From positions 434,001 to 498,000 of the forward strand of contig OZ004588.1 in NCBI GenBank assembly GCA_963924555.1: a stretch of 64,000 nt of DNA. The letters run 5' to 3'. The translations under genes and the position numbers were made by a program. The notes below the pieces were generated by a model, which ran no database searches, was not told the origin of the DNA, and worked only from the letters and a program-made list of their open reading frames with translations. This stretch comes from Crambe crambe (lineage: Eukaryota; Porifera; Demospongiae; Poecilosclerida; Crambeidae). Of this stretch, positions 1 to 64,000 are shown one piece after another; positions within the stretch are counted from its first letter, which is position 1; each line of letters starts with the position of its first letter.

Positions 1-471
1 TATCGACGAATGTGATGCTCTTATTGATGACTGTGACCAGAGTGCCAAGTGCACCAATACTCCTGGGAGCTTCACCTGTACCTGTAACCAAGGATACAGT
101 GGAAATGGAATCACCTGTACTGGTATGAATGCTATATGCTTATTAGAACTCAAAAGTGAGATCATATTTTATAGATATTAATGAGTGCATATTTGAAAAT
201 TGTGGCTCCAATTCCACTTGCACCAACATTCCTGGGAGCTTCACCTGTGCCTGTGATCAAGGATACAGTGGAGATGGGAAAGTCTGTTTGGGTGAGAGGG
301 AATGATATCTTGCATGGAACATGTGCCCTATAGCTCTTGAAAATATAGATATTGATGAATGTGAGACTGATGGTGATGAATGTGATCCCAATGCTAGATG
401 TATAAATATTCCTGGAAGCTTCACCTGTGCCTGTAACCAAGGATACAGTGGAGATGGATTCACTTGTAAAG
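1..471 (+). CDS. Gene A: three calcium-binding EGF exons
   Basis: Exons <1-122, 175-291 and 349-471, each one EGF with six Cys. The starts IDEC/DINEC/DIDEC match the calcium-binding consensus, and CxNxxGSFTCxC matches the Asp/Asn beta-hydroxylation consensus of cbEGF domains. The first exon is cut by the window edge. The third is a chimera: its 5' half ([11 protein letters not shown]) matches the fourth EGF of genes B and C, while its 3' half ([20 protein letters not shown]) matches their fifth EGF, so an exchange happened inside the exon without loss of frame or of any Cys. Confidence 0.88.
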
Positions 472-3400
472 GTAGAGCTAGCTATAGCTAATTGCTTCGC
501 CCATTTTCTGAGAGTTGACCACTGATTAGAAATATTGGGGCTGAACCAGCCACGGTCTATCAGTTGGGTATCCTGTCTCTCAGTGGTCCCAAACCACTTA
601 AAACATCTGCACCACCATTTTTATCAGAAGTTTGACAGTTGGGTGTTCCCTGTCTCAGTGATCCAAAACTATCTGCACCATATTTTATCAGAAGTTTGAA
701 GCAGGGTAGATTTGTAGGTTAATCTGTAAATGTGTGGTTGTTGATCATGCCACCACAAGAGGAGGAGGAGGAGGAGGAGGGAAGAAAGTGTCTTTCTGAT
801 TTTGGAAAGCTTGTTCTGATACAATGTTACAGTAACCACATCCTTCCATGGTATCTATAGATCATGCCTGCTATGTACATGATAACTATCTTTTCCTGTA
901 CCTTAAGGCTTAGGTGTCTCTATCACCATCTCCTACACACCTCCTGATCAGTACCCTGATTACTCCCCTCCCAACTATCGTGCTGCCTCCTCAGTCACTC
1001 TGCGCTGTGTGGCTTCTGGGACCAATGGCTCAGTCTCTTATAGCTGGTCCTCCACTTGCAATGGCTGCTTTACTTCTAGTTCATCATCCAGTGTTACTTC
1101 ATCCAAAAAATTTAGACATTGACGAGTGTGTGGTTGGTTCTCACGACTGTGGCCCTAATGCTAGATGTATAAATATTCCTGGAAGCTTCACCTGTGCCTG
1201 TAACCAAGGATACAGTGGAGATGGATTCACTTGTAAAGGTAGAGCTAGCTATAGCTAATTGCTTCTGAGAGTTGACCACTGATTAGAAATATTGGGGCTG
1301 AACCAGCCACGGTCTATCAGTTGGGTATCCTGTTCCCAAACCACTTAAAACATCTGCACCACCATTTTTATCAGAAGTTTGACAGTTGGGTGTTCCCTGT
1401 CTCAGTATCTGCACCTAATTTTATCAGAAGTTTGAAGCAGGGTAGATTTGTAGGTTAATCTATAAATGTGTGGTTGTTGATCATGCCACCACAAGAGGAG
1501 GAGGAGGAGGGGGAAAGCTTGTTCTGATACAATGTTACAGTAACCACATCCTTCCATGGTATCTATAGATCATGCCTGCTATGTACATGATAACTATCTT
1601 TTCCTGTACCTTAAGGCTTAGGTGTCTCTATCACCATCTCCTACACACCTCCTGATCAGTACCCTGATTACTCCCCTCCCAACTATCGTGCTGCCTCCTC
1701 AGTCACTCTGCGCTGTGTGGCTTCTGGGACCAATGGCTCAGTCTCTTATAGCTGGTCCTCCACTTGCAATGGCTGCTTTACTTCTAGTTCATCATCCAGT
1801 GTTGTCTCTGAAACCCTGTTGAGGACTCGTGATGCCGGAGTGCACACTTGCACAGTCACTGATAGTCAGGGGAATGAAGGAAGTGCTTCTGTACAGATGA
1901 ACATTGTTGGTAAGGGGTAAAACAACAGAGTAATCCACATACATGCTTAGCTATTTATATTTCATATTTTCAGGCATTGGCATACACCTGGTTAAGTACC
2001 ACACTGCACTGAGAGATGGACCCAACCCTAATAACACATTTGTATCAGTTGACACAACCTACGGTCAAGAGAGATATCAACGACTCGATTTCTACTGTTG
2101 CTCAAACTCCAATTCGTCAAATTTGGGATTCTTAAGAACACCTTCTGGGGTTGTACATTATGACAGCTTCCAGGATTTCCAACTTATTAAACACACCTCC
2201 AGCAGTGAGTATGCTGGTTGTATGCAAGTGGTTATCAGTACATCTCAGTCAACCAACCACACCTTACCGGAGTCTGGTGTCTACACCTGCCAACTGCTGG
2301 ACAATGCGGGAAAAGCCCGGGAAGCAATGATAGCTTTATACCCTCAAGATTATAATGGTATGATATGAGATTCTGTCCTGAATACATAATGATATTCATG
2401 GTAAATTTTTATGGTTATATATTGCTGGACCATGATTATCATAATTATCAGCTACACTAACTATTACAGGCTTAACCCTTTATCTTTGTGCCTCTCATTG
2501 TATACAGTTTTGCCTACTGTCTACATTCTCCGCACTGGTCCAATCGCCATTTCCTGCTTCTCCAGTGGAATACCTCCAACAAACATCAGTTGGTACCGGA
2601 ATGGAAAAAGGATTAGTGCCAATGGAGGTACGGTCAGGACAAGCCAGCAGGTGACTGATTATGGACGGTCATTGTACAATAACACTATCTTCATTGGTGG
2701 TGATGAAGTGGTGGGATCTTTCCACTGTCAAATATCTGACCACTTTGGAAGAAGGAACAGCTCACATGTCTCAATTCAAGGTAGCTTTGACAATTTTTTT
2801 TTTTTATGATGAAAATGCTCACCATAATTTTGGAAATGTCTGTTTGTTTTATTGATTTGGGTGTTTGTTTTATTTTCTTCAAAATTTGTTTGTCTCTCCT
2901 TTGTTTTATCTACTTTGTTTATTAGGAGCACAAATCATAACTACTAGCAATTATTCAAATCTGGTGATTGGAAGGAGCTTTTCTCTCAGTTGCTATAGTG
3001 ATCTTGAAATCTCATCCATAGAGTTGTTTTATGGGAACAGAAGTGTTCTTAGATCATTTCGAAACAGACAAATCACATTCCAGCACTCTGTGTCAACCGA
3101 TGATGAAGGAATGTTATATCGTTGCTTAGTGACCAGCCAACCAGATTCAGCCATTCAAGAGAAAAGTATAACTCTCTCTGTAGGAGCTAGTAAGTGGTAT
3201 TATCCCAAAATGGAAGTGAATAAGTGTGGCCCAGCTGCCATAAATGAACTGCTACATCTGCCACATAACTCTACACTTATGTTCTCTCCACTAGTTCCAC
3301 ATCATTGGGGAAATGTTTCCATCACTACCACACACTCTGCAAGCAATGTCCTCACTTTAATGTGCACTGTGAGGCCCATCACTGGAATGAGGCTTGTCCC

Positions 3401-6400
3401 TTCTATAGAGTGGGTGGGGCCTAATGGGACTGTGGTGGAGAGTTATGGGAATAGGACTGTGGGTGAGCTGACAACCCGAGGGATAGTACACACCCTTTCC
3501 CTCTCCTTTGACCCCTTTCACTCCAGCTATGGAGGGAGGTACACATGCAGGGCAGCTGTCTCAGTCCCATGGACGGATGTACAGCCACCAACCATCTCTT
3601 CTTCATATGACTTACCAGTTATAGGTGAGTTTTAATATGTTACGTATAAAGAGTCACAAACATTGCTTATCATAATGGCTACAGATTTGAATGTATCAAT
3701 ATCCATCTCCTACTCACCTCCTGATCAGTACCCTGACTACTCCCCTCCCAACTATCGTGCTGCCTCAACAGTCACTCTGACCTGTGTGGTTTCTGGTGCT
3801 ATTGGCTCTATCTCTTATCGCTGGTCCTCCACCTGCAGAAGCTGTTTTGCTTCTAGTTCCTCCTCCAGTTCAATATCAGAAGGCATGTTGAGGTCTCGTG
3901 ATGTTGGAGTGCACACTTGCACAGTCATTGATGGCATTGGGAACAGAAAAAATGCCTCCATACAGATGAACATTGTCGGTACGTTGAAATACATAGTTAG
4001 AATTGGAATGTACTTCAATCAATTATATTTTATAGGTATTGGAATTCACTTAACCACTTACGACTCTGCATTTACCCGTGGATCCAATCCTAATAACTCC
4101 TATGCTATAGTATCAACAAGATCCTCAAGTTCGTTTCTTACAAGACTCAGTCTTTACTGCTGCTCCAACTCTACTGCATCCAATGTCGGTTCCTTCCTTG
4201 CCCCCGGAGGACAAAGTTTCAGACATACCATATCTAGATTTAGCAGCACTAACAGTTATGCAGGCTGCATCAGTGTCTCCATAACAACCTTTTCTCGGTA
4301 TCGTCAGTCTTTCTCCCTCAGTCCTACTGGAATACACACATGCCGAATACCAGACAGCAGTGGAAGAAATCAAGAGGCAATGCTGGGACTCTATAATCGC
4401 GAAGGTAGCTACAGTAGTGTCATTATAATACTGTGGGTTACGTACCTGGTCCCATTCTATCCAAGACTATTTGGGTCCCCAGTAGATAGCTTTAAAACAA
4501 TACAATACAGCACCTCCCTCCCTCCCTCCCTCCCTCTTCTCTCTCTCTTTCTCATTAACTAAGTAGCCACAGCAATAAGGGAATGTGGAAGTCTCTATTG
4601 TAGCTAGTAAAGTTACAGATTTATAATAGCTTGCTGACTACCGTTGCCAAAAATTATGATTTATAGTATACCCACGATCTCCTACTATCAGTTACATACT
4701 CTCACCTCTCTCCCTCACCATCACCTGCCAATCAACTGGCAGTCCTCCAACTTTCATCACGTGGTACAGGAATGGGCGGAGCATTGACATTGATGGAAAC
4801 AACTATAAACAAGCCAAACAACTGACGAATCCTCACACATCACACTACAACAATACACTGCTGATCAGTGGTGTTCCTCTGAAGGATATGATTGGACAAT
4901 ATTATTGCCGCATATCTCTTGATAGAACAAGTAGGAGGAGTGGTTCATCTAGAGCTATCTCTGTTCAAGGTGAGAGTGCTACAGGGATGGGTGTAGTCAT
5001 AACAAAATACATGAACTTTAGCACTACAAATTGAAACTACGAGAAGCACTTCAAATCTGTTGATTGGCAGTCGACTTGGACTCAATTGTTCGAAAGTCAT
5101 TGAGGTCGAGTATCTGGAGTGGTATCGTGCCAGTTCAAACCTCACTAGGTCGTATGAAGGTTTTTCCTCCATCACTCATTTTGTGTCGACCGATGATCAA
5201 AACGTGCAGTTTAGGTGTGTGGGAACAACCCCAGAAGGCCATATTGTGGATAATAACATAACACTCTCTGTCAGAGGTAAATGTTCATCATGTTTCAGCT
5301 AGTTACATACATGCATGCCAGTCTTGCAGGGTTTTGTCTGGGAACTGATATTCGAAAAAAAAGTGGTAATTCACACAGGAGCATGTGAGGGAGAAGGGGC
5401 CGAGACAAGAACCAGTGTTCTGGGTGGAAAATTAGACTTAGAGGGGATATTCAAAGGTGTAAGTAGCTAATGGAGACCATCTTGATTTACTATACAGTAC
5501 CGGACACTTGGGGTACTTTAGTCATCAATGCTGACTCAACGGGAGGTGCTCGGAATGGATCAGGATATACCTTGCTGTGTAACTTGAACGTCATTGCTGG
5601 CATGACACTCCCCCCTACCATGAAGTGGGCGAGGCCTGATGGGACTGTGGTGAGGAGTGATGGTAACAGAACTGTAGTGGGCATGGTGAGGACCCAAGGG
5701 ACCATCTCCACCATCTCACTCTCCTTCAACCCCGTCCTCATCACTGATGCAGGGACGTATATTTGCAGGGCAGCTGTTACTCTCCCACAGTCTTTTACAA
5801 CAAATCTAATTACTTCATTTAATATGCCTGTAGCAAGTGAGCACATAGATAATAGGTCATGTGACATTATGTGACATGCTTTAATTGACAGGATCTAGAG
5901 AGAGTCTTCAGGTTTCCATAGTAGCAGAGTCACCTCCATCTTCCTCCCCTTTGTACTATGTGGGGTTTCCTCTCACCCTCACTTGTGCAGTTCAAGGAGG
6001 TTCATCTTCTTCAAGTATCCAGTACACGTGGACTTCCTCCTGCACTGGTAACTGCTTCCTCAAGGAAAGAGATATGAACTCGGAAAAGATCTCCACCAAT
6101 TCTCTCCAGCTGAGTGACAGTGGTGTGTACACCTGCACCGTCTGTGATGAAAGAACAGACTGTAAAAACTCCACCATTGCCATCACTGTATCAGTCATTG
6201 GTAAGAAAAATCAGAGACTGTTACACTGCAACCTACCCATGTTATAGTGAGCCATCTATTTAATAATCTGTTTAATTAACATAAGCTAACTGCTGTTGGA
6301 GATTTAGTGACTGATTTCTCGATAACTATAATAGACATAAAGGTGTCGATATCCATCTCCTACACACCTCCTGATCAGTACCCTGACTACTCCCCTCCCA

Positions 6401-9400
6401 ACTATCGTGCTGCCTCCTCAGTCACTCTGACCTGTGTGGTCTCTGGTGCTGCTGGTTCTGTGGCTTATCGCTGGTCCTCCACCTGTAGAGAGTGTTTTGC
6501 CTCCAAGTCTTCTTCCAGTGTTGTCTCTGAGAATCTGTTGAGGTCTCGTGATGCTGGAGTGCATACTTGCACAGTCACTGACAGTCTAGGAAATAAAGCC
6601 AACGCCTCCACACGGATGAACATTCATGGTATGCTGAGATAGGCCATTAATTTCGATACTTGTACAGGTAGCTGCTTTAAGTGTAGCTAGCATCATTATG
6701 AGTTGATGTTTTACAGGCATTGGTAGCTATCACCGTATTGTGATTTGATGCCTGTAGAGTAACCATGGTAGCTGCTTTAAGTTTCTTAGACTCTAGGTAC
6801 ATAGCATTATTCTGCTTTGATTGTTTCTTGTTGTTTTACAGGCATTGGAATTTACGTATTTCGTTACAAGACTGGACATGCTCTGGGACCCAACCCCAAC
6901 AACACTTTTGCTGTGGTTGACACTGGCAGCAGTAACTATAACAACCAAAGACTAGGATTCTACTGTTGTTCTGGTTTTAGTTCATCCTCCATTGGTTCTT
7001 TTATACGACCCTCAGGGGATGTGGTCCTAAACAGTAGGGACTTTGAAGTGCTTAGATACAGCAGTGGGAGTGCTTTTGCAGGTTGTATGAGAGTCACCAT
7101 TAACAGACCGTGGTTCAACTCCTACAGTTTCTCTGAGAATGGAGTGTACAGGTGTCGACTGCCAGATAGTAGAGGGAGACTTCGTGAGGCGATGATTGGA
7201 CTCTATAACACCAGGCCTAGAGGTATAGTACTTGGCAGGCCTAGATGTGAGGCCTAGGGTATAGTGGTAGGCAGCTAATCAACAAGTGAGAATCTTTGCA
7301 CCATGAAATTTCTCACTCTACAGCTTGTTAGCCACTATTATCCTCACTCAATATTAATACTAACAGGTTATATCAGTCGATTTAATCGTGTCCAATCAAC
7401 AGAAGGCCTGACTCTCACATGTGCTTCTTATAGTGAAGTTCCAACTGAAATTGCCTTCTACAAAAACAATACAAGAATCAGTGTTGATGGATTCATGTAC
7501 AGTGTGTCCCAGAGAGTAACGAACTTCGCCACCACCTCTTATGAAACAACATTGTTGGTCAGAGGTGACCCAGAAGAAGATATCATTGGGAGATATTCTT
7601 GTGGCTTAACTGGAGGACGCAGAAGTCATATTACAATTCAAGGTGAATCATATATATTGAACACATGCATCAAAGTAAGTGGTCCATGTGTTCAATCAAA
7701 TGAAAATCTGGATTTTTTTTTTCAATGGGGATGTAACAATATTCATAGCCAAAAGCCTATGAATTTTATTATAAATGGAATTCAAATAATTGAGGTGTTT
7801 GGGTTACTGGGTCTAGTGATGTTATACTGTATGTTCATCAGATTTTCTCTTCCTTCTCAATTGTGCTTGCAGGAGTACAGGTTCGTACCTCCAGAAGAGT
7901 GTCGTCGTATAGACTGCAAAGCATAAGCACAACTAATCTGGAGATCGGCTGGCGAATTGAGCTCAACTGCTCCAGTGACTTTGATATCACAAGCGTGGAC
8001 TGGTATCAGGGGTTTAATAGGATACAGAGGTCAAATTCAAGCCAATCTACCCTCATCCGTCAATCAATAACAACAGATGACCATGGATCAGTCTACAGAT
8101 GCTTTGTAAGAAGTCCATATGCAATTCAGCACAAGAATATAAGGCTCTCTGTCAGAGGTATGCATGCATGTAAATATGGATTCTGTACGTAGCGTATGGA
8201 GTACTATATTCAATGGAATCTCTAGAGATTATCCTATGCATGTTAATAAGGTGTATGTATTAGCCATTATATGATTTGCTTGTTTGGTGTATTTCTGGAG
8301 CTAGGTCATAATAGATTCTTTATAGCCACAGTGAAATACCTGACCACCTGCATTATACTGGCCACAAGATGTAAGAACCTGATCATATGTCACTGTGTAG
8401 AAGGGTCACCTCTGTTTAGCAGCCACTTTGTTCAGTGACTGTTATATCGACAGTGACGATTCACTTCCCATCCTCTGATTAGCTAATTATTCTTATTGTT
8501 GATGTGTTCATGCAGTTCCCTCCAGATGGGGCTACATTAGCAGTTCACAGAGAGGAAATGCTCTCCATGGTGTACAGTTCACAATCCAATGTACTGTAAA
8601 TGCCAACAGTGGAATCAGACTTCGCCCACTGATGGAGTGGGTGGGGCCTGATGGAAGTGTGGTGGTGAGTGAGGAGAACAGGACTATGGTGGAATTAAGA
8701 GAAAATGGTCCTCGCAGTTATACCCTATCTCTCTCTTTCAATCCGGTCCTCTCTTCCGATGGAGGGAGCTACACATGCAGGGCTAACCTCTCAGTTCCTT
8801 TGATGAATGTCCAGCCAGAACAGCTACAAACTTTCTATAATTTGACTGTTGATAGTGAGTAAAGAAAGAAGTAGCTAGCTATCATTAGTATGCATGCATG
8901 TGTGCACTGGTACAATAAAACCTGCTCATTACTATGAGTCAGAATAGGAAGGAAGTCTCTTTAGTGAAGTCAAATAGTTTGTCTCACTTAACATACTTTA
9001 GTCTGTCATGATAACCAATTTAATTATTATAGGTAGGATTACTGTTTAACTTATTATTATTCTCTTTAGCTCGAGCTTTATTTCAACTGAGAGTGTACCC
9101 AGTACCACAGTGCACCAACTCTTATGTAAGTCTATCATAATAGCTATTAGCTATGAGTATACTTGTAGCCTAATCTATCTTATTACCACACCACCACCCC
9201 TTTAATGGCAGCACTGGATCCAGTGCTGTCCTACATAACTAAACTACGTATTGACTGTGCTGTATAGGGTCTTCGCTTGGATAGTGTTATCAGCAGTGAA
9301 GTGAGCCGTGCAGTGGCACAACGCTGCAGATGTAACTTTGGTAGCAATCGATTGACCGAAATTGACAATGTGGAGTTGAGGTGCCAGATCTCCAAAAATT

Positions 9401-9585
9401 CAGTCATCTTTCGTGCTGCTGTGAACGGGCGCAACAACCTGAATGCAAGTCAGATAGTGGAGCATATTGAGAACTGGCGCACAACTCAGGGGAGTTTTGT
9501 TGATAATGAAGGCTACCGCCTGAATCTCGACAAGGACTGTCCAGTTGTGATAAAGTCACTGCGTGAGGAGGAAGAATGCACTTAA
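1..9585 (+). CDS. Gene A: giant secreted EGF-Ig protein, 5' end outside window
   Basis: Multi-exon gene read from GT-AG sites and continuous phase. Exons: <1-122, 175-291, 349-471, 1116-1238, 1616-1909, 1974-2357, 2508-2780, 2926-3189, 3295-3624, 3685-3978, 4036-4404, 4667-4969, 5022-5276, 5498-5836, 5892-6200, 6335-6628, 6842-7222, 7367-7642, 7873-8157, 8516-8854, 9070-9125, 9268-9585 (stop TAA). About 1948 aa are encoded in the window: four cbEGF, sixteen Ig-like domains and a terminal module. All exon lengths fit phase 1-1 except the last two (1-0, then stop). Compared with genes B and C it lacks the SRCR exons and carries a disruptive partial duplication near its EGF block. No membrane segment is seen, so it is probably secreted. 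It could act in matrix adhesion or recognition; that is inference from domains only. Confidence 0.88.
908..1095 (+). pseudogene. Truncated duplicate of the cassette-1 A exon (potential poison exon)
   Basis: The first 188 bases of the cassette-1 A exon are repeated here with an intact acceptor (ccttaag at 901-907), then break off after catccagtgtt and run into the last 20 bases of the intron before the next EGF exon. No donor follows, and reading on in frame meets a stop about ten codons later. It is probably skipped, since splicing from 471 to 1116 restores phase; inclusion would truncate the protein. The full-length copy of the same exon lies at 1616-1909. Confidence 0.85.
1116..1238 (+). 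CDS. Gene A: fourth cbEGF exon
   Basis: Starts after aaatttag and encodes [12 protein letters not shown]... to TCKG, ending phase 1 at gtagag. It corresponds to the fifth EGF of genes B and C. Six Cys and the calcium-binding and hydroxylation consensus are present. Confidence 0.87.
1616..3624 (+). CDS. Gene A: Ig cassette 1 (A-B-C-D-E)
   Basis: Five Ig-like exons: A 1616-1909 ([20 protein letters not shown], extra STCNGC loop, GVHTCTV), B 1974-2357 (FYCCSNS ... GVYTCQL), C 2508-2780 (ISWYRNGKR ... GSFHCQI), D 2926-3189 (FSLSCYSD ... STDDEGMLYRCLV), E 3295-3624 (IEWVGPNGT ... [10 protein letters not shown]). Each ends in phase 1. The 105-base intron between D and E is a multiple of three without a stop, so retention would add 35 residues rather than truncate. 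Confidence 0.88.
3685..5836 (+). CDS. Gene A: Ig cassette 2, SRCR absent
   Basis: A 3685-3978, B 4036-4404, C 4667-4969, D 5022-5276, E 5498-5836. The order and residues match cassette 2 of genes B and C, but the intron between B and C is only 262 bases and holds no trace of the two SRCR exons found there in the paralogs. The flanking intron sequence is partly kept (cccattctatccaa), which points to a deletion. The first bases of the C exon (YPRSPTISYI) are also remodelled, with an acceptor ttatag at 4661-4666. Confidence 0.85.
5892..6200 (+). CDS. Gene A: extra A-like Ig between cassettes 2 and 3
   Basis: One 103-codon exon ([14 protein letters not shown] ... [10 protein letters not shown] ... 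[14 protein letters not shown]). It keeps the extra Cys loop typical of A-type domains, plus a second Cys pair near the G strand, so it is a diverged A domain. Phase 1-1. Confidence 0.88.
6335..8854 (+). CDS. Gene A: Ig cassette 3 (A-B-C-D-E)
   Basis: A 6335-6628, B 6842-7222, C 7367-7642, D 7873-8157, E 8516-8854, all phase 1-1. The C exon carries an RGD tripeptide (7561-7569) in LLVRGDPEED, just before the F-strand Cys; it is conserved in genes B and C. A partial second copy of the B-exon acceptor region sits in the intron near 6716-6726 as a decoy. The intron after E holds an AATAAA at 8914-8919. Confidence 0.88.
9070..9585 (+). CDS. Gene A: terminal module (two exons) and stop
   Basis: A 56-base exon 9070-9125 ([15 protein letters not shown], phase 1 to 0) and the last exon 9268-9585. 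Together they give about 124 residues with conserved Cys (QCTNSY, RCRCNF, LRCQIS, DKDCP, EECT) and end EEECT-stop. No hydrophobic anchor follows. The layout (helix-rich, INGR/VNGR turn, [12 protein letters not shown]) recalls SEA-like domains, but I cannot assign a family. The 3' flank resembles that of gene E, not of B or C. Confidence 0.87.
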
Positions 9586-9850
9586 AGAAGCTAATGAAGT
9601 TACAGTTTCAGAACAATATTTTTGGATATACATAACTGACATACATACATACTGTAGTTACTAGATTGTTAGGTCAGGTATAGACTCTCCTTTATTTTTC
9701 TGTGTAGCTATATGGCTAGTTATTTTTTATAATTCATACACTATAATTTTAATATTAACATGAAGTGGTCCCTCATTTTTGGGGGGGGTGGGGGGGGGGG
9801 AGTACTTCTATGATTACTATAATAGCTAGCTACACATGTAATAATAATGT
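9586..9850. other. 3' flank of gene A with G-run
   Basis: Probable 3' UTR and spacer. I see no AATAAA. A G-run (about 9781-9800) occupies the same place as a G-run after gene E (27378-27399), showing that the two flanks are paralogous. Confidence 0.6.
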
Positions 9851-10298
9851 AGGGTGTGGTCAGCTCACACTAACCACATCCTAAACCTGCCGTCGTCTAA
9901 TCACGGTGCAGGGCTTGAATGGGTGTGGCTGACGGCATGCTTATATACTGCAGCTGCATGCAGACTGTCAACAATTATGAAGTTTTTTTAATTTCCTTCC
10001 TCTCTCCATTAAGTTGCTGCTGCTCCTCAGGTACAAACAGCTCTAAAAGGTGCAAGTCTTGTGAATGCAGAAGCATAGGGGTGGAGACAAAAATGAAGTG
10101 ATCATGCAGGTATTATTTTGACTACAGACAGCATTAGATCTAAGGAGTCTGGGGATTTCCCCAAGTTTTTGGATTCCTAGATTAAACCTGGTGTAGCTAG
10201 CTAGCTATGTGGTTGTGACAAAATTCATCCAGAATGAAAAAGTGGTCTGGTTGAAACCTGTGACCAGTCACTCTAGAACTCATGCATTTTTCACCTTC

Positions 10299-10319
10299 CC
10301 CCCCCCCCCCCCCCCCCCC
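10299..10319. repeat. Poly-C run
   Basis: Homopolymer run of C inside relic spacer I. The paralogous place in spacer II (27958-27966) has only a short C-rich tract. Confidence 0.9.
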
Positions 10320-10868
10320 ATGCTATAATGTGACACGTGATTAGATGCAGGCAGCTAGTAAAGGATGTGACTCGAATGGTTCATGTACCATTATGACTGC
10401 CTGTAGCTACCAGTATCAAGCAATATACCAAACATCTAACCACATTGATCCAGATCATCATGCTCATCCCACAATGTCCTGTATTTCTCTAGTAAATATG
10501 CCATGATAAATTATTGATTTTTACATGAAGGAATAGCAAAAAGGAACTAACAACCCACAGCAGACCATTAATTGTACTATTATGTGATTTGTGGAGTCAG
10601 AAGTCTAAACACACCATGCAGGTGAAACCTAACATAACCACCACTGTACATGAAAGTTTTGGTAGTATAGTGCACCATAATCATATTAGCTAGCTTTGAA
10701 ATAAAAAGTGCAATACCCATGATGCAGATGGTTAGGGTGCTCCCTGCATGCTGCAATTAATAAGTGATTAATTATCTACAGACATAGCTAAAACATCACT
10801 TTGTCTGAGTCTCAATTAATATTGAGCTTCACAATTATTGTAGTTTTATGTCCCATGCATGTTTTTAG

Positions 10869-11050
10869 TGACTGTATCCTTGGTTACACACACAAATGAA
10901 GCTCCCAGGAGTTTTCATACATGAAGCATTGTGAGATCAAATTTGTCACTATCGGTATAAATATCTGTATTTTCAAGAGCTAGGGCACCAAGATATTCCA
11001 TTTCATCCAAACAGTCTTTTCCATGTTGCCTGCAGCTGTCAGTAAGAGCC
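10869..11050 (-). other. Micro-inversion inside relic spacer I
   Basis: Read on the minus strand, this segment gives GCTCTTACTGACAGC, then ...GCCCTAGCTCTTGAAAATAC and a decayed EGF ending in tgtaaccaaggatacagt. That is the usual plus-strand order of EGF-2 to EGF-4 sequence in genes B and C. The sequences on both sides (gtttttag before, ctaacttgcaatggtaag after) are in plus orientation, so a block of about 180 bases has flipped. Confidence 0.75.
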
Positions 11051-11360
11051 TGGAGATCAGCTAACTTGCAATGGTAAGATAAGAACAGCTGTTGTATTAC
11101 AGCAAGAGAATAATTCTCTACTTCATCCAAAAATTTAGACATTGATGAGTGTGTGGTAATTGGTTCTCACCCTAATGCTAGATATACAAACATTCCCAGG
11201 AGCTTCACCTGTACCTGTAACCAAGGTATAATTGCCATTTATTGGTTGGGTATTCCTCTCAGTGCATGGTTCAAAACCACTTAAATATCTGCACCACATT
11301 TTATCAGAAATGTAGAAATGTGTGGGTGTTGATTATGTTACGAACAGATGGATTTGGTTA

Positions 11361-11457
11361 TAGTGACCCATTACATCTACGAGGTTCAAGCCCCTGAGGT
11401 CATTCACTGTCTGACCATGAGGTTTCAAAACCGAGTAGATGTTTATACTGGTCACTA
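11361..11457. repeat. Short foldback repeat, copy in spacer I
   Basis: Starts TAGTGACCCA and ends ACTGGTCACTA, giving imperfect inverted ends about 97 bases apart. Copies lie at the paralogous positions in spacers II (29638-29725) and III (59160-59247). Confidence 0.6.
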
Positions 11458-11814
11458 ACCAGCATAGTAAATTAGTTCTATCATCAAAGACATATTTGGA
11501 AAGGAGCAATTAATTCAAAGTTGCTGATAGCTACATGCAGAATCAGACAACTATTGCTGTATATTTGCACTCAAACAGATTAGATGTGTCATCTAGCCGA
11601 GATGCAAGATTTACAAAAAAAAATCCTTATGGTGCTGTAGTCTATAACACATCTATTTTAGAATGTTCAGGGTTAACTGCATGAGCTTTATCCTTCCATG
11701 GTAGCTGTGGATCATGCCTGCTAGCTGCCTTCTGGGATTGTGCATTATGACAGTTTCCAGGATTGTTACAACAATAACTATAGCTAAAGACAGCTATAAT
11801 GAATATAATATATG

Positions 11815-12038
11815 GATGTGGTCAGCTCACACTAACCACATCCTAAAACCACATCCTAAAGCTGCCATCACAATGTCTGCATGTGTACAGCAGCAGGTAA
11901 GCTGTCATTGTAATGTTTGCACATATACAGCAGAGATATATGTGGTAATGATCTGAGTGGCATGAATGGGTGTGGCTGACAGCAAGCTTATATAAACTAC
12001 TGCAGCTGCATGCAGATTGTCAAAGTCTGCTTGCAATC
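11815..12038 (+). promoter_or_regulatory. Promoter region of gene B
   Basis: Contains the inverted repeat GATGTGGT (11815-11822) / ACCACATC (11835-11842), two tandem 40-bp-type units (11857-11896 intact, 11897 to about 11934 diverged) with core CACAATGTCTGCATGTGTAC, then TATATAA at 11989-11995, 50 bases before the ATG. The same order and TATA spacing occur before genes C and D. The short TATA-ATG distance implies a 5' UTR of about 20 bases. Confidence 0.7.
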
Positions 12039-14952
12039 ATGAAGAGTTATTTCCTTCTTCTCTCTGCATTAAGCTGCTGTTACTCCTCAGGTAAAAACAG
12101 CTCTAAAGGTGCAATGCAGCTAGCTATATATCTCAGGAGTATATATCTACATATAGTAATGGGATTTTCTGACATTGCATTTTTAGTGTTTGTCCAAGCA
12201 CAAAATGGGATCAGCATCAGTAGTTTTCCTAGTCCTCTGTACTTCAAGACGGGGGACAGTTTATCCATCATTTGTGAGTATACCGGAAATCTGGTCTTCC
12301 AGCATTGGCTCCACCCCACTGATGGGATAATAGCAGCCTCACAGGGACGCAAGACAATACAGGTCTTTGATACTATCATCTTCCTCACTATTATTGATGC
12401 TCAGGAGAGTGATGGAGGAGACTATAGATGTATCTTCAGTAAGTCCATGAAGCAAAAATCATTGAAGAAAAATAGTTGTATAAGTTAGATATTAACCATT
12501 AATAGTGCTATGTATGTAGTTCCTAGTTAGCTTACTACTCTTGATGTATTATCACTCTGCAATGACTAGAGCAAGGTGATGCTACAAATGAGAGTCTTCC
12601 TCTGTCTGCTTTCTACCGGGTCCCTATAACACTTCATTCTCCTGCCTCCTCCAACAGCACAGTGACTGAGGGAGAGGATCTCAGCCTTGCTTGTGGTGCT
12701 TCCAACTTCTCTTCTCGCCGGTGGGTGAAGGTTTCTGACCCACAGATGCCAGTTGAAGTGGTGGCCAACAGTTCAGATGGACGGATAGTGATCACTCATG
12801 ACTTCCAGCTGCAGTTTAGGGAGATCCAATTGGAGGACAAGGCCATCTATAGGTGTGAACTCAGAAATGATATCGGACAGACACAGATTGAAATTAATGT
12901 GCAAGTCATAGGTGAGCTAACTGTGTTAAGCTATTTTCCAATGCTTACATAATCTGACATGCAGCTAGTGAAGGGTGTGAAGTCAACAGAAATAAATGTG
13001 ACTCAAATGCTTCATGTACTAATACAACTGGGAGCTTCACCTGTACATGTAACCAAGGATACAGTGGAGATGGATTCACCTGTGCTGGTAAATGCAGCTA
13101 GCTACAAGGGAAGTCTCTTTCTCATGCAAAAATCACACATAGCTACATGTAATTGTAAGCTAATACCTATGTATACATCATGGAACATCTGTACACCCAG
13201 AACAGCAACTGTAATGTAATATGTAACAACTGTAACAGCTGGAACATCATGTTATAACAGCACGTGCATGCGCTCAGAGCATCATTTCAAAAACATAATG
13301 CAAATTTATACGAGTAAGCATCTGCACAGAGCACAGAGACAAATAATCATCTTCATTTTGCCTACACAGTATATAAAAACAAATGCACAACACCCAGACC
13401 ATTATAATTTTTTTCTCAAACCTTAGATGGAACCATTGCCTTATCTCAAGATGACAGTTCATTTTAGCCTCATTCCCAGGCTCTCAGTGAAGCGGGAAAT
13501 GCGGGGCCCACATTTCACGCTTTACTGAGAGCCTGGGAACAAGGCTCTACAGTTCATTCCAGCTTTCAATCAGAAATTATATCAAGAAAACACACAAATA
13601 CATTATCAAGCAATCCACCAAACATCTAACCATATGCATTGATCCGGATCATCCACAATGCCCTGCATTTATGTCATTTTTGTTCCCACCATTGATTTAT
13701 GTGATTTGTGGAGTCAGAAGTAGGTGAAACCTAATAAAATAACCAACTCTATATGTACTTACACAGTTTCACAATCATAAGCTTTGAAGTAACAAGTCTG
13801 TTTTTTTTTAATTTGGACTTAAGAATTGCCATTTCTATAATTATTACATCAATGACTTTAGCTAAATTAGTATTTAGCTATGTTTACGATCGTTACCTAC
13901 TGCCTCTGCTCTCGCTGCTTAAATCTCTTTTTGCTTTCTTACAAGCCTACTTGTGACTTTGTGGCATCTTTTCAGGTTTGCTGCCTTTTCAGATGCCTCT
14001 GCTCTCATTGCTTACCTAAGGCTTTCATGTTGGTTATCTTGCTCCCGGTACTTTCTCAATGATCATTAACTTCTTGTCTATTCTTGCTGCTTTACTTTTA
14101 GCTAGCTAAGCTGCATGGCTGAACTTAGCCTTGAACCCAGATTTTTTTTAAAAAGGAGATGCTACAGATGGTTAGGGTGCTTCCTGTACATGCTGGAATT
14201 AATTATCAACAGGCATAAAACATCGCTTTGTTCATCTCTACTAACTAATCTCTGAGTCACAACTGTAGTTTATGCATGTGCTGGTCCCATGAATGTTTTT
14301 AGATATTGATGAATGCGATGCTCTTACTGACAACTGTCACCATATTGCTGAGTGCACTAATGTTCCTGGGAGCTTCACCTGTACATGTAACCAAGGATAC
14401 AGTGGAGATGGAGTCACTTGTGACGGTATGAATTCTTATGCTTATTAAAACTCACCATGATCAAAAGTGAGATCATATTTATAGATATTAATGAGTGTCT
14501 TTTTGAAAATTGTGGCTCTAACTCCACTTGCACCAACACTCCTGGAAGCTTCACCTGTACCTGTAATCAAGGATACAGTGGAGATGGGAAAGTCTGTTTG
14601 GGTGAGATGGAACATCTTGCATCAAACATGTGTCCTAGCTCTTAAAAATACAGATATTCATGAATGTGAGACTGATGGTGATGAATGTGATCTCAATGCT
14701 TCATGCACGAACACTCCTGGAAGCTTCATCTGTGTGTGTAACCAAGGATACAGTGGAGATGGGAAAACCTGCAATGGTAATTAAGATGTTGTATTACAAG
14801 CAAGAGAATTACTTTGTCCAAAAATTTAGACATTGATGAGTGTGTGGTTGGTTCTCACAACTGTGACACTAATGCTAAATGTACAAATATTCCTGGTAGC
14901 TTCACCTGTGCCTGTAACCAAGGATACAGTGGAGATGGATTCACTTGTGAAG
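12039..14952 (+). CDS. Gene B 5' part: signal peptide, two Ig, five cbEGF
   Basis: Exon 1 (12039-12090) encodes [17 protein letters not shown], a clear signal peptide; a likely cleavage site is after VFVQA in exon 2. Exons 2 and 3 are one Ig each (LSIICEYTG ... [15 protein letters not shown] ... AIYRCEL). The EGF exons 12965-13087, 14303-14425, 14485-14601, 14654-14776 and 14830-14952 have six Cys, DIDEC-type starts and CxNxxGSFxCxC. In the fourth EGF the start reads DIHEC, a change in a calcium ligand position. Confidence 0.9.
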
Positions 14953-17900
14953 GTAGGGATATAATTGCTTCAATGAGTCATTATCATTGACCACTAATTA
15001 GAAATATTGGGGCTGAGCTGTATAGCCACAGTGGGTATTCCCTGTCTCAGTGGTCCCAAACCATACACCAATATTTGTAGGAGATGTGTGGCTGTTGTTA
15101 CCACATGAAGGGGAGGGTGTCTGGATGTAACATCATCAAAGAGGGGAGCAATTAATTAAAGTTGCTGCTAAGCTAGATCATGCTATATAGCTACCTATCC
15201 CTTGATGATAATTATATTATAGCTAATCTTATCCTGTATTTTAAGGCTTAGGTGTCTCTATCACCATCTCCTACACACCTCCTGATCAGTACCCTGACTA
15301 CTCCCCTCCCAACTATCGTGCTGCATCCTCAGTCACTCTAACCTGTGCAGCTTCAGGAACCAATGGCTCGATCTCTTATAGCTGGTCCTCCACATGCAAT
15401 GGCTGCTTTACTTCTAGTTCGTCATCCAGTGTTGTCTCTGAAATCCTGTTGAGGTCTCGTGATGCTGGAGTGCACACTTGCACAGTCACTGATAGTCTGG
15501 GGAATAAAGGAAGTGCTTCTGTACAGATGAACATTGTCGGTAAGGGGTAAAACAACAGAGTAATCCACATACATGCTTAGCTATTTATATTTTCAGGCAT
15601 TGGCATACACCTGGTTAAGTACCACACTGCACTGAGAGATGGACCCAACCCTAATAACACATTTGTATCAGTTGACACAACCTACAGTCAGGAGAGATAT
15701 CAACGACTCGACTTCTACTGCTGCTCAAACTCCAATTCATCAAATTTGGGATTTTTAAGAACACCTTCTGGGGTTGTACATTATGACAGTTTCCAGGATT
15801 TCCAACTTATTAAACACACCTCCAGCAGTGAGTATGCTGGTTGTATGCAAGTGGTTATCAGTACATCTCAGTCAACCAACCACACCTTACCGGAGTCTGG
15901 TGTCTACACCTGCCGACTGCTGGACAATGCGGGAAAAGCCCAGGAAGCAATGATAGCTTTATACCCTCAAGATTATAATGGTATGGTATGAAAAAAAAAT
16001 GACAAAGAATAATGGCACCATAATGAAATATTTGTGAGGAAATTTTTGTGATTATCAATAGAATATTTTTTTTCTTGACCATACGATTAATTTTCATTTC
16101 ATGCTGACTATTGAAACAATAGCCCCCAAATCACATAACACCCTTCAAAAGATATCTTTGTGCCTCTTGTTACAGTTTTGCCAACTATCAACATTCTCCG
16201 CACCAGTCCAATTGTCATTACATGCTTCTCCAGTGGAATACCCCCAACGAACATCAGCTGGTACCGGAATGAGAAAAAGATTAGCACCAATAGAGGTACA
16301 GTCAGGTTGAGCCAGCAGGTGACTGATTATGGAAGGTCATCATACAATAACACTATCTTCATTGGTGGTGATGAAGTGGTGGGATCTTTCCACTGTCAAA
16401 TATCCGACCACTTTGGAAGAAGAAACAGCTCAACTGTCTCAATTCAAGGTAGCTTTTACCATTATTAATAATGAAAATGTTCACCATGATTAAGGAAATA
16501 TCTGTTTATTAGTTTGTTTTGGTGTTCTTGTTGTTTGTGTGTGTTTGTGTATTTCTCTGTCTGTTGGCCTTTTATTTTATTTGCTTTTATAGGAACACAA
16601 ATCACAACTACTAGCAATTATTCAAATCTGGTGATTGGAAATAGCTTTTCTCTCAGTTGCTATAGTGATTTCGAAGTCTCATCCATAGAGTTGTTTTATG
16701 GGAACAGAAGTGTTCTTAGATCATTTCAAAATAGACAAATCACATTCTGGCACTCTCTCGTGTCAACTGATGATGAAGGAGTGTTATATCGTTGCTTAGT
16801 GACCAGCCAACCAGATTCAGCCATTCAAGAGAAAAATATAACTCTCTCTGTAGGAGGTAAGCAGTATTATCCCAAAATGGAAATGAATAAGTGTGCCCAG
16901 AATAGCTGCCAGGTGGTCCAGGAATGTATAGCTGTCACAAAAGAGCATTCTGCATGCACGAGTGCCAAGAAAATGGGCTTTACTGCTATTATAACTGTAT
17001 TGCTATTTCTTTCTCCCCACTAGTTCCATATAATTGGGGAAGTGTTTCCATCACCACACACTCTGCAAGCAATGTCCTCACTTTAGTGTGCACTGTGAGG
17101 CCCATCACTGGAATGAGGCTCATCCCTTCTATAGAGTGGGTGGGGCCTAATGGGATGAGTGATGGGAACTGGACCGTAGGTGAACTAATGACCCGAGGGA
17201 CAGTACATACCCTTCCCCTCTCCTTTGACTCCTTCGATCCCAGCTATGGAGGGAGGTACACATGCAGAGCAGCTGTCTCAGTCCCATGGATGGATGTACA
17301 GCCACCAACCATCTCTTCTTCATATGACTTACCAGTTATAGGTGAGTTTTAATATGTTACGTATAAAGAGTCACAGACATTGCTTATGATAATGGCTACA
17401 GATTTGAGTGTATCAATATCCATCTCCTACACACCTCCTGATCAGTACCCTGACTACTCCCCTCCCAACTATCGTGCTGCCTCCTCAGTCACTCTACGCT
17501 GTGTGGTCTCTGGTGCTGCTGGCAATGTCTCTTATCGCTGGTCCTCCACCTGCAGAAGCTGTTTTGCTTCTAGTTCCTCCTCCAGTTCAATATCAGAAGG
17601 CATGTTGAGGTCTCGCGATGCTGGAGTGCACACTTGCACAATCACTGATGGCATTGGGAACAGAAAAAATGTCTCCATACAGATGAACATTGTCGGTACG
17701 TTGAAATACGTAGTTAGAATTGCATCTTTTATGGAATGTTCTTCAATCAATTACATTTTATAGGTATTGGAATTCACTTAATCACTTATGAGTCTGCATT
17801 TACCAATGGATCCAATCCTAACAACTCCTATGCTACAGTAATTGAAAGATACTCAAGTCTGTCACTTACAAGACTCAGTCTTTACTGCTGCTCCAACTCT

Positions 17901-20900
17901 ACTGTATCCAATGTCGGTTCCTTCCTTGCCCCCGGAGGACAAAGTTTCAGACATACTATATCTAGATTTAGCAGCACTAACAGTTATGCAGGCTGCATCA
18001 GAGTCTCCATAAGCACCTCTAGGTACCGATCTTTCTCCTTCAGTCCAACTGGAATACACACATGCCGAATTCCAGACAGCAGTGGAAGAAACCAAGTGGC
18101 AATGTTGGGACTCTATAACAATTACATAGGTGGCTACAATAGATGAATACATTAAAATAAATTAATAGCATAGCTAATAATGTATACTGTGGGTAGCTAG
18201 TACATACCTAGTCCCATTCCATCCAACAAAAGAGCAAGATACTGTATGGTGCTTATTTTTCAAGGAGCGTCAAATGACGGGAGTTAATTTTAATAGTTAG
18301 GGGAAAATTACAGAAATGTATAATTATGATATGAACTTCTAGTTTCAAATAGTCTTGAGTTGAGGCTCGTTGGCTCCTCTAATTCTAACCGTGGTCGTCT
18401 GGAGATTAACTACAATGGAGTGTGGGGTACAGTGTGTGATGATGGTTTCAGCTACACTGAGGCCACCGTTGCTTGCAGACATCTTGGTTATTCAGGATAC
18501 AGTAGATATGGAAATGTTGGAACCTTAGGGTAAGGATACAACTTTAGTGCAGAGCCTCCAACCATACTGATCCATTAGTATTTACAGAAGAATTTAAGTA
18601 AACATATACTATACACATTTGCATTACTTATAAAATGCATGATGAAATACTGAAAATGGGAGTACTTTATCCTACTGAGGTTGGAGGCACTGATAGTGCA
18701 TAAACACTATAATGAATGAGGTGATTGAGGTCTTTCTTTGTCACACATGCAGCTATAGTCAAGGAATAGGAAGAATATGGCTGGATGATGTTAATTGCTA
18801 TAGTTATAGCACTCGACTATCAGCGTGCAGGCATCGTGGATGGGGTAGCCATAATTGTGGCCACAGTCAAGATGTTGCTCTGGAATGCTCCGGTGCTAGT
18901 TCTATCACTACTAACAGTGAGTACTTTCACAGTATAACTGATTCCAATTGATTGATAAATAAGAGGGTAAGAAGTCGTTTAGACGATTTCGAGTGATGCA
19001 TTCTCTTATGAGTGAAACACTGACACTCTACTTCATCTTATACCAATTAAGAGTCACTCAAGTTTTATTTTAATAAACAGCCTAGCAGTTTATCCTCCAG
19101 GGGGGCTAAAATTGGATTCTATAATTATATCAACCAAAAAAGTACCCTAGCCATTTTAGATTATAGAACTAGAGGCTGCTTAATTTTTGAAATTTATTTC
19201 TTATATACGTATGTATAGTAACTATCAGTCACGTACTCTCACTATCCTCCCTCACCGTCACCTGCCAATCTACTGGCAGTCCTCCAACTTTCATCACGTG
19301 GTACAGGAATGGGCAGAGCATTGACATCGATGGAAACAACTATAAACAAACCAAACAAGTGACGAATCCTCACACATCACACTACAACAATACACTGCTG
19401 ATCAGTGGTGTTCCCCTGAAGGATATGATTGGACGATATTATTGCCGCATATCTCTTGATAGATCAAGTAGAAGAAGCAGTTTATCTAGAGCTATCTCTG
19501 TTCAAGGTGAGAGTGCTACAGGGATGGGTGTAGTCATAGCAACATACACATTATTTTGAACTTTAGCGCTACAAATTGAAACAACGGGACACACTTCAAA
19601 TTTGTCGATTGGCAGTCAACTTGGACTCAATTGTTCAAAAGTCATTGAGGTAGAGTATCTTGAGTGGTATCGTGCCAGTTCAAACCTCACTAGGTCGTAT
19701 GAAGGTTTTTCTTTCATCGCTCATTTTGTGTCGACCGATGATCAAAACGTGCAGTTTAGGTGTTTGGGAATGACCCCAGGAGGCCGTATTGTGGATAATA
19801 ACATAACACTCTCTGTCAGAGGTAAAATATTCATCATGTTTCAGCTAGTTACATACATGCATGCCAGTCTTGCAGGGTTTTGTCTGGGAATTGATATTGG
19901 AAAAAAGTGGTAATTCACACAGGAATGGGTGAGGGGAAAGGGGCAGAGATAAGAACTATTTGCAGTGTTCTGGGTGGAAAATTAGACTTAGAGGGGATAT
20001 TCAAAGGTGTATAAGTAGCTAATGGAGACCATCTTGATTTACTATACAGTACCGGACGCTTGGGGTACTTCAGTCATCAATGCTGACTCAACGGGAGGTG
20101 CTCAGAATGGATCAGGATATACCTTGCTGTGTAACTTGAACGTCATTGCTGGCATGACACTCCACCCTACCATGGAGTGGGTGGGGCCTGATGGGACTGT
20201 GGTGAGGAGTGATGGTAACAGAACTGTAGTGGGCATGGTGAGGACCCAAGGGACCATCTCCACCATCTCCCTCTCCTTCAACCCCGTCCTCATCACTGAT
20301 GCAGGGACGTACACTTGCAGGGCAGCTGTCACTCTCCCACAGTCTTTTTACCAACCAAGGAATCTAATGACTTCATTTAATATGCCAGTAGCAAGTGAGC
20401 ACATAGATAATAGGTTATGTGACATCATGTGACATGCTTTAATTGACAGAGAGTCTTCAGGTTTCCATAGTAGCAGAGTCACTTCCATCTTCCTCCCCTT
20501 TGTACTACGTGGGGATTCCTCTCACCCTCACTTGTGCAGTTCAAGGAGGTTTATCTTCTTCAAGTGTCCAATATAAGTGGACCTCCTCCTGCACTGGAAA
20601 CTGCTTCCTCAAGGAAAGAGATGTTAATTCAAAAAATATTTCCACCAATTCTCTCCAGCTGAGTGATAGTGGTGTGTATACCTGCACCGTCTGTGACAAC
20701 AGATCAGACTGTGAAAATTCCACCATTGCCATCACTGTATCAGTCATTGGTAAGAATGTTACACAGCCATTTTTTATAAATGAATTTATGTTAGTAATCC
20801 TTTGACAGCCATCCTGTTCAATCCTGTTCATCCTGTTCCTTTATTTATTGAATTTTTTATTGTAATAGACATAAAGGTGTCGATATCCATCTCCTACACA

Positions 20901-23884
20901 CCTCCTGATCTGTACCCTGACTACTCCCCTCCCAACTATCGTGCTGCCTCTTCAGTCCATCTGACCTGTGTGGTCTCTGGTGCTGCTGGCTCTGTGGCTT
21001 ACCGCTGGTCCTCCACCTGTAGAGGGTGTTTTGCCTCCAAGTCTTCTTCCAGTGTTGTCTCTGAGAACCTGCTGAGGTCTCGTGATGCTGGAGTGCATAC
21101 TTGCACAGTCACAGACAGTCTAGGAAATAAAGCCAATGCCTCCACACGGATGAACATTCATGGTATGCTGAAATAAGCCATTGATTTCGATATCTGTACA
21201 GGGTAACCATGGTAGCTGCTTTATGTATCTTAGACTCTATCTAGCATCATTATGCTTTGATTGTTTCTTGTTGTTTTACAGGCATTGGAATTTACCTATT
21301 TCGTTACAAGACTGGACATGCTCTGGGACCCAACCCCAACAACACTTTTGCTGTGGTTGACACTAGCAGCAGTAACTATAACAACCAAAGACTAGGATTC
21401 TACTGTTGCTCCGGTTCTATTTCATCCTCCATTGGTTCTTTTATACGACCCTCAGGGGATGTGATCTTAAACAATAGGGACTTTGAAGTGTTTAGATACG
21501 GCAATGGAAGTGCTTTTGCAGGTTGTATGAGAGTCACCATTACCAGACCATGGTTCAAATCCTACAGTTTTTCTGAGAATGGAGTGTACAGGTGCAGACT
21601 GCCAGATAGTAGAGGTAGACTTCGTGAGGCAATGATCGGACTCTATAACAACAGGCCTAGAGGTATAGTACTTGGCAGGTCTAGATGTGAGGCCTAGGGG
21701 CCTAGGGTATTAGTGGTAGGCAGGCATAGAGGTATTAGTACCTACGTAACTAATCATGCTATAGCAAGCTAAATTGAAATTTGAAAATCTTATCCCATTA
21801 AATCTTTCACTCTCACTCAATGATTCCTATTAATGCTAACAGGTTATATCAGTCGATTTAACCGTGTCCGATCAACAGAAGGTCTGACTCTCACATGTGC
21901 TTCTTACAGTGAAGTTCCAACTGGAATTGTCTTCTACAAAAACAATACAAGGATCAGTGTTGATGGATTCATATACAGTGTGTCCCAGAGAGTAACAAAC
22001 TTTGCCACCACCTCTTATGAAACAACATTGTTGATCAGAGGTGACCCAGTAAGAGATATAATTGGGAGATATTCTTGTGGCTTAACTGGAGGACGCAGAA
22101 ATCATATTACAATTCAAGGTAAGTTATAACTATAATAATGAACACATGCATCAAGTAGAATGGTCCCCTGTTCAATGAAATAATTGGATTTGTATTTTCA
22201 ATTGGGATGTAACAATATTCACAGCAAAAAGCCTATGAATTTTATTCATTCAAATAATTGAGGTGTTTGGGTTTCTGGGTCTAGTGATGTTGTACTAGAT
22301 GTTCTTCATCAGATTTTCTCTTTCTTCTTCTTCTTCTCCTTCCTCCTTCCTTTTCAATTGTGCTTACAGGACTACAGGTTCGTACCTCCAGAAGAGTGTC
22401 ATCGTGGAGAATAGGAAGCTACCTGCAAAGTATAAGCACAACTAATCTTGAGATCGGCTGGCGAATTGAACTCACCTGCTCCAGTGACTTTGATATCACA
22501 AGCGTGGACTGGTATCAGGGGTTTAATAGGATACAGAGGTCTAGTTCAAGCCAATCTACTCTCGTCCGTCAATCAATAACAACAGATGACCATGGCTCAG
22601 TCTACAGATGCTTTGTAAGAAGTCCATATGCAATTCAGTACGAGAATATAAGACTCTCTGTCAGAGGTATGTTTGTAAATGTAGAATATGGAGTACTCTA
22701 TTCAGTGGAATCTCTAGAGATTATCCTATGCCATGTTAATGTAGGTGCATGTATTGGCTATGATAATGATCTGTTTTGTTGTTGTTGTTTTTTTGGTGGT
22801 GCCCACTTTCTACTGGGCACTATGATTCTGTTCTTATTGTTTTATGTGTGTTCATGCAGTTCCCTCCAGTTGGGGCTCAATTAGCAGTTCACAGAGAGGA
22901 AATACTTTCCGTGGTGTACAGTTCACAATCCAATGTACCGTAAATGCCAACAGTGGAATCAGACTTCGCCCACTGATGGAGTGGGTGGGGCCTGATGGAA
23001 GTGTGGTGGAAAGTGAGGAGAACAGGACTATGGTGGAATTAAGAAAAAGTGGTCTTCATAGGTATACCCTGTCTCTCTCTTTCAATCCGGCCCTCTCTTC
23101 TGATGGAGGGAATTACACATGCAGGGCTAACCTTTCAGTTCCTTGGATGGATGTCCAACCACGACTGCTACAAAGTTCCTATGATTTGACTGTTAACAGT
23201 GAGTGAAAACTTGCATGTGGGCTGTAAACAGGTGCTATTGGGAGATGACAATAGCTACAGAGTGATCTGGTTAGACAGGTCTGAATAGTCATGATAACCA
23301 CAGTTATCATATTCTCTTTAGCTCGAGCTTCATTTCAACTGAGAGTGTACCCGGTACCACAGTGCACCAACTCTTATGTAAGTCTATCTTAGCTACTTAT
23401 CTCCATAGAAATGATGTAGCCTAATTTACCTTGTTACCACACTACCATATATGCAATCCCTTTGACTGCAGTACTGGATGTAGCTAGCAGTGACTGTAGT
23501 GATCCAATGCTGCATGTAGCTATAGATAGCTATGTAGCTCATGACTAACTATTGATGATTGACTGTGCTATATAGGGACTGCGCTTGGATAGTGTTATCA
23601 GGAACGTAGTGAGCCGTGTAGTGGCACAGCGCTGCAGATGTAGCTTCAATAGCAATCAAATTGACAACGCAGAGTTGAGGTGCCAGATCTCCAAAAATTC
23701 AGTCATCTTTCGTGCTGCTGTGAATGGGCACAACAACATGAATGCAAGTCAGATAGTGGAGCATATTGAGAACTGGCACACAACTCAGGGAAGTTTCGTT
23801 GATAATGAAGGCTACCGCCTGAATCTCGACAAGGACTGTCCAGTTGCAATAAAGTCACTGCGTGATGAGGAAGAATGTACCTAA
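12039..23884 (+). CDS. Gene B: complete giant secreted Ig-EGF-SRCR protein (about 2312 aa)
   Basis: 28 exons: 12039-12090, 12187-12438, 12570-12911, 12965-13087, 14303-14425, 14485-14601, 14654-14776, 14830-14952, 15246-15539, 15597-15980, 16176-16448, 16593-16856, 17024-17341, 17402-17695, 17764-18129, 18343-18529, 18753-18916, 19219-19506, 19567-19821, 20050-20394, 20450-20749, 20869-21162, 21282-21662, 21843-22118, 22370-22666, 22860-23198, 23322-23377, 23576-23884. Approximate residues: signal peptide 1-17; Ig 18-215; five cbEGF 216-418; Ig cassette 1 419-929; cassette 2 930-1562 with SRCR 1150-1266; extra Ig 1563-1662; cassette 3 1663-2191; terminal module 2192-2312. Every exon length agrees with phase. 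There is no transmembrane segment. Likely an extracellular adhesion or recognition protein; function inferred only from domains. Confidence 0.9.
13088..14302. other. Long intron of gene B between EGF 1 and EGF 2
   Basis: 1.2 kb without coding signal. It holds one foldback element (13464-13548) and sequence shared with the relic spacers (near 13590-13745 and 14150-14300, similar to 10420-10790 and 28195-28530). Small open frames with runs of Leu/Ile here look like AT-rich chance frames. Confidence 0.7.
13464..13548. mobile_element. 85-bp foldback MITE with 10-bp target duplication
   Basis: Arms of about 31 bases (TTCCCAGGCTCTCAGT and its complement ACTGAGAGCCTGGGAA) around a short GC-rich centre. 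Flanked by the direct repeat ACAGTTCATT at 13454-13463 and 13549-13558. Superfamily unknown; the 9-10 bp duplication resembles that of the hairpin at 58939-59000. Confidence 0.8.
15246..17341 (+). CDS. Gene B: Ig cassette 1
   Basis: A 15246-15539, B 15597-15980, C 16176-16448, D 16593-16856, E 17024-17341. I chose the upstream acceptor (ttaag, 15241-15245) for A because it gives 294 bases, equal to all other A exons, and is the only AG kept in gene C; a second AG six bases downstream would also keep frame. The E exon has lost four codons after WVGPNG relative to A and C. Confidence 0.87.
17402..20394 (+). CDS. Gene B: Ig cassette 2 with inserted SRCR
   Basis: A 17402-17695, B 17764-18129, SRCR 18343-18529 plus 18753-18916, C 19219-19506, D 19567-19821, E 20050-20394. 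The cassette order is the same as in cassettes 1 and 3, interrupted once by the SRCR pair, which as a unit is phase 1-1 and so leaves frame unchanged. After the B exon, the unspliced frame runs GGYNR then stop, with AATAAA at 18156-18161. Confidence 0.88.
18343..18916 (+). CDS. Gene B: SRCR domain in two exons
   Basis: [43 protein letters not shown], then [26 protein letters not shown] and VALEC. Six Cys and coding by two exons fit group A SRCR domains (group B is usually one exon with eight Cys). The split is phase 2. The intron carries a small MITE (18550-18692). Confidence 0.92.
18550..18692. mobile_element. MITE with CAGAGCCTCCAACC ends in SRCR intron (gene B)
   Basis: Left end CAGAGCCTCCAACC, right end GGTTGGAGGCACTG: 14-bp near-perfect inverted ends, 143 bp long. 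Flanks TTAGTG / ATAGTG suggest a 6-bp target duplication. The same family is at 37257-37384 and 26482-26677. Confidence 0.75.
20450..20749 (+). CDS. Gene B: extra A-like Ig
   Basis: 100 codons ([17 protein letters not shown] ... [14 protein letters not shown]). Three codons shorter at the start than in A and C because the acceptor is followed directly by agagtcttcag. Frame is kept. Confidence 0.88.
20869..23198 (+). CDS. Gene B: Ig cassette 3
   Basis: A 20869-21162, B 21282-21662, C 21843-22118, D 22370-22666, E 22860-23198. RGD tripeptide at 22037-22045. The whole block, introns included, is almost identical to 39760-42097 of gene C, far more than the 5' halves of the two genes are. Confidence 0.9.
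23322..23884 (+). CDS. Gene B: terminal module and stop
   Basis: Exon 23322-23377 ([15 protein letters not shown]) and last exon 23576-23884, ending EEECT-stop. Three codons shorter than in gene A ([11 protein letters not shown] against FGSNRLTEIDNVEL). Same shortened type as gene C. Confidence 0.9.
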
Positions 23885-24000
23885 AGCAGCTAATGAAGTT
23901 ACTGAAAAAAACGATACTGACTAGTAACTATGTGTAGTAGCTAGATTATTGTCTGTTATAATTGTCCTGTTGTCTTTGGTAGATAGATTATGTGACATGT

Positions 24001-24006
24001 AATAAA
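24001..24006 (+). terminator. Polyadenylation signal of gene B
   Basis: AATAAA 117 bases after the stop codon. In gene C the matching 3' flank is interrupted before this point by the LTR element at 42886. Confidence 0.65.
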
Positions 24007-25513
24007 AAACAAAATTGGCCCCCCCCCCCCAAATCAACTAAATTGGTCTTGAATAGAACACTATTTATAGAACACTATTTATAGAACACTATTTAAAATT
24101 TAATTTATAAAACAATGACTGAAATTTGAGATGATCAGCATCAAAAATGATCCAGAATGGCTTAGCAAAAAAAAATTATTTTTTTTTAAATTGACTATCA
24201 TAATGATTTCTACTGTAGTAGCATATAGGGCCAGGGTTAGGGCTAGGGCTAGGGATATAGGGCTCAATAAATCATGCTTGAGTTTCTCCCCAAATGTGCT
24301 GGTTCCTACTATGTCACTCCATCATTGTATATATCATTTTAGTTGCAGTTCCTACAAATCTTTGATGTGAAACCTGGTCCAATTGGTCCCAAGTTGATGA
24401 TGGGACCTGGTCCCATTAATTTTATCCCAAGTTGATGCCTGGTCCCGTTGGTCCCAAGTTGATGTTGGGACCTGGTCCCATTGGTCCCAAGTCGATTTTT
24501 ATTATGCAGGGTCAGAGTTGAAACACATCAAGCCAGAAGCAAACAATACGTCAAGCCAGAACCAAATATTTTTTTTTATTATGCTGGTGAAGCAAATAAA
24601 TATTACATATGCAAGGCCAGAGCTAGGGAGCTAGAGTTAGGGCTAGGGCTAGGGCTAGGGCTAGGGCTAGTTGGAATACATCATGTAAGATTAATTAATT
24701 ACTATGCAGGGACTAGCTGTATACACACTTGAACCATCAGTCCATTATTATGCATGACCAAATAACTTTATAGTGCATGAGATTAGACAAAGCAAGTACC
24801 GGTAGTTATGTAAAAAATATTTGAAGTTGACTGAAACCACATTTGACAGCCACAAAAGTGCACACAACAAAATGAGGTAACATGGGACAGATGCAATTCA
24901 AAGGGTTTGAGAGTTCATATATCACATTTCTCGCAATAGTACACATCTGGAACATGCTTTTTACTTTTTATAGTTGTACATTTTATATGAAACAATTGGT
25001 TACAGCCATCACAACATATCCATCATCTGGATATATAGGTGTGCACTATTTTGAAGTTAGATGTGCATTATTTGGAACTCTGGTATGAAGTCAGGTGTGT
25101 ACACAGCTCATTAGCTCAAGTAGCTGCATTTATAGCTAGTATCTTCCATACATCCCAACATAGCACACAAACTTCACAATCATGCATGGCAATTAAGTCC
25201 TGCTAATCCCATACTAAGCACACAAACTTCACAACCCTGGCTACATAACTACTACGTCCTTACAGAGCTTGTCTTATAAATTACTGGCGAGCTACCCCAT
25301 TTCAAATTACTGAGCATGCTCAGTAGTGAATGAACTTTGAACCATAAACCACACATAATTGGAGCCAAATTGCGCAGCTGCAGAATTGTTTATAATTTAG
25401 GACAAACTTGCAGAGTAACTTTCATTAAAGTTCTGTCTCAAAATACCCTATAATAGCTGTGGGCACAGCTAACCAGCTACTTCCAACTCACTTGAGTTAA
25501 GTGGAGAAAAAAA
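24007..25513. repeat. Spacer between genes B and E with simple and tandem repeats
   Basis: No gene seen. It contains a C-run (24018-24029), a threefold ATAGAACACTATTT repeat near 24054-24096, GGGCTA hexamers (24229-24252 and 24631-24670), and a short tandem repeat with unit words GGTCCCAAGTTGATG and GGGACCTGGTCCCATT (about 24374-24492). Just upstream of gene E, ccctataatagc (25447-25458) could be a TATA box. Confidence 0.7.
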
Positions 25514-27129
25514 ATGTTTCTGAAAGAAAGCAGTGTCTATGTGCTGGCTGCAATACTATTTTGGATGACAAGCAATTGTGGTAAAATTTATACATGCATG
25601 GGTTCAGTTAACTAGCTAGCTAGCTAGTTGATAATTATTAGCTATTACAAGCTTAAATCGACAATTAGCTAGCTAGCTATATCCACAGAGCTATAATAAA
25701 ATGATTTTCTTATATTGGTCCATGAGGAACACTAGGCTAATGACTATTATACTCTGTATGGCAGTTCAATAAAATTAACATATCGTCATTTTTATACTCA
25801 TCTGAGATCATGAGCTCATGTAAATATAGATGCGGTGAAAAGTAAAGATGAAGACACTATCGTGATTAAGATAGTGCCTAACTACACTCCACCCTTTTCC
25901 TTCTCACTTGGTCCTCCATTCTACCGTGCTGCCAGTTCCCTCTCCCTGTCCTGTGAGGTGGAAGGAGTGGAGGATGATGCCGGTCTCCTTTACCAGTGGT
26001 CTTCCACCTGCTCCAGCAGCTGCTTCGTAAGGGGAGAGATCACTCAGACAGTCTCCACTCCTTACCTCCATTCTTATGACAGTGGCATCCACACATGTGT
26101 GGTCCACGACAGAACAGGCTGCAGTGGCAATGCTAGCATCACTATAGATGTAGTGGGTGAGTAATGAGCTAGCTAATACTAGCTAGCCATGCAATGTCAT
26201 GCCTACTCATGAACAGATTCCATTAATTAAAGTATTGTAGCTATATCCAGCAAGCCAATTTAGCTAGCATTGAAATTTCTGTAGAAATGTACAAGCTTAT
26301 TACCACTAACTCAGAATTCACAAGAAATAGATACATCATGCTAGTACTACAGTGTAGTGCATGGTTAGAGTATAGCTACATTGCTAGCTAAACAGCATTT
26401 CATGGAATAGATGGTGTGTTGTAACCACCGAGAGTGTACCCAGTACCACAGTGCACCAACTCTTATGTACGTAAGTCTATCACAGTGCCTCCAACCTGTG
26501 AACTTTGATTTTTGTATAAATTGTCTCATTTTCAGTAATTTTACCATGAATTTCAGTATTTTCAGCCATTTTAAAGTAACACCAATATAAAATGTGTATA
26601 GTGAATTTGCCTAAATTTCAGTATTTTTTGAAAATTCCAGTAAAAATACTGATAAATCAGTATGGTTGGAGGCTCTGCTATCATATAGCTATTAGCTATG
26701 AGTCCATGTAGCCTAATCTATCTTGTTACCACACCACCACCCCTTTGATGGCAGCACTGGACCCAGTGCTGTCCTACATAACTGTGTAAAACTATTGACT
26801 GTGCTGTATAGGGACTTCGCTTGGATAGTGTTATCAGGAGCGAAGTGAGCCGTGTAGTGGCACAACGCTGCAGATGTAACTTCGGTAGCAATCGATTGAC
26901 CAAAATTGACAATGTGGAGTTGAGGTGCCAGATCTCCAAAAATTCAGTCATCTTTCGTGCTGCTGTGAACGGGCGCAACAACCTGAATGCAAGTCAGATA
27001 GTGGAGCATATTGAGAACTGGCGCACAACTCAGGGGAGTTTTGTTGATAATGAAGGCTACCGCCTGAATCTCGACAAGGACTGTCCAGTTGCAATAAAGT
27101 CACTGCGTGATGAGGAAGAATGCACTTAA
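25514..27129 (+). CDS. Gene E: short divergent relative (signal peptide, one Ig, terminal module), possibly broken
   Basis: Exon 1 25514-25580 encodes MFLKESSVYVLAAILFWMTS, a plausible signal peptide unlike that of B-D. Exon 2 25830-26156 is one A-type Ig (PPFYRAASSLSLSCEVEG, STCSSSCF, GIHTCVV). The last exon 26812-27129 is the intact terminal module, nearly identical to that of gene A. The small linking exon has lost its 5' half: only its end (about 26429-26465) remains, without the usual acceptor. A shifted exon 26431-26468 (acceptor ccgag, donor gtaagt) would restore phase 1 to 0 but reads different residues. So this is either a compact functional gene with a remodelled linker exon or the collapsed remnant of a longer one. 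Confidence 0.6.
26482..26677. mobile_element. MITE of the CCTCCAACC family with proven empty site
   Basis: Ends CAGTGCCTCCAACC and GGTTGGAGGCTCTG. Flanked by CTATCA on both sides; the paralogous intron of gene A (about 9131-9137) has a single CTATCA and no insert. That fixes the 6-bp target duplication. A hAT-like type with 6-bp duplications is possible. Confidence 0.82.
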
Positions 27130-27465
27130 AGAAGCTAATGAAGTTACTGTTTCAGAACAATATTTTTGGATATGCATAACTGACATACAAACTGTAGTTA
27201 CTAGATTGATAGGTAGAGTCTCCTTTATTTTTCTCTGTAGCTAACTATTATTATATCCTGTTATCCAGCAATTATTTCAATGATAATTATTAACTAGATG
27301 TATAATTATTAGCAATCATAAAAACATAAAGTGGCCCCTCATTATTATTATTATTATTTATTTATTCATTTTTTTTTTTGGGGGGGGGGGGGGGGGGGGC
27401 ATTTCTATGATTACTATAATAGCTAGCTACTCATAATGGATAATTATAATAATGTAGGGTATGGT
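27130..27465. other. 3' flank of gene E
   Basis: Close to the 3' flank of gene A (aagaagctaatgaagtta..., aatatttttggata). Includes ATT repeats and a G-run at 27378-27399. No AATAAA seen. Confidence 0.65.
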
Positions 27466-28543
27466 CAGCTCACACTATATAACCACATATAATAGCCGTT
27501 GTCTAATCACGGTGCAGGGATTTAATGGCATGAATGGGTGTGGCTGACAGCATGCTTATACTGCAGCTGCATGCAGACTGTCAACAATTATGAAGTTTTT
27601 TTTATTTCCTTCCTCTCTCCATTAAGTTGCTACTACTCCTCAAGGTATAAACAGCTCTAAAAGGTGCAAGTCTTGTGAATGCAGAACCATAGGGGGTGGA
27701 GTGACAATCAATGAAGTGGTCAGGTATTATTGTGACTACAGATCTAAAGGGTCTGGGGGATTCCCCCCAGAAAAATTGGATTCCTAGATTAGCATTCTGG
27801 GGGGAGTTTTTGTACATAGCTATAGCTAGCCAGCTATGTGATTGTGACAAAATTTAAGTATACATCCAGAATGAAAAAGTGGTCAGGTTGAAACATGACT
27901 AACCTGACCAGTCACTCTAGAACTAAAGAAAGTTTCTGCCATTGCATTTTTCACCTTCCCCACCCCCTATTATATCCATGTTTGTCCAAGCACAAAATGG
28001 GGGACAAGGCCGTCTATAGCTAGGTGTGAACTCAGAAATGACATTGGACGGACACAGATTGAAATTAATGTGCAAGTCATAGGTGTGAGCTAGTTGTGCT
28101 ATTTTCAATGCTTATTATAATGTGAGATGCAGCTAGTAAAGGGTGTGACTCGAATGCTTCATGTACCAATACGAATGGGAGCTTCTGTACCTGTATCAAG
28201 CAATCTACCAAACATCTAACCACATCATCATGCTCACCCCCACAATGCCCTGCGTTTCTCTAGTAGCTAAATATGCCATTAATATAATGATAGCAATTTT
28301 TACATGAAAGAATAGCAAAAGGAGCTAACAACCCACAGCAGACCATTGTAGTTCCCACTATTTATGTGATTTTTGTAGAGTCAGAAGTCTAAGCAAACTA
28401 GCTACCATGCAGGTGAAACCTAACATAGTTATATAACCACCACTGCACATGAAAGTTTTGGTGGTAGTGCACATAATCATATTAGCTTTGAAGTAAAAAG
28501 TGCTAGCTTATGCAATACCCATGCTGCAGACAGTTAGGGTGCT

Positions 28544-28760
28544 GGTGTATCCACCACTCCGGTTGGTCCGGTTTTCACCGGACCACTTTTACTACGAAAC
28601 ACCGCACACCTTAAGTAGCTACTTTATTTTCATTAACTAATGAGTTCATTGATGTCAAAGAATCACGATAATCCACAGCACTAGCATAGGTTTGCCAGTG
28701 GGCATGGCCATCCACACACAAGCACACTGGATCACTCAAAATTCTGTGGATACACCCCTG
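28544..28760. mobile_element. MITE, GTGTATCCAC family, copy 1
   Basis: Starts GGTGTATCCACCACTCCGG and ends GTGGATACACCCCTG. Absent at the matching place in spacer I (about 10740). Its left part (CTCCGGTTGGTCCGGTTTTC) is close to the left end of the 680-bp element at 55874. Confidence 0.75.
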
Positions 28761-28816
28761 GGCCATGCTGTAATTAATAAGTGACTAATTATCAACAGGC
28801 ATAAAACATCATTTTA

Positions 28817-29053
28817 CAGGGGTGTATCCACCACTTCGGTCGGTCCGGTTTTCACTGGACCACTTTTATTATCCAATAAATATCCCATGCCTGCAGAGTT
28901 AGCTAAGTGATTATATGGAGCACCATGACCTTCAAGAATTATGATCACATTAGCATAGTGAAACTCCTGATAAGAGGGTGAAAGATAAAATGGGCATGGT
29001 GATCCCACGCACAAGCACACCGGGCCACTCAAAATTCTGTGGATACACCCCTG
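28817..29053. mobile_element. MITE, GTGTATCCAC family, copy 2
   Basis: 15-bp perfect inverted ends CAGGGGTGTATCCAC / GTGGATACACCCCTG, 237 bp. Absent at the matching place in spacer I (about 10800), so it inserted after the spacers separated. Confidence 0.8.
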
Positions 29054-29637
29054 CTTTGTCTGAGTCTCAATTAATGCAACTGTAATATCCAGCTGACAAA
29101 TTTAATCTCACAGCGCTTCATGCATGGAAACTCCTGAGAGCTTCATCTGTGTGTGTAACCAAGGGTATACAGTGGAGATGGGCTAACTTGCAATGGTAAG
29201 ATAAGAACAGTTGTTGTACGTATCACAAGCAAGAGCATTACTTCATCCAAAAATTTAGACATGGTTCTCACAACTGTGACCCTAATGCTAGTTGGCTGAT
29301 ATTCCCAGGAGCTTCACCTGTGCCTGTAACCAAGGATACAGCTATACAGTGGAGATGGATTCACTTGTAAATGTAGAGGTATAATTGCATCATCACCATT
29401 TCATCATATCATGCAGAGTTTACTACCAATTAGAAGTATTGGGGCTGAGCTAGCCACAGACTATCAGTTGGGTATTCCTCTCAGTGCATGGTTCCAAACC
29501 ACTTAATTATCTACACCACATTTTTATCAGAAGTGTCACACAGAGTAGATTTGTAGGAAATGTGTGGCTGCACATTGATTATGTTACCACATGAAGGGGA
29601 TGGAAGAAAAGTGTCTGGATTTGAAATTGTTGCTTCA

Positions 29638-29725
29638 TAGTGACCCAGTACATCTACGAGGTTCAAGCCCCTGAGGTGACTATTGCATCATTCACAGCCT
29701 GACCAAAACCGAGTACTGGTCACTA
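29638..29725. repeat. Short foldback repeat, copy in spacer II
   Basis: TAGTGACCCAGTA ... TACTGGTCACTA, 88 bp; the clearest of the three copies. Confidence 0.65.
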
Positions 29726-30072
29726 ACCAGCATAGAAAACTTTATAATGGCATCAAAGACATCTTTTTTTTTTTGGAAAGGAGCAATTAATTTAAAGTTG
29801 CTATAGCTACATACAATTATATGGAGAATCAGACAACTATTGCTGTATATTTGCACTCAAACAGATTAGATGTGTCATCTAGCTGAGATACAAGATTTAT
29901 AAAAAAATATTCTTATGCTGCTATAACAGAATTGTGACTAGTCGGTCTATGACACATCTGTGTTCAGGGTTAACTGCGTGAGCTTTATCCTTCCATGGTA
30001 GCTAGCTAGATCATGCCTGCCAGCTGCCTTCTGGGATTGTGCATTCTGACAGCTTCCAGGATTGGGGGACTA

Positions 30073-30075
<3 letters not shown>

Positions 30076-30156
<81 letters not shown>

Positions 30157-30162
30157 TGCGTG
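30076..30162. repeat. (TG)n microsatellite with TGCG end
   Basis: Long TG tract passing into TGCG repeats. Confidence 0.95.
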
Positions 30163-30239
30163 TGAATCATAAGAAAAATAAAAGGAGAAAACCATAAAAG
30201 TATAAGGTTGGTAAGACCTTTGTCCATTGCTTTATCACA

Positions 30240-30890
30240 GGTAGAGGTCACCTATTTAATCAAATTAACTTAATAATTAACCTTTAGGACCATTACTATA
30301 CTTATGTTGAGATAGTGTGATTGTGAGATGAGTTGTTTGAGTTTTTCTTTGAGAACTTATTTTCTTTGAGAGCTTCTTATCCAGTCATCAGGGGAGAACC
30401 CAGTTCGATCCTCACCAACCATAGATTTCGGTCCCATTAGTCTCCCGACCTATGGCCAGCTACGAAAAGGTGGGACCACTCCCACAGGAGTCCGGACTGT
30501 GTCGTAGTCTCTTGAACTTGACTGTTGTTTTTTCTGTTTTGAGTGACACATGCTTAGTCTGTTGGCTTTTGGTGTGCAAACTACCACATTGGTTGATTCT
30601 TAGGTCTGATTGGGTTTTCCTATCTAAATGTGAGTCTGAGTAGTTGTTATTGTGTGTTATACTACATAGACTTAAATTATGCACCTGATGACTGAGGATT
30701 CTCATATCTGATTCAGCTTTTCTTTTTTTCTGTCACCATGTGCTCTACTGCATGCACATGTCATTTAATTTTCATGCATAATGTATGAGTTTGTGGTATG
30801 TAGTAAATTAACTGGTTGTAGCTTGACTTAAGCTTTACTAAACATAACTTAGGTGTGCGTCTGTGTGTGTGTGTTACTAGCTACAGATAT
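30240..30890. repeat. Spacer block repeated three times in the array
   Basis: About 640 bases (marker words CTTATCCAGTCATCAGGGGA, ATCTAAATGTGAGTCTGAGT, CTGAGGATTCTCATA) also present at 59515-60150 and 61905-62520. Missing before gene B. No convincing coding or RNA gene seen; only short open frames. Confidence 0.75.
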
Positions 30891-30915
30891 AGAGCTATAA
30901 TAGAAAAATATTATG

Positions 30916-31092
30916 GATGTGGTCAGCTCACACGAACCACATCACATCCTAAAGCTGCTGTCACAATGTCTGCATGTGTACAGCAGCAGAGATTTGTGGT
31001 AATGATCTGAGTGGCATGAATGGGTGTGGCTGACAGCATGCTTATATAAACTACTGCAGCTGCATGCAGATTGTCAAAGTCTGCTTGCAATC
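30916..31092 (+). promoter_or_regulatory. Promoter region of gene C
   Basis: Inverted repeat GATGTGGT (30916-30923) / ACCACATC (30936-30943), one 40-bp unit (30950-30989), TATATAA at 31043-31049, 50 bases before the ATG. Confidence 0.72.
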
Positions 31093-33245
31093 ATGAAGAG
31101 TTATTTCCTTCTTCTCTCTGCATTAAGCTGCTGCTACTCCTCAGGTAAAAACAGCTCTAAAAGGTGCAATGCAGCTAGCTATATTTCTCAGGAGTATGCA
31201 TAGTAATGGGAACTAAAGAATTTCTAACATTCACCATTCTGTTGTCCCGTTATGATTAGTGTTTGTCCAAGCACAAAATGGGATCAGCATCAGCAGTTTT
31301 CCTAGTCCTCTGTACTTCAAGACGGGGGACAGTTTATCCATCATTTGTGAGTATACCGGAAATCTGGTCTTCCAGCATTGGCTCCATCCCACTGATGGGA
31401 TAATAGCAGCCTCACAGGGACGCAAGGCCATACAGGTCTTTGATACTATCATCTTCCTCATTATTATTGATGCTCAGGAGAGTGATGGAGGAGACTATAG
31501 ATGTGTCTTCAGTAAGTCCATGAAATGTTAATTCATTAATTGCTAGAAGAAAAAATAGTTATAGAGTTAACTAATTCTTAGTCAGCTATCTATTATTACT
31601 GCAATGACTAGAGCAAGGTGATGCTACAAATGAGAGTCTTCCTCTGTCTGCTTTCTACCGGGTCCCTATAATACTTCATTCTCCTGCCTCCTCCAACAGC
31701 ACAGTGACTGAGGGAGAGGATCTCAGCCTTGCTTGCGGTGCTTCCAACTTCTCTTCTCGCCGGTGGGTGAAGGTTTCTGACCCACAGATACCAGTTGAAG
31801 TGGTGGCCAACAGTTCAGATGGACGGATAGTGATCACTCATGACTTTCAGCTGCAGTTCAGGGAGATCCAATTAGAGGACAAGGCCATCTATAGGTGTGA
31901 ACTCAGAAATGATATTGGACGGACACAGATTGAAGTTAATGTACAAGTCATAGGTGACCTAACTATGTTAAACTATTTTCCAATGCTTACATAATGTGAC
32001 ATGTGATTAGATGCAGCTAATGAAGGGTGTGAACTCAATAGAAACAAATGTGACTCTAATGCTTCATGCACTAATACAACTGGGAGCTTCACCTGTACCT
32101 GTAACCAAGGATACAGTGGAGATGGAGTCACTTGTGCCGGTAAATGCAGCTAGCTACAAGGGGAGGCTCTCTTCCATGCAAAAAAAGAAAATATACATTT
32201 ATGCATAATATCATGTCACTCATCAATCATCAACTGGACCCATAGAACAACTGCCAACTCACATGGAGCACCTGGAACAATAGCAACTGTAACAGCTGGA
32301 ACATGTCAGTTGTCCATGCATTACATGCATTTTATACAGTTGTTACAAATGTCTGGTTCCAACATTAGCTTTAGATGTACCTAATAATGACATATCTATA
32401 AAAGTACTAGCCATGCTGCAGATGATTAGGGTGCTCCCTATTAATAACAACAGGCATATATACATCACTAAGTTCAACTGCATGTGGCTAGCTAACTACA
32501 TAACCAACTAATCTCTGAGTCTCTATTAATACAACTGTATTGAGCTTCCCAATTATGAACATGTTGGTCCCATGCATGTTCTTATAGATATTGATGAATG
32601 TGTGGCTCTTACTGACAACTGTGACCATAGCGCTGAGTGTACCAACACTCCTGGAAGCTTCACCTGTACATGTAACCAAGGATACAGTGGAGATGGAGTC
32701 ACTTGTGATGGTATGAATTCTTATGCATATTTTAAACTCACCATGATCAAAAGTGAGATCATATTTATAGATATTAATGAATGTGTTTTTGAAAATTGTG
32801 GCTCTAACTCAACTTGTACCAACACTCCCGGGAGCTTCACCTGTACCTGTGATCAAGGATACAGTGGAGATGGGAAAGTCTGTTTGGGTGAGAGGGAATG
32901 ATATCTTGCATCGAACATGTGCCCTAGCTCCTGAAAATATAGATATTGATGAATGTGAGACTGATGGTGATGAATGTGATCCCAATGCTTCATGTATGAA
33001 CACTCCTGGGAGCTTCACCTGTGTGTGTAACCAAGCATACAGTGGAGATGGGCTAAACTGCAATGGTAAGATATGTTGTATTACAAGCAAGCAAGAGAAT
33101 TACTTCATCCAAAAAAATTCAGACATTGATGAGTGTGTGGTTGGTTCTCACAACTGTGACCCTAATGCTAGATGTACAAATATTCCTGGGAGTTTCACCT
33201 GTGCCTGTAACCAAGGATACAGTGGAGATGGATTCACTTGTGAAG
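31093..33245 (+). CDS. Gene C 5' part: signal peptide, two Ig, five cbEGF
   Basis: [17 protein letters not shown], then Ig exons 31260-31511 and 31612-31953, and EGF exons 32017-32139, 32588-32710, 32771-32887, 32943-33065, 33123-33245. EGFs 2, 4 and 5 have canonical DIDEC starts and EGF 3 DINEC. Intron 1 matches gene D (aaagaatttctaacatt) better than gene B. Confidence 0.9.
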
Positions 33246-36200
33246 GTAGGGTATAATTACATCATCACCATTTCATCAACCAATTAGAAGTATTGGTGCT
33301 AAGCTAGCCACAGACTATCAGTTGGGTATTCCCTGTCTCAGTGGTCCCAAACCACCTAGCAGATTGCAGTGATGATTGATCTAGCAACACACGAAACCTA
33401 GAACAGTAAACCAAAATTTATATACGTAGCCTGCTTTGGAGTTGGGCTATTTGAAAGGAGCTAAGGAGGCTATGTAAATTTTAGTTTTAGTATTCTGAAT
33501 TACATGTTGCAAGATCACTGCAATCTGCTGTAAACATCTCTTTCAGAAGTGTGAAGCAGGGTAAATTTGTAGGAAATATGTGGCTGTTGATTATGTTACC
33601 ACATGAGGGGAAGGAAGAAAAGTGTCTGGATTTGACCTCATCAAATTAAAGTTGCTGATAACTACATAGAATTGAATCAGACAACTATTTTTATTTGTAC
33701 TCAAAAGCTGTCATCTGAGATGCATGATTTACAAAAAAAGTCATAATTCTTATGCTGCTATAACAGAAATGTACATATACAGTAGTGACTAGGTCTATGA
33801 CACATCTGTTCTTAGAAAGTGTTCAAGGTCAACATGTATGATGAGTTTAATGATAAGTTTAATTTAATTCTTCCATGGTAGCTAGCTATCCCTAGCTTGA
33901 TTATTATTCTTATCCTGTACTTAAGGCTTAAATGTCTCCATCACCATCTCCTACACACCTCCTGATCAGTACCCTGACTACTCCCCTCCTAACTATCGTG
34001 CTGCCTCCTCAGTCACTCTGACCTGTGTGGCTTCGGGAACCAATGGCTCCGTCTCTTATAGCTGGTCCTCCACATGCAATGGCTGCTTTACTTCTAGTTC
34101 CTCATCCAGTGTTGTCTCTGAAACCCTGTTGAAGTCTCGTGATGCTGGAGTGCATACTTGCACAGTCACAGATAGTCAGGGGACTAAAGGCAGTGCCTCC
34201 ATACAGATGAACATTGTTGGTAAGGTGTGGTACAATAGAGGTAGCTAGTTATCATAATATAGATAGCTGCAGCTATTTCATTTCTGGAATCATGTTTTCA
34301 GGCATTGGCATACACCTGGTTAAGTACCACACTGCACTGAGAGATGGACCCAACCCTAATAACACATTTGCAACAGTTGACACAACCTACAGTCAGAAGA
34401 GATACCAACGACTCGACTTCTACTGTTGCTCAAACTCCAATTCGTCAAATTTTGGATTTTTGAAAACACCTTCTGGGGTTGTGCATTATGACAGCTTCCA
34501 GGATTTCCAACTTATTAAACACACCTCCAACAGTGAGTATGCTGGTTGTATGCAAGTGGTTATCAGTACATCTCAGTCAACCAACAACACCTTACCGGAG
34601 TCTGGTGTCTACACCTGCCAACTGCTGGACAATACGGGAAAAGCCCGGGAAGCAATGATAGCTTTATACCCTCAAGATTATAATGGTATGGTATGAAAAA
34701 ATGACAAAGTACAAATATATGATACCATATTACTTTGTAAGGAAATTTTGGTGATTAATAGAACATACTTTTAAAACATTTTCGAGACCATAAATTTTTA
34801 TCATAGCTACTGACTATTGAAATAGCTAATAGCCCCCAAATCACATACACACCTTTCAAAATGTATCTTTGTGCCTCTTGTTACAGTTTTGCCAACTGTC
34901 TATATTCTCCGCACTGGTTCACTTGCTATTTCCTGCTTCTCCAGTGGAATACCTCCAACAAACATCAGTTGGTATCGTAATGGCAAAAGGATCAGTGCCA
35001 ATGGAGGTACGATCAGGCTGAGTCAGCAGGTGACCGATTATGGACGGTCATTGTACAATAACACTATCTTCATTGGTGGTGATGAAGTGGTGGGATCTTT
35101 CCACTGTCAAATATCAGACCACTTTGGAAGAAGGAACAGTTCACATGTCTCAATTCAAGGTATGTTACTTTGACCACTATTAATGATGAAAATGCTCACC
35201 ATAATTAAGGAAATGTCCATTCGTTTCTTTGTTCGGGTGTTTGTTCAAAATTTTGTTTGTATTTTTGTTGTTTGTGTGTATTTCTGTCCTTTTGTGTCTT
35301 ATTAGGAGCACAAATCACAACTACTAGCAATTATTCAAATTTGATGATTGGAAGGAGCTTTTCTCTCAGTTGCTATAGTGATCTTAAAGTCTCGTCCATA
35401 GAGTTGTTTTATGGGAACAGAAGTGTTCTTCGATCATTTCGAAACAGACAAATCACTTTCCGGCATTTTCTTGTGTCAACTGATGATGAAGGAGTGTTAT
35501 ATCGTTGCTTAGTGACCAGCCGAACAGATTCAGTCATTCTAGAGAAAAATATAACTCTCTCTGTAGAAGCTAGTAAGTGATATTATCCCAATGTAGAAAT
35601 GAATAAGTGTGGCCCAGCTGACACAGAAGAGTGGAGTGTAGCTGCCATGGGTGTGAAACCTCATGAAAATGCTACATCAAATATCTGTTTAGGCTTTACT
35701 GCTACTTCTACATAACTGTATTTCTTCCCACTAGTTTCACATCGTTGGGGAAGTGTTTCCATCACCACACGCTCTGCAAGCAATGTCCTCACTTTAGTGT
35801 GCACTGTGAGGCCCATCACTGGAATGAGGCTCATTCCTTCTATAGAGTGGGTGGGGCCTAATGGGACAGTGGTGGAGAGTGATGAGAATAGGACTGTGGG
35901 TGAGCTGACAACCCGAGGGATAGTACACACCCTTCCCCTCTCCTTTGACACCTTTGACCCCAGCTATGGAGGGAGGTACACATGCAGGGCAGCTGTCTCA
36001 GTCCCATGGATGGATGTACAGCCACCAACCATCTCTTCTTCGTATGACTTACCAGTTACAGGTGAGGAGTAGTTTGAGAGTCACAAATGTTGAATGAACA
36101 CATGATAATTATTACAGATTTGAATGTATCAATATCCATCTCCTACACACCTCCTGATCAGTACCCTGACTACTCCCCTCCCAACTATCGTGCTGCCTCA

Positions 36201-39200
36201 ACAGTCACTCTGACCTGTGTGGTCTCTGGTGCTGTTGGCTCTGTCTCTTATCGCTGGTCCTCCACCTGCAGAAGCTGTTTTGCTTCTAGTTCCTCCTCCA
36301 GTTCAATATCAGAAAGCATGTTGAGGTCTCGTGATGCTGGAATGCACACTTGCACAGTCACTGATGGCATTGGGAACAGAAAAAATGCCTCCATACAGAT
36401 GAACATTGTCGGTATGTTGAAATACGTAGTTAGAATTGGAATGTACTTCAATCAATTACATTTTATAGGTATTGGAATTCACTTAATCACTTACAACTCT
36501 GCATTTACCAATGGATCCAATCCTAACAACTCCTATGCCACAGTAATTGAAAGATACTCAAGTCTGTCACTTACAAGACTCGATCTTTACTGCTGCTCCA
36601 ACTCCACTGTATCCAATGTCGGTTCCTTCCTTGCCCCCGGAGGACAAAGTTTCAGACATACTATATCTAGATTTAGCAGCACTAACAGTTATGCAGGCTG
36701 CATCAGAGTCTCCATAAGCACCTCTAGGTACCGATCTTTCTCCCTCAGTCCAATTGGAATACACACATGCCGAATTCCAGACAGCAGTGGAAGAAACCAA
36801 ACGGCAATGCTGGGACTCTATAACAATTACAGAGGTGGCTACAATAGATGAGGCATAGCTAATAATAATAGTGTATACTGTGTGTAGCTAGTATAGTCCC
36901 ATTCCATCCAACAAAAGAGCATTGGGTATCAAGTTAATATACTGTACTGTATGGCACTTAATTTTCAAGGAGTGTCAAAACACACAGATTTAATGATAGG
37001 GGAATTAATTTTAATAGTTAGGAAAGAAATGTATAATTATAATATAAACTTCTAGTTTCAAATAGTCGTGAGTTGAGGCTGATTGGCTCCTCTAATCGTG
37101 GTCGTCTGGAGATTTACTACAATGGAGTGTGGGGCACAGTGTGTGATGATAGTTTCGGCTCCACTGAGGCCACCGTTGCTTGCAGACAACTTGGTTATTC
37201 AGGATACAGTAGATATGGAAATGTTGGAACCTTAGGGTAGGAATACAACTTTAGTGCAGAGCCTCCAACCATACTGATCCATTAGTATTTAGTATACTAT
37301 ACGCATTTGCATAACTTATAAAATGCATGATGAAATACTGAAAATGGGAGCACTTTAATTATTCTACTGAGGTTGGAGGCACTGATAGTGCATAAACACT
37401 GGAACCTTAGGGTAGGGATACAACTTTAGTGCATGAGAGCCTCCAACCATACTGATCCATTAGTATTTTTACTGAAAATTTGACTGAAAATACAGAAGAA
37501 TTTTCTAGCTATACACATTTGCATTACTTATATAATACTACTGAGAATGGGAGCACTTTATCCTATTGGAAGTTCATAAATTGGAGTGCATAGCTAAGCA
37601 CTGCATAATGAATGAGGTGACTGAGGTCTTTCTTTGTCACACATGCAGCTATAGTCCAGGAACAGGGAGAATTTGGCTGGATGATGTTGATTGCTCTAGT
37701 TCTAACACTCAACTATCAGCATGCAGGCATCGTGGATGGGGTAGGCATAATTGTGGCCACAGTGAAGATGTTGCTGTGGAATGTTCCGGTGGCACTAGTG
37801 CTATCACTACTAACAGTGAGTACATTGCATGCAGCTAATATAACTGACTCTAATTGATTGGTAAATGAGAGGGCAAGAAGTCATTTAGTATTGCATTTTC
37901 TTATAAATGAAACCCTGACACTTTACTTATACCATACTCAGCATCTTAGAGATATTATAAAGCCATTCAAAAATAAACTGTCTAGCAGGTTATTCTCAAG
38001 GGGGGCTAAAATCAATAAAAAAATTACCCTGTAATTTTGCTAGCCATTTTAGATCATAGAACTAGAGGCTATTATGACTACTGCTTTTTTATTAAATTTA
38101 TTTTTTATTTTCTTATAATATGTATAGTAACTATCAGTCACGTACTCTCACCTCTCTCCCTCACCGTCACCTGCCAATCAACTAGCAGTCCTCCAACTTT
38201 CATCACGTGGTACAGGAATGGGCAGAGCATTGACATTGATGGAAACAACTATAAACAAACCAAACAAGTGACGAATCCTCACACATCACACTACAACAAT
38301 ACACTGCTGATCAGTGGTGTTCCTCTGAGGGATATGATTGGACGATATTATTGCCGCATATCTCTTGATAGAACAAGTAGGAGGAGTGGTTCATCTAGAG
38401 CTATCTCTGTTCAAGGTGAGAGTGCTACAGGGATGGGTGTAGTCATAGCAACATACAATTACTTTGAACTTTAGCACTACAAATTGAAACTACGAGAAGC
38501 ACTTCAAATCTGTTGATTGGCAGTCGACTTGGACTCAATTGTTCGAATGTCATTGAGGTGGAGTATTTGGAGTGGTATCGTGCCAGTTCAAACCTCACTA
38601 GGTCGTATGAAAGTTTTGCCTCCATCACTCATTTTGTGTCGACCGATGATCAAAATGTGCAGTTTAGGTGTTTGGGAATGACCCCAGGAGGCCATATTGT
38701 GGATAATAACATAACACTCTCTGTCAGAGGTAAATGTTTCAGCTAGTAACATACATGCATGCCAGTCTTGCAGGGTTTTGTCTGGGAATTGACATTGGAA
38801 AAAAGTGGTAATTCACACAGGTGTGGGCGAGGTAGAAGGGGCAGAGATAAGAACTATTTGCAGTGTTCTGGATGGAAAATTAGACTTATAGAGGGGATAT
38901 TCAAAGGTGTTCTTGATTTATTACGTATATAGTACCGGATGCTTGGGGTGCTTCAGTCATCAATGCTAACTCAACGGGAGGTGCTCGGAATGGATCAGGA
39001 TATACCTTGCTGTGTAACTTGAACGTCATTGCTGGCATGACACTCCCCCCTACCATGGAGTGGGTGGGGCCTGATGGGACTGTGGTGAGGAGTGATGGTA
39101 ACAGGACTGTAGTAGGCATGGTGAGGACACAAGGGACCGTCTCCACCATCTCACTCTCCTTCAACCCCGTCCTCATCACTGATGCAGGGACGTACATTTG

Positions 39201-42200
39201 CAGGGCAGCTGTCACTCTCCCACAGTCTTTTTACCAACCGAGGAATCTAACAACTTCATTTGATATGCCTGTAGCAAGTGAGCACATAGATAATAAGTCA
39301 TGTGACATCATGTGACATGCTTTAATTGACAGGTTCTAGAGAGAGTCTTGAGGTTTCCATAGTAGCAGAGTCACTTCCATCTTCCTCCCCTTTGTACTAT
39401 GTGGGGATTCCTCTCACTCTCACTTGTGCAGCTCAAGGAGGTTCATCTTCTTCAAGTGTCCAATACAAGTGGACCTCCTCCTGCACTGGAAACTGCTTCC
39501 TCAAGGAAAGAGATGTAAATTCAAAAAATATTTCCACCAATTCTCTCCAGCTGAGTGACAGTGGTGTGTACACCTGCACCGTCTGTGATGACAGATCAGA
39601 CTGTGAAAACTCCACCATTGCCATCACTGTATCAGTCATTGGTAAGAAAAATCAATGTGAGAGACTGTTACACACTGCTTTGACTGTGAGCAATCTATAT
39701 GCTTAGCTAGCTGGCTACTGTCAGACATTATGGTGACTGATAAATATGAACTGTAATAGACATAAAGGTGTCGATATCCATCTCCTACACACCTCCTGAT
39801 CAGTACCCTGACTACTCCCCTCCCAACTATCGTGCTGCCTCTTCAGTCCATCTGACCTGTGTGGTCTCTGGTGCTGCTGGCTCTGTGGCTTACCGCTGGT
39901 CCTCCACCTGTAGAGGGTGTTTTGCCTCCAAGTCTTCTTCCAGTGTTGTCTCTGAGAACCTGCTGAGGTCTCGTGATGCTGGAGTGCATACTTGCACAGT
40001 CACAGACAGTCTAGGAAATAAAGCCAATGCCTCCACACGGATGAACATTCATGGTATGCTGAAATAAGCCATTGATTTCGATATCTGTACAGGGTAACCA
40101 TGGTAGCTGCTTTATGTATCTTAGACTCCATCTAGCATCATTATGCTTTGATTGTTTCTTGTTGTTTTACAGGCATTGGAATTTATGTATTTCGTTACAA
40201 GACTGGACATGCTCTGGGACCCAACCCCAACAACACTTTTGCTGTGGTTGACACTGGCAGCAGTAACTATAACAACCAAAGACTAGGATTCTACTGTTGC
40301 TCCGGTTCTATTTCATCCTCCATTGGTTCTTTTATACGACCCTCAGGGGATGTGATCTTAAACAATAGGGACTTTGAAGTGTTCAGATACGGCAATGGAA
40401 GTGCTTTTGCAGGTTGTATGAGAGTCACCATTAACAGACCATGGTTCAAATCCTACAGTTTTTCTGAGAATGGAGTGTACAGGTGCAGACTGCCAGATAG
40501 TAGAGGTAGACTTCGTGAGGCAATGATCGGACTCTATAACAACAGGCCTAGAGGTATAGTATTTGGCAGGTCTAGATGTGAGGCCTAGGGGCCTAGGGTA
40601 TTAGTGGTAGGCAGGCATAGAGGTATTAGTACCTACGTAACTAATCATGCTATTGCAAGCTAAATTGAAATTTGAAAATCTTATCCCATTAAGTCTTTCA
40701 CTCTCACTCAATGATTCCTATTAATGCTAACAGGTTATATCAGTCGATTTAATCGTGTCCGATCAACAGAAGGTCTGACTCTCACATGTGCTTCTTACAG
40801 TGAAGTTCCAACTGGAATTATCTTCTACAAAAACAATACAAGGATCAGTGTTGATGGATTCATATACAGTGTGTCCCAGAGAGTAACAAACTTCGCCACC
40901 ACCTCTTATGAAACAACATTGTTGATCAGAGGTGACCCAGTAAGAGATATAATTGGGAGATATTCTTGTGGCTTAACTGGAGGACGCAGAAATCATATTA
41001 CAATTCAAGGTAAGTTATAACTATAATAATGAACACATGCATCAAGTAGAATGGTCCCCTGTTCAATGAAATAATTGAAAATCTGTATTTGTATTTTCAA
41101 TTGGGATGTAACAATATTCACAGCAAAAAGCCTATGAATTTTATTCATTCAAATAATTGAGGTGTTTGGGTTTCTGGGTCTAGTGATGTTGTACTAGATG
41201 TTCTTCATCAGATTTTCTCTTTCTTCTTCTTCTTCTCCTTCCTCCTTCCTTTTCAATTGTGCTTACAGGACTACAGGTTCGTACCTCCAGAAGAGTGCAG
41301 CGGTCATGGAGAGGAAGCTACCTGCAAAGCGTAAGCACAGCTAATCTTGAGATCGGCTGGCAAATTGAACTCACCTGCTCCAGTGACTTGGATATCACAA
41401 GCGTGGACTGGTATCAGGGGTTTAATAGGATACAGAGGTCGTATTCAAGCCAATCTACTCTCGTCCGTCAATCAATAACAACAGATGACCATGGCTCAGT
41501 CTACAGATGCTTTGTAAGAAGTCCATATGCAATTCAGCACAAGAATATAAGACTCTCTGTCAGAGGTATGTTTGTAAATGTAGAATATGGAGTATTCTAT
41601 TCAGCGGAATCTCTAGAGATTATCCTATGCCATGTTAATGTAGGTGCATGTATTAGCTATGATAATGATCTGTTTTGTTGTTGTTGTTTTTTTGGTGGTG
41701 CCCACTTTCTACTGGGCACTATGATTCTGTTCTTATTGTTTTATGTGTGTTCATGCAGTTCCCTCCAGTTGGGGCTCAATTAGTCGTTCACAGAGAGGAA
41801 ATGCTCTTCATGGTGAACAGTTCACAATCCAATGTACTGTAAATGCCTACAGTGGAATCAGACTCCACCCACTGATGGAGTGGGTGGGGCCTGATGGAAG
41901 TGTGGTGGAAAGTGAGGAGAACAGGACTATGGTGGAATTAAGAAAAAGTGGTCTTCATAGGTATACCCTGTCTCTCTCTTTCAATCCGGCCCTCTCTTCT
42001 GATGGAGGGAGGTACACATGCAGGGCTAACCTTTCAGTTCCTTGGATGGATGTCCAACCACGACTGCTACAAAGTTCCTACGATTTGACTGTTAACAGTG
42101 AGTGAAAACTTGCATGTGGGGTGCTATTGGGAGATGGCAATAGCTACAGAGTGATCTGGTTAGACAGGTCTGAATAGTCATGATAACCACAGTTATCATA

Positions 42201-42779
42201 TTCTCTTTAGCTCGAGCTTCGTTTCAACTGAGAGTGTACCCGGTACCACAGTGCACCAACTCTTATGTAAGTCTATCTTATAGCTACTTATCTCCATAGA
42301 AACGATGTAGCCTAATATATTTACCTTGTTACCACACTACCATATATGCAATCCCTTTGACTGCAGTACTGGATGTAGCTAGCAGTGACTGTAGTGATCC
42401 AATGCTGCATGTAGCTATAGATAGCTATGTAGCTCATGACTAACTATTGATGATTGACTGTGCTGTATAGGGACTGCGCTTGGATAGTGTTATCAGGAGC
42501 GAAGTGAGCCGTGTAGTGGCACAACGCTGCAGATGTAGCTTCAATAGCAATCAAATTGACAACGCAGAGTTGAGGTGCCAGATCTCCAAAAATTCAGTCA
42601 TCTTTCGTGCTGCTGTGAATGGACACAACAACATGAATGGAAGTCAGATAGTGGAGCATATTGAGAACTGGCGCACAACTCAGGGAAGTTTCGTTGATAA
42701 TGAAGGCTACCGCCTGAATCTTGACAAGGACTGTCCAGTTGCGATAAAGTCACTGCGTGATGAGGAAGAATGTACCTAA
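31093..42779 (+). CDS. Gene C: complete giant secreted Ig-EGF-SRCR protein (about 2318 aa)
   Basis: 28 exons: 31093-31144, 31260-31511, 31612-31953, 32017-32139, 32588-32710, 32771-32887, 32943-33065, 33123-33245, 33926-34219, 34302-34685, 34887-35159, 35306-35572, 35735-36061, 36118-36411, 36469-36834, 37056-37236, 37649-37815, 38128-38415, 38475-38729, 38933-39277, 39333-39641, 39760-40053, 40173-40553, 40734-41009, 41269-41565, 41759-42097, 42211-42266, 42471-42779. Domain order is the same as gene B: signal peptide, 2 Ig, 5 cbEGF, cassette 1, cassette 2 with SRCR, extra Ig, cassette 3, terminal module. All lengths agree with phase and I see no internal stop. Secreted by its signal peptide; no membrane anchor. 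The 3' flank is interrupted about 107 bases after the stop by an LTR element. Confidence 0.9.
33358..33529. mobile_element. 172-bp MITE in gene C intron
   Basis: Ends AGCAGATTGCAGTGAT and ATCACTGCAATCTGCT, 16 bp inverted. Absent from the matching introns of genes A and B. Target duplication not clear. Confidence 0.72.
33926..36061 (+). CDS. Gene C: Ig cassette 1
   Basis: A 33926-34219, B 34302-34685, C 34887-35159, D 35306-35572, E 35735-36061. The A exon must use the acceptor ttaag at 33921-33925, because the second AG of genes A and B is AA here (gcttaaatg). The D exon is one codon longer than in A and B. Confidence 0.88.
36118..39277 (+). CDS. Gene C: Ig cassette 2 with inserted SRCR
   Basis: A 36118-36411, B 36469-36834, SRCR 37056-37236 plus 37649-37815, C 38128-38415, D 38475-38729, E 38933-39277. 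Same order and phases as gene B. Confidence 0.88.
37056..37815 (+). CDS. Gene C: SRCR domain in two exons
   Basis: [55 protein letters not shown]: six Cys, group A type. The intron has a tandem copy of the first exon's end (ggaaccttagggtaggga, 37401-37418) with a second, truncated copy of the CCTCCAACC MITE, so a decoy donor exists. Confidence 0.9.
37257..37384. mobile_element. MITE with CAGAGCCTCCAACC ends in SRCR intron (gene C)
   Basis: Ortholog of the insertion at 18550 in gene B, so it predates the B/C split. A second copy lacking the right end follows from about 37436. Confidence 0.75.
39333..39641 (+). CDS. Gene C: extra A-like Ig
   Basis: 103 codons, starting after ttgacag as in gene A ([13 protein letters not shown]), with [10 protein letters not shown] loop and [14 protein letters not shown]. 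Confidence 0.88.
39760..42097 (+). CDS. Gene C: Ig cassette 3
   Basis: A 39760-40053, B 40173-40553, C 40734-41009, D 41269-41565, E 41759-42097. RGD at 40928-40936. Nearly identical to the same block of gene B; the start of the D exon ([15 protein letters not shown]) is the most changed part. Confidence 0.9.
42211..42779 (+). CDS. Gene C: terminal module and stop
   Basis: Exons 42211-42266 and 42471-42779, ending EEECT-stop. Same short variant ([11 protein letters not shown]) as gene B. Confidence 0.9.
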
Positions 42780-42885
42780 AGCAGCTATAATGAAGTTACT
42801 GAATAATATTTTAGAAAACGATACTGACTAGTAACTATGTGTAGGAACTAGATTATTATCTAGTTATATAATTATCCTGTTGCCT

Positions 42886-43151
42886 TGTGGTATATTCACA
42901 GCTACAGATTGCTCTAGCTACTGCACCCAAGTATATCAAATTGATAATTATTAAGAGAAGTAAAAGTATGCATACAGAACCGGTATATATATATGACAGC
43001 ACAACTCAGGGGCCCACGCCAGCTGGCCAATGATATAGAAAGTAACAGTTTACATAACATCTAGGTGACATACACAAAAAGGTCCAAAGTTCAACACTAA
43101 CATAGTAACACTATAAGAGTCAGAGTCCTTAATTAAAGTCACATTATTACA
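42886..43151 (-). repeat. LTR (3' LTR of the minus-strand element)
   Basis: 266 bp, starts TGTGGTATATTC and ends CATTATTACA on the plus strand. It lies 107 bases after the stop of gene C. Confidence 0.92.
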
Positions 43152-43176
43152 CTCCTCCCTCCTTAGATTGCAACCC

Positions 43177-46100
43177 TTACGAGGCAACCATATGCTTGCT
43201 CCAGTAGTCAGGAGGAAGTCTGGAACGAGTTGAACGTCGAGGCCTTGGAGGACTCGGTGGATCTCCATTTGGAGGGTTGGTATTTGGTGGAGTATTGGGA
43301 GTGGTCTCGATTTGAGTGTTCGGGGTCGGAGGATTGGGAGTGTTCTCGATCTGATTGTTCGGGGTCGGAAGATTGGGAGCGTTCTCAATTTGAGTATTCG
43401 GGGTCGGAGGATTGGGAGTGTTTGTGATTGGAGGATCTCCAAGATCAGGATCATCAATCTCAGGTTGTTCCAACGACATATCCATGTCTTCATCCAACAG
43501 ATCGGTTTCACTGACCCTTGTTGACAGATCCTCTCCATTACCATAACGCTTCCGCACATGGTCGACATGTCTGCGCAGGACCCGCCCATCACTCAATTTG
43601 ACTTTGAATGACAGTGGCCCTGTGAGCTCACAAACTTGTGCTGCCACCCAGGACTCTCTCTGGTTGGGTGGAAACTGCCGCACATACACTCCCTCCCCCA
43701 CTTGGAAGGAACAAGCCTTAGCATGTACATCGTGGTATGCCCGTTGCTTTTCCTGTCGTTGTTGCACTTTAGACCATATGTTAGGGTTAAGCAAATCCAA
43801 CCGAGATCTCAGAGTTCGTTTCATGAGGAGTTCAGCTGGTGATATTCCTGTGACAGTGTGTGGTGTGATACGGTACTGGAAAAGGAATCGGGACAGTTTG
43901 CATTCCAAAGTCCCTTCTTTGATCTTTCTCAAACCCTGTTTAAAGGTTTGCACCGCCCTCTCTGCCAGGCCATTGGATGAGGGGTGGTACGGTGCACTAG
44001 TGATGTGGTGGATTCCATTCTCTTGCATAAAGTTTTGAAATTCAGCACTGGTGAACGATGTGCCGTTATCACTAACGACAGTTTGCGGTAGCCCATGTGT
44101 TGCAAAAATCGATCTTAGCTTCTCAATGGTTACTGCCGATGATGTAGAAGATGTAATATGGACCTCCAACCATTTTGAAAAGGCGTCCACCACCACCAAG
44201 AATGTCTTTCCCATGAACGGTCCTGCGTAATCTATGTGCAGTCTCGACCATGCTTGCTTCGGAAATTCCCAAGGATGCAGTGGGGCAACTGCTGGCAATG
44301 GACGAGACAGCTGACAGGGTTCACACTCTTTGATCTTCTCTTCAATGGCCTGATCTAGCTTCGGCCACCACACATAGCCCCGGGCCAAGCTTTTCATCCA
44401 ACTGACTCTGGGATGCGTCTCATGAAGTAAATCGAGGACTTGTCGTCGTCCTTGTGGCGGGATGATAACTCTGGATCCCCAAAGTAGGCAGCCATCCTGG
44501 ATGGAAATCTCATTCTTACGCATCAAGTATGGTTGCAGCTGCTCATCTCTGCTCATTCCAGGCCAGGCCGACATGCAGTACTTCTTCACCTTGGCCAGTG
44601 TGGGGTCCTTCTCTGTCCATGACTTGATTTGAGCTGCCTTGACTGTGGTTGATGTTATTTGACTGAGTACCTGCACCACATCCTCCGGCATGGGAGCATC
44701 TTGAGTGGTTTCAGGGAGCGGTAATCTACTCAATCCATCAGCATTCTCATGGTTCCGGCCAGGTTTGTAGCCAATTGTATAGTGGTACGCTCCCAAAGTC
44801 ATGGCCCACCGCTGGATACGGGAGGATGCCATCACTGGCACTGGACGAGAGTCGTTGAATAAGTGCTTTAGTGGTTGATGGTCCGTATAGATGGTGAACC
44901 TTCGGCCATACAGGTAGTTGTGGAATTTCTTGATTCCGAAAATTATTGCCAGGGCTTCTTTCTCCAGTTGAGAGTATTTCTTCTCAGCCGATGATAACGA
45001 TCGTGAAGCATACCCAATTGGTCGCTCACTGCCATCTTCCATGCGGTGGGATATGACGGCCCCAACACCGTACGGTGATGCATCGCATGCTAGGATGATT
45101 TCCCTAGAGTCGTCATAGTGTATCAGAACAGGGGCTTCTTGCAGTAATGTTTTTGCCCAGCTAAATGCATGTGCCTGCTGCGATTTCCACATCCAGCGGG
45201 TTCCTTTCTTGAGAAGACTATACAGGGGAGCCAATATGGTGGACAATTGAGGGAGAAATTTCCCGTAATAGTTAATGAGGCCCAGGAATGAGCGCAGCTC
45301 TGTGATGTTTGTGGGAGTAGGGGCGTTCTTGATTGCCCTCACCTTCTCATCTGTTGGGTAGAGGCCGTCCCGGTCAATCCGGTGCCCTAGATACTCTACA
45401 GAGGGGGTCATGAAGACACACTTCTTCTCCTTCAAGCGTAGCCCTGCCTCTTCGAGTCGTTGGAGTAACATGTCCAGCCTATGCAAGTGTTCCTCCCTCG
45501 TCTTTCCTGAGACCAGAATATCGTCAAGGTAGACGGCAACCCCAGGAACACCTTGCACGAGGGATTCCATGGTGCGCTGGAAAATGGCGGGCGCTGATGC
45601 CACTCCAAAAGGAAGGCGAGTATACCTGAAAAGGCCCTTATGTGTGTTGATAACCACATAATCTTTAGATTGATCATCCAGCTGCAGCTGTTGATGTGCA
45701 TGAGACAAGTCTAATTTGCTAAAGAACCTCCCCCCAGACAGGTTGGCAAACAGTTCATCTATTTTTGGTAGGGGGTAAGATTCAGTTTCCGACACTTGGT
45801 TTATGGTAGTCTTATAGTCCCCACATATTCTGATCTGCCCATCTGTCTTTAATACAGGGACTATGGGCACCGCCCACCTGGAAAATCGTACCTGTTCAAT
45901 TATTCCCTCATTTTCTAACCGGCTTAATTCAGACTCAATTTTATCTTTAAGTACAAAGGGTACAGACCTTGGTTTGAAGAAGCGTGGACGAGCAGTTGGA
46001 TCCATGTGTAGAGAGACCTTCACTCCCTTCAGTGTTCCCAGCTCCTCCCGGAAGACTGCCGCTCTCTTCTGCAGGGTCTCCTCCAGTCCGGCAGCTGCCC

Positions 46101-47284
46101 CCTGCAACCGGTGAACCTCACCCCAGTCCAGACGTAGCTTTCCCAGCCAGTCTCGCCCAATCAGGCTTGGTCCGTCACCCTTGATCACCAACAGGGTACA
46201 CTGGACTTGCTGGTTGTTGTGCACCAACTGCACTTGAATTTTCCCGCAAATTTCCAGTCTTTCTCCTGTATAGGTCTGGATATTGATGGTGGAACGTTCG
46301 AGGGTGGGTGGATTCTGTTTCCAAAGTTTTTGGTATGTTTTCTCACTTATGATGGAACGTGAGGCTCCTGTATCAAGTTCCATGGTTGTTGTCACACCGT
46401 TCAGAGTTACTTTGAACTCGATGGGCTGACTAGCATTGCTGTTTAAGGTATACATTTGGTAAACATCAGAGTCGGTTTCCTCGGCTACTTGATCTTCTGA
46501 CTCCAGCAGGTTGGTCTGTTCTTTCTTGGACACTCTGTCTTTTTGCTTTGGCCGGCTCCGGCACACCTTCTTCAAGTGTCCCCTCTTGCCACAATTGTGA
46601 CACTCCACATCTCGGAATCGGCACTCCATGCCAGGGTGGTTACCACCACAGCGGTGACATGAGGAATGAACCATGTCCCTGGGCCTGGCCACTGCAGTTC
46701 CAGGGGTGTGCGATTTTTGTCGACTGACATGATGCACCCGGTTCTCTTGGTTCCCCGGTCTCTGGAGGTCTCGAGAGTCCTTGTCTGCTGATTCCATGGA
46801 TAGAGCGATTTCCACCGCACCGTCGTAGGTCAGTTTTGATTCAGTTAAAAGCTTCCTCTGAATATAGCGATCATTGATGCCGCATACTAATCGGTCCCTG
46901 AGTTGGTCATTGATAGAGTCTCCGAACTCACAATATTCCGCTAAGGTTCTCAGAGCGGCTAGGAATTCGCTCACCGACTCTCCTTGTTGTCTGACACGAG
47001 TGTTAAACTTATGTCTCTGGACGGTCACTGACGGCGGCGGATTGTGGTGCTTCGTGACCAGTTCCACTAGCTCGCTCCTCAAATGACTTCTCTTTCGGCT
47101 TGATTGGGGCAGTCAGACTTCGCATAAGATGATATGTAGGTCGCCCTACGGAGGATATCAGAGTAGCCCTCTTTTTCTCGGTCGCTGTGATGTCGTTTGC
47201 GATGAAGTGCTGTTCCAAGCGCTCCACATACTCGGTCCAAATCTCACTGGCGGCGTCGAACTCTCCGAAGCGGCGGCCTGACAT
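43177..47284 (-). CDS. gag-pol region of the gypsy element (fossil copy)
   Basis: Almost the whole interior is open on the minus strand: a short gag-start frame overlaps a long gag-pol frame of about 1300 codons. Domain order gag, protease, RT, RNase H, integrase identifies Ty3/gypsy. Treated here as part of a mobile-element copy, not as a host gene. Confidence 0.9.
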
Positions 47285-47311
47285 CCTGATCCCGTCCTCG
47301 TCGCCAATTTA

Positions 47312-47577
47312 TGTGGTATATTCACAGCTACAGATTGCTCTAGCTACTGCACCCAAGTATCTCAAATTGATAATTATTAAGAGAAGTAAAAGTATGCATA
47401 CAGAACCGGTATATATATATGACAGCACAACTCAGGGGCCCACGCCAGCTGGCCAATGATATAGAAAGTAACAGTTTACATAACATCTAGGTGACATACA
47501 CAAAAAGGTCCAAAGTTCAACACTAACATAGTAACACTATAAGAGTCAGAGTCCTTAATTAAAGTCACATTATTACA
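47312..47577 (-). repeat. LTR (5' LTR of the minus-strand element)
   Basis: 266 bp, the same sequence as the other LTR except one base. It joins the satellite block directly at 47578. Confidence 0.92.
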
Positions 47578-48078
47578 GCTAGTACAAACTATATCTGCAC
47601 TTGATGATCTATATCTCTATTTCTAGTTGAGGAACATTATTTTCTAAAAGATTAAGGACCCATGGCCGTTACTCTCCAAAAAGATAAGGTGTGTTCTGTT
47701 CCAATGGTCACCAGTATCCCCTATGCTAGTACAAACCATATCTGCACTTGATGATCTATATCTCTATCCCTAGTTGAGGAACATTGTTTTCTAGAAGGAG
47801 TTGATCAAGGACCCATGGCCGTTACTCTCCAAAAAAATAAGGTGCGTTCTGTTCCAATGATCACCAGTACCCTCTATGCATATACGAACTATATCTGCAC
47901 TTGATGATCTATTTCTCTATTCCTAGTTGAGGAACATTGTTTTCTAGAAAAGGAGTTGATTAAGGACCCATGGCCATTACTCTCCAAAAAGATAAGGTGT
48001 GTTCTGTTCCAATGGTCACCAGTATCCTCTATGCTAGTACAAACCATATCTGCACTTGATGATCTATATCTCTTTCTC
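47578..48078. repeat. 155-bp satellite, short array
   Basis: A little over three units with words GCACTTGATGATCTATATCT, AGTTGAGGAACATT and GGACCCATGGCCGTTACTCT. These are the reverse complement of the long array at 49561-52925. Confidence 0.9.
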
Positions 48079-48253
48079 GTGCCCAGGACACTCAGATGGA
48101 GTTGAGCTTCCCTGTATGTGCAATAATAGGAGGAGGTACAATCATATAAAATGCTACAATGATCAAGACTTGCTGATTCAGAAATTCTCCCTGAAGAGAA
48201 CATCTCTACCACCAGCTACTGAGAAATCTGACTCCAAAAAAAAACAAACAACA

Positions 48254-48295
<42 letters not shown>

Positions 48296-48371
48296 TTATG
48301 TTAATTAACAGCAGAAATGCACTCTTAATTACATACCTTTGATGAATACATGGTGTACCCATGCACTTGAA
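48079..48371. other. Unique segment with (AC)n
   Basis: No gene seen. (AC)n at about 48257-48290. Confidence 0.7.
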
Positions 48372-49390
48372 TGCTGACTACGTTGGATGCTACCAACCAG
48401 AGTTCAGGGCACCAGACTACCATACACGTTTCCACCCCATTACTTGCTGAATGCTACATTTCATGCTGAACGTTGGATGCTACCAGGGCACCAGACTACC
48501 ATACATGTTTCCACCCCATCACCTGCTGAATGCTACATTTCATGCTGAACGTTGGATGCTACCAACCAGAGTTCAGGGCACCAGACTACCATACACGTTT
48601 CCACCCCATCACCTGCTGAATGCTACATTTCATGCTGAACGTTGGATGCTACCAACCAGAGTTCAGGGCACCAGGTTACCATACACGTTTCCACTCCATT
48701 ACTTGCACATTTCATGCTGAACGTTGGATGCTACCAACCAGAGTTCAGGGCACCACACGTTTCCACCCCATTACCTGCTGAATGCTATATTTCATGATGC
48801 TGTTCAGGGCACCAGACTACCATACACGTTTCCACCCCATCACCTGCTGAATGCTACATTTCATGCTGAACGTTGGATGCTACCAACCAGAGTTTAGGGC
48901 ACCAGACTACCATACACGTTTCCACCCATCACCTGCTGAATGCTACATTTCATGCTGAGCGTTGGATGCTACCAACCAGAGTTCAGGGCACCAGACTACC
49001 ATACACGTTTCCACCCCATCACCTGCTGAATGCTACATTTCATGCTGAACGTTGGATGCTATCAACCAGAGTTCAGGGCACCACACGTTTCCACCCCATT
49101 ACCTGCTGAATGCTACATTTCATGATGCTACCAACCAGAGTTCAGGGCACCAGACTACCATACACGTTTCCACCCCATCACCTGCTGAATGCTACATTTC
49201 ATGCTGAACGTTGGATGCTACCAACCAGAGTTCAGGGCACCAGACTACCATACACGTTTCCACCCCATTACTTGCACATTTCATGCTGAACGTTGGATGC
49301 TACCAACCAGAGTTCAGGGACGTTGGATGCTACCAACCAGAGTTCAGGGCACCAGAATACCATACATGTTTCCACCCCATTACTTGATGT
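48372..49390. repeat. 90-bp minisatellite
   Basis: About 11 units (some shortened) with words CGTTGGATGCTACCAACCAG, AGTTCAGGGCACCAGACTAC and TTTCCACCCCATCACCTGC. The unit is a multiple of three, which creates long but meaningless open frames. Confidence 0.92.
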
Positions 49391-49560
49391 ACATCACTCC
49401 TTAAATTTCATGATGAATTAATAAGAAGTCATGGTATAGAATTTGCTTGCTAGCAAGTAATCATAGAAAAAAATGAACAGCATCCAGTTTCACAGAAGTG
49501 GCAGAAGTTTTTCAATCAGGCGGCAAAGAATTCACTCATCTCACTGCTCAGTAGTAAAAC
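49391..49560. other. Unique segment between satellites
   Basis: 170 bases; nothing recognised. Confidence 0.6.
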
Positions 49561-52500
49561 AGCCATGAGTTCCTCAACTAGATATATAGAAAGATAGATC
49601 ATGAAGTGCAGATGATTTGTACTAACATAGAGGATACTGGTGACCAAGCATACCTGAACATAATATAATGGTCATGGGTCCTTAATCAACTCCTCTTCTA
49701 GAAAACAATGTTCCTCAACTAGGAATAGAGATATAGATCACCAAGTGCAGATATAGTTTGTACTAGCAAAGAGGGTACTGGTGACCATTTGAACAAAACA
49801 CACCTTATCTTTTTGGAGAGTAACGGCCATGGGTCCTTAATCAACCCCTCTTATAGAAAACAATGTTCCTCAACTAGGAATAGAGATATAAATTGTCAAG
49901 TGCAGATATAGTTTGTACTAGCATAGAGGATAATAGTGACCATTGGAACAGAACGCACCTTATTTTTTTGGAGAGTAACGGCCATGGGTCCTTAATCAAC
50001 TCCTCTTCTAGAAAACAATGTTCCTCAACTAGGAATAGAAATATAGATCATCAAGTGCAGATATAGCATAGAGGATACTGGTGACCATTTGAACAGAACA
50101 TACCTTATCTTTTTGGAGAGTAACGGCCATGGGTCCTTAATCAACTCCTCTTCTAGAAAACAATGTTCCTCAACTAGGAATAGAAATATAGATCATCAAG
50201 TGCAGATATAGCATAGAGGGTACTGGTGACCATTTGAACAAAACACACCTTATCTTTTTGGAGAGTAACGGCCATGGGTCCTTAATCAACCCCTCTTATA
50301 GAAAACAATGTTCCTCAACTAGGAATAGAGATATAAATTGTCAAGTGCAGATATAGTTTGTACTAGCATAGAGGATAATAGTGACCATTGGAACAGAACG
50401 CACCTTATTTTTTTGGAGAGTAACGGCCATGGGTCCTTAATCAACTCCTCTTCTAGAAAACAATGTTCCTCAACTAGGAATAGAAATATAGATCATCAAG
50501 TGCAGATATAGCATAGAGGATACTGGTGACCATTTGAACAGAACATACCTTATCTTTTTGGAGAGTAACGGCCATGGGTCCTTAATCAACTCCTCTCCTA
50601 GAAAACAATGTTCTTCAACTAGGAATAGAGATATAGATCATCAAGTGCAGATATGGTATGGAGGATACTGGTGACCATTTGAACAGAACACACCTTATCT
50701 TTTTGGAGAGTAACGGCCATGGGTCCTTAATCAACTCCTCTTCTAGAAAACAATGTTCTTCAACTAGGAATAGAGATATAGATCATCAAGTGCAGATATA
50801 GTTCGTACTAGCATAGAGGGTACTGGTGACCGTCGCACCTTATCTTTTTGGAAAGTAACGGCCATGGGTCCTTAATCAACTCCTCTTCTAGAAAACAATG
50901 TTCATATAGTTTGTACTAGCATAGACGATAATGGTGACCATTGGAATAGAATGCACCTTATCTTTTTGGAGAGTAACAGCCATGGGTCCTTAATCAACTC
51001 CTCTTCTAGAAACCAATGTTCCTCAACTAGGAATAGAGATATAGATCATCAAGTGCAGATATAGTTTGTACTAGCATAGAGGGTACTGGTGCCCATTTGA
51101 ACAGAACACACCTTATCTTTTTGGAGAGTAACGGCCATGGGTCCTTAATCAACTCCTCTTCTAGAAAACAATGTTCCTCAACTAGGAATAGAAATATAGA
51201 TCATCAAGTGCAGATATAGCATAGAGGATACTGGTGACCATTTAAACAGAACATACCTTATCTTTTTGGAGAGTAACGGCCATGGGTCCTTAATCAACTC
51301 CTTCTAGAAAACAATGTTCCTCAACTAGGAATAGAGATATAGATCATTAAGTGCAGATATGGTATGGAGGATACTGGTGACCATTTGAACAGAACACACC
51401 TTATCTTTTTGGAGAGTAACGGCCATGGGTCCTTAATCAACTCCTCTTCTAGAAAACAATGTTCCTCAACTAGGAATAGAGATATAGATCATCAAGTGCA
51501 GATATAGTTCGTACTAGCATAGAGGGTACTGGTGACCGTCGCACCTTATCTTTTTGGAAAGTAACGGCCATGGGTCCTTAATCAACTCCTCTTCTAGAAA
51601 ACAATGTTCATATAGTTTGTACTAGCATAGACGATAATGGTGACCATTGGAACAGAATGCACCTTATTTTTTTGGAGAGTAACAGCCATGGGTCCTTAAT
51701 CAACTCCTCTTCTAGAAACCAATGTTCCTCAACTAGGAATAGAGAAATAGATCATCAAGTGCAGATATAGTTTGTACTAGCTTAGAGGATAATGGTGATC
51801 ATTTGAACAGAATGCACCTTATCTTTTGGAGAGTAACGGCCATGGGTCCCTCTTCTAGAAACGATGTTCCTCAACTAGGAATAGAGATATAGATCATCAA
51901 GTGCAGATATAGCTCGTACTAGCATAGAGGGTACTGGTGCCCATTTGAACAGAACGCACCTTATCTTTTTGGAGAGTAACGGCCATGGGTCCTTAATCAA
52001 CTCCTCTTCTAGAAAACAATGTTCCTCAACTAGGAATAGAAATATAAATCGTCAAGTGCAGATATGGTTTTAACTAGCATAGAGAATACTGGTGACCATT
52101 GGAACAGAACGCACCTTATCTTTTCAAATAGTAACAGCCATGGGTCCTTAATCAACCCCTCTTCTAGTAAACAATGTTCCTCAACTAGGAATAGAGATAT
52201 AGATCATCAAGTGCAGATATAGTTTGTACTAGCATAGAGGATAATGGTGACCATTTGAACAGAATGCACCTTATCTTTTGGAGCCATGGGTCCTTAATCA
52301 ACCCTCTTCTAGAAAACAATGTTCCTCAACTAGGAATAGAGATATACGTAGAACATCAAGTGCAGATATAGTTCGTACTAGCATATAGGGTACTGGTGAC
52401 CATTTGAACAGAACGCACCTTATCTTTTTGGAGAGTAACGGCCCATGGATCCTTAATCAACCCCTCTTCTAGAAAACAATGTTCCTCAACTAGGAATAGA

Positions 52501-52925
52501 GATATAAATCGTCAAATGCAGATATAGTTTTAACTAGCATAGAGAATACTGGTGACCATTGGAACAGAATGCACCTTATCTTTTCAAAGAGTAACAGCCA
52601 TGGGTCCTTAATCAACCCCTCTTCTAGTAAACAATGTTCCTCAACTAGGAATAGAGATATACATCATCAAGTGCAGATATAGTTTGTACTAGCATAGAGG
52701 ATAATGGTGATCATTGGAACAGAACGCACCTTATCTATTTGGAGAGTAACGGCTATGGGTCCTTAATCAACTCCTCTTCTAGAAAACAATGTTCCTCAAC
52801 TAGGAATAGTGATATAAATTATATATAGTTTATACTAGCATAGAGGATACTGGTGACCATTGGAACAGAATGCACCTTATCGTTTAGGACAGTAATGGCC
52901 ATGGATCCTTAATTTTTTTTGACCA
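49561..52925. repeat. 155-bp satellite, long array in opposite orientation
   Basis: About 22 units (145-155 bp; words CCATGGGTCCTTAATCAACT, AACAATGTTCCTCAACTAGG, ATCATCAAGTGCAGATATAG). Higher-order periods are visible: about 445 bp (49861 repeats at 50306) and about 706 bp (the variant gaccgtcgcacc near 50828 and 51534). Confidence 0.92.
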
Positions 52926-54274
52926 TTCCTCTTCTTGAATATTATATTACTCTTTTACATTGATGGAAGTAAGTGAGATGCTCTGAGGTTACTTCATACT
53001 CCTTCCTCAATGTATTAGATATATTACACTTGCCTGGATCCATGCCACTTAGCTAGATTTTAGTCCAGTAGCTTATTGAGTAGCTGCAAGTAGCTCGTTT
53101 AATCCGAATGTATGGGGTTAAATCAATTAAAGATGCGTCATTTAGGTCCTTAGAAATGGGTCCTAGAGCCTAAATTTTTATCCAAATAATACTTGACTGA
53201 ACAGTTTGAAGTTTTCGTGGCTCCGCCCATAGGCCCCACCCCCTACCGACATGCGCTTCAAAATGGCGTAGAAAGATTAGCTAGTGCCGAGTGCTATCGA
53301 ATAGTGAAGTAGAGCCTTAGTCAAAACTAATAGCAAAAGATCAGCCTCTAGGTGCCGCTCTAACAGATGGCCAAAGCAGAATTTTGATGACTATAGCCAG
53401 TAAGTCGGGGCGTTGATCTGATATTAAGAAAATGAACAAAAGTCAATTTTAGAACTCCTTTTCTTCATATGTTAGCGAATGAATTTTTGATTTTTGAACA
53501 CTCTCCTCTCTTCTTTGTAGAAGTAGTATCTCACTGTAGCCTTCTGAGAACCTGTAGAGCAAGGGTAGAAGAGAAAGAAGAGTTTTAGTTTATACAGTCC
53601 TATGACCTTTGACCTGTCATCCCTACTTAGAGAGTGCTAGTGCACTCTCTGATATATAGCTATATTTAAAATTTCAATGAGTCATGACCTGAGAGTCAGT
53701 TCGCTCGCTGCAATTATTGGGTGTTGAGCCAATAACTTTGCGACCGCATGTACATGAGCATGTTCAGGTGCTTCATTCCTAGATCTTTGAAGTGTTCGGT
53801 TAGTGCTATAGTGCTCTCTTGACAAGCCTTGCAGCTTTCAATTGTCAATTATACTGACACCAGGTAAAATATAAAATATTTATAGCATAATTATGATTTT
53901 TGGTCTCTAGCTTGGTCTACTTCATATTTTGTAGCGTGGTATACTTCGACTCTGAGGTCTGACTGCATAAAATTAATACAAGTTCAGAATATTAGCTTGA
54001 ATAATAATTATTATAGATTGACTATGTTTGAAGAAAACAAGTCCTATCCTGAAAATAGGAACTGCCTAGAAGGTGAAGTCAAATACCCCTCATGTACATG
54101 TGATAGATTAATTATTTTAATTGCATTCAAGCAGTTCAACAATCGGTTGGATCATCATCGTTGTCATTCATTTATGCTACCTTTAAAAAGCTGATCTTTC
54201 AAAATGGTATAATTAATCTATCATTGTAATTCTAGGTAGGTTATGCTCTCTTCTCTTAACTAGATGCCCACATT
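52926..54274. other. Region between satellite and repeat gene
   Basis: 1.35 kb without a convincing gene. It could be the 5' flank of the next element; I could not find terminal inverted repeats at its ends. Confidence 0.5.
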
Positions 54275-57200
54275 TTGCTTGTGTTGGTGGTCATGTTGCT
54301 AGTAACATCACAACATCTACGATGCAGCCTACTGTCTGGTCTCTTAATTATGAGGTATATCTTGGTACCTACTGGGCTCCCCATACATACAACGCAGGCA
54401 CAACTCACCTTGACTTCCACTGCAAGTTACACTTCCTCGGGACGATCAAAAAGATTATGGCCCACAAGTGAGCATGAAGGTGGTTCCAGTGGTGATCCTC
54501 CTAAGAGGAAACGAAGCCTTATATATCATCCCAATAGCATAGAATGCTTACCATGTATCCTGTGGAGACAGTCAGGAAGTGATCCTAACCTAAAACATTT
54601 ACATCCATTGAAAAATTCAAGGCATGTAGGTACAAATGCATTTGCTTTTTCACAGTATGCTCACTACGATAATGTAACCTTTAATTTGAGCAAGGACGAC
54701 TGTGTGTGTCACCCTTGCCATGTTGACTTTAAGAGGAAGTGCAACCAAGAGAATAAAAATTCCTAGGTGGGCAAAATTGAAAAATGAATTTTATAATGCC
54801 AAACATTGTATCTACTGTTGTGGGGACAAGTCAGAGTGTATGTGTGAACGCATACAACAATGGAGCCCAGATGAGTGGTACGGAGAAAATACATCCATTA
54901 CCACATGGAAAAAGTTTCTCTGTCTAACGGGAAAAATTGATCACACAATTTATGATCATGCAAATCACCTTTGCCGAATTCATTACAGGAGAATTTTTAA
55001 ACAGAAAAAGTTACAGATTTGTTCAATATCCAATTCCCTTGATACCCCTCTTGGAAATTGTTGTGATATAGTGCCTACTCCAGATCACATTAACACTGCA
55101 TTCCAATTAGAACACGGTGCAGTTGATTTCTTCGCATGGATATGTGACCAGTGTACTCTATGCTATACCAATGACATATGTCTAGAAAATCAATTAACCA
55201 CAGATTCCCAATCACATGACCCTATGACCTCACAAAAGTCACAACTATTGTTGAGCACCATAGAAAAGCTTAAAACTGATGGGGTAATTTTCATAAAAGA
55301 AGTATTGACGCTATACAAATCCATATTAAGCAATCTCAATATACCAAAAGGTCAACACGTCAAATTAAGTAGCTTAACTAAACATCATCACTACAAAATA
55401 CTTACTCCAACTACTACCACAGATGCATCTGGAAAAGCCATTTATGATGAAAAAAAATTTAATGCACACTCGCTACATTATGTATTTAAATTAAAAGAAG
55501 ATCAGTGGAAGAAAGAAAAGACTTGTTTAAGTATTGAGCACTTACAGGACTTAATTGGAAAACAAGTATCACTTTTTCCTACTAGCAAAGACTTTGATTA
55601 TACACAGCTTATTGATGAAGAAAGTAGCATAATGGAACTTGATAAATACTTTGACCCTGAACTATTTAATCTTATGAATTCAATAACTACTTCAAGGAAC
55701 TCCTCTAAACATAAAAGTTCACCTTTATATAAGGATTTACATAAATCAAGGTTACAGATGGCAATTTCAATATTGTCTTTCATAATGAATCCTCAGTGTT
55801 GTTTCCTTCAAACACTAACAGGACTCTTATGTTATGCATTATATTATGGCTTGCGGGATAAAGGCACTAAATGCAGGGCCGTAGCAAGCGCTCCGGTTGG
55901 TCAGGTTTTGGCCGGACCAACTTGGTCAAGGTTTATTGCAGTGGGTGTGGTTTCGCATGCACACAATAATCGCTTTGGCTGGCTTATTTAATTGTGATGG
56001 CTGCTAGTATTCCTCCCAACATGTACAAAGATGATTTTGACAAAGATCTTTTGCAAACCCAACTTCTAACTCTTGGAGTTAACTTTCAGCTGCAAGCGGA
56101 TGAAGGATTTTTGATACCAAGAACTTTCTGCTCTCTCTCAGGTGAAACGTCTTATCTTGGTTATGCCAGTCATTAGAACAATCTTTTAATGCCTTGAGGC
56201 ATGTCATGCATGGTGGATATTTGATGTAGAATAAGTCTCTGCTGCTGACCTGTGCAAGAAGCTTCTAGAAGTCGGACAAAAATAAGTATAATAATGATAA
56301 CAATCATAATAGTAAACACTATATTGACATTGGCATCAGAGAGCTTCAGGTCGCTGTTGTCTTGTTTGAATTTGCTACTACAGTATGACAAGAATGCTTG
56401 AACTAAATAAATTAATTAGGGATTCAGATCATCGAATTCTAATTAGGTTTACTAATATAATTATAATAAATGGGTGTGACTACCACGCCCAACATAAAGT
56501 GGGCACACCCATTTCCTGGCCTGACCAATTAAAATTTGCTTGCTACGGCCCTGAAATGCCTTGGGCTGCAGCTGCAGCATTGACCATATTCACTCCCATG
56601 GAGCCTTTTGGGTGAGCAGAAGACAGCCTATACAAAACCTCGACAAAAATCAAAAGTGGAGGCTCACCATTGACAACCTAAATTTTCATATGAGAATCTT
56701 CCAGAATCTGCAACAGGTGCAAACAAAATGCTTAATTTGCTAACATCCACCAGACTAGGCATCACCAGACTAGCCAGAACAACAATACCTTACCACTGAA
56801 ACAGCTGGTACATAAATCAGTTGTAAGTAGTATCATTCCACACATACCACCACAGGAGAGGAGTAGAGTAAAAGCAACTGGCAGTCATGAGAGCTACTAC
56901 TTCTTGGCAGTGTTATGCATGCACTGTAAAACGGCTGTCTCTCTCACCAACTGAACATATCAATACATTTTTAGAGGCTGTTCAAAACCTCATGCCTCAT
57001 TGGACACCCCATAAAAAGGACAATGTTGTCTATGCAAAATGTTGTCTATGCAACTATTGAAGAGGCACTGTCAGGTAGTATAGGTGACATAGAGGCATAC
57101 CTTACCAAGGTGAAAAAAGATCTTCACATTGGTGAACCTGACTATCCCAAACACATCACTATTGCTGGTGACCAACAGACTTTTGCCTTGATGAAGGAGC

Positions 57201-58768
57201 TACAAAGACAGTACCCCAATCAGTTTAGATGGATGCTGGTAATGCATGGTGATTGGCACACACTGCTGAAATAATACGTGATATATTGTGGGATGGTGGC
57301 TTCAAACAGTTGTGCTATGAATGTGGCCACAAAAAAATGCCAACCCAGTGGCAAGAAATACATATGCTGCTTCTTGTACTCCACCAGTCACTCTTACACA
57401 AGGCAGTAAATGTCTACAATGACACACATGAGGTTACTGCTGGTGACCCAAAAATATTTTGGGATTGGCTCTCAAAAGTGGCATCAGACATGAATGAGGA
57501 TCGAAACTCAAAATTTTGGTCCCGAATGATTCCATTCTTAAATGGGTATTTTGCTTATTTTGTGGCAATCAGATCAGGAAATTGGTTGCTACGAAATCCT
57601 GCTCTTAAAGCAGTAACCCCCTTATTTTTTGCTTACAACCATTACAAATATGAAGAGCTGGCTACCACAGCAATTATTGACTCACTTACCATTCCAGAGG
57701 AAGTAACAGCATGGTTCATGAAAGGTGGGTGGACAGTCAGTGCAAAAGGACAATCTAGCTTTAGATGAAGCCCATGAAAGCATGATTAATCTGCGGCTCA
57801 AAACCATCACCTCCAGACCATCACATTTCAGGACTGTAGAAATGTCTAATTTCATGTCATATCTTGACATTGTTGTACGAGGAATTGAGAGTAAGCTTTA
57901 CCATCATAAACAACTTGAACCTGTGCAATACAGAAAAGGATTTATTTGCCAGTGAGCAAAAAAAATGAATGATATGTTCAAAGACACTTACGTATTTGAA
58001 CAGAACAGAGAAAATCGGTCCCTTTATAATACCTTTTGTGCAGCAAAACAGCCCTTGGATTCGAAGTCAGTCTTGGATCTTTTGAGTGTAGGTGAAATAG
58101 GACAAGAACGGATGGAAAAGTTTGTAGCTTTGTACATACTTACTGGTTGTGACTATGTGAGTTCCTTTTACAGATGCTCAAAGAAAGCATTTTTGGAAAC
58201 TCTAATTGAAAATGTCGTCTTCATTTACCCAGATGGAAACTTACTGAAGACAATCTATGGAGAATTTCAGTGTATCAGAGAGGAAGCATGGATCCGACTG
58301 GTTACAGCTGTATACTACACAAAGTTCAAAAAATTCTTCAGGCATAAGTCAGTTGGAGAAACCTTCAGCCTGATAACCAATCATTCTGATTCACCAGAGG
58401 CACAGAGAATGCTATCTGCTGTGCAGTATACACCAGCTTCTAACACAGCTCTTGTGGCTTAGCATAAATTTGTTCGTCATGTTACCTATCATGTGCCCAA
58501 AGTAACAAAATTTCATGAATACAAACTTATACCTTCATATCAAGCACTTACATTACACTGTAAAAGAGCAGATTATGTTTTGAAACTCATTATGAGCACC
58601 CCATGGTATCAGTCACCATTTCTCCCCTGCTTTGAGCAGTTTGACTGGCACAAAGAAGACACAAACATCATGGTTACCTGGGATGAAGTGGACTCTGGAT
58701 CAGTAGAAAATGATTCAGATACTGACTCAGAAAGATCATATGATTCAACTGATTCTTCAGACTGCTAA
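54275..58768 (+). mobile_element. Decayed repeat-type gene, family unassigned, with TGCDY motif
   Basis: A series of plus-strand coding blocks in several frames. An N-terminal part is rich in paired Cys/His (CLPCILW, CHPCHVDF, HCIYCCGD, CMCERI), followed by a middle part to 55873. After a 680-bp insertion a later part begins near 57023 (GDQQTFALMKEL, HGDWH) and continues to 58462 with ALYILTGCDYVSSFY, which resembles the GxDY turn of XPG/FEN-type PIN nucleases. The last block (58493-58768) has HCKRADYVLK, MVTWDEVDSGS and a Ser/Asp-rich acidic tail. This layout recalls multicopy TGCD-motif proteins I associate with invertebrate repeats; the exact family is not known to me. It is broken several times. 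Confidence 0.6.
55874..56553. mobile_element. Nested 680-bp element with 16-bp inverted ends
   Basis: Perfect ends CAGGGCCGTAGCAAGC / GCTTGCTACGGCCCTG, flanked by AAATG on both sides (5-bp target duplication). Inside, at 55997, a frame reads MAASIPPNMYKDDFDKDLLQ, resembling the C-terminal part of hAT-type transposases. hAT5-like is a possible class (inference). It interrupts the repeat gene. Confidence 0.8.
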
Positions 58769-58938
58769 CTTAAACAGAATTCATTAGCTAGCATGGCTTG
58801 TTCAAATTACAGCTGGTATTCCAGGTTATTTGCGCGCGTAGTGAATCTTAATTATATTCATTGCTTGTTTGATCACCTGGGTGCAATTAAATCAATTAGG
58901 TGGCTCTTAGCTTAGTAGACTGGATTCCGGATATGTTG

Positions 58939-59000
58939 TAGTCTGGCGTAGCCAGCCCCAGGCACTTCCGGAAGTGCTTGGGGCTGGCTGCGCCAGACTA
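58939..59000. mobile_element. 62-bp perfect-type foldback with 9-bp target duplication
   Basis: Arms TAGTCTGGCGTAGCCAGCCC... and complement, 31 bases each with two mismatches and no loop. Flanked by GATATGTTG on both sides (58930-58938 and 59000-59008, overlapping by one depending on the boundary chosen). A minimal MITE. Confidence 0.82.
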
Positions 59001-59159
59001 GATATGTTGCCGACGAAATTAATCCGCCCTACGGTAAATAATTATCTGCACCACATTTTATCAGAAGTGTCACACAGAGTAGATTTGTAGGAAATGTGTG
59101 GCTGCACATTGTATGTTACCACATGAAGGAGATGGAAGAAAAGTGTCTGGATTTCTTTA

Positions 59160-59247
59160 TAGTGACCCAGTACATCTACTAGGTTCAAGCCCCTAAGATG
59201 TTTATTGCATCATTCACAGCCTGACCAAAACCGAATACTGGTCACTA
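59160..59247. repeat. Short foldback repeat, copy in spacer III
   Basis: TAGTGACCCAGTA ... ACTGGTCACTA, paralogous to the copies in spacers I and II. Confidence 0.6.
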
Positions 59248-59269
59248 ACCAGCATAGTAAACTGTATCA

Positions 59270-59270
<1 letters not shown>

Positions 59271-59305
<35 letters not shown>
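59271..59305. repeat. Poly-T run
   Basis: About 35 T; spacer II has about ten T at the matching place (29765-29774). Confidence 0.95.
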
Positions 59306-59306
<1 letters not shown>

Positions 59307-60109
59307 GAAAGGAGCAGCTAACTTAAAGTTACATACAATTATATGGAGAATCAGACAGCAGATTAGATATGCAGCTAGCTGAGCCTGAGATGCTTATGCT
59401 GCTATAACGGAATTGTGACTAGTCGGATCTGTTTTAGAATGTGTTCAGGTTTAACTGTGTGAGCTTTATAGGAAGTTAGATCATGCCTGCCAGCTGCCTT
59501 CTGGGATTGATCCAGGACCATTACTATACTTATGTTGAAATGGCATGATTGTGAGATGGTTGTTTGAATTTTTCATTGAGAACTTATATTTCTTATCCAG
59601 TCATCAGGGGAGAACCATCACCAACCATAGGTTTCAGTCCCATTAGTATGACTAGCTACGAAAAGGGCGGGATCACTCCCACAGGAGTCCAGACTGTGTC
59701 GTTGTAGATACATCTCTTGAACTTGACTATTGTAGTTCTCACGATGGTTTTTTCTGTCTTATGACTTCTAAATGACATCATGTGACTTAGTCCATTGGCT
59801 TTTGGTGTGCAAGCTACACCACATTGATTGATTCTTAGGTTTGATTATCATCAACATGGGTTTTCCTATTGCCTGTACTTTCTCTATCTAAATGTGAGTC
59901 TGAGTAGTTGTAGCTATTGCATGTTACTACATAGACTTAAATTATGTACCTGATGGCTGAGGATTCTCATATCAGTCTTTTTATCTTTTTTCTGTCACCA
60001 TGCATGTGCTCTACTGCACGTCATTTTAATCTTTATGCATAACGTATAAATTTGTGGTATGTAGACTGGTTGTAGCTTGACTTAGCTTTACTAAGTAGCT
60101 ATGACTTAC

Positions 60110-60111
<2 letters not shown>

Positions 60112-60146
<35 letters not shown>
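60112..60146. repeat. (TG)n microsatellite
   Basis: TG tract in spacer III. Confidence 0.95.
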
Positions 60147-60151
<5 letters not shown>

Positions 60152-60199
60152 TATAATAACTAGCTGTACAGATATAGAGCTATTATAGAAATCATTGAG

Positions 60200-60747
60200 C
60201 ACAGGTGGATTCTGCCAATTCCCCCCATTATGCTTTTTAGCACTGCCACTATTAATTTTTTGCCCTATTATTATGCCCAAATAATATGCCAACACAAAAC
60301 ACATTAATGGTCAACATTATACAAGATTCTACATATTGTCTCTTTCCAAAAAACTCTTTTTGATGCAGCCAAATGGTTGCACTGCTAGTGATGATGCTGA
60401 ATTACTGATGCAACTCCTACATCATATTCACATGCATCACTATAAAAATAAATGTGTAAAAACAACCCATTTTTAGGTTATCTGAGTTGCTCAGATAACC
60501 TAAAAATGGGTTGTTTTTACACATTTGTTTTTACAGTGATGTCACTTTTAATTAGCACTTAGCAACTAGCCAACTACTAGTGCTGATTCTGTGATTCACT
60601 GCTGAATAGAAAGAATAGACCTAGTGCATGGCATGCAGTTATGCCAGAAAAATTGCCCTTTTATACCATAGCTAATTATGCCAAATTATGCCCTTTGCCA
60701 TGATGTACCTATTATGCCAAAATTTATGCTGGCATAATCCGCCTGTG
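60200..60747. mobile_element. About 550-bp element with imperfect inverted ends
   Basis: CACAGGTGGATTCTGCC at left, GGCATAATCCGCCTGTG at right, with ATTATGCC words repeated inside. A near-perfect palindrome (60435-60541) is nested in it. It sits exactly at the junction between the two copies of the spacer III tail. Confidence 0.65.
60435..60541. mobile_element. 107-bp palindrome
   Basis: Arms of about 50 bases (core AAAAACAACCCATTTTTAGG and its complement) around a short centre. Likely a foldback MITE inside the 60200 element; target duplication not clear. Confidence 0.75.
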
Positions 60748-61051
60748 CCTATCACTAACCAGCATAGTAAACTTTATAATGGATAGTTCTATCATCAAAG
60801 ACATCTTCTTTTGGATTTTTTGAAAGAAGCAATTAATTTAAAGTTGCTGATAGCTACATACAATTATATGGAAAATCAGACAACTATTGCTGTATATTTG
60901 CACTCAAACAGATTAGATGTGTCATCTAGCTGAGATACAAGATTTATAAATCATGTGCTATAACAGAATTATGACTAGTCGGTCTATGACACATCTATTT
61001 TAGAATGTGTTCAGGCTTAACTGTGTGAGCTTTATAGGAAGGTCCATGGTA

Positions 61052-61135
61052 CATAGGTGTAGGAATAGGGGGGGCATGGGGGGCACGTGCCCCCCCCCCC
61101 CAACCAAATCATAAACACATTGTATAATGGGCAAA

Positions 61136-61166
<31 letters not shown>

Positions 61167-61699
61167 AACCTGTAGGGCAAGAAACAATGTGCATGCAATG
61201 CAGGTTTATTGCTTGTCCCTCTCAGAGTTTACAATATTGACCACAATGCTTTGAGTGGTTGTTTGTCCACTCAAAGCATTGTGGTCAAGGTTCCAACGTA
61301 AACTAATTATGAAAGGGTTGGTCAGTGGTTGCAGAATTGCAGCAGCTGATTTACTCTCAGCATTTTGGCCATGGCTGATTTTAGTCCACCACCAAAGAAG
61401 TTCAAGCAATCCAGACTTTCATTTGGTGTCTCTTCTGCCTCTCTATCATCAATTCATGACTCTGTCTCTCTTCTTCTTCTTTGCCATTAATCTCTGTTAC
61501 TGAGTCAAGCCATGAAGTTGAGCAACTTTCAACTAACCTGGTGAATGAGAATGAACTTTCTCATGGTAATGAATGTCACTCTGAATGCTGTAAAGGAGGG
61601 CTTACTCCATTTCAGCACACTTGACACTTTTGTCACAGCATTCCCATCCATAGTGCCCCCCCCCCCCCCCCCAATCAAAATTCTGTTCCTACACTTATG
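61052..61699. mobile_element. 648-bp element with CATARGTGTAGGAA ends
   Basis: Ends CATAGGTGTAGGAA / TTCCTACACTTATG, flanked by TGGTA on both sides; spacer II has the single-copy empty site (ccatggtagctag). A frame from 61371 reads MADFSPPPKKFKQSRLSFG, like the N-terminus of hAT/TTF-type transposases, then stops. It includes C-runs near both ends and a 52-bp hairpin at 61237-61288. Probably a deletion derivative of a larger transposon. Confidence 0.8.
61237..61288. repeat. 52-bp hairpin
   Basis: TTGACCACAATGCTTTGAGT and its complement around a short loop, inside the 61052 element. Confidence 0.85.
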
Positions 61700-62694
61700 T
61701 GGTAGCTAGTTAGATCATGCCTGCCAGCTGCCTTCTGGGATTGTGCATTCTGACAGCTTCCAGGATTGTCAATTTTTGGGAGACCACTTCTGTGTGTGTG
61801 TGCGTGTGTTAGAATCATAAAAAAATAAAATGAGTAAAATATAAAGTATAAGTTTGGTATTGACCATTGTAAAGGACCTATTGAGAGCTTAATCAAATTA
61901 ACTCCCTTTAGGTACTTATTATTATTGAAATGGCATGATTGTGAGATGGTTGTTTGAATTTTTCATTGAGAACTTATATTATTTCTTATCCGGTCATCAG
62001 GGGGGAGAACCCAATTTGATCATCACCGACCATAGGTTTCAGTCCCATTAGTATGGCTAGCTATGAAAAGGGCGGGATCACTCCCACAGGAGTCCATGTG
62101 TTATTGTAGGTACACCTCTTAAACTTGACTATTGTAGTTCTCACAACGGTTTTTTCTGTCTTATGACTTCTAAATGACATCATGTGACTTAGTCTGTTGG
62201 CTTTTGGTGTGCAAGCTTGGTTGATTCTTAGGTTTGATTATCATCAATAATTATGGGTTTTCCTATTGCCTGTACTTTGAGTTTCTCTATCTAAATGTGA
62301 GTCTGAGTAGTTGTAGCTATTGCGTGTTATACTACATAGACTTAAATTATGTACCTGATGGCTGAGGATTCTCATGTCAGTCTTTTTATCTTTTTTCTGT
62401 CACCATGCATGTGCTCTACTGCACATGTCATTTAATCTTTATGCATAACGTATAAATTTGTGGTATGTAGACTGGTTGTAGCTTGACTTAGCTTTACTAA
62501 GTAGCTATGACTTACGGTGTGTGTGTGTTTGAGGGGGTTGTTTAAGCAGAAACAAAAAATGAAAATAAAAATATAACCTTGGAAATGATTTTGTCCACTG
62601 TGCTGCTGATTGGGACCAAGTTACAGCCTATTTATATAGTGTGTGTGTTTATTACTATATAATAACTAGCTATTATAGAAATCATAATACTATT

Positions 62695-62963
62695 GATGTG
62701 GTCAGTTCACATTATTAAACCACATCCTAAAACCACACCCTAAAGCTGCTGTCACAATGTCTGTATGTGTACAGCAGCAGGTAAGCTGCCATCACAATGT
62801 CTGCATGTGTACAGCAGCAGGTAAGCTGCCATCACAATGTCTACATGTGTACAGCAGCAGAGATTTGTGGTAATGATCTGAGTGGCATGAATGGGTGTGG
62901 CTGACAGCATGCTTATATAAACTACTGCAGCTGCATGCAGATTGACAAAGTCTGCTTGCAATC
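62695..62963 (+). promoter_or_regulatory. Promoter region of gene D
   Basis: GATGTGGT (62695-62702) / ACCACATC (62719-62726), three exact-length 40-bp units (62741-62780, 62781-62820, 62821-62860), TATATAA at 62914-62920, 50 bases before the ATG. Confidence 0.73.
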
Positions 62964-64000
62964 ATGAAGAGTTATTTCCTTCTTCTCTCTGCATTAAGCT
63001 GCTGTTACTCCTCAGGTAAAAACAGCTCTAAAAGGTGCAATGCAGCTAGCTATATATCCCAGGAATATAGTTACAGGAACTAAAGAATTTCTAACATTTA
63101 CCATTCTGTTGTCCCCCAAGCACAAAATGGGATCAGCATCAGCAGTTTTCCTAGTCCTCTGTACTTCAAGATGGGGGACAGCTTATCCATCGTTTGTGAG
63201 TACTCGGGAGATCTGATCTTCCAGCATTGGCTTCACCCCACTGATGGGATAATAGCAGCCTCACAGGGACGCAAGGCCATACAGGTCTTCAATACTATTA
63301 TCTTCCTCATTATTATTGATGCTCAGGAGAGTGATGGAGGAGACTATAGATGTGTCTTCAGTAAGTCCATGAAATGTTAATTCATTAATTGCTAGAAGAA
63401 AAAATAGTTGTAGAGTTAACTAATTCTTAGTCAGCTATCTATTATTACTGCAATGACTAGAGCAAGGTGATGCTATGAATGAGAGTCTTCCTCTGTCTGC
63501 TTTCTACCGAGTCCCTATAACACTTCATTCTCCTGCCTCCTCCAACAGCACAGTGACTGAGGGAGAGGATCTCAGCCTTACCTGCAGTGCTTCCAACTTC
63601 TCTTCTCGCCGGTGGGTGAAGGTTTCTGACCCACAGACGCCGGTTGAAGTGGTGGCTAACAGTTCAGATGGACGGATAGTGATCACTCATGACTTCCAGC
63701 TACAGTTTAGGGAGATCAAATTGGAGGACGAGGCCGTCTATAGGTGTGAACTCATGAATGATATTGGACAGACACAGATAAAAGTTAATGTGCAAGTCAT
63801 AAGTGAGCTAACTGTGTTAAACTATTTCCAATGCTTACATAATGTGACATGCAGCTAGTGAAGGGTGTGAACTCAAATGTGACTCGAATGCTTCATGTAC
63901 TAATACTCCTGGGAGCTTCACCTGTACCTGTAACCAAGGATTCAGTGGAGATGGAGTCACTTGTGCCGGTAAATGCAGCTAGCTAGCTACAAAGGGAGGC
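62964..64000 (+). CDS. Gene D: 5' end of a fourth array member, cut by window
   Basis: Exons 62964-63015 ([17 protein letters not shown]), 63121-63360 (Ig 1), 63461-63802 (Ig 2) and 63855-63968 (EGF 1), phase 1 throughout. A deletion has removed the usual exon-2 acceptor and the VFVQ codons; the new acceptor gtcccccaag at 63111-63120 still gives frame (AQNGIS). The exon-3 donor reads aa|gtgag in place of ag|gtgag. The EGF is three codons shorter than in B and C (CELKCDSN). So far it looks functional and should continue past the window. Confidence 0.87.

Follow-up and report, generated by a model that had tools for sequence, protein, structure and literature searches.

Organisation of the gene array

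The window, i.e., the whole 64,000-nucleotide stretch that was analysed (Crambe crambe contig OZ004588.1, positions 434,001 to 498,000), carries a head-to-tail tandem array in which all units lie on the plus strand and decayed copies occupy the spacers, in agreement with the original prediction. That prediction listed long members A to D and a short member E; long members in tandem were indeed found, but B and C are the only two that the window contains in full, with A nearly whole and D represented by its start. The flanks supply the remainder of A and D, a complete gene E, and distant members. The sponge origin of the genome is supported by a mitochondrial contig that carries a gene for ATP-synthase subunit c and on which cox1 contains 7 in-frame TGA codons; among animals, a mitochondrial atp9 is characteristic of sponges.

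Gene C (31093..42779, plus strand) is complete and was used as the reference model. Spliced by hand, it has 28 exons, 27 introns that are all GT-AG (25 of them in phase 1), and a coding sequence of 6957 nt including the stop codon, which encodes 2318 amino acids without an internal stop. The signal-peptide exon (31093..31144; 17 residues) is followed by two Ig domains, five EGF exons (32017..33245), three modules of five Ig domains with one extra Ig domain, and a C-terminal domain. Modules a (Ig1a, Igcca, Ig2a, Ig3a, Ig4a; 33926..36061) and b (Ig1b, Igccb, Ig2b, Ig3b, Ig4b; 36118..39277) precede Ig5 and module c (Ig1c, Igccc, Ig2c, Ig3c, Ig4c; together 39333..42097), and module b harbors a two-exon SRCR domain between Igccb and Ig2b (37056..37815). 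The terminal exon (42471..42779, plus strand) encodes a cysteine-rich domain and contains the stop codon, which lies one residue past the last conserved cysteine; the domain list predicted originally had overlooked this domain.

Fifteen of the 18 Ig exons of gene C match a Pfam Ig model (E<=0.0061); the other three represent one exon type that has no Pfam Ig match, and an Ig fold is seen in the predicted structure of its single modelled copy. The SRCR domain scores 102.6 bits against PF00530 (cut-off 26.1), which places it in the SRCR superfamily. Contig C3 has an SRCR array whose exons share up to 88% identity with the SRCR of the window, suggesting acquisition by exon shuffling. Four of the five EGF domains start with D-I-[D/N]-E, which we take to be a calcium motif. 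No membrane anchor was found in gene C, in which no 19-residue stretch exceeds a mean hydropathy of 1.51. Inspection by eye of three frames past the stop codon in A to E revealed no downstream membrane-helix exon kept in every copy; gene B has a hydrophobic frame at 24.1 kb, which was rejected as a membrane exon because a stop interrupts it in E.

Gene B (12039..23884, plus strand) has 28 exons for the signal peptide, 18 Ig, five EGF and one SRCR domain, a linker, and the terminal domain. Unit A (1..9585, plus strand) starts at -1662, and its first four exons (-1662 to -632) lie outside the window. It encodes the signal peptide, 18 Ig and five EGF domains, and the terminal domain; both SRCR exons are absent, an additional duplicated EGF/partial Ig stretch is located at 340-1803, and the acceptors of EGF1 and Ig2b are shifted, with alternatives spotted by eye. 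The absence of SRCR may result from a loss, or A may have branched off before the SRCR insertion. Gene D, with about 1 kb inside the window (62964..64000, plus strand; signal, IgN1, IgN2, EGF1), continues to 74218 outside and is devoid of EGF2, Ig3b and Ig4b. Thus, the proposed formula of 18 Ig, five calcium-binding EGF and one SRCR domain in about 2300 residues is correct for C, and its domain counts also for B and E, but not for A or D. The first exon was judged by eye to be signal-peptide-like in all five units; for three exons, two in B and one in E, the position was set manually.

The spacers contain remnants of exons of the signal, Ig, EGF and terminal types. An Ig exon and a terminal-domain exon between B and C (25814..27126, plus strand) are probably the relic of another copy, and perhaps the short member E of the prediction. 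The stretch at 27526..30064 (plus strand), with relics of the signal exon, IgN2 and EGF, resembles the spacer at 9.8-11.8 kb. Spacers vary in content; for example, a retroelement lies behind C.

The terminal domain and its membrane-anchored relatives

The terminal domain has 85 related rows genome-wide (E<=0.01), 67 of them outside C11, the contig of the array. An alignment of 24 rows shows invariant C13, C15, R40, W61, C81 and C93 and a nearly invariant C29, i.e., five conserved cysteines, and the domain of the array carries this family signature (CxC, two further invariant cysteines, one nearly invariant cysteine, R and W). No Pfam model scored above cut-off, and PDB sequences gave no match at E<=5. 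An assignment to SEA, whose order of secondary structure elements looks similar, was rejected given that none of the 24 members matches Pfam SEA; the AlphaFold model (pLDDT 42.6) was too poor for use.

A transmembrane segment (TM) was defined as a 19-residue Kyte-Doolittle mean >1.6 before the stop codon. After the terminal domain, TM is absent from all 17 loci read on C11, and the stop codon follows the last conserved cysteine by no more than two residues in 15 of these; together with the hydropathy of gene C, this bears out the prediction of secreted proteins without a membrane anchor. Outside C11, TM is present in 31 of the 34 loci read, out of the 67 rows; it is also missing from the same exon at C12:3387683 and C18:1962033. 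In a tree of 49 rows, for which two of the 17 loci on C11 were set aside (one with a frameshift, one partial), the fifteen C11 rows and one C12 copy (C12:4625749) form a secreted clade (support 96/89), with the C12 copy nested inside it (99/96). The grouping of the secreted C11 members in a single clade makes one loss of the membrane anchor in this branch the likeliest course of events. It should be noted that the alignment comprises 97 columns and that the tree has many long branches and is rooted arbitrarily; because it is unrooted, we infer the direction of the change, and the reverse, a gain of the anchor, may have occurred.

The surroundings of the membrane relative at C12:520.5 kb include Ig and FN3 exons and a tail exon with three Yxx(L/I/V/M) motifs. 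Tails with tyrosine motifs were seen at three of the nine TM loci scanned downstream, two of them near-identical (judged by eye, without a chance control), and no convincing tail exon was found at the other six.

Divergence, recombination and selection

Between units, exons differ by 3-8% and introns by 4-20%, and exons are closer than introns in all ten unit pairs. Given that every reading frame and splice site of B, C and E is intact despite this divergence, the array is not a product of chance. A run test for mosaicism yielded p<=0.001 in nine of the ten pairs and 0.004 in the tenth: the copies are recombination mosaics. This recombination, the spacer relics and the copy-specific domain losses support the tandem expansion and copy turnover that had been proposed for the locus.

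The synonymous divergence between units is 0.06-0.14 and dN/dS between copies is 0.34-0.46; the copies are under purifying selection overall. With pairs pooled, dN/dS of individual exons never exceeds one (maximum 0.89), so that positive selection was not found by this measure and there is no sign of arms-race diversification. Such a pattern is not what characterises a hypervariable allodeterminant, and the suggested defence or allorecognition function finds no support here. In the central part of the protein, dN/dS is 0.64 versus 0.33, for a region chosen post hoc and non-independent pairs. A value below one in every exon is also compatible with a structural role.

One exon type behaves differently from its neighbors. 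Copies of Ig1 in different modules resemble each other closely, whereas exons at a distance of 50-60 bp show a divergence of about 40%. In genes B and C, the synonymous distance between modules is 0.40-0.65 for Ig1 versus no less than 1.03 for each of the four remaining exon types of the module. Among modules M1-M3 of the M locus, nucleotide identity is 97% for Ig1 versus 62% for Igcc, and between M3 and M4 it is 94.8% within the Ig1 exon, 55-69% upstream and 58% downstream. The second-position Ig1 copies of this locus (M2, M5) are distinct from the rest (81-84% amino acid identity), so the homogenisation is incomplete. For tree groups that were named after the trees had been seen, positional grouping is rejected in the case of Ig1 (p = 0.008 and 0.0195 with six M modules; 0.0047 with three), and for Igcc a single M clade is not rejected with six modules (p = 0.094; 0.0465 with three); the support of the M clade in the Ig1 tree is only 88/88. 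Because Ig1 remains similar next to exons that differ by about 40%, exon-limited gene conversion most likely holds Ig1 alike while the other Ig domains diverge.

Comparison with known systems and putative function

Among the literature matches listed, no system matches the array. The sponge aggregation factor has Calx-beta repeats, for which Pfam scans of the gene C exons gave no match. Sponge Ig-like adhesion molecules are discussed in the context of self/non-self, as is the Geodia Ig-bearing receptor tyrosine kinase; both are described with a short ectodomain and the kinase as membrane-bound, which sets the array apart. The Geodia kinase is similar in being a sponge protein with an Ig-like extracellular part in that context (PMC12018476). 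Dscam shares duplicated Ig exons, and gene conversion is a term used in the text on it (PMC3236188). Dscam owes its diversity to alternative splicing, whereas the array multiplies entire genes and homogenises a single type of Ig exon. The Amphimedon SRCR superfamily comprises 296 genes, 158 of them in tandem arrays, and the array resembles such sponge expansions in its host, SRCR domain, tandem duplication, and EGF_CA, the commonest partner there (PMC10855680). However, SRCR is here a single guest in an 18-Ig protein and is missing from A; the family is defined by Ig modules and the terminal domain, not by SRCR.

With somewhat better than even confidence, we interpret the products as secreted multivalent recognition or adhesion proteins, akin to membrane Ig receptors, with the anchor lost once and Ig1 under exon conversion. 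Such a protein would be soluble or matrix-bound, and in the mesohyl it would be the secreted equivalent of membrane Ig receptors; the repeated Ig1 could serve as a shared surface for docking or self-association, and the SRCR together with the Ig domains that diverge could bind ligands, such as microbial surfaces or cell-surface glycans. Both ligand and multivalency are putative. In Aplysina, one SRCR gene is upregulated by microbial elicitors, and >30 SRCR genes are cited for Amphimedon beside this result (PMC6208332).

A possible but less probable explanation is a structural matrix or adhesion protein of the hemicentin/fibulin Ig-EGF type, whose copies would serve dosage or the specialisation of tissues and take no part in recognition. 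The array proteins are, like hemicentin-type proteins, secreted, with a long Ig run and calcium-type EGF domains, and both the purifying selection (dN/dS 0.34-0.46) and the greater conservation of exons in all ten pairs fit such a role. Hemicentin has an N-terminal VWA domain and an Ig run, then C-terminal calcium-binding EGF domains and a fibulin-type module. In the array, EGF lies near the N-terminus (32017-33245 in gene C), SRCR is present, the terminal exon has no Pfam match, and the gene is multicopy; Pfam scans of the gene C exons gave no VWA match, and the first domain after the signal is Ig. Furthermore, copy-specific domain loss (SRCR in A; EGF2, Ig3b and Ig4b in D), spacer relics and many dispersed relatives would be atypical of a core matrix gene, and the terminal domain is common to membrane proteins, some perhaps with tyrosine-motif tails.

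It is improbable that the copies are polymorphic self/non-self determinants acting on contact between individuals, as in an allorecognition complex. The array proteins are longer than Alr proteins. A cluster of IgSF genes with pseudogene relics and recombination does recall the Hydractinia complex, but Alr1 and Alr2 are single-pass membrane proteins (PMC11067881), whereas the array proteins are secreted and contain EGF and SRCR. The likeness to cnidarian allorecognition thus breaks on the membrane trait, as the original prediction had itself stated, and no exon has a pooled dN/dS above one between copies. Finally, stacked haplotypes of a single gene, i.e., an assembly artefact, would account for the similar, collinear units but are highly implausible in view of the synonymous divergence of 0.06-0.14, the unit-specific domain losses, the unlike spacers (such as that with the retroelement behind C) and the mosaic relationships that shift along the gene.

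Returning to secreted relatives of membrane Ig receptors, a more specific and rather doubtful scenario is that one branch of membrane receptors, some with tyrosine-motif tails, shed the membrane anchor and gave rise to an expanded set of giant soluble receptors, in which Ig1, held alike by exon-limited conversion at repeated places of each protein, would be a shared homophilic or self-docking face, and the diverging Ig domains with the captured SRCR would provide variable recognition. If so, constancy and variety would both be built via conversion on single exons. To our knowledge, the molecular basis of self/non-self and microbe discrimination in sponges is largely unknown. This locus offers named exons, an extracellular domain for which neither Pfam nor PDB has a sequence relative, a split between secreted and membrane proteins inside one gene family, and a case in which adjoining Ig exons of one gene obey different evolutionary rules.

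Layout of the array and its gene models

The window spans C11:434001-498000 in a genome that comprises 143.1 Mb in 119 contigs. One mitochondrial contig carries both cox1, with 7 in-frame TGA codons, and an ATP-synthase c gene; atp9 in mitochondrial DNA is a mark of sponges among animals. Self-comparison of the window revealed units that are collinear on the + strand, and the flanks on both sides were also read beyond it. Five Ig-EGF-SRCR units lie head to tail on this strand: A (-1662 to 9585, counted from the window start), B (12039-23884), C (31093-42779), D (62964-74218) and E (87035-98596). The spacers contain relic exons of four kinds (signal, Ig, EGF and terminal), and further-off relatives flank the array on both sides; a long minus-strand relative on the same contig (~C11:352-364 kb) has EGF matches and no SRCR match.

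Gene C, the reference model, has 28 exons encoding 2318 aa; each of its 27 introns has GT-AG borders, and phase 1 is seen in 25. Its product opens with what was judged by eye to be a signal peptide, followed by 2 Ig, 5 EGF, modules a and b, one Ig, module c, a short linker exon and, directly after it, the terminal exon. Each module is a set of 5 Ig exons (Ig1, Igcc, Ig2, Ig3, Ig4), and the SRCR sits inside module b. A Pfam Ig model is matched by 15 of the 18 Ig exons (E<=0.0061) and by none of the three Igcc exons; for one Igcc that was modelled (pLDDT 67.8), the top PDB fold match was NCAM2 Ig1 (E 5.5e-5, TM 0.48 by query). There are 45 N-glycosylation sequons and 96 Cys, and a search of gene C for a membrane segment found none. 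Genes B and E keep 28/28 exons in frame, two exons in B and one in E being placed by hand. Unit A lacks the SRCR exons; unit D lacks EGF2, Ig3b and Ig4b, carries an in-frame fusion of the Ig3b start with Ig5, and has an altered EGF5 donor.

About 105 bp past the gene C stop lies an LTR retroelement (42886-47577; reverse transcriptase, RNase H and integrase zinc-binding matches in a minus-strand frame), a recent insertion whose 266-bp LTRs are 99.6% identical. Satellite-like tandem blocks (47578-52913; periods ~90, 145-155 and 300 bp) stand directly behind it. A set of open frames at 54690-58765, three of them without Pfam match, is perhaps an unclassified mobile element: the searched part of the first frame gave 13 rows including itself, on eight contigs, several with stops. 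Elsewhere, two more large I-set arrays (C9:2.62-3.41 Mb and C13:3.59-3.87 Mb) were seen among the best 150 of 1138 candidates scored, and four broken Igcc fragments (69-71% identical, one or two stops each) lie at C13:2.29-2.43 Mb.

Exchange between copies and the alike Ig1 exons

Comparison of unit pairs over 1895-2285 codons gave dN/dS of 0.34-0.46. Values for single exons, pooled across pairs, all stayed below 1 and peaked at Ig1b (0.89) and SRCR2 (0.79); the protein centre including the SRCR gave 0.64 versus 0.33 elsewhere, for a region picked after the per-exon values were seen. Relationships switch along the gene: over the 5' half D groups with C and E, at the 3' end with A. By the run test, p was <=0.001 in 9/10 unit pairs and 0.004 in the tenth.

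Between modules, the synonymous distance of Ig1 was 0.40-0.45 in gene C and 0.41-0.65 in gene B; for the other four exon types of the modules it was at least 1.03. A second locus, 4.4 Mb from the array (M locus, C11:4.889-4.906 Mb), has six modules, M1-M6, which by Igcc form three positional pairs (84-94% aa identity within, 47-59% between). Across two of the three positions, the Ig1 exons of M1, M3, M4 and M6 share 92-96% aa and 94-97% nt identity, and those of M2 and M5 are set apart (94% aa mutually, 81-84% versus the rest). For M3 versus M4, the Ig1 exon is 94.8% identical, the flanking intron 55-69% upstream and 58% downstream, Ig2 65% and Ig4 57% (nt); the sole alike flank among the exon-flank comparisons was that of M4/M5 (85% over 30 nt upstream). 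For the Ig1 tree, the positional grouping seen in Igcc is rejected (p-AU 0.008 and 0.0195); the conflict is one-sided, because the Igcc tree does not reject a single M clade (p 0.094). Protein constraint alone cannot account for the alike synonymous sites of Ig1, which favours exon-limited gene conversion as the best reading of these sequences.

Relatives of the SRCR and terminal domains

Of 2506 SRCR candidates, 150 were scored. Among these, the closest to the window SRCR outside the array are exons on C21 (3.82 Mb), at 77% over almost the whole domain with stops appearing where the two exons are read through, and exons in a ~100-kb array of many two-exon SRCR domains (C3:8.87-8.97 Mb), where identity in the rows listed is 56-88%. 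Further similar exons occur on C10 and C18. The SRCR slot within module b is in phase 1, and we infer that the domain probably reached module b by exon shuffling.

When 24 members of the C-terminal cysteine-rich (terminal) domain were scanned, none matched a Pfam model above chance level (best E 0.079); PDB sequences gave no match at E<=5. Its invariant residues are four Cys, one R and one W, with one more Cys nearly invariant. A genome-wide search (E<=0.01) gave 85 rows, of which 18 are on C11, representing 17 loci, and 67 on other contigs. The reading covered every C11 locus and 34 of the remaining 67 rows. An in-frame transmembrane segment ahead of the stop was found in 0/17 C11 loci versus 31/34 of the others, the exceptions being C12:4625749, C12:3387683 and C18:1962033. 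The stop falls <=2 residues past the last conserved Cys in 15/17 C11 loci, and 2/17 are frameshifted. In a tree of 49 rows (15 of the 17 C11 loci and 34 others; 97 columns, unrooted, many long branches), the 15 C11 rows and C12:4625749 form a single clade (support 96/89). C12:3387683 and C18:1962033 fall outside this secreted clade, on long branches and with unsure placement.

One membrane relative (C12:520.5 kb) has Ig and FN3 exons nearby, as well as a tail exon in which a Yxx(L/I/V/M) motif occurs three times; tails of this type occurred in 3/9 loci scanned, picked by eye with no chance control. In another (L029, C12:463.5-464.9 kb), a long Thr/Pro-rich mucin-like stretch precedes the terminal domain.

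Role of the array proteins

A literature search, with most subscription journals outside its coverage, found no described system with a gene C-type architecture. A response to microbial elicitors has been described for one SRCR gene of a sponge (PMC6208332); the words SRCR, scavenger, immunoglobulin and Ig domain are absent from the available text of an Amphimedon graft study (PMC5450542). A structural role is possible, being compatible with the purifying selection between copies, and the same selection counts against a hypervariable allorecognition role, making it less likely. A role of these predicted proteins in secreted recognition or adhesion is favoured by their secretion and repeated domains, by the capture of an SRCR and by a terminal domain common to membrane proteins.
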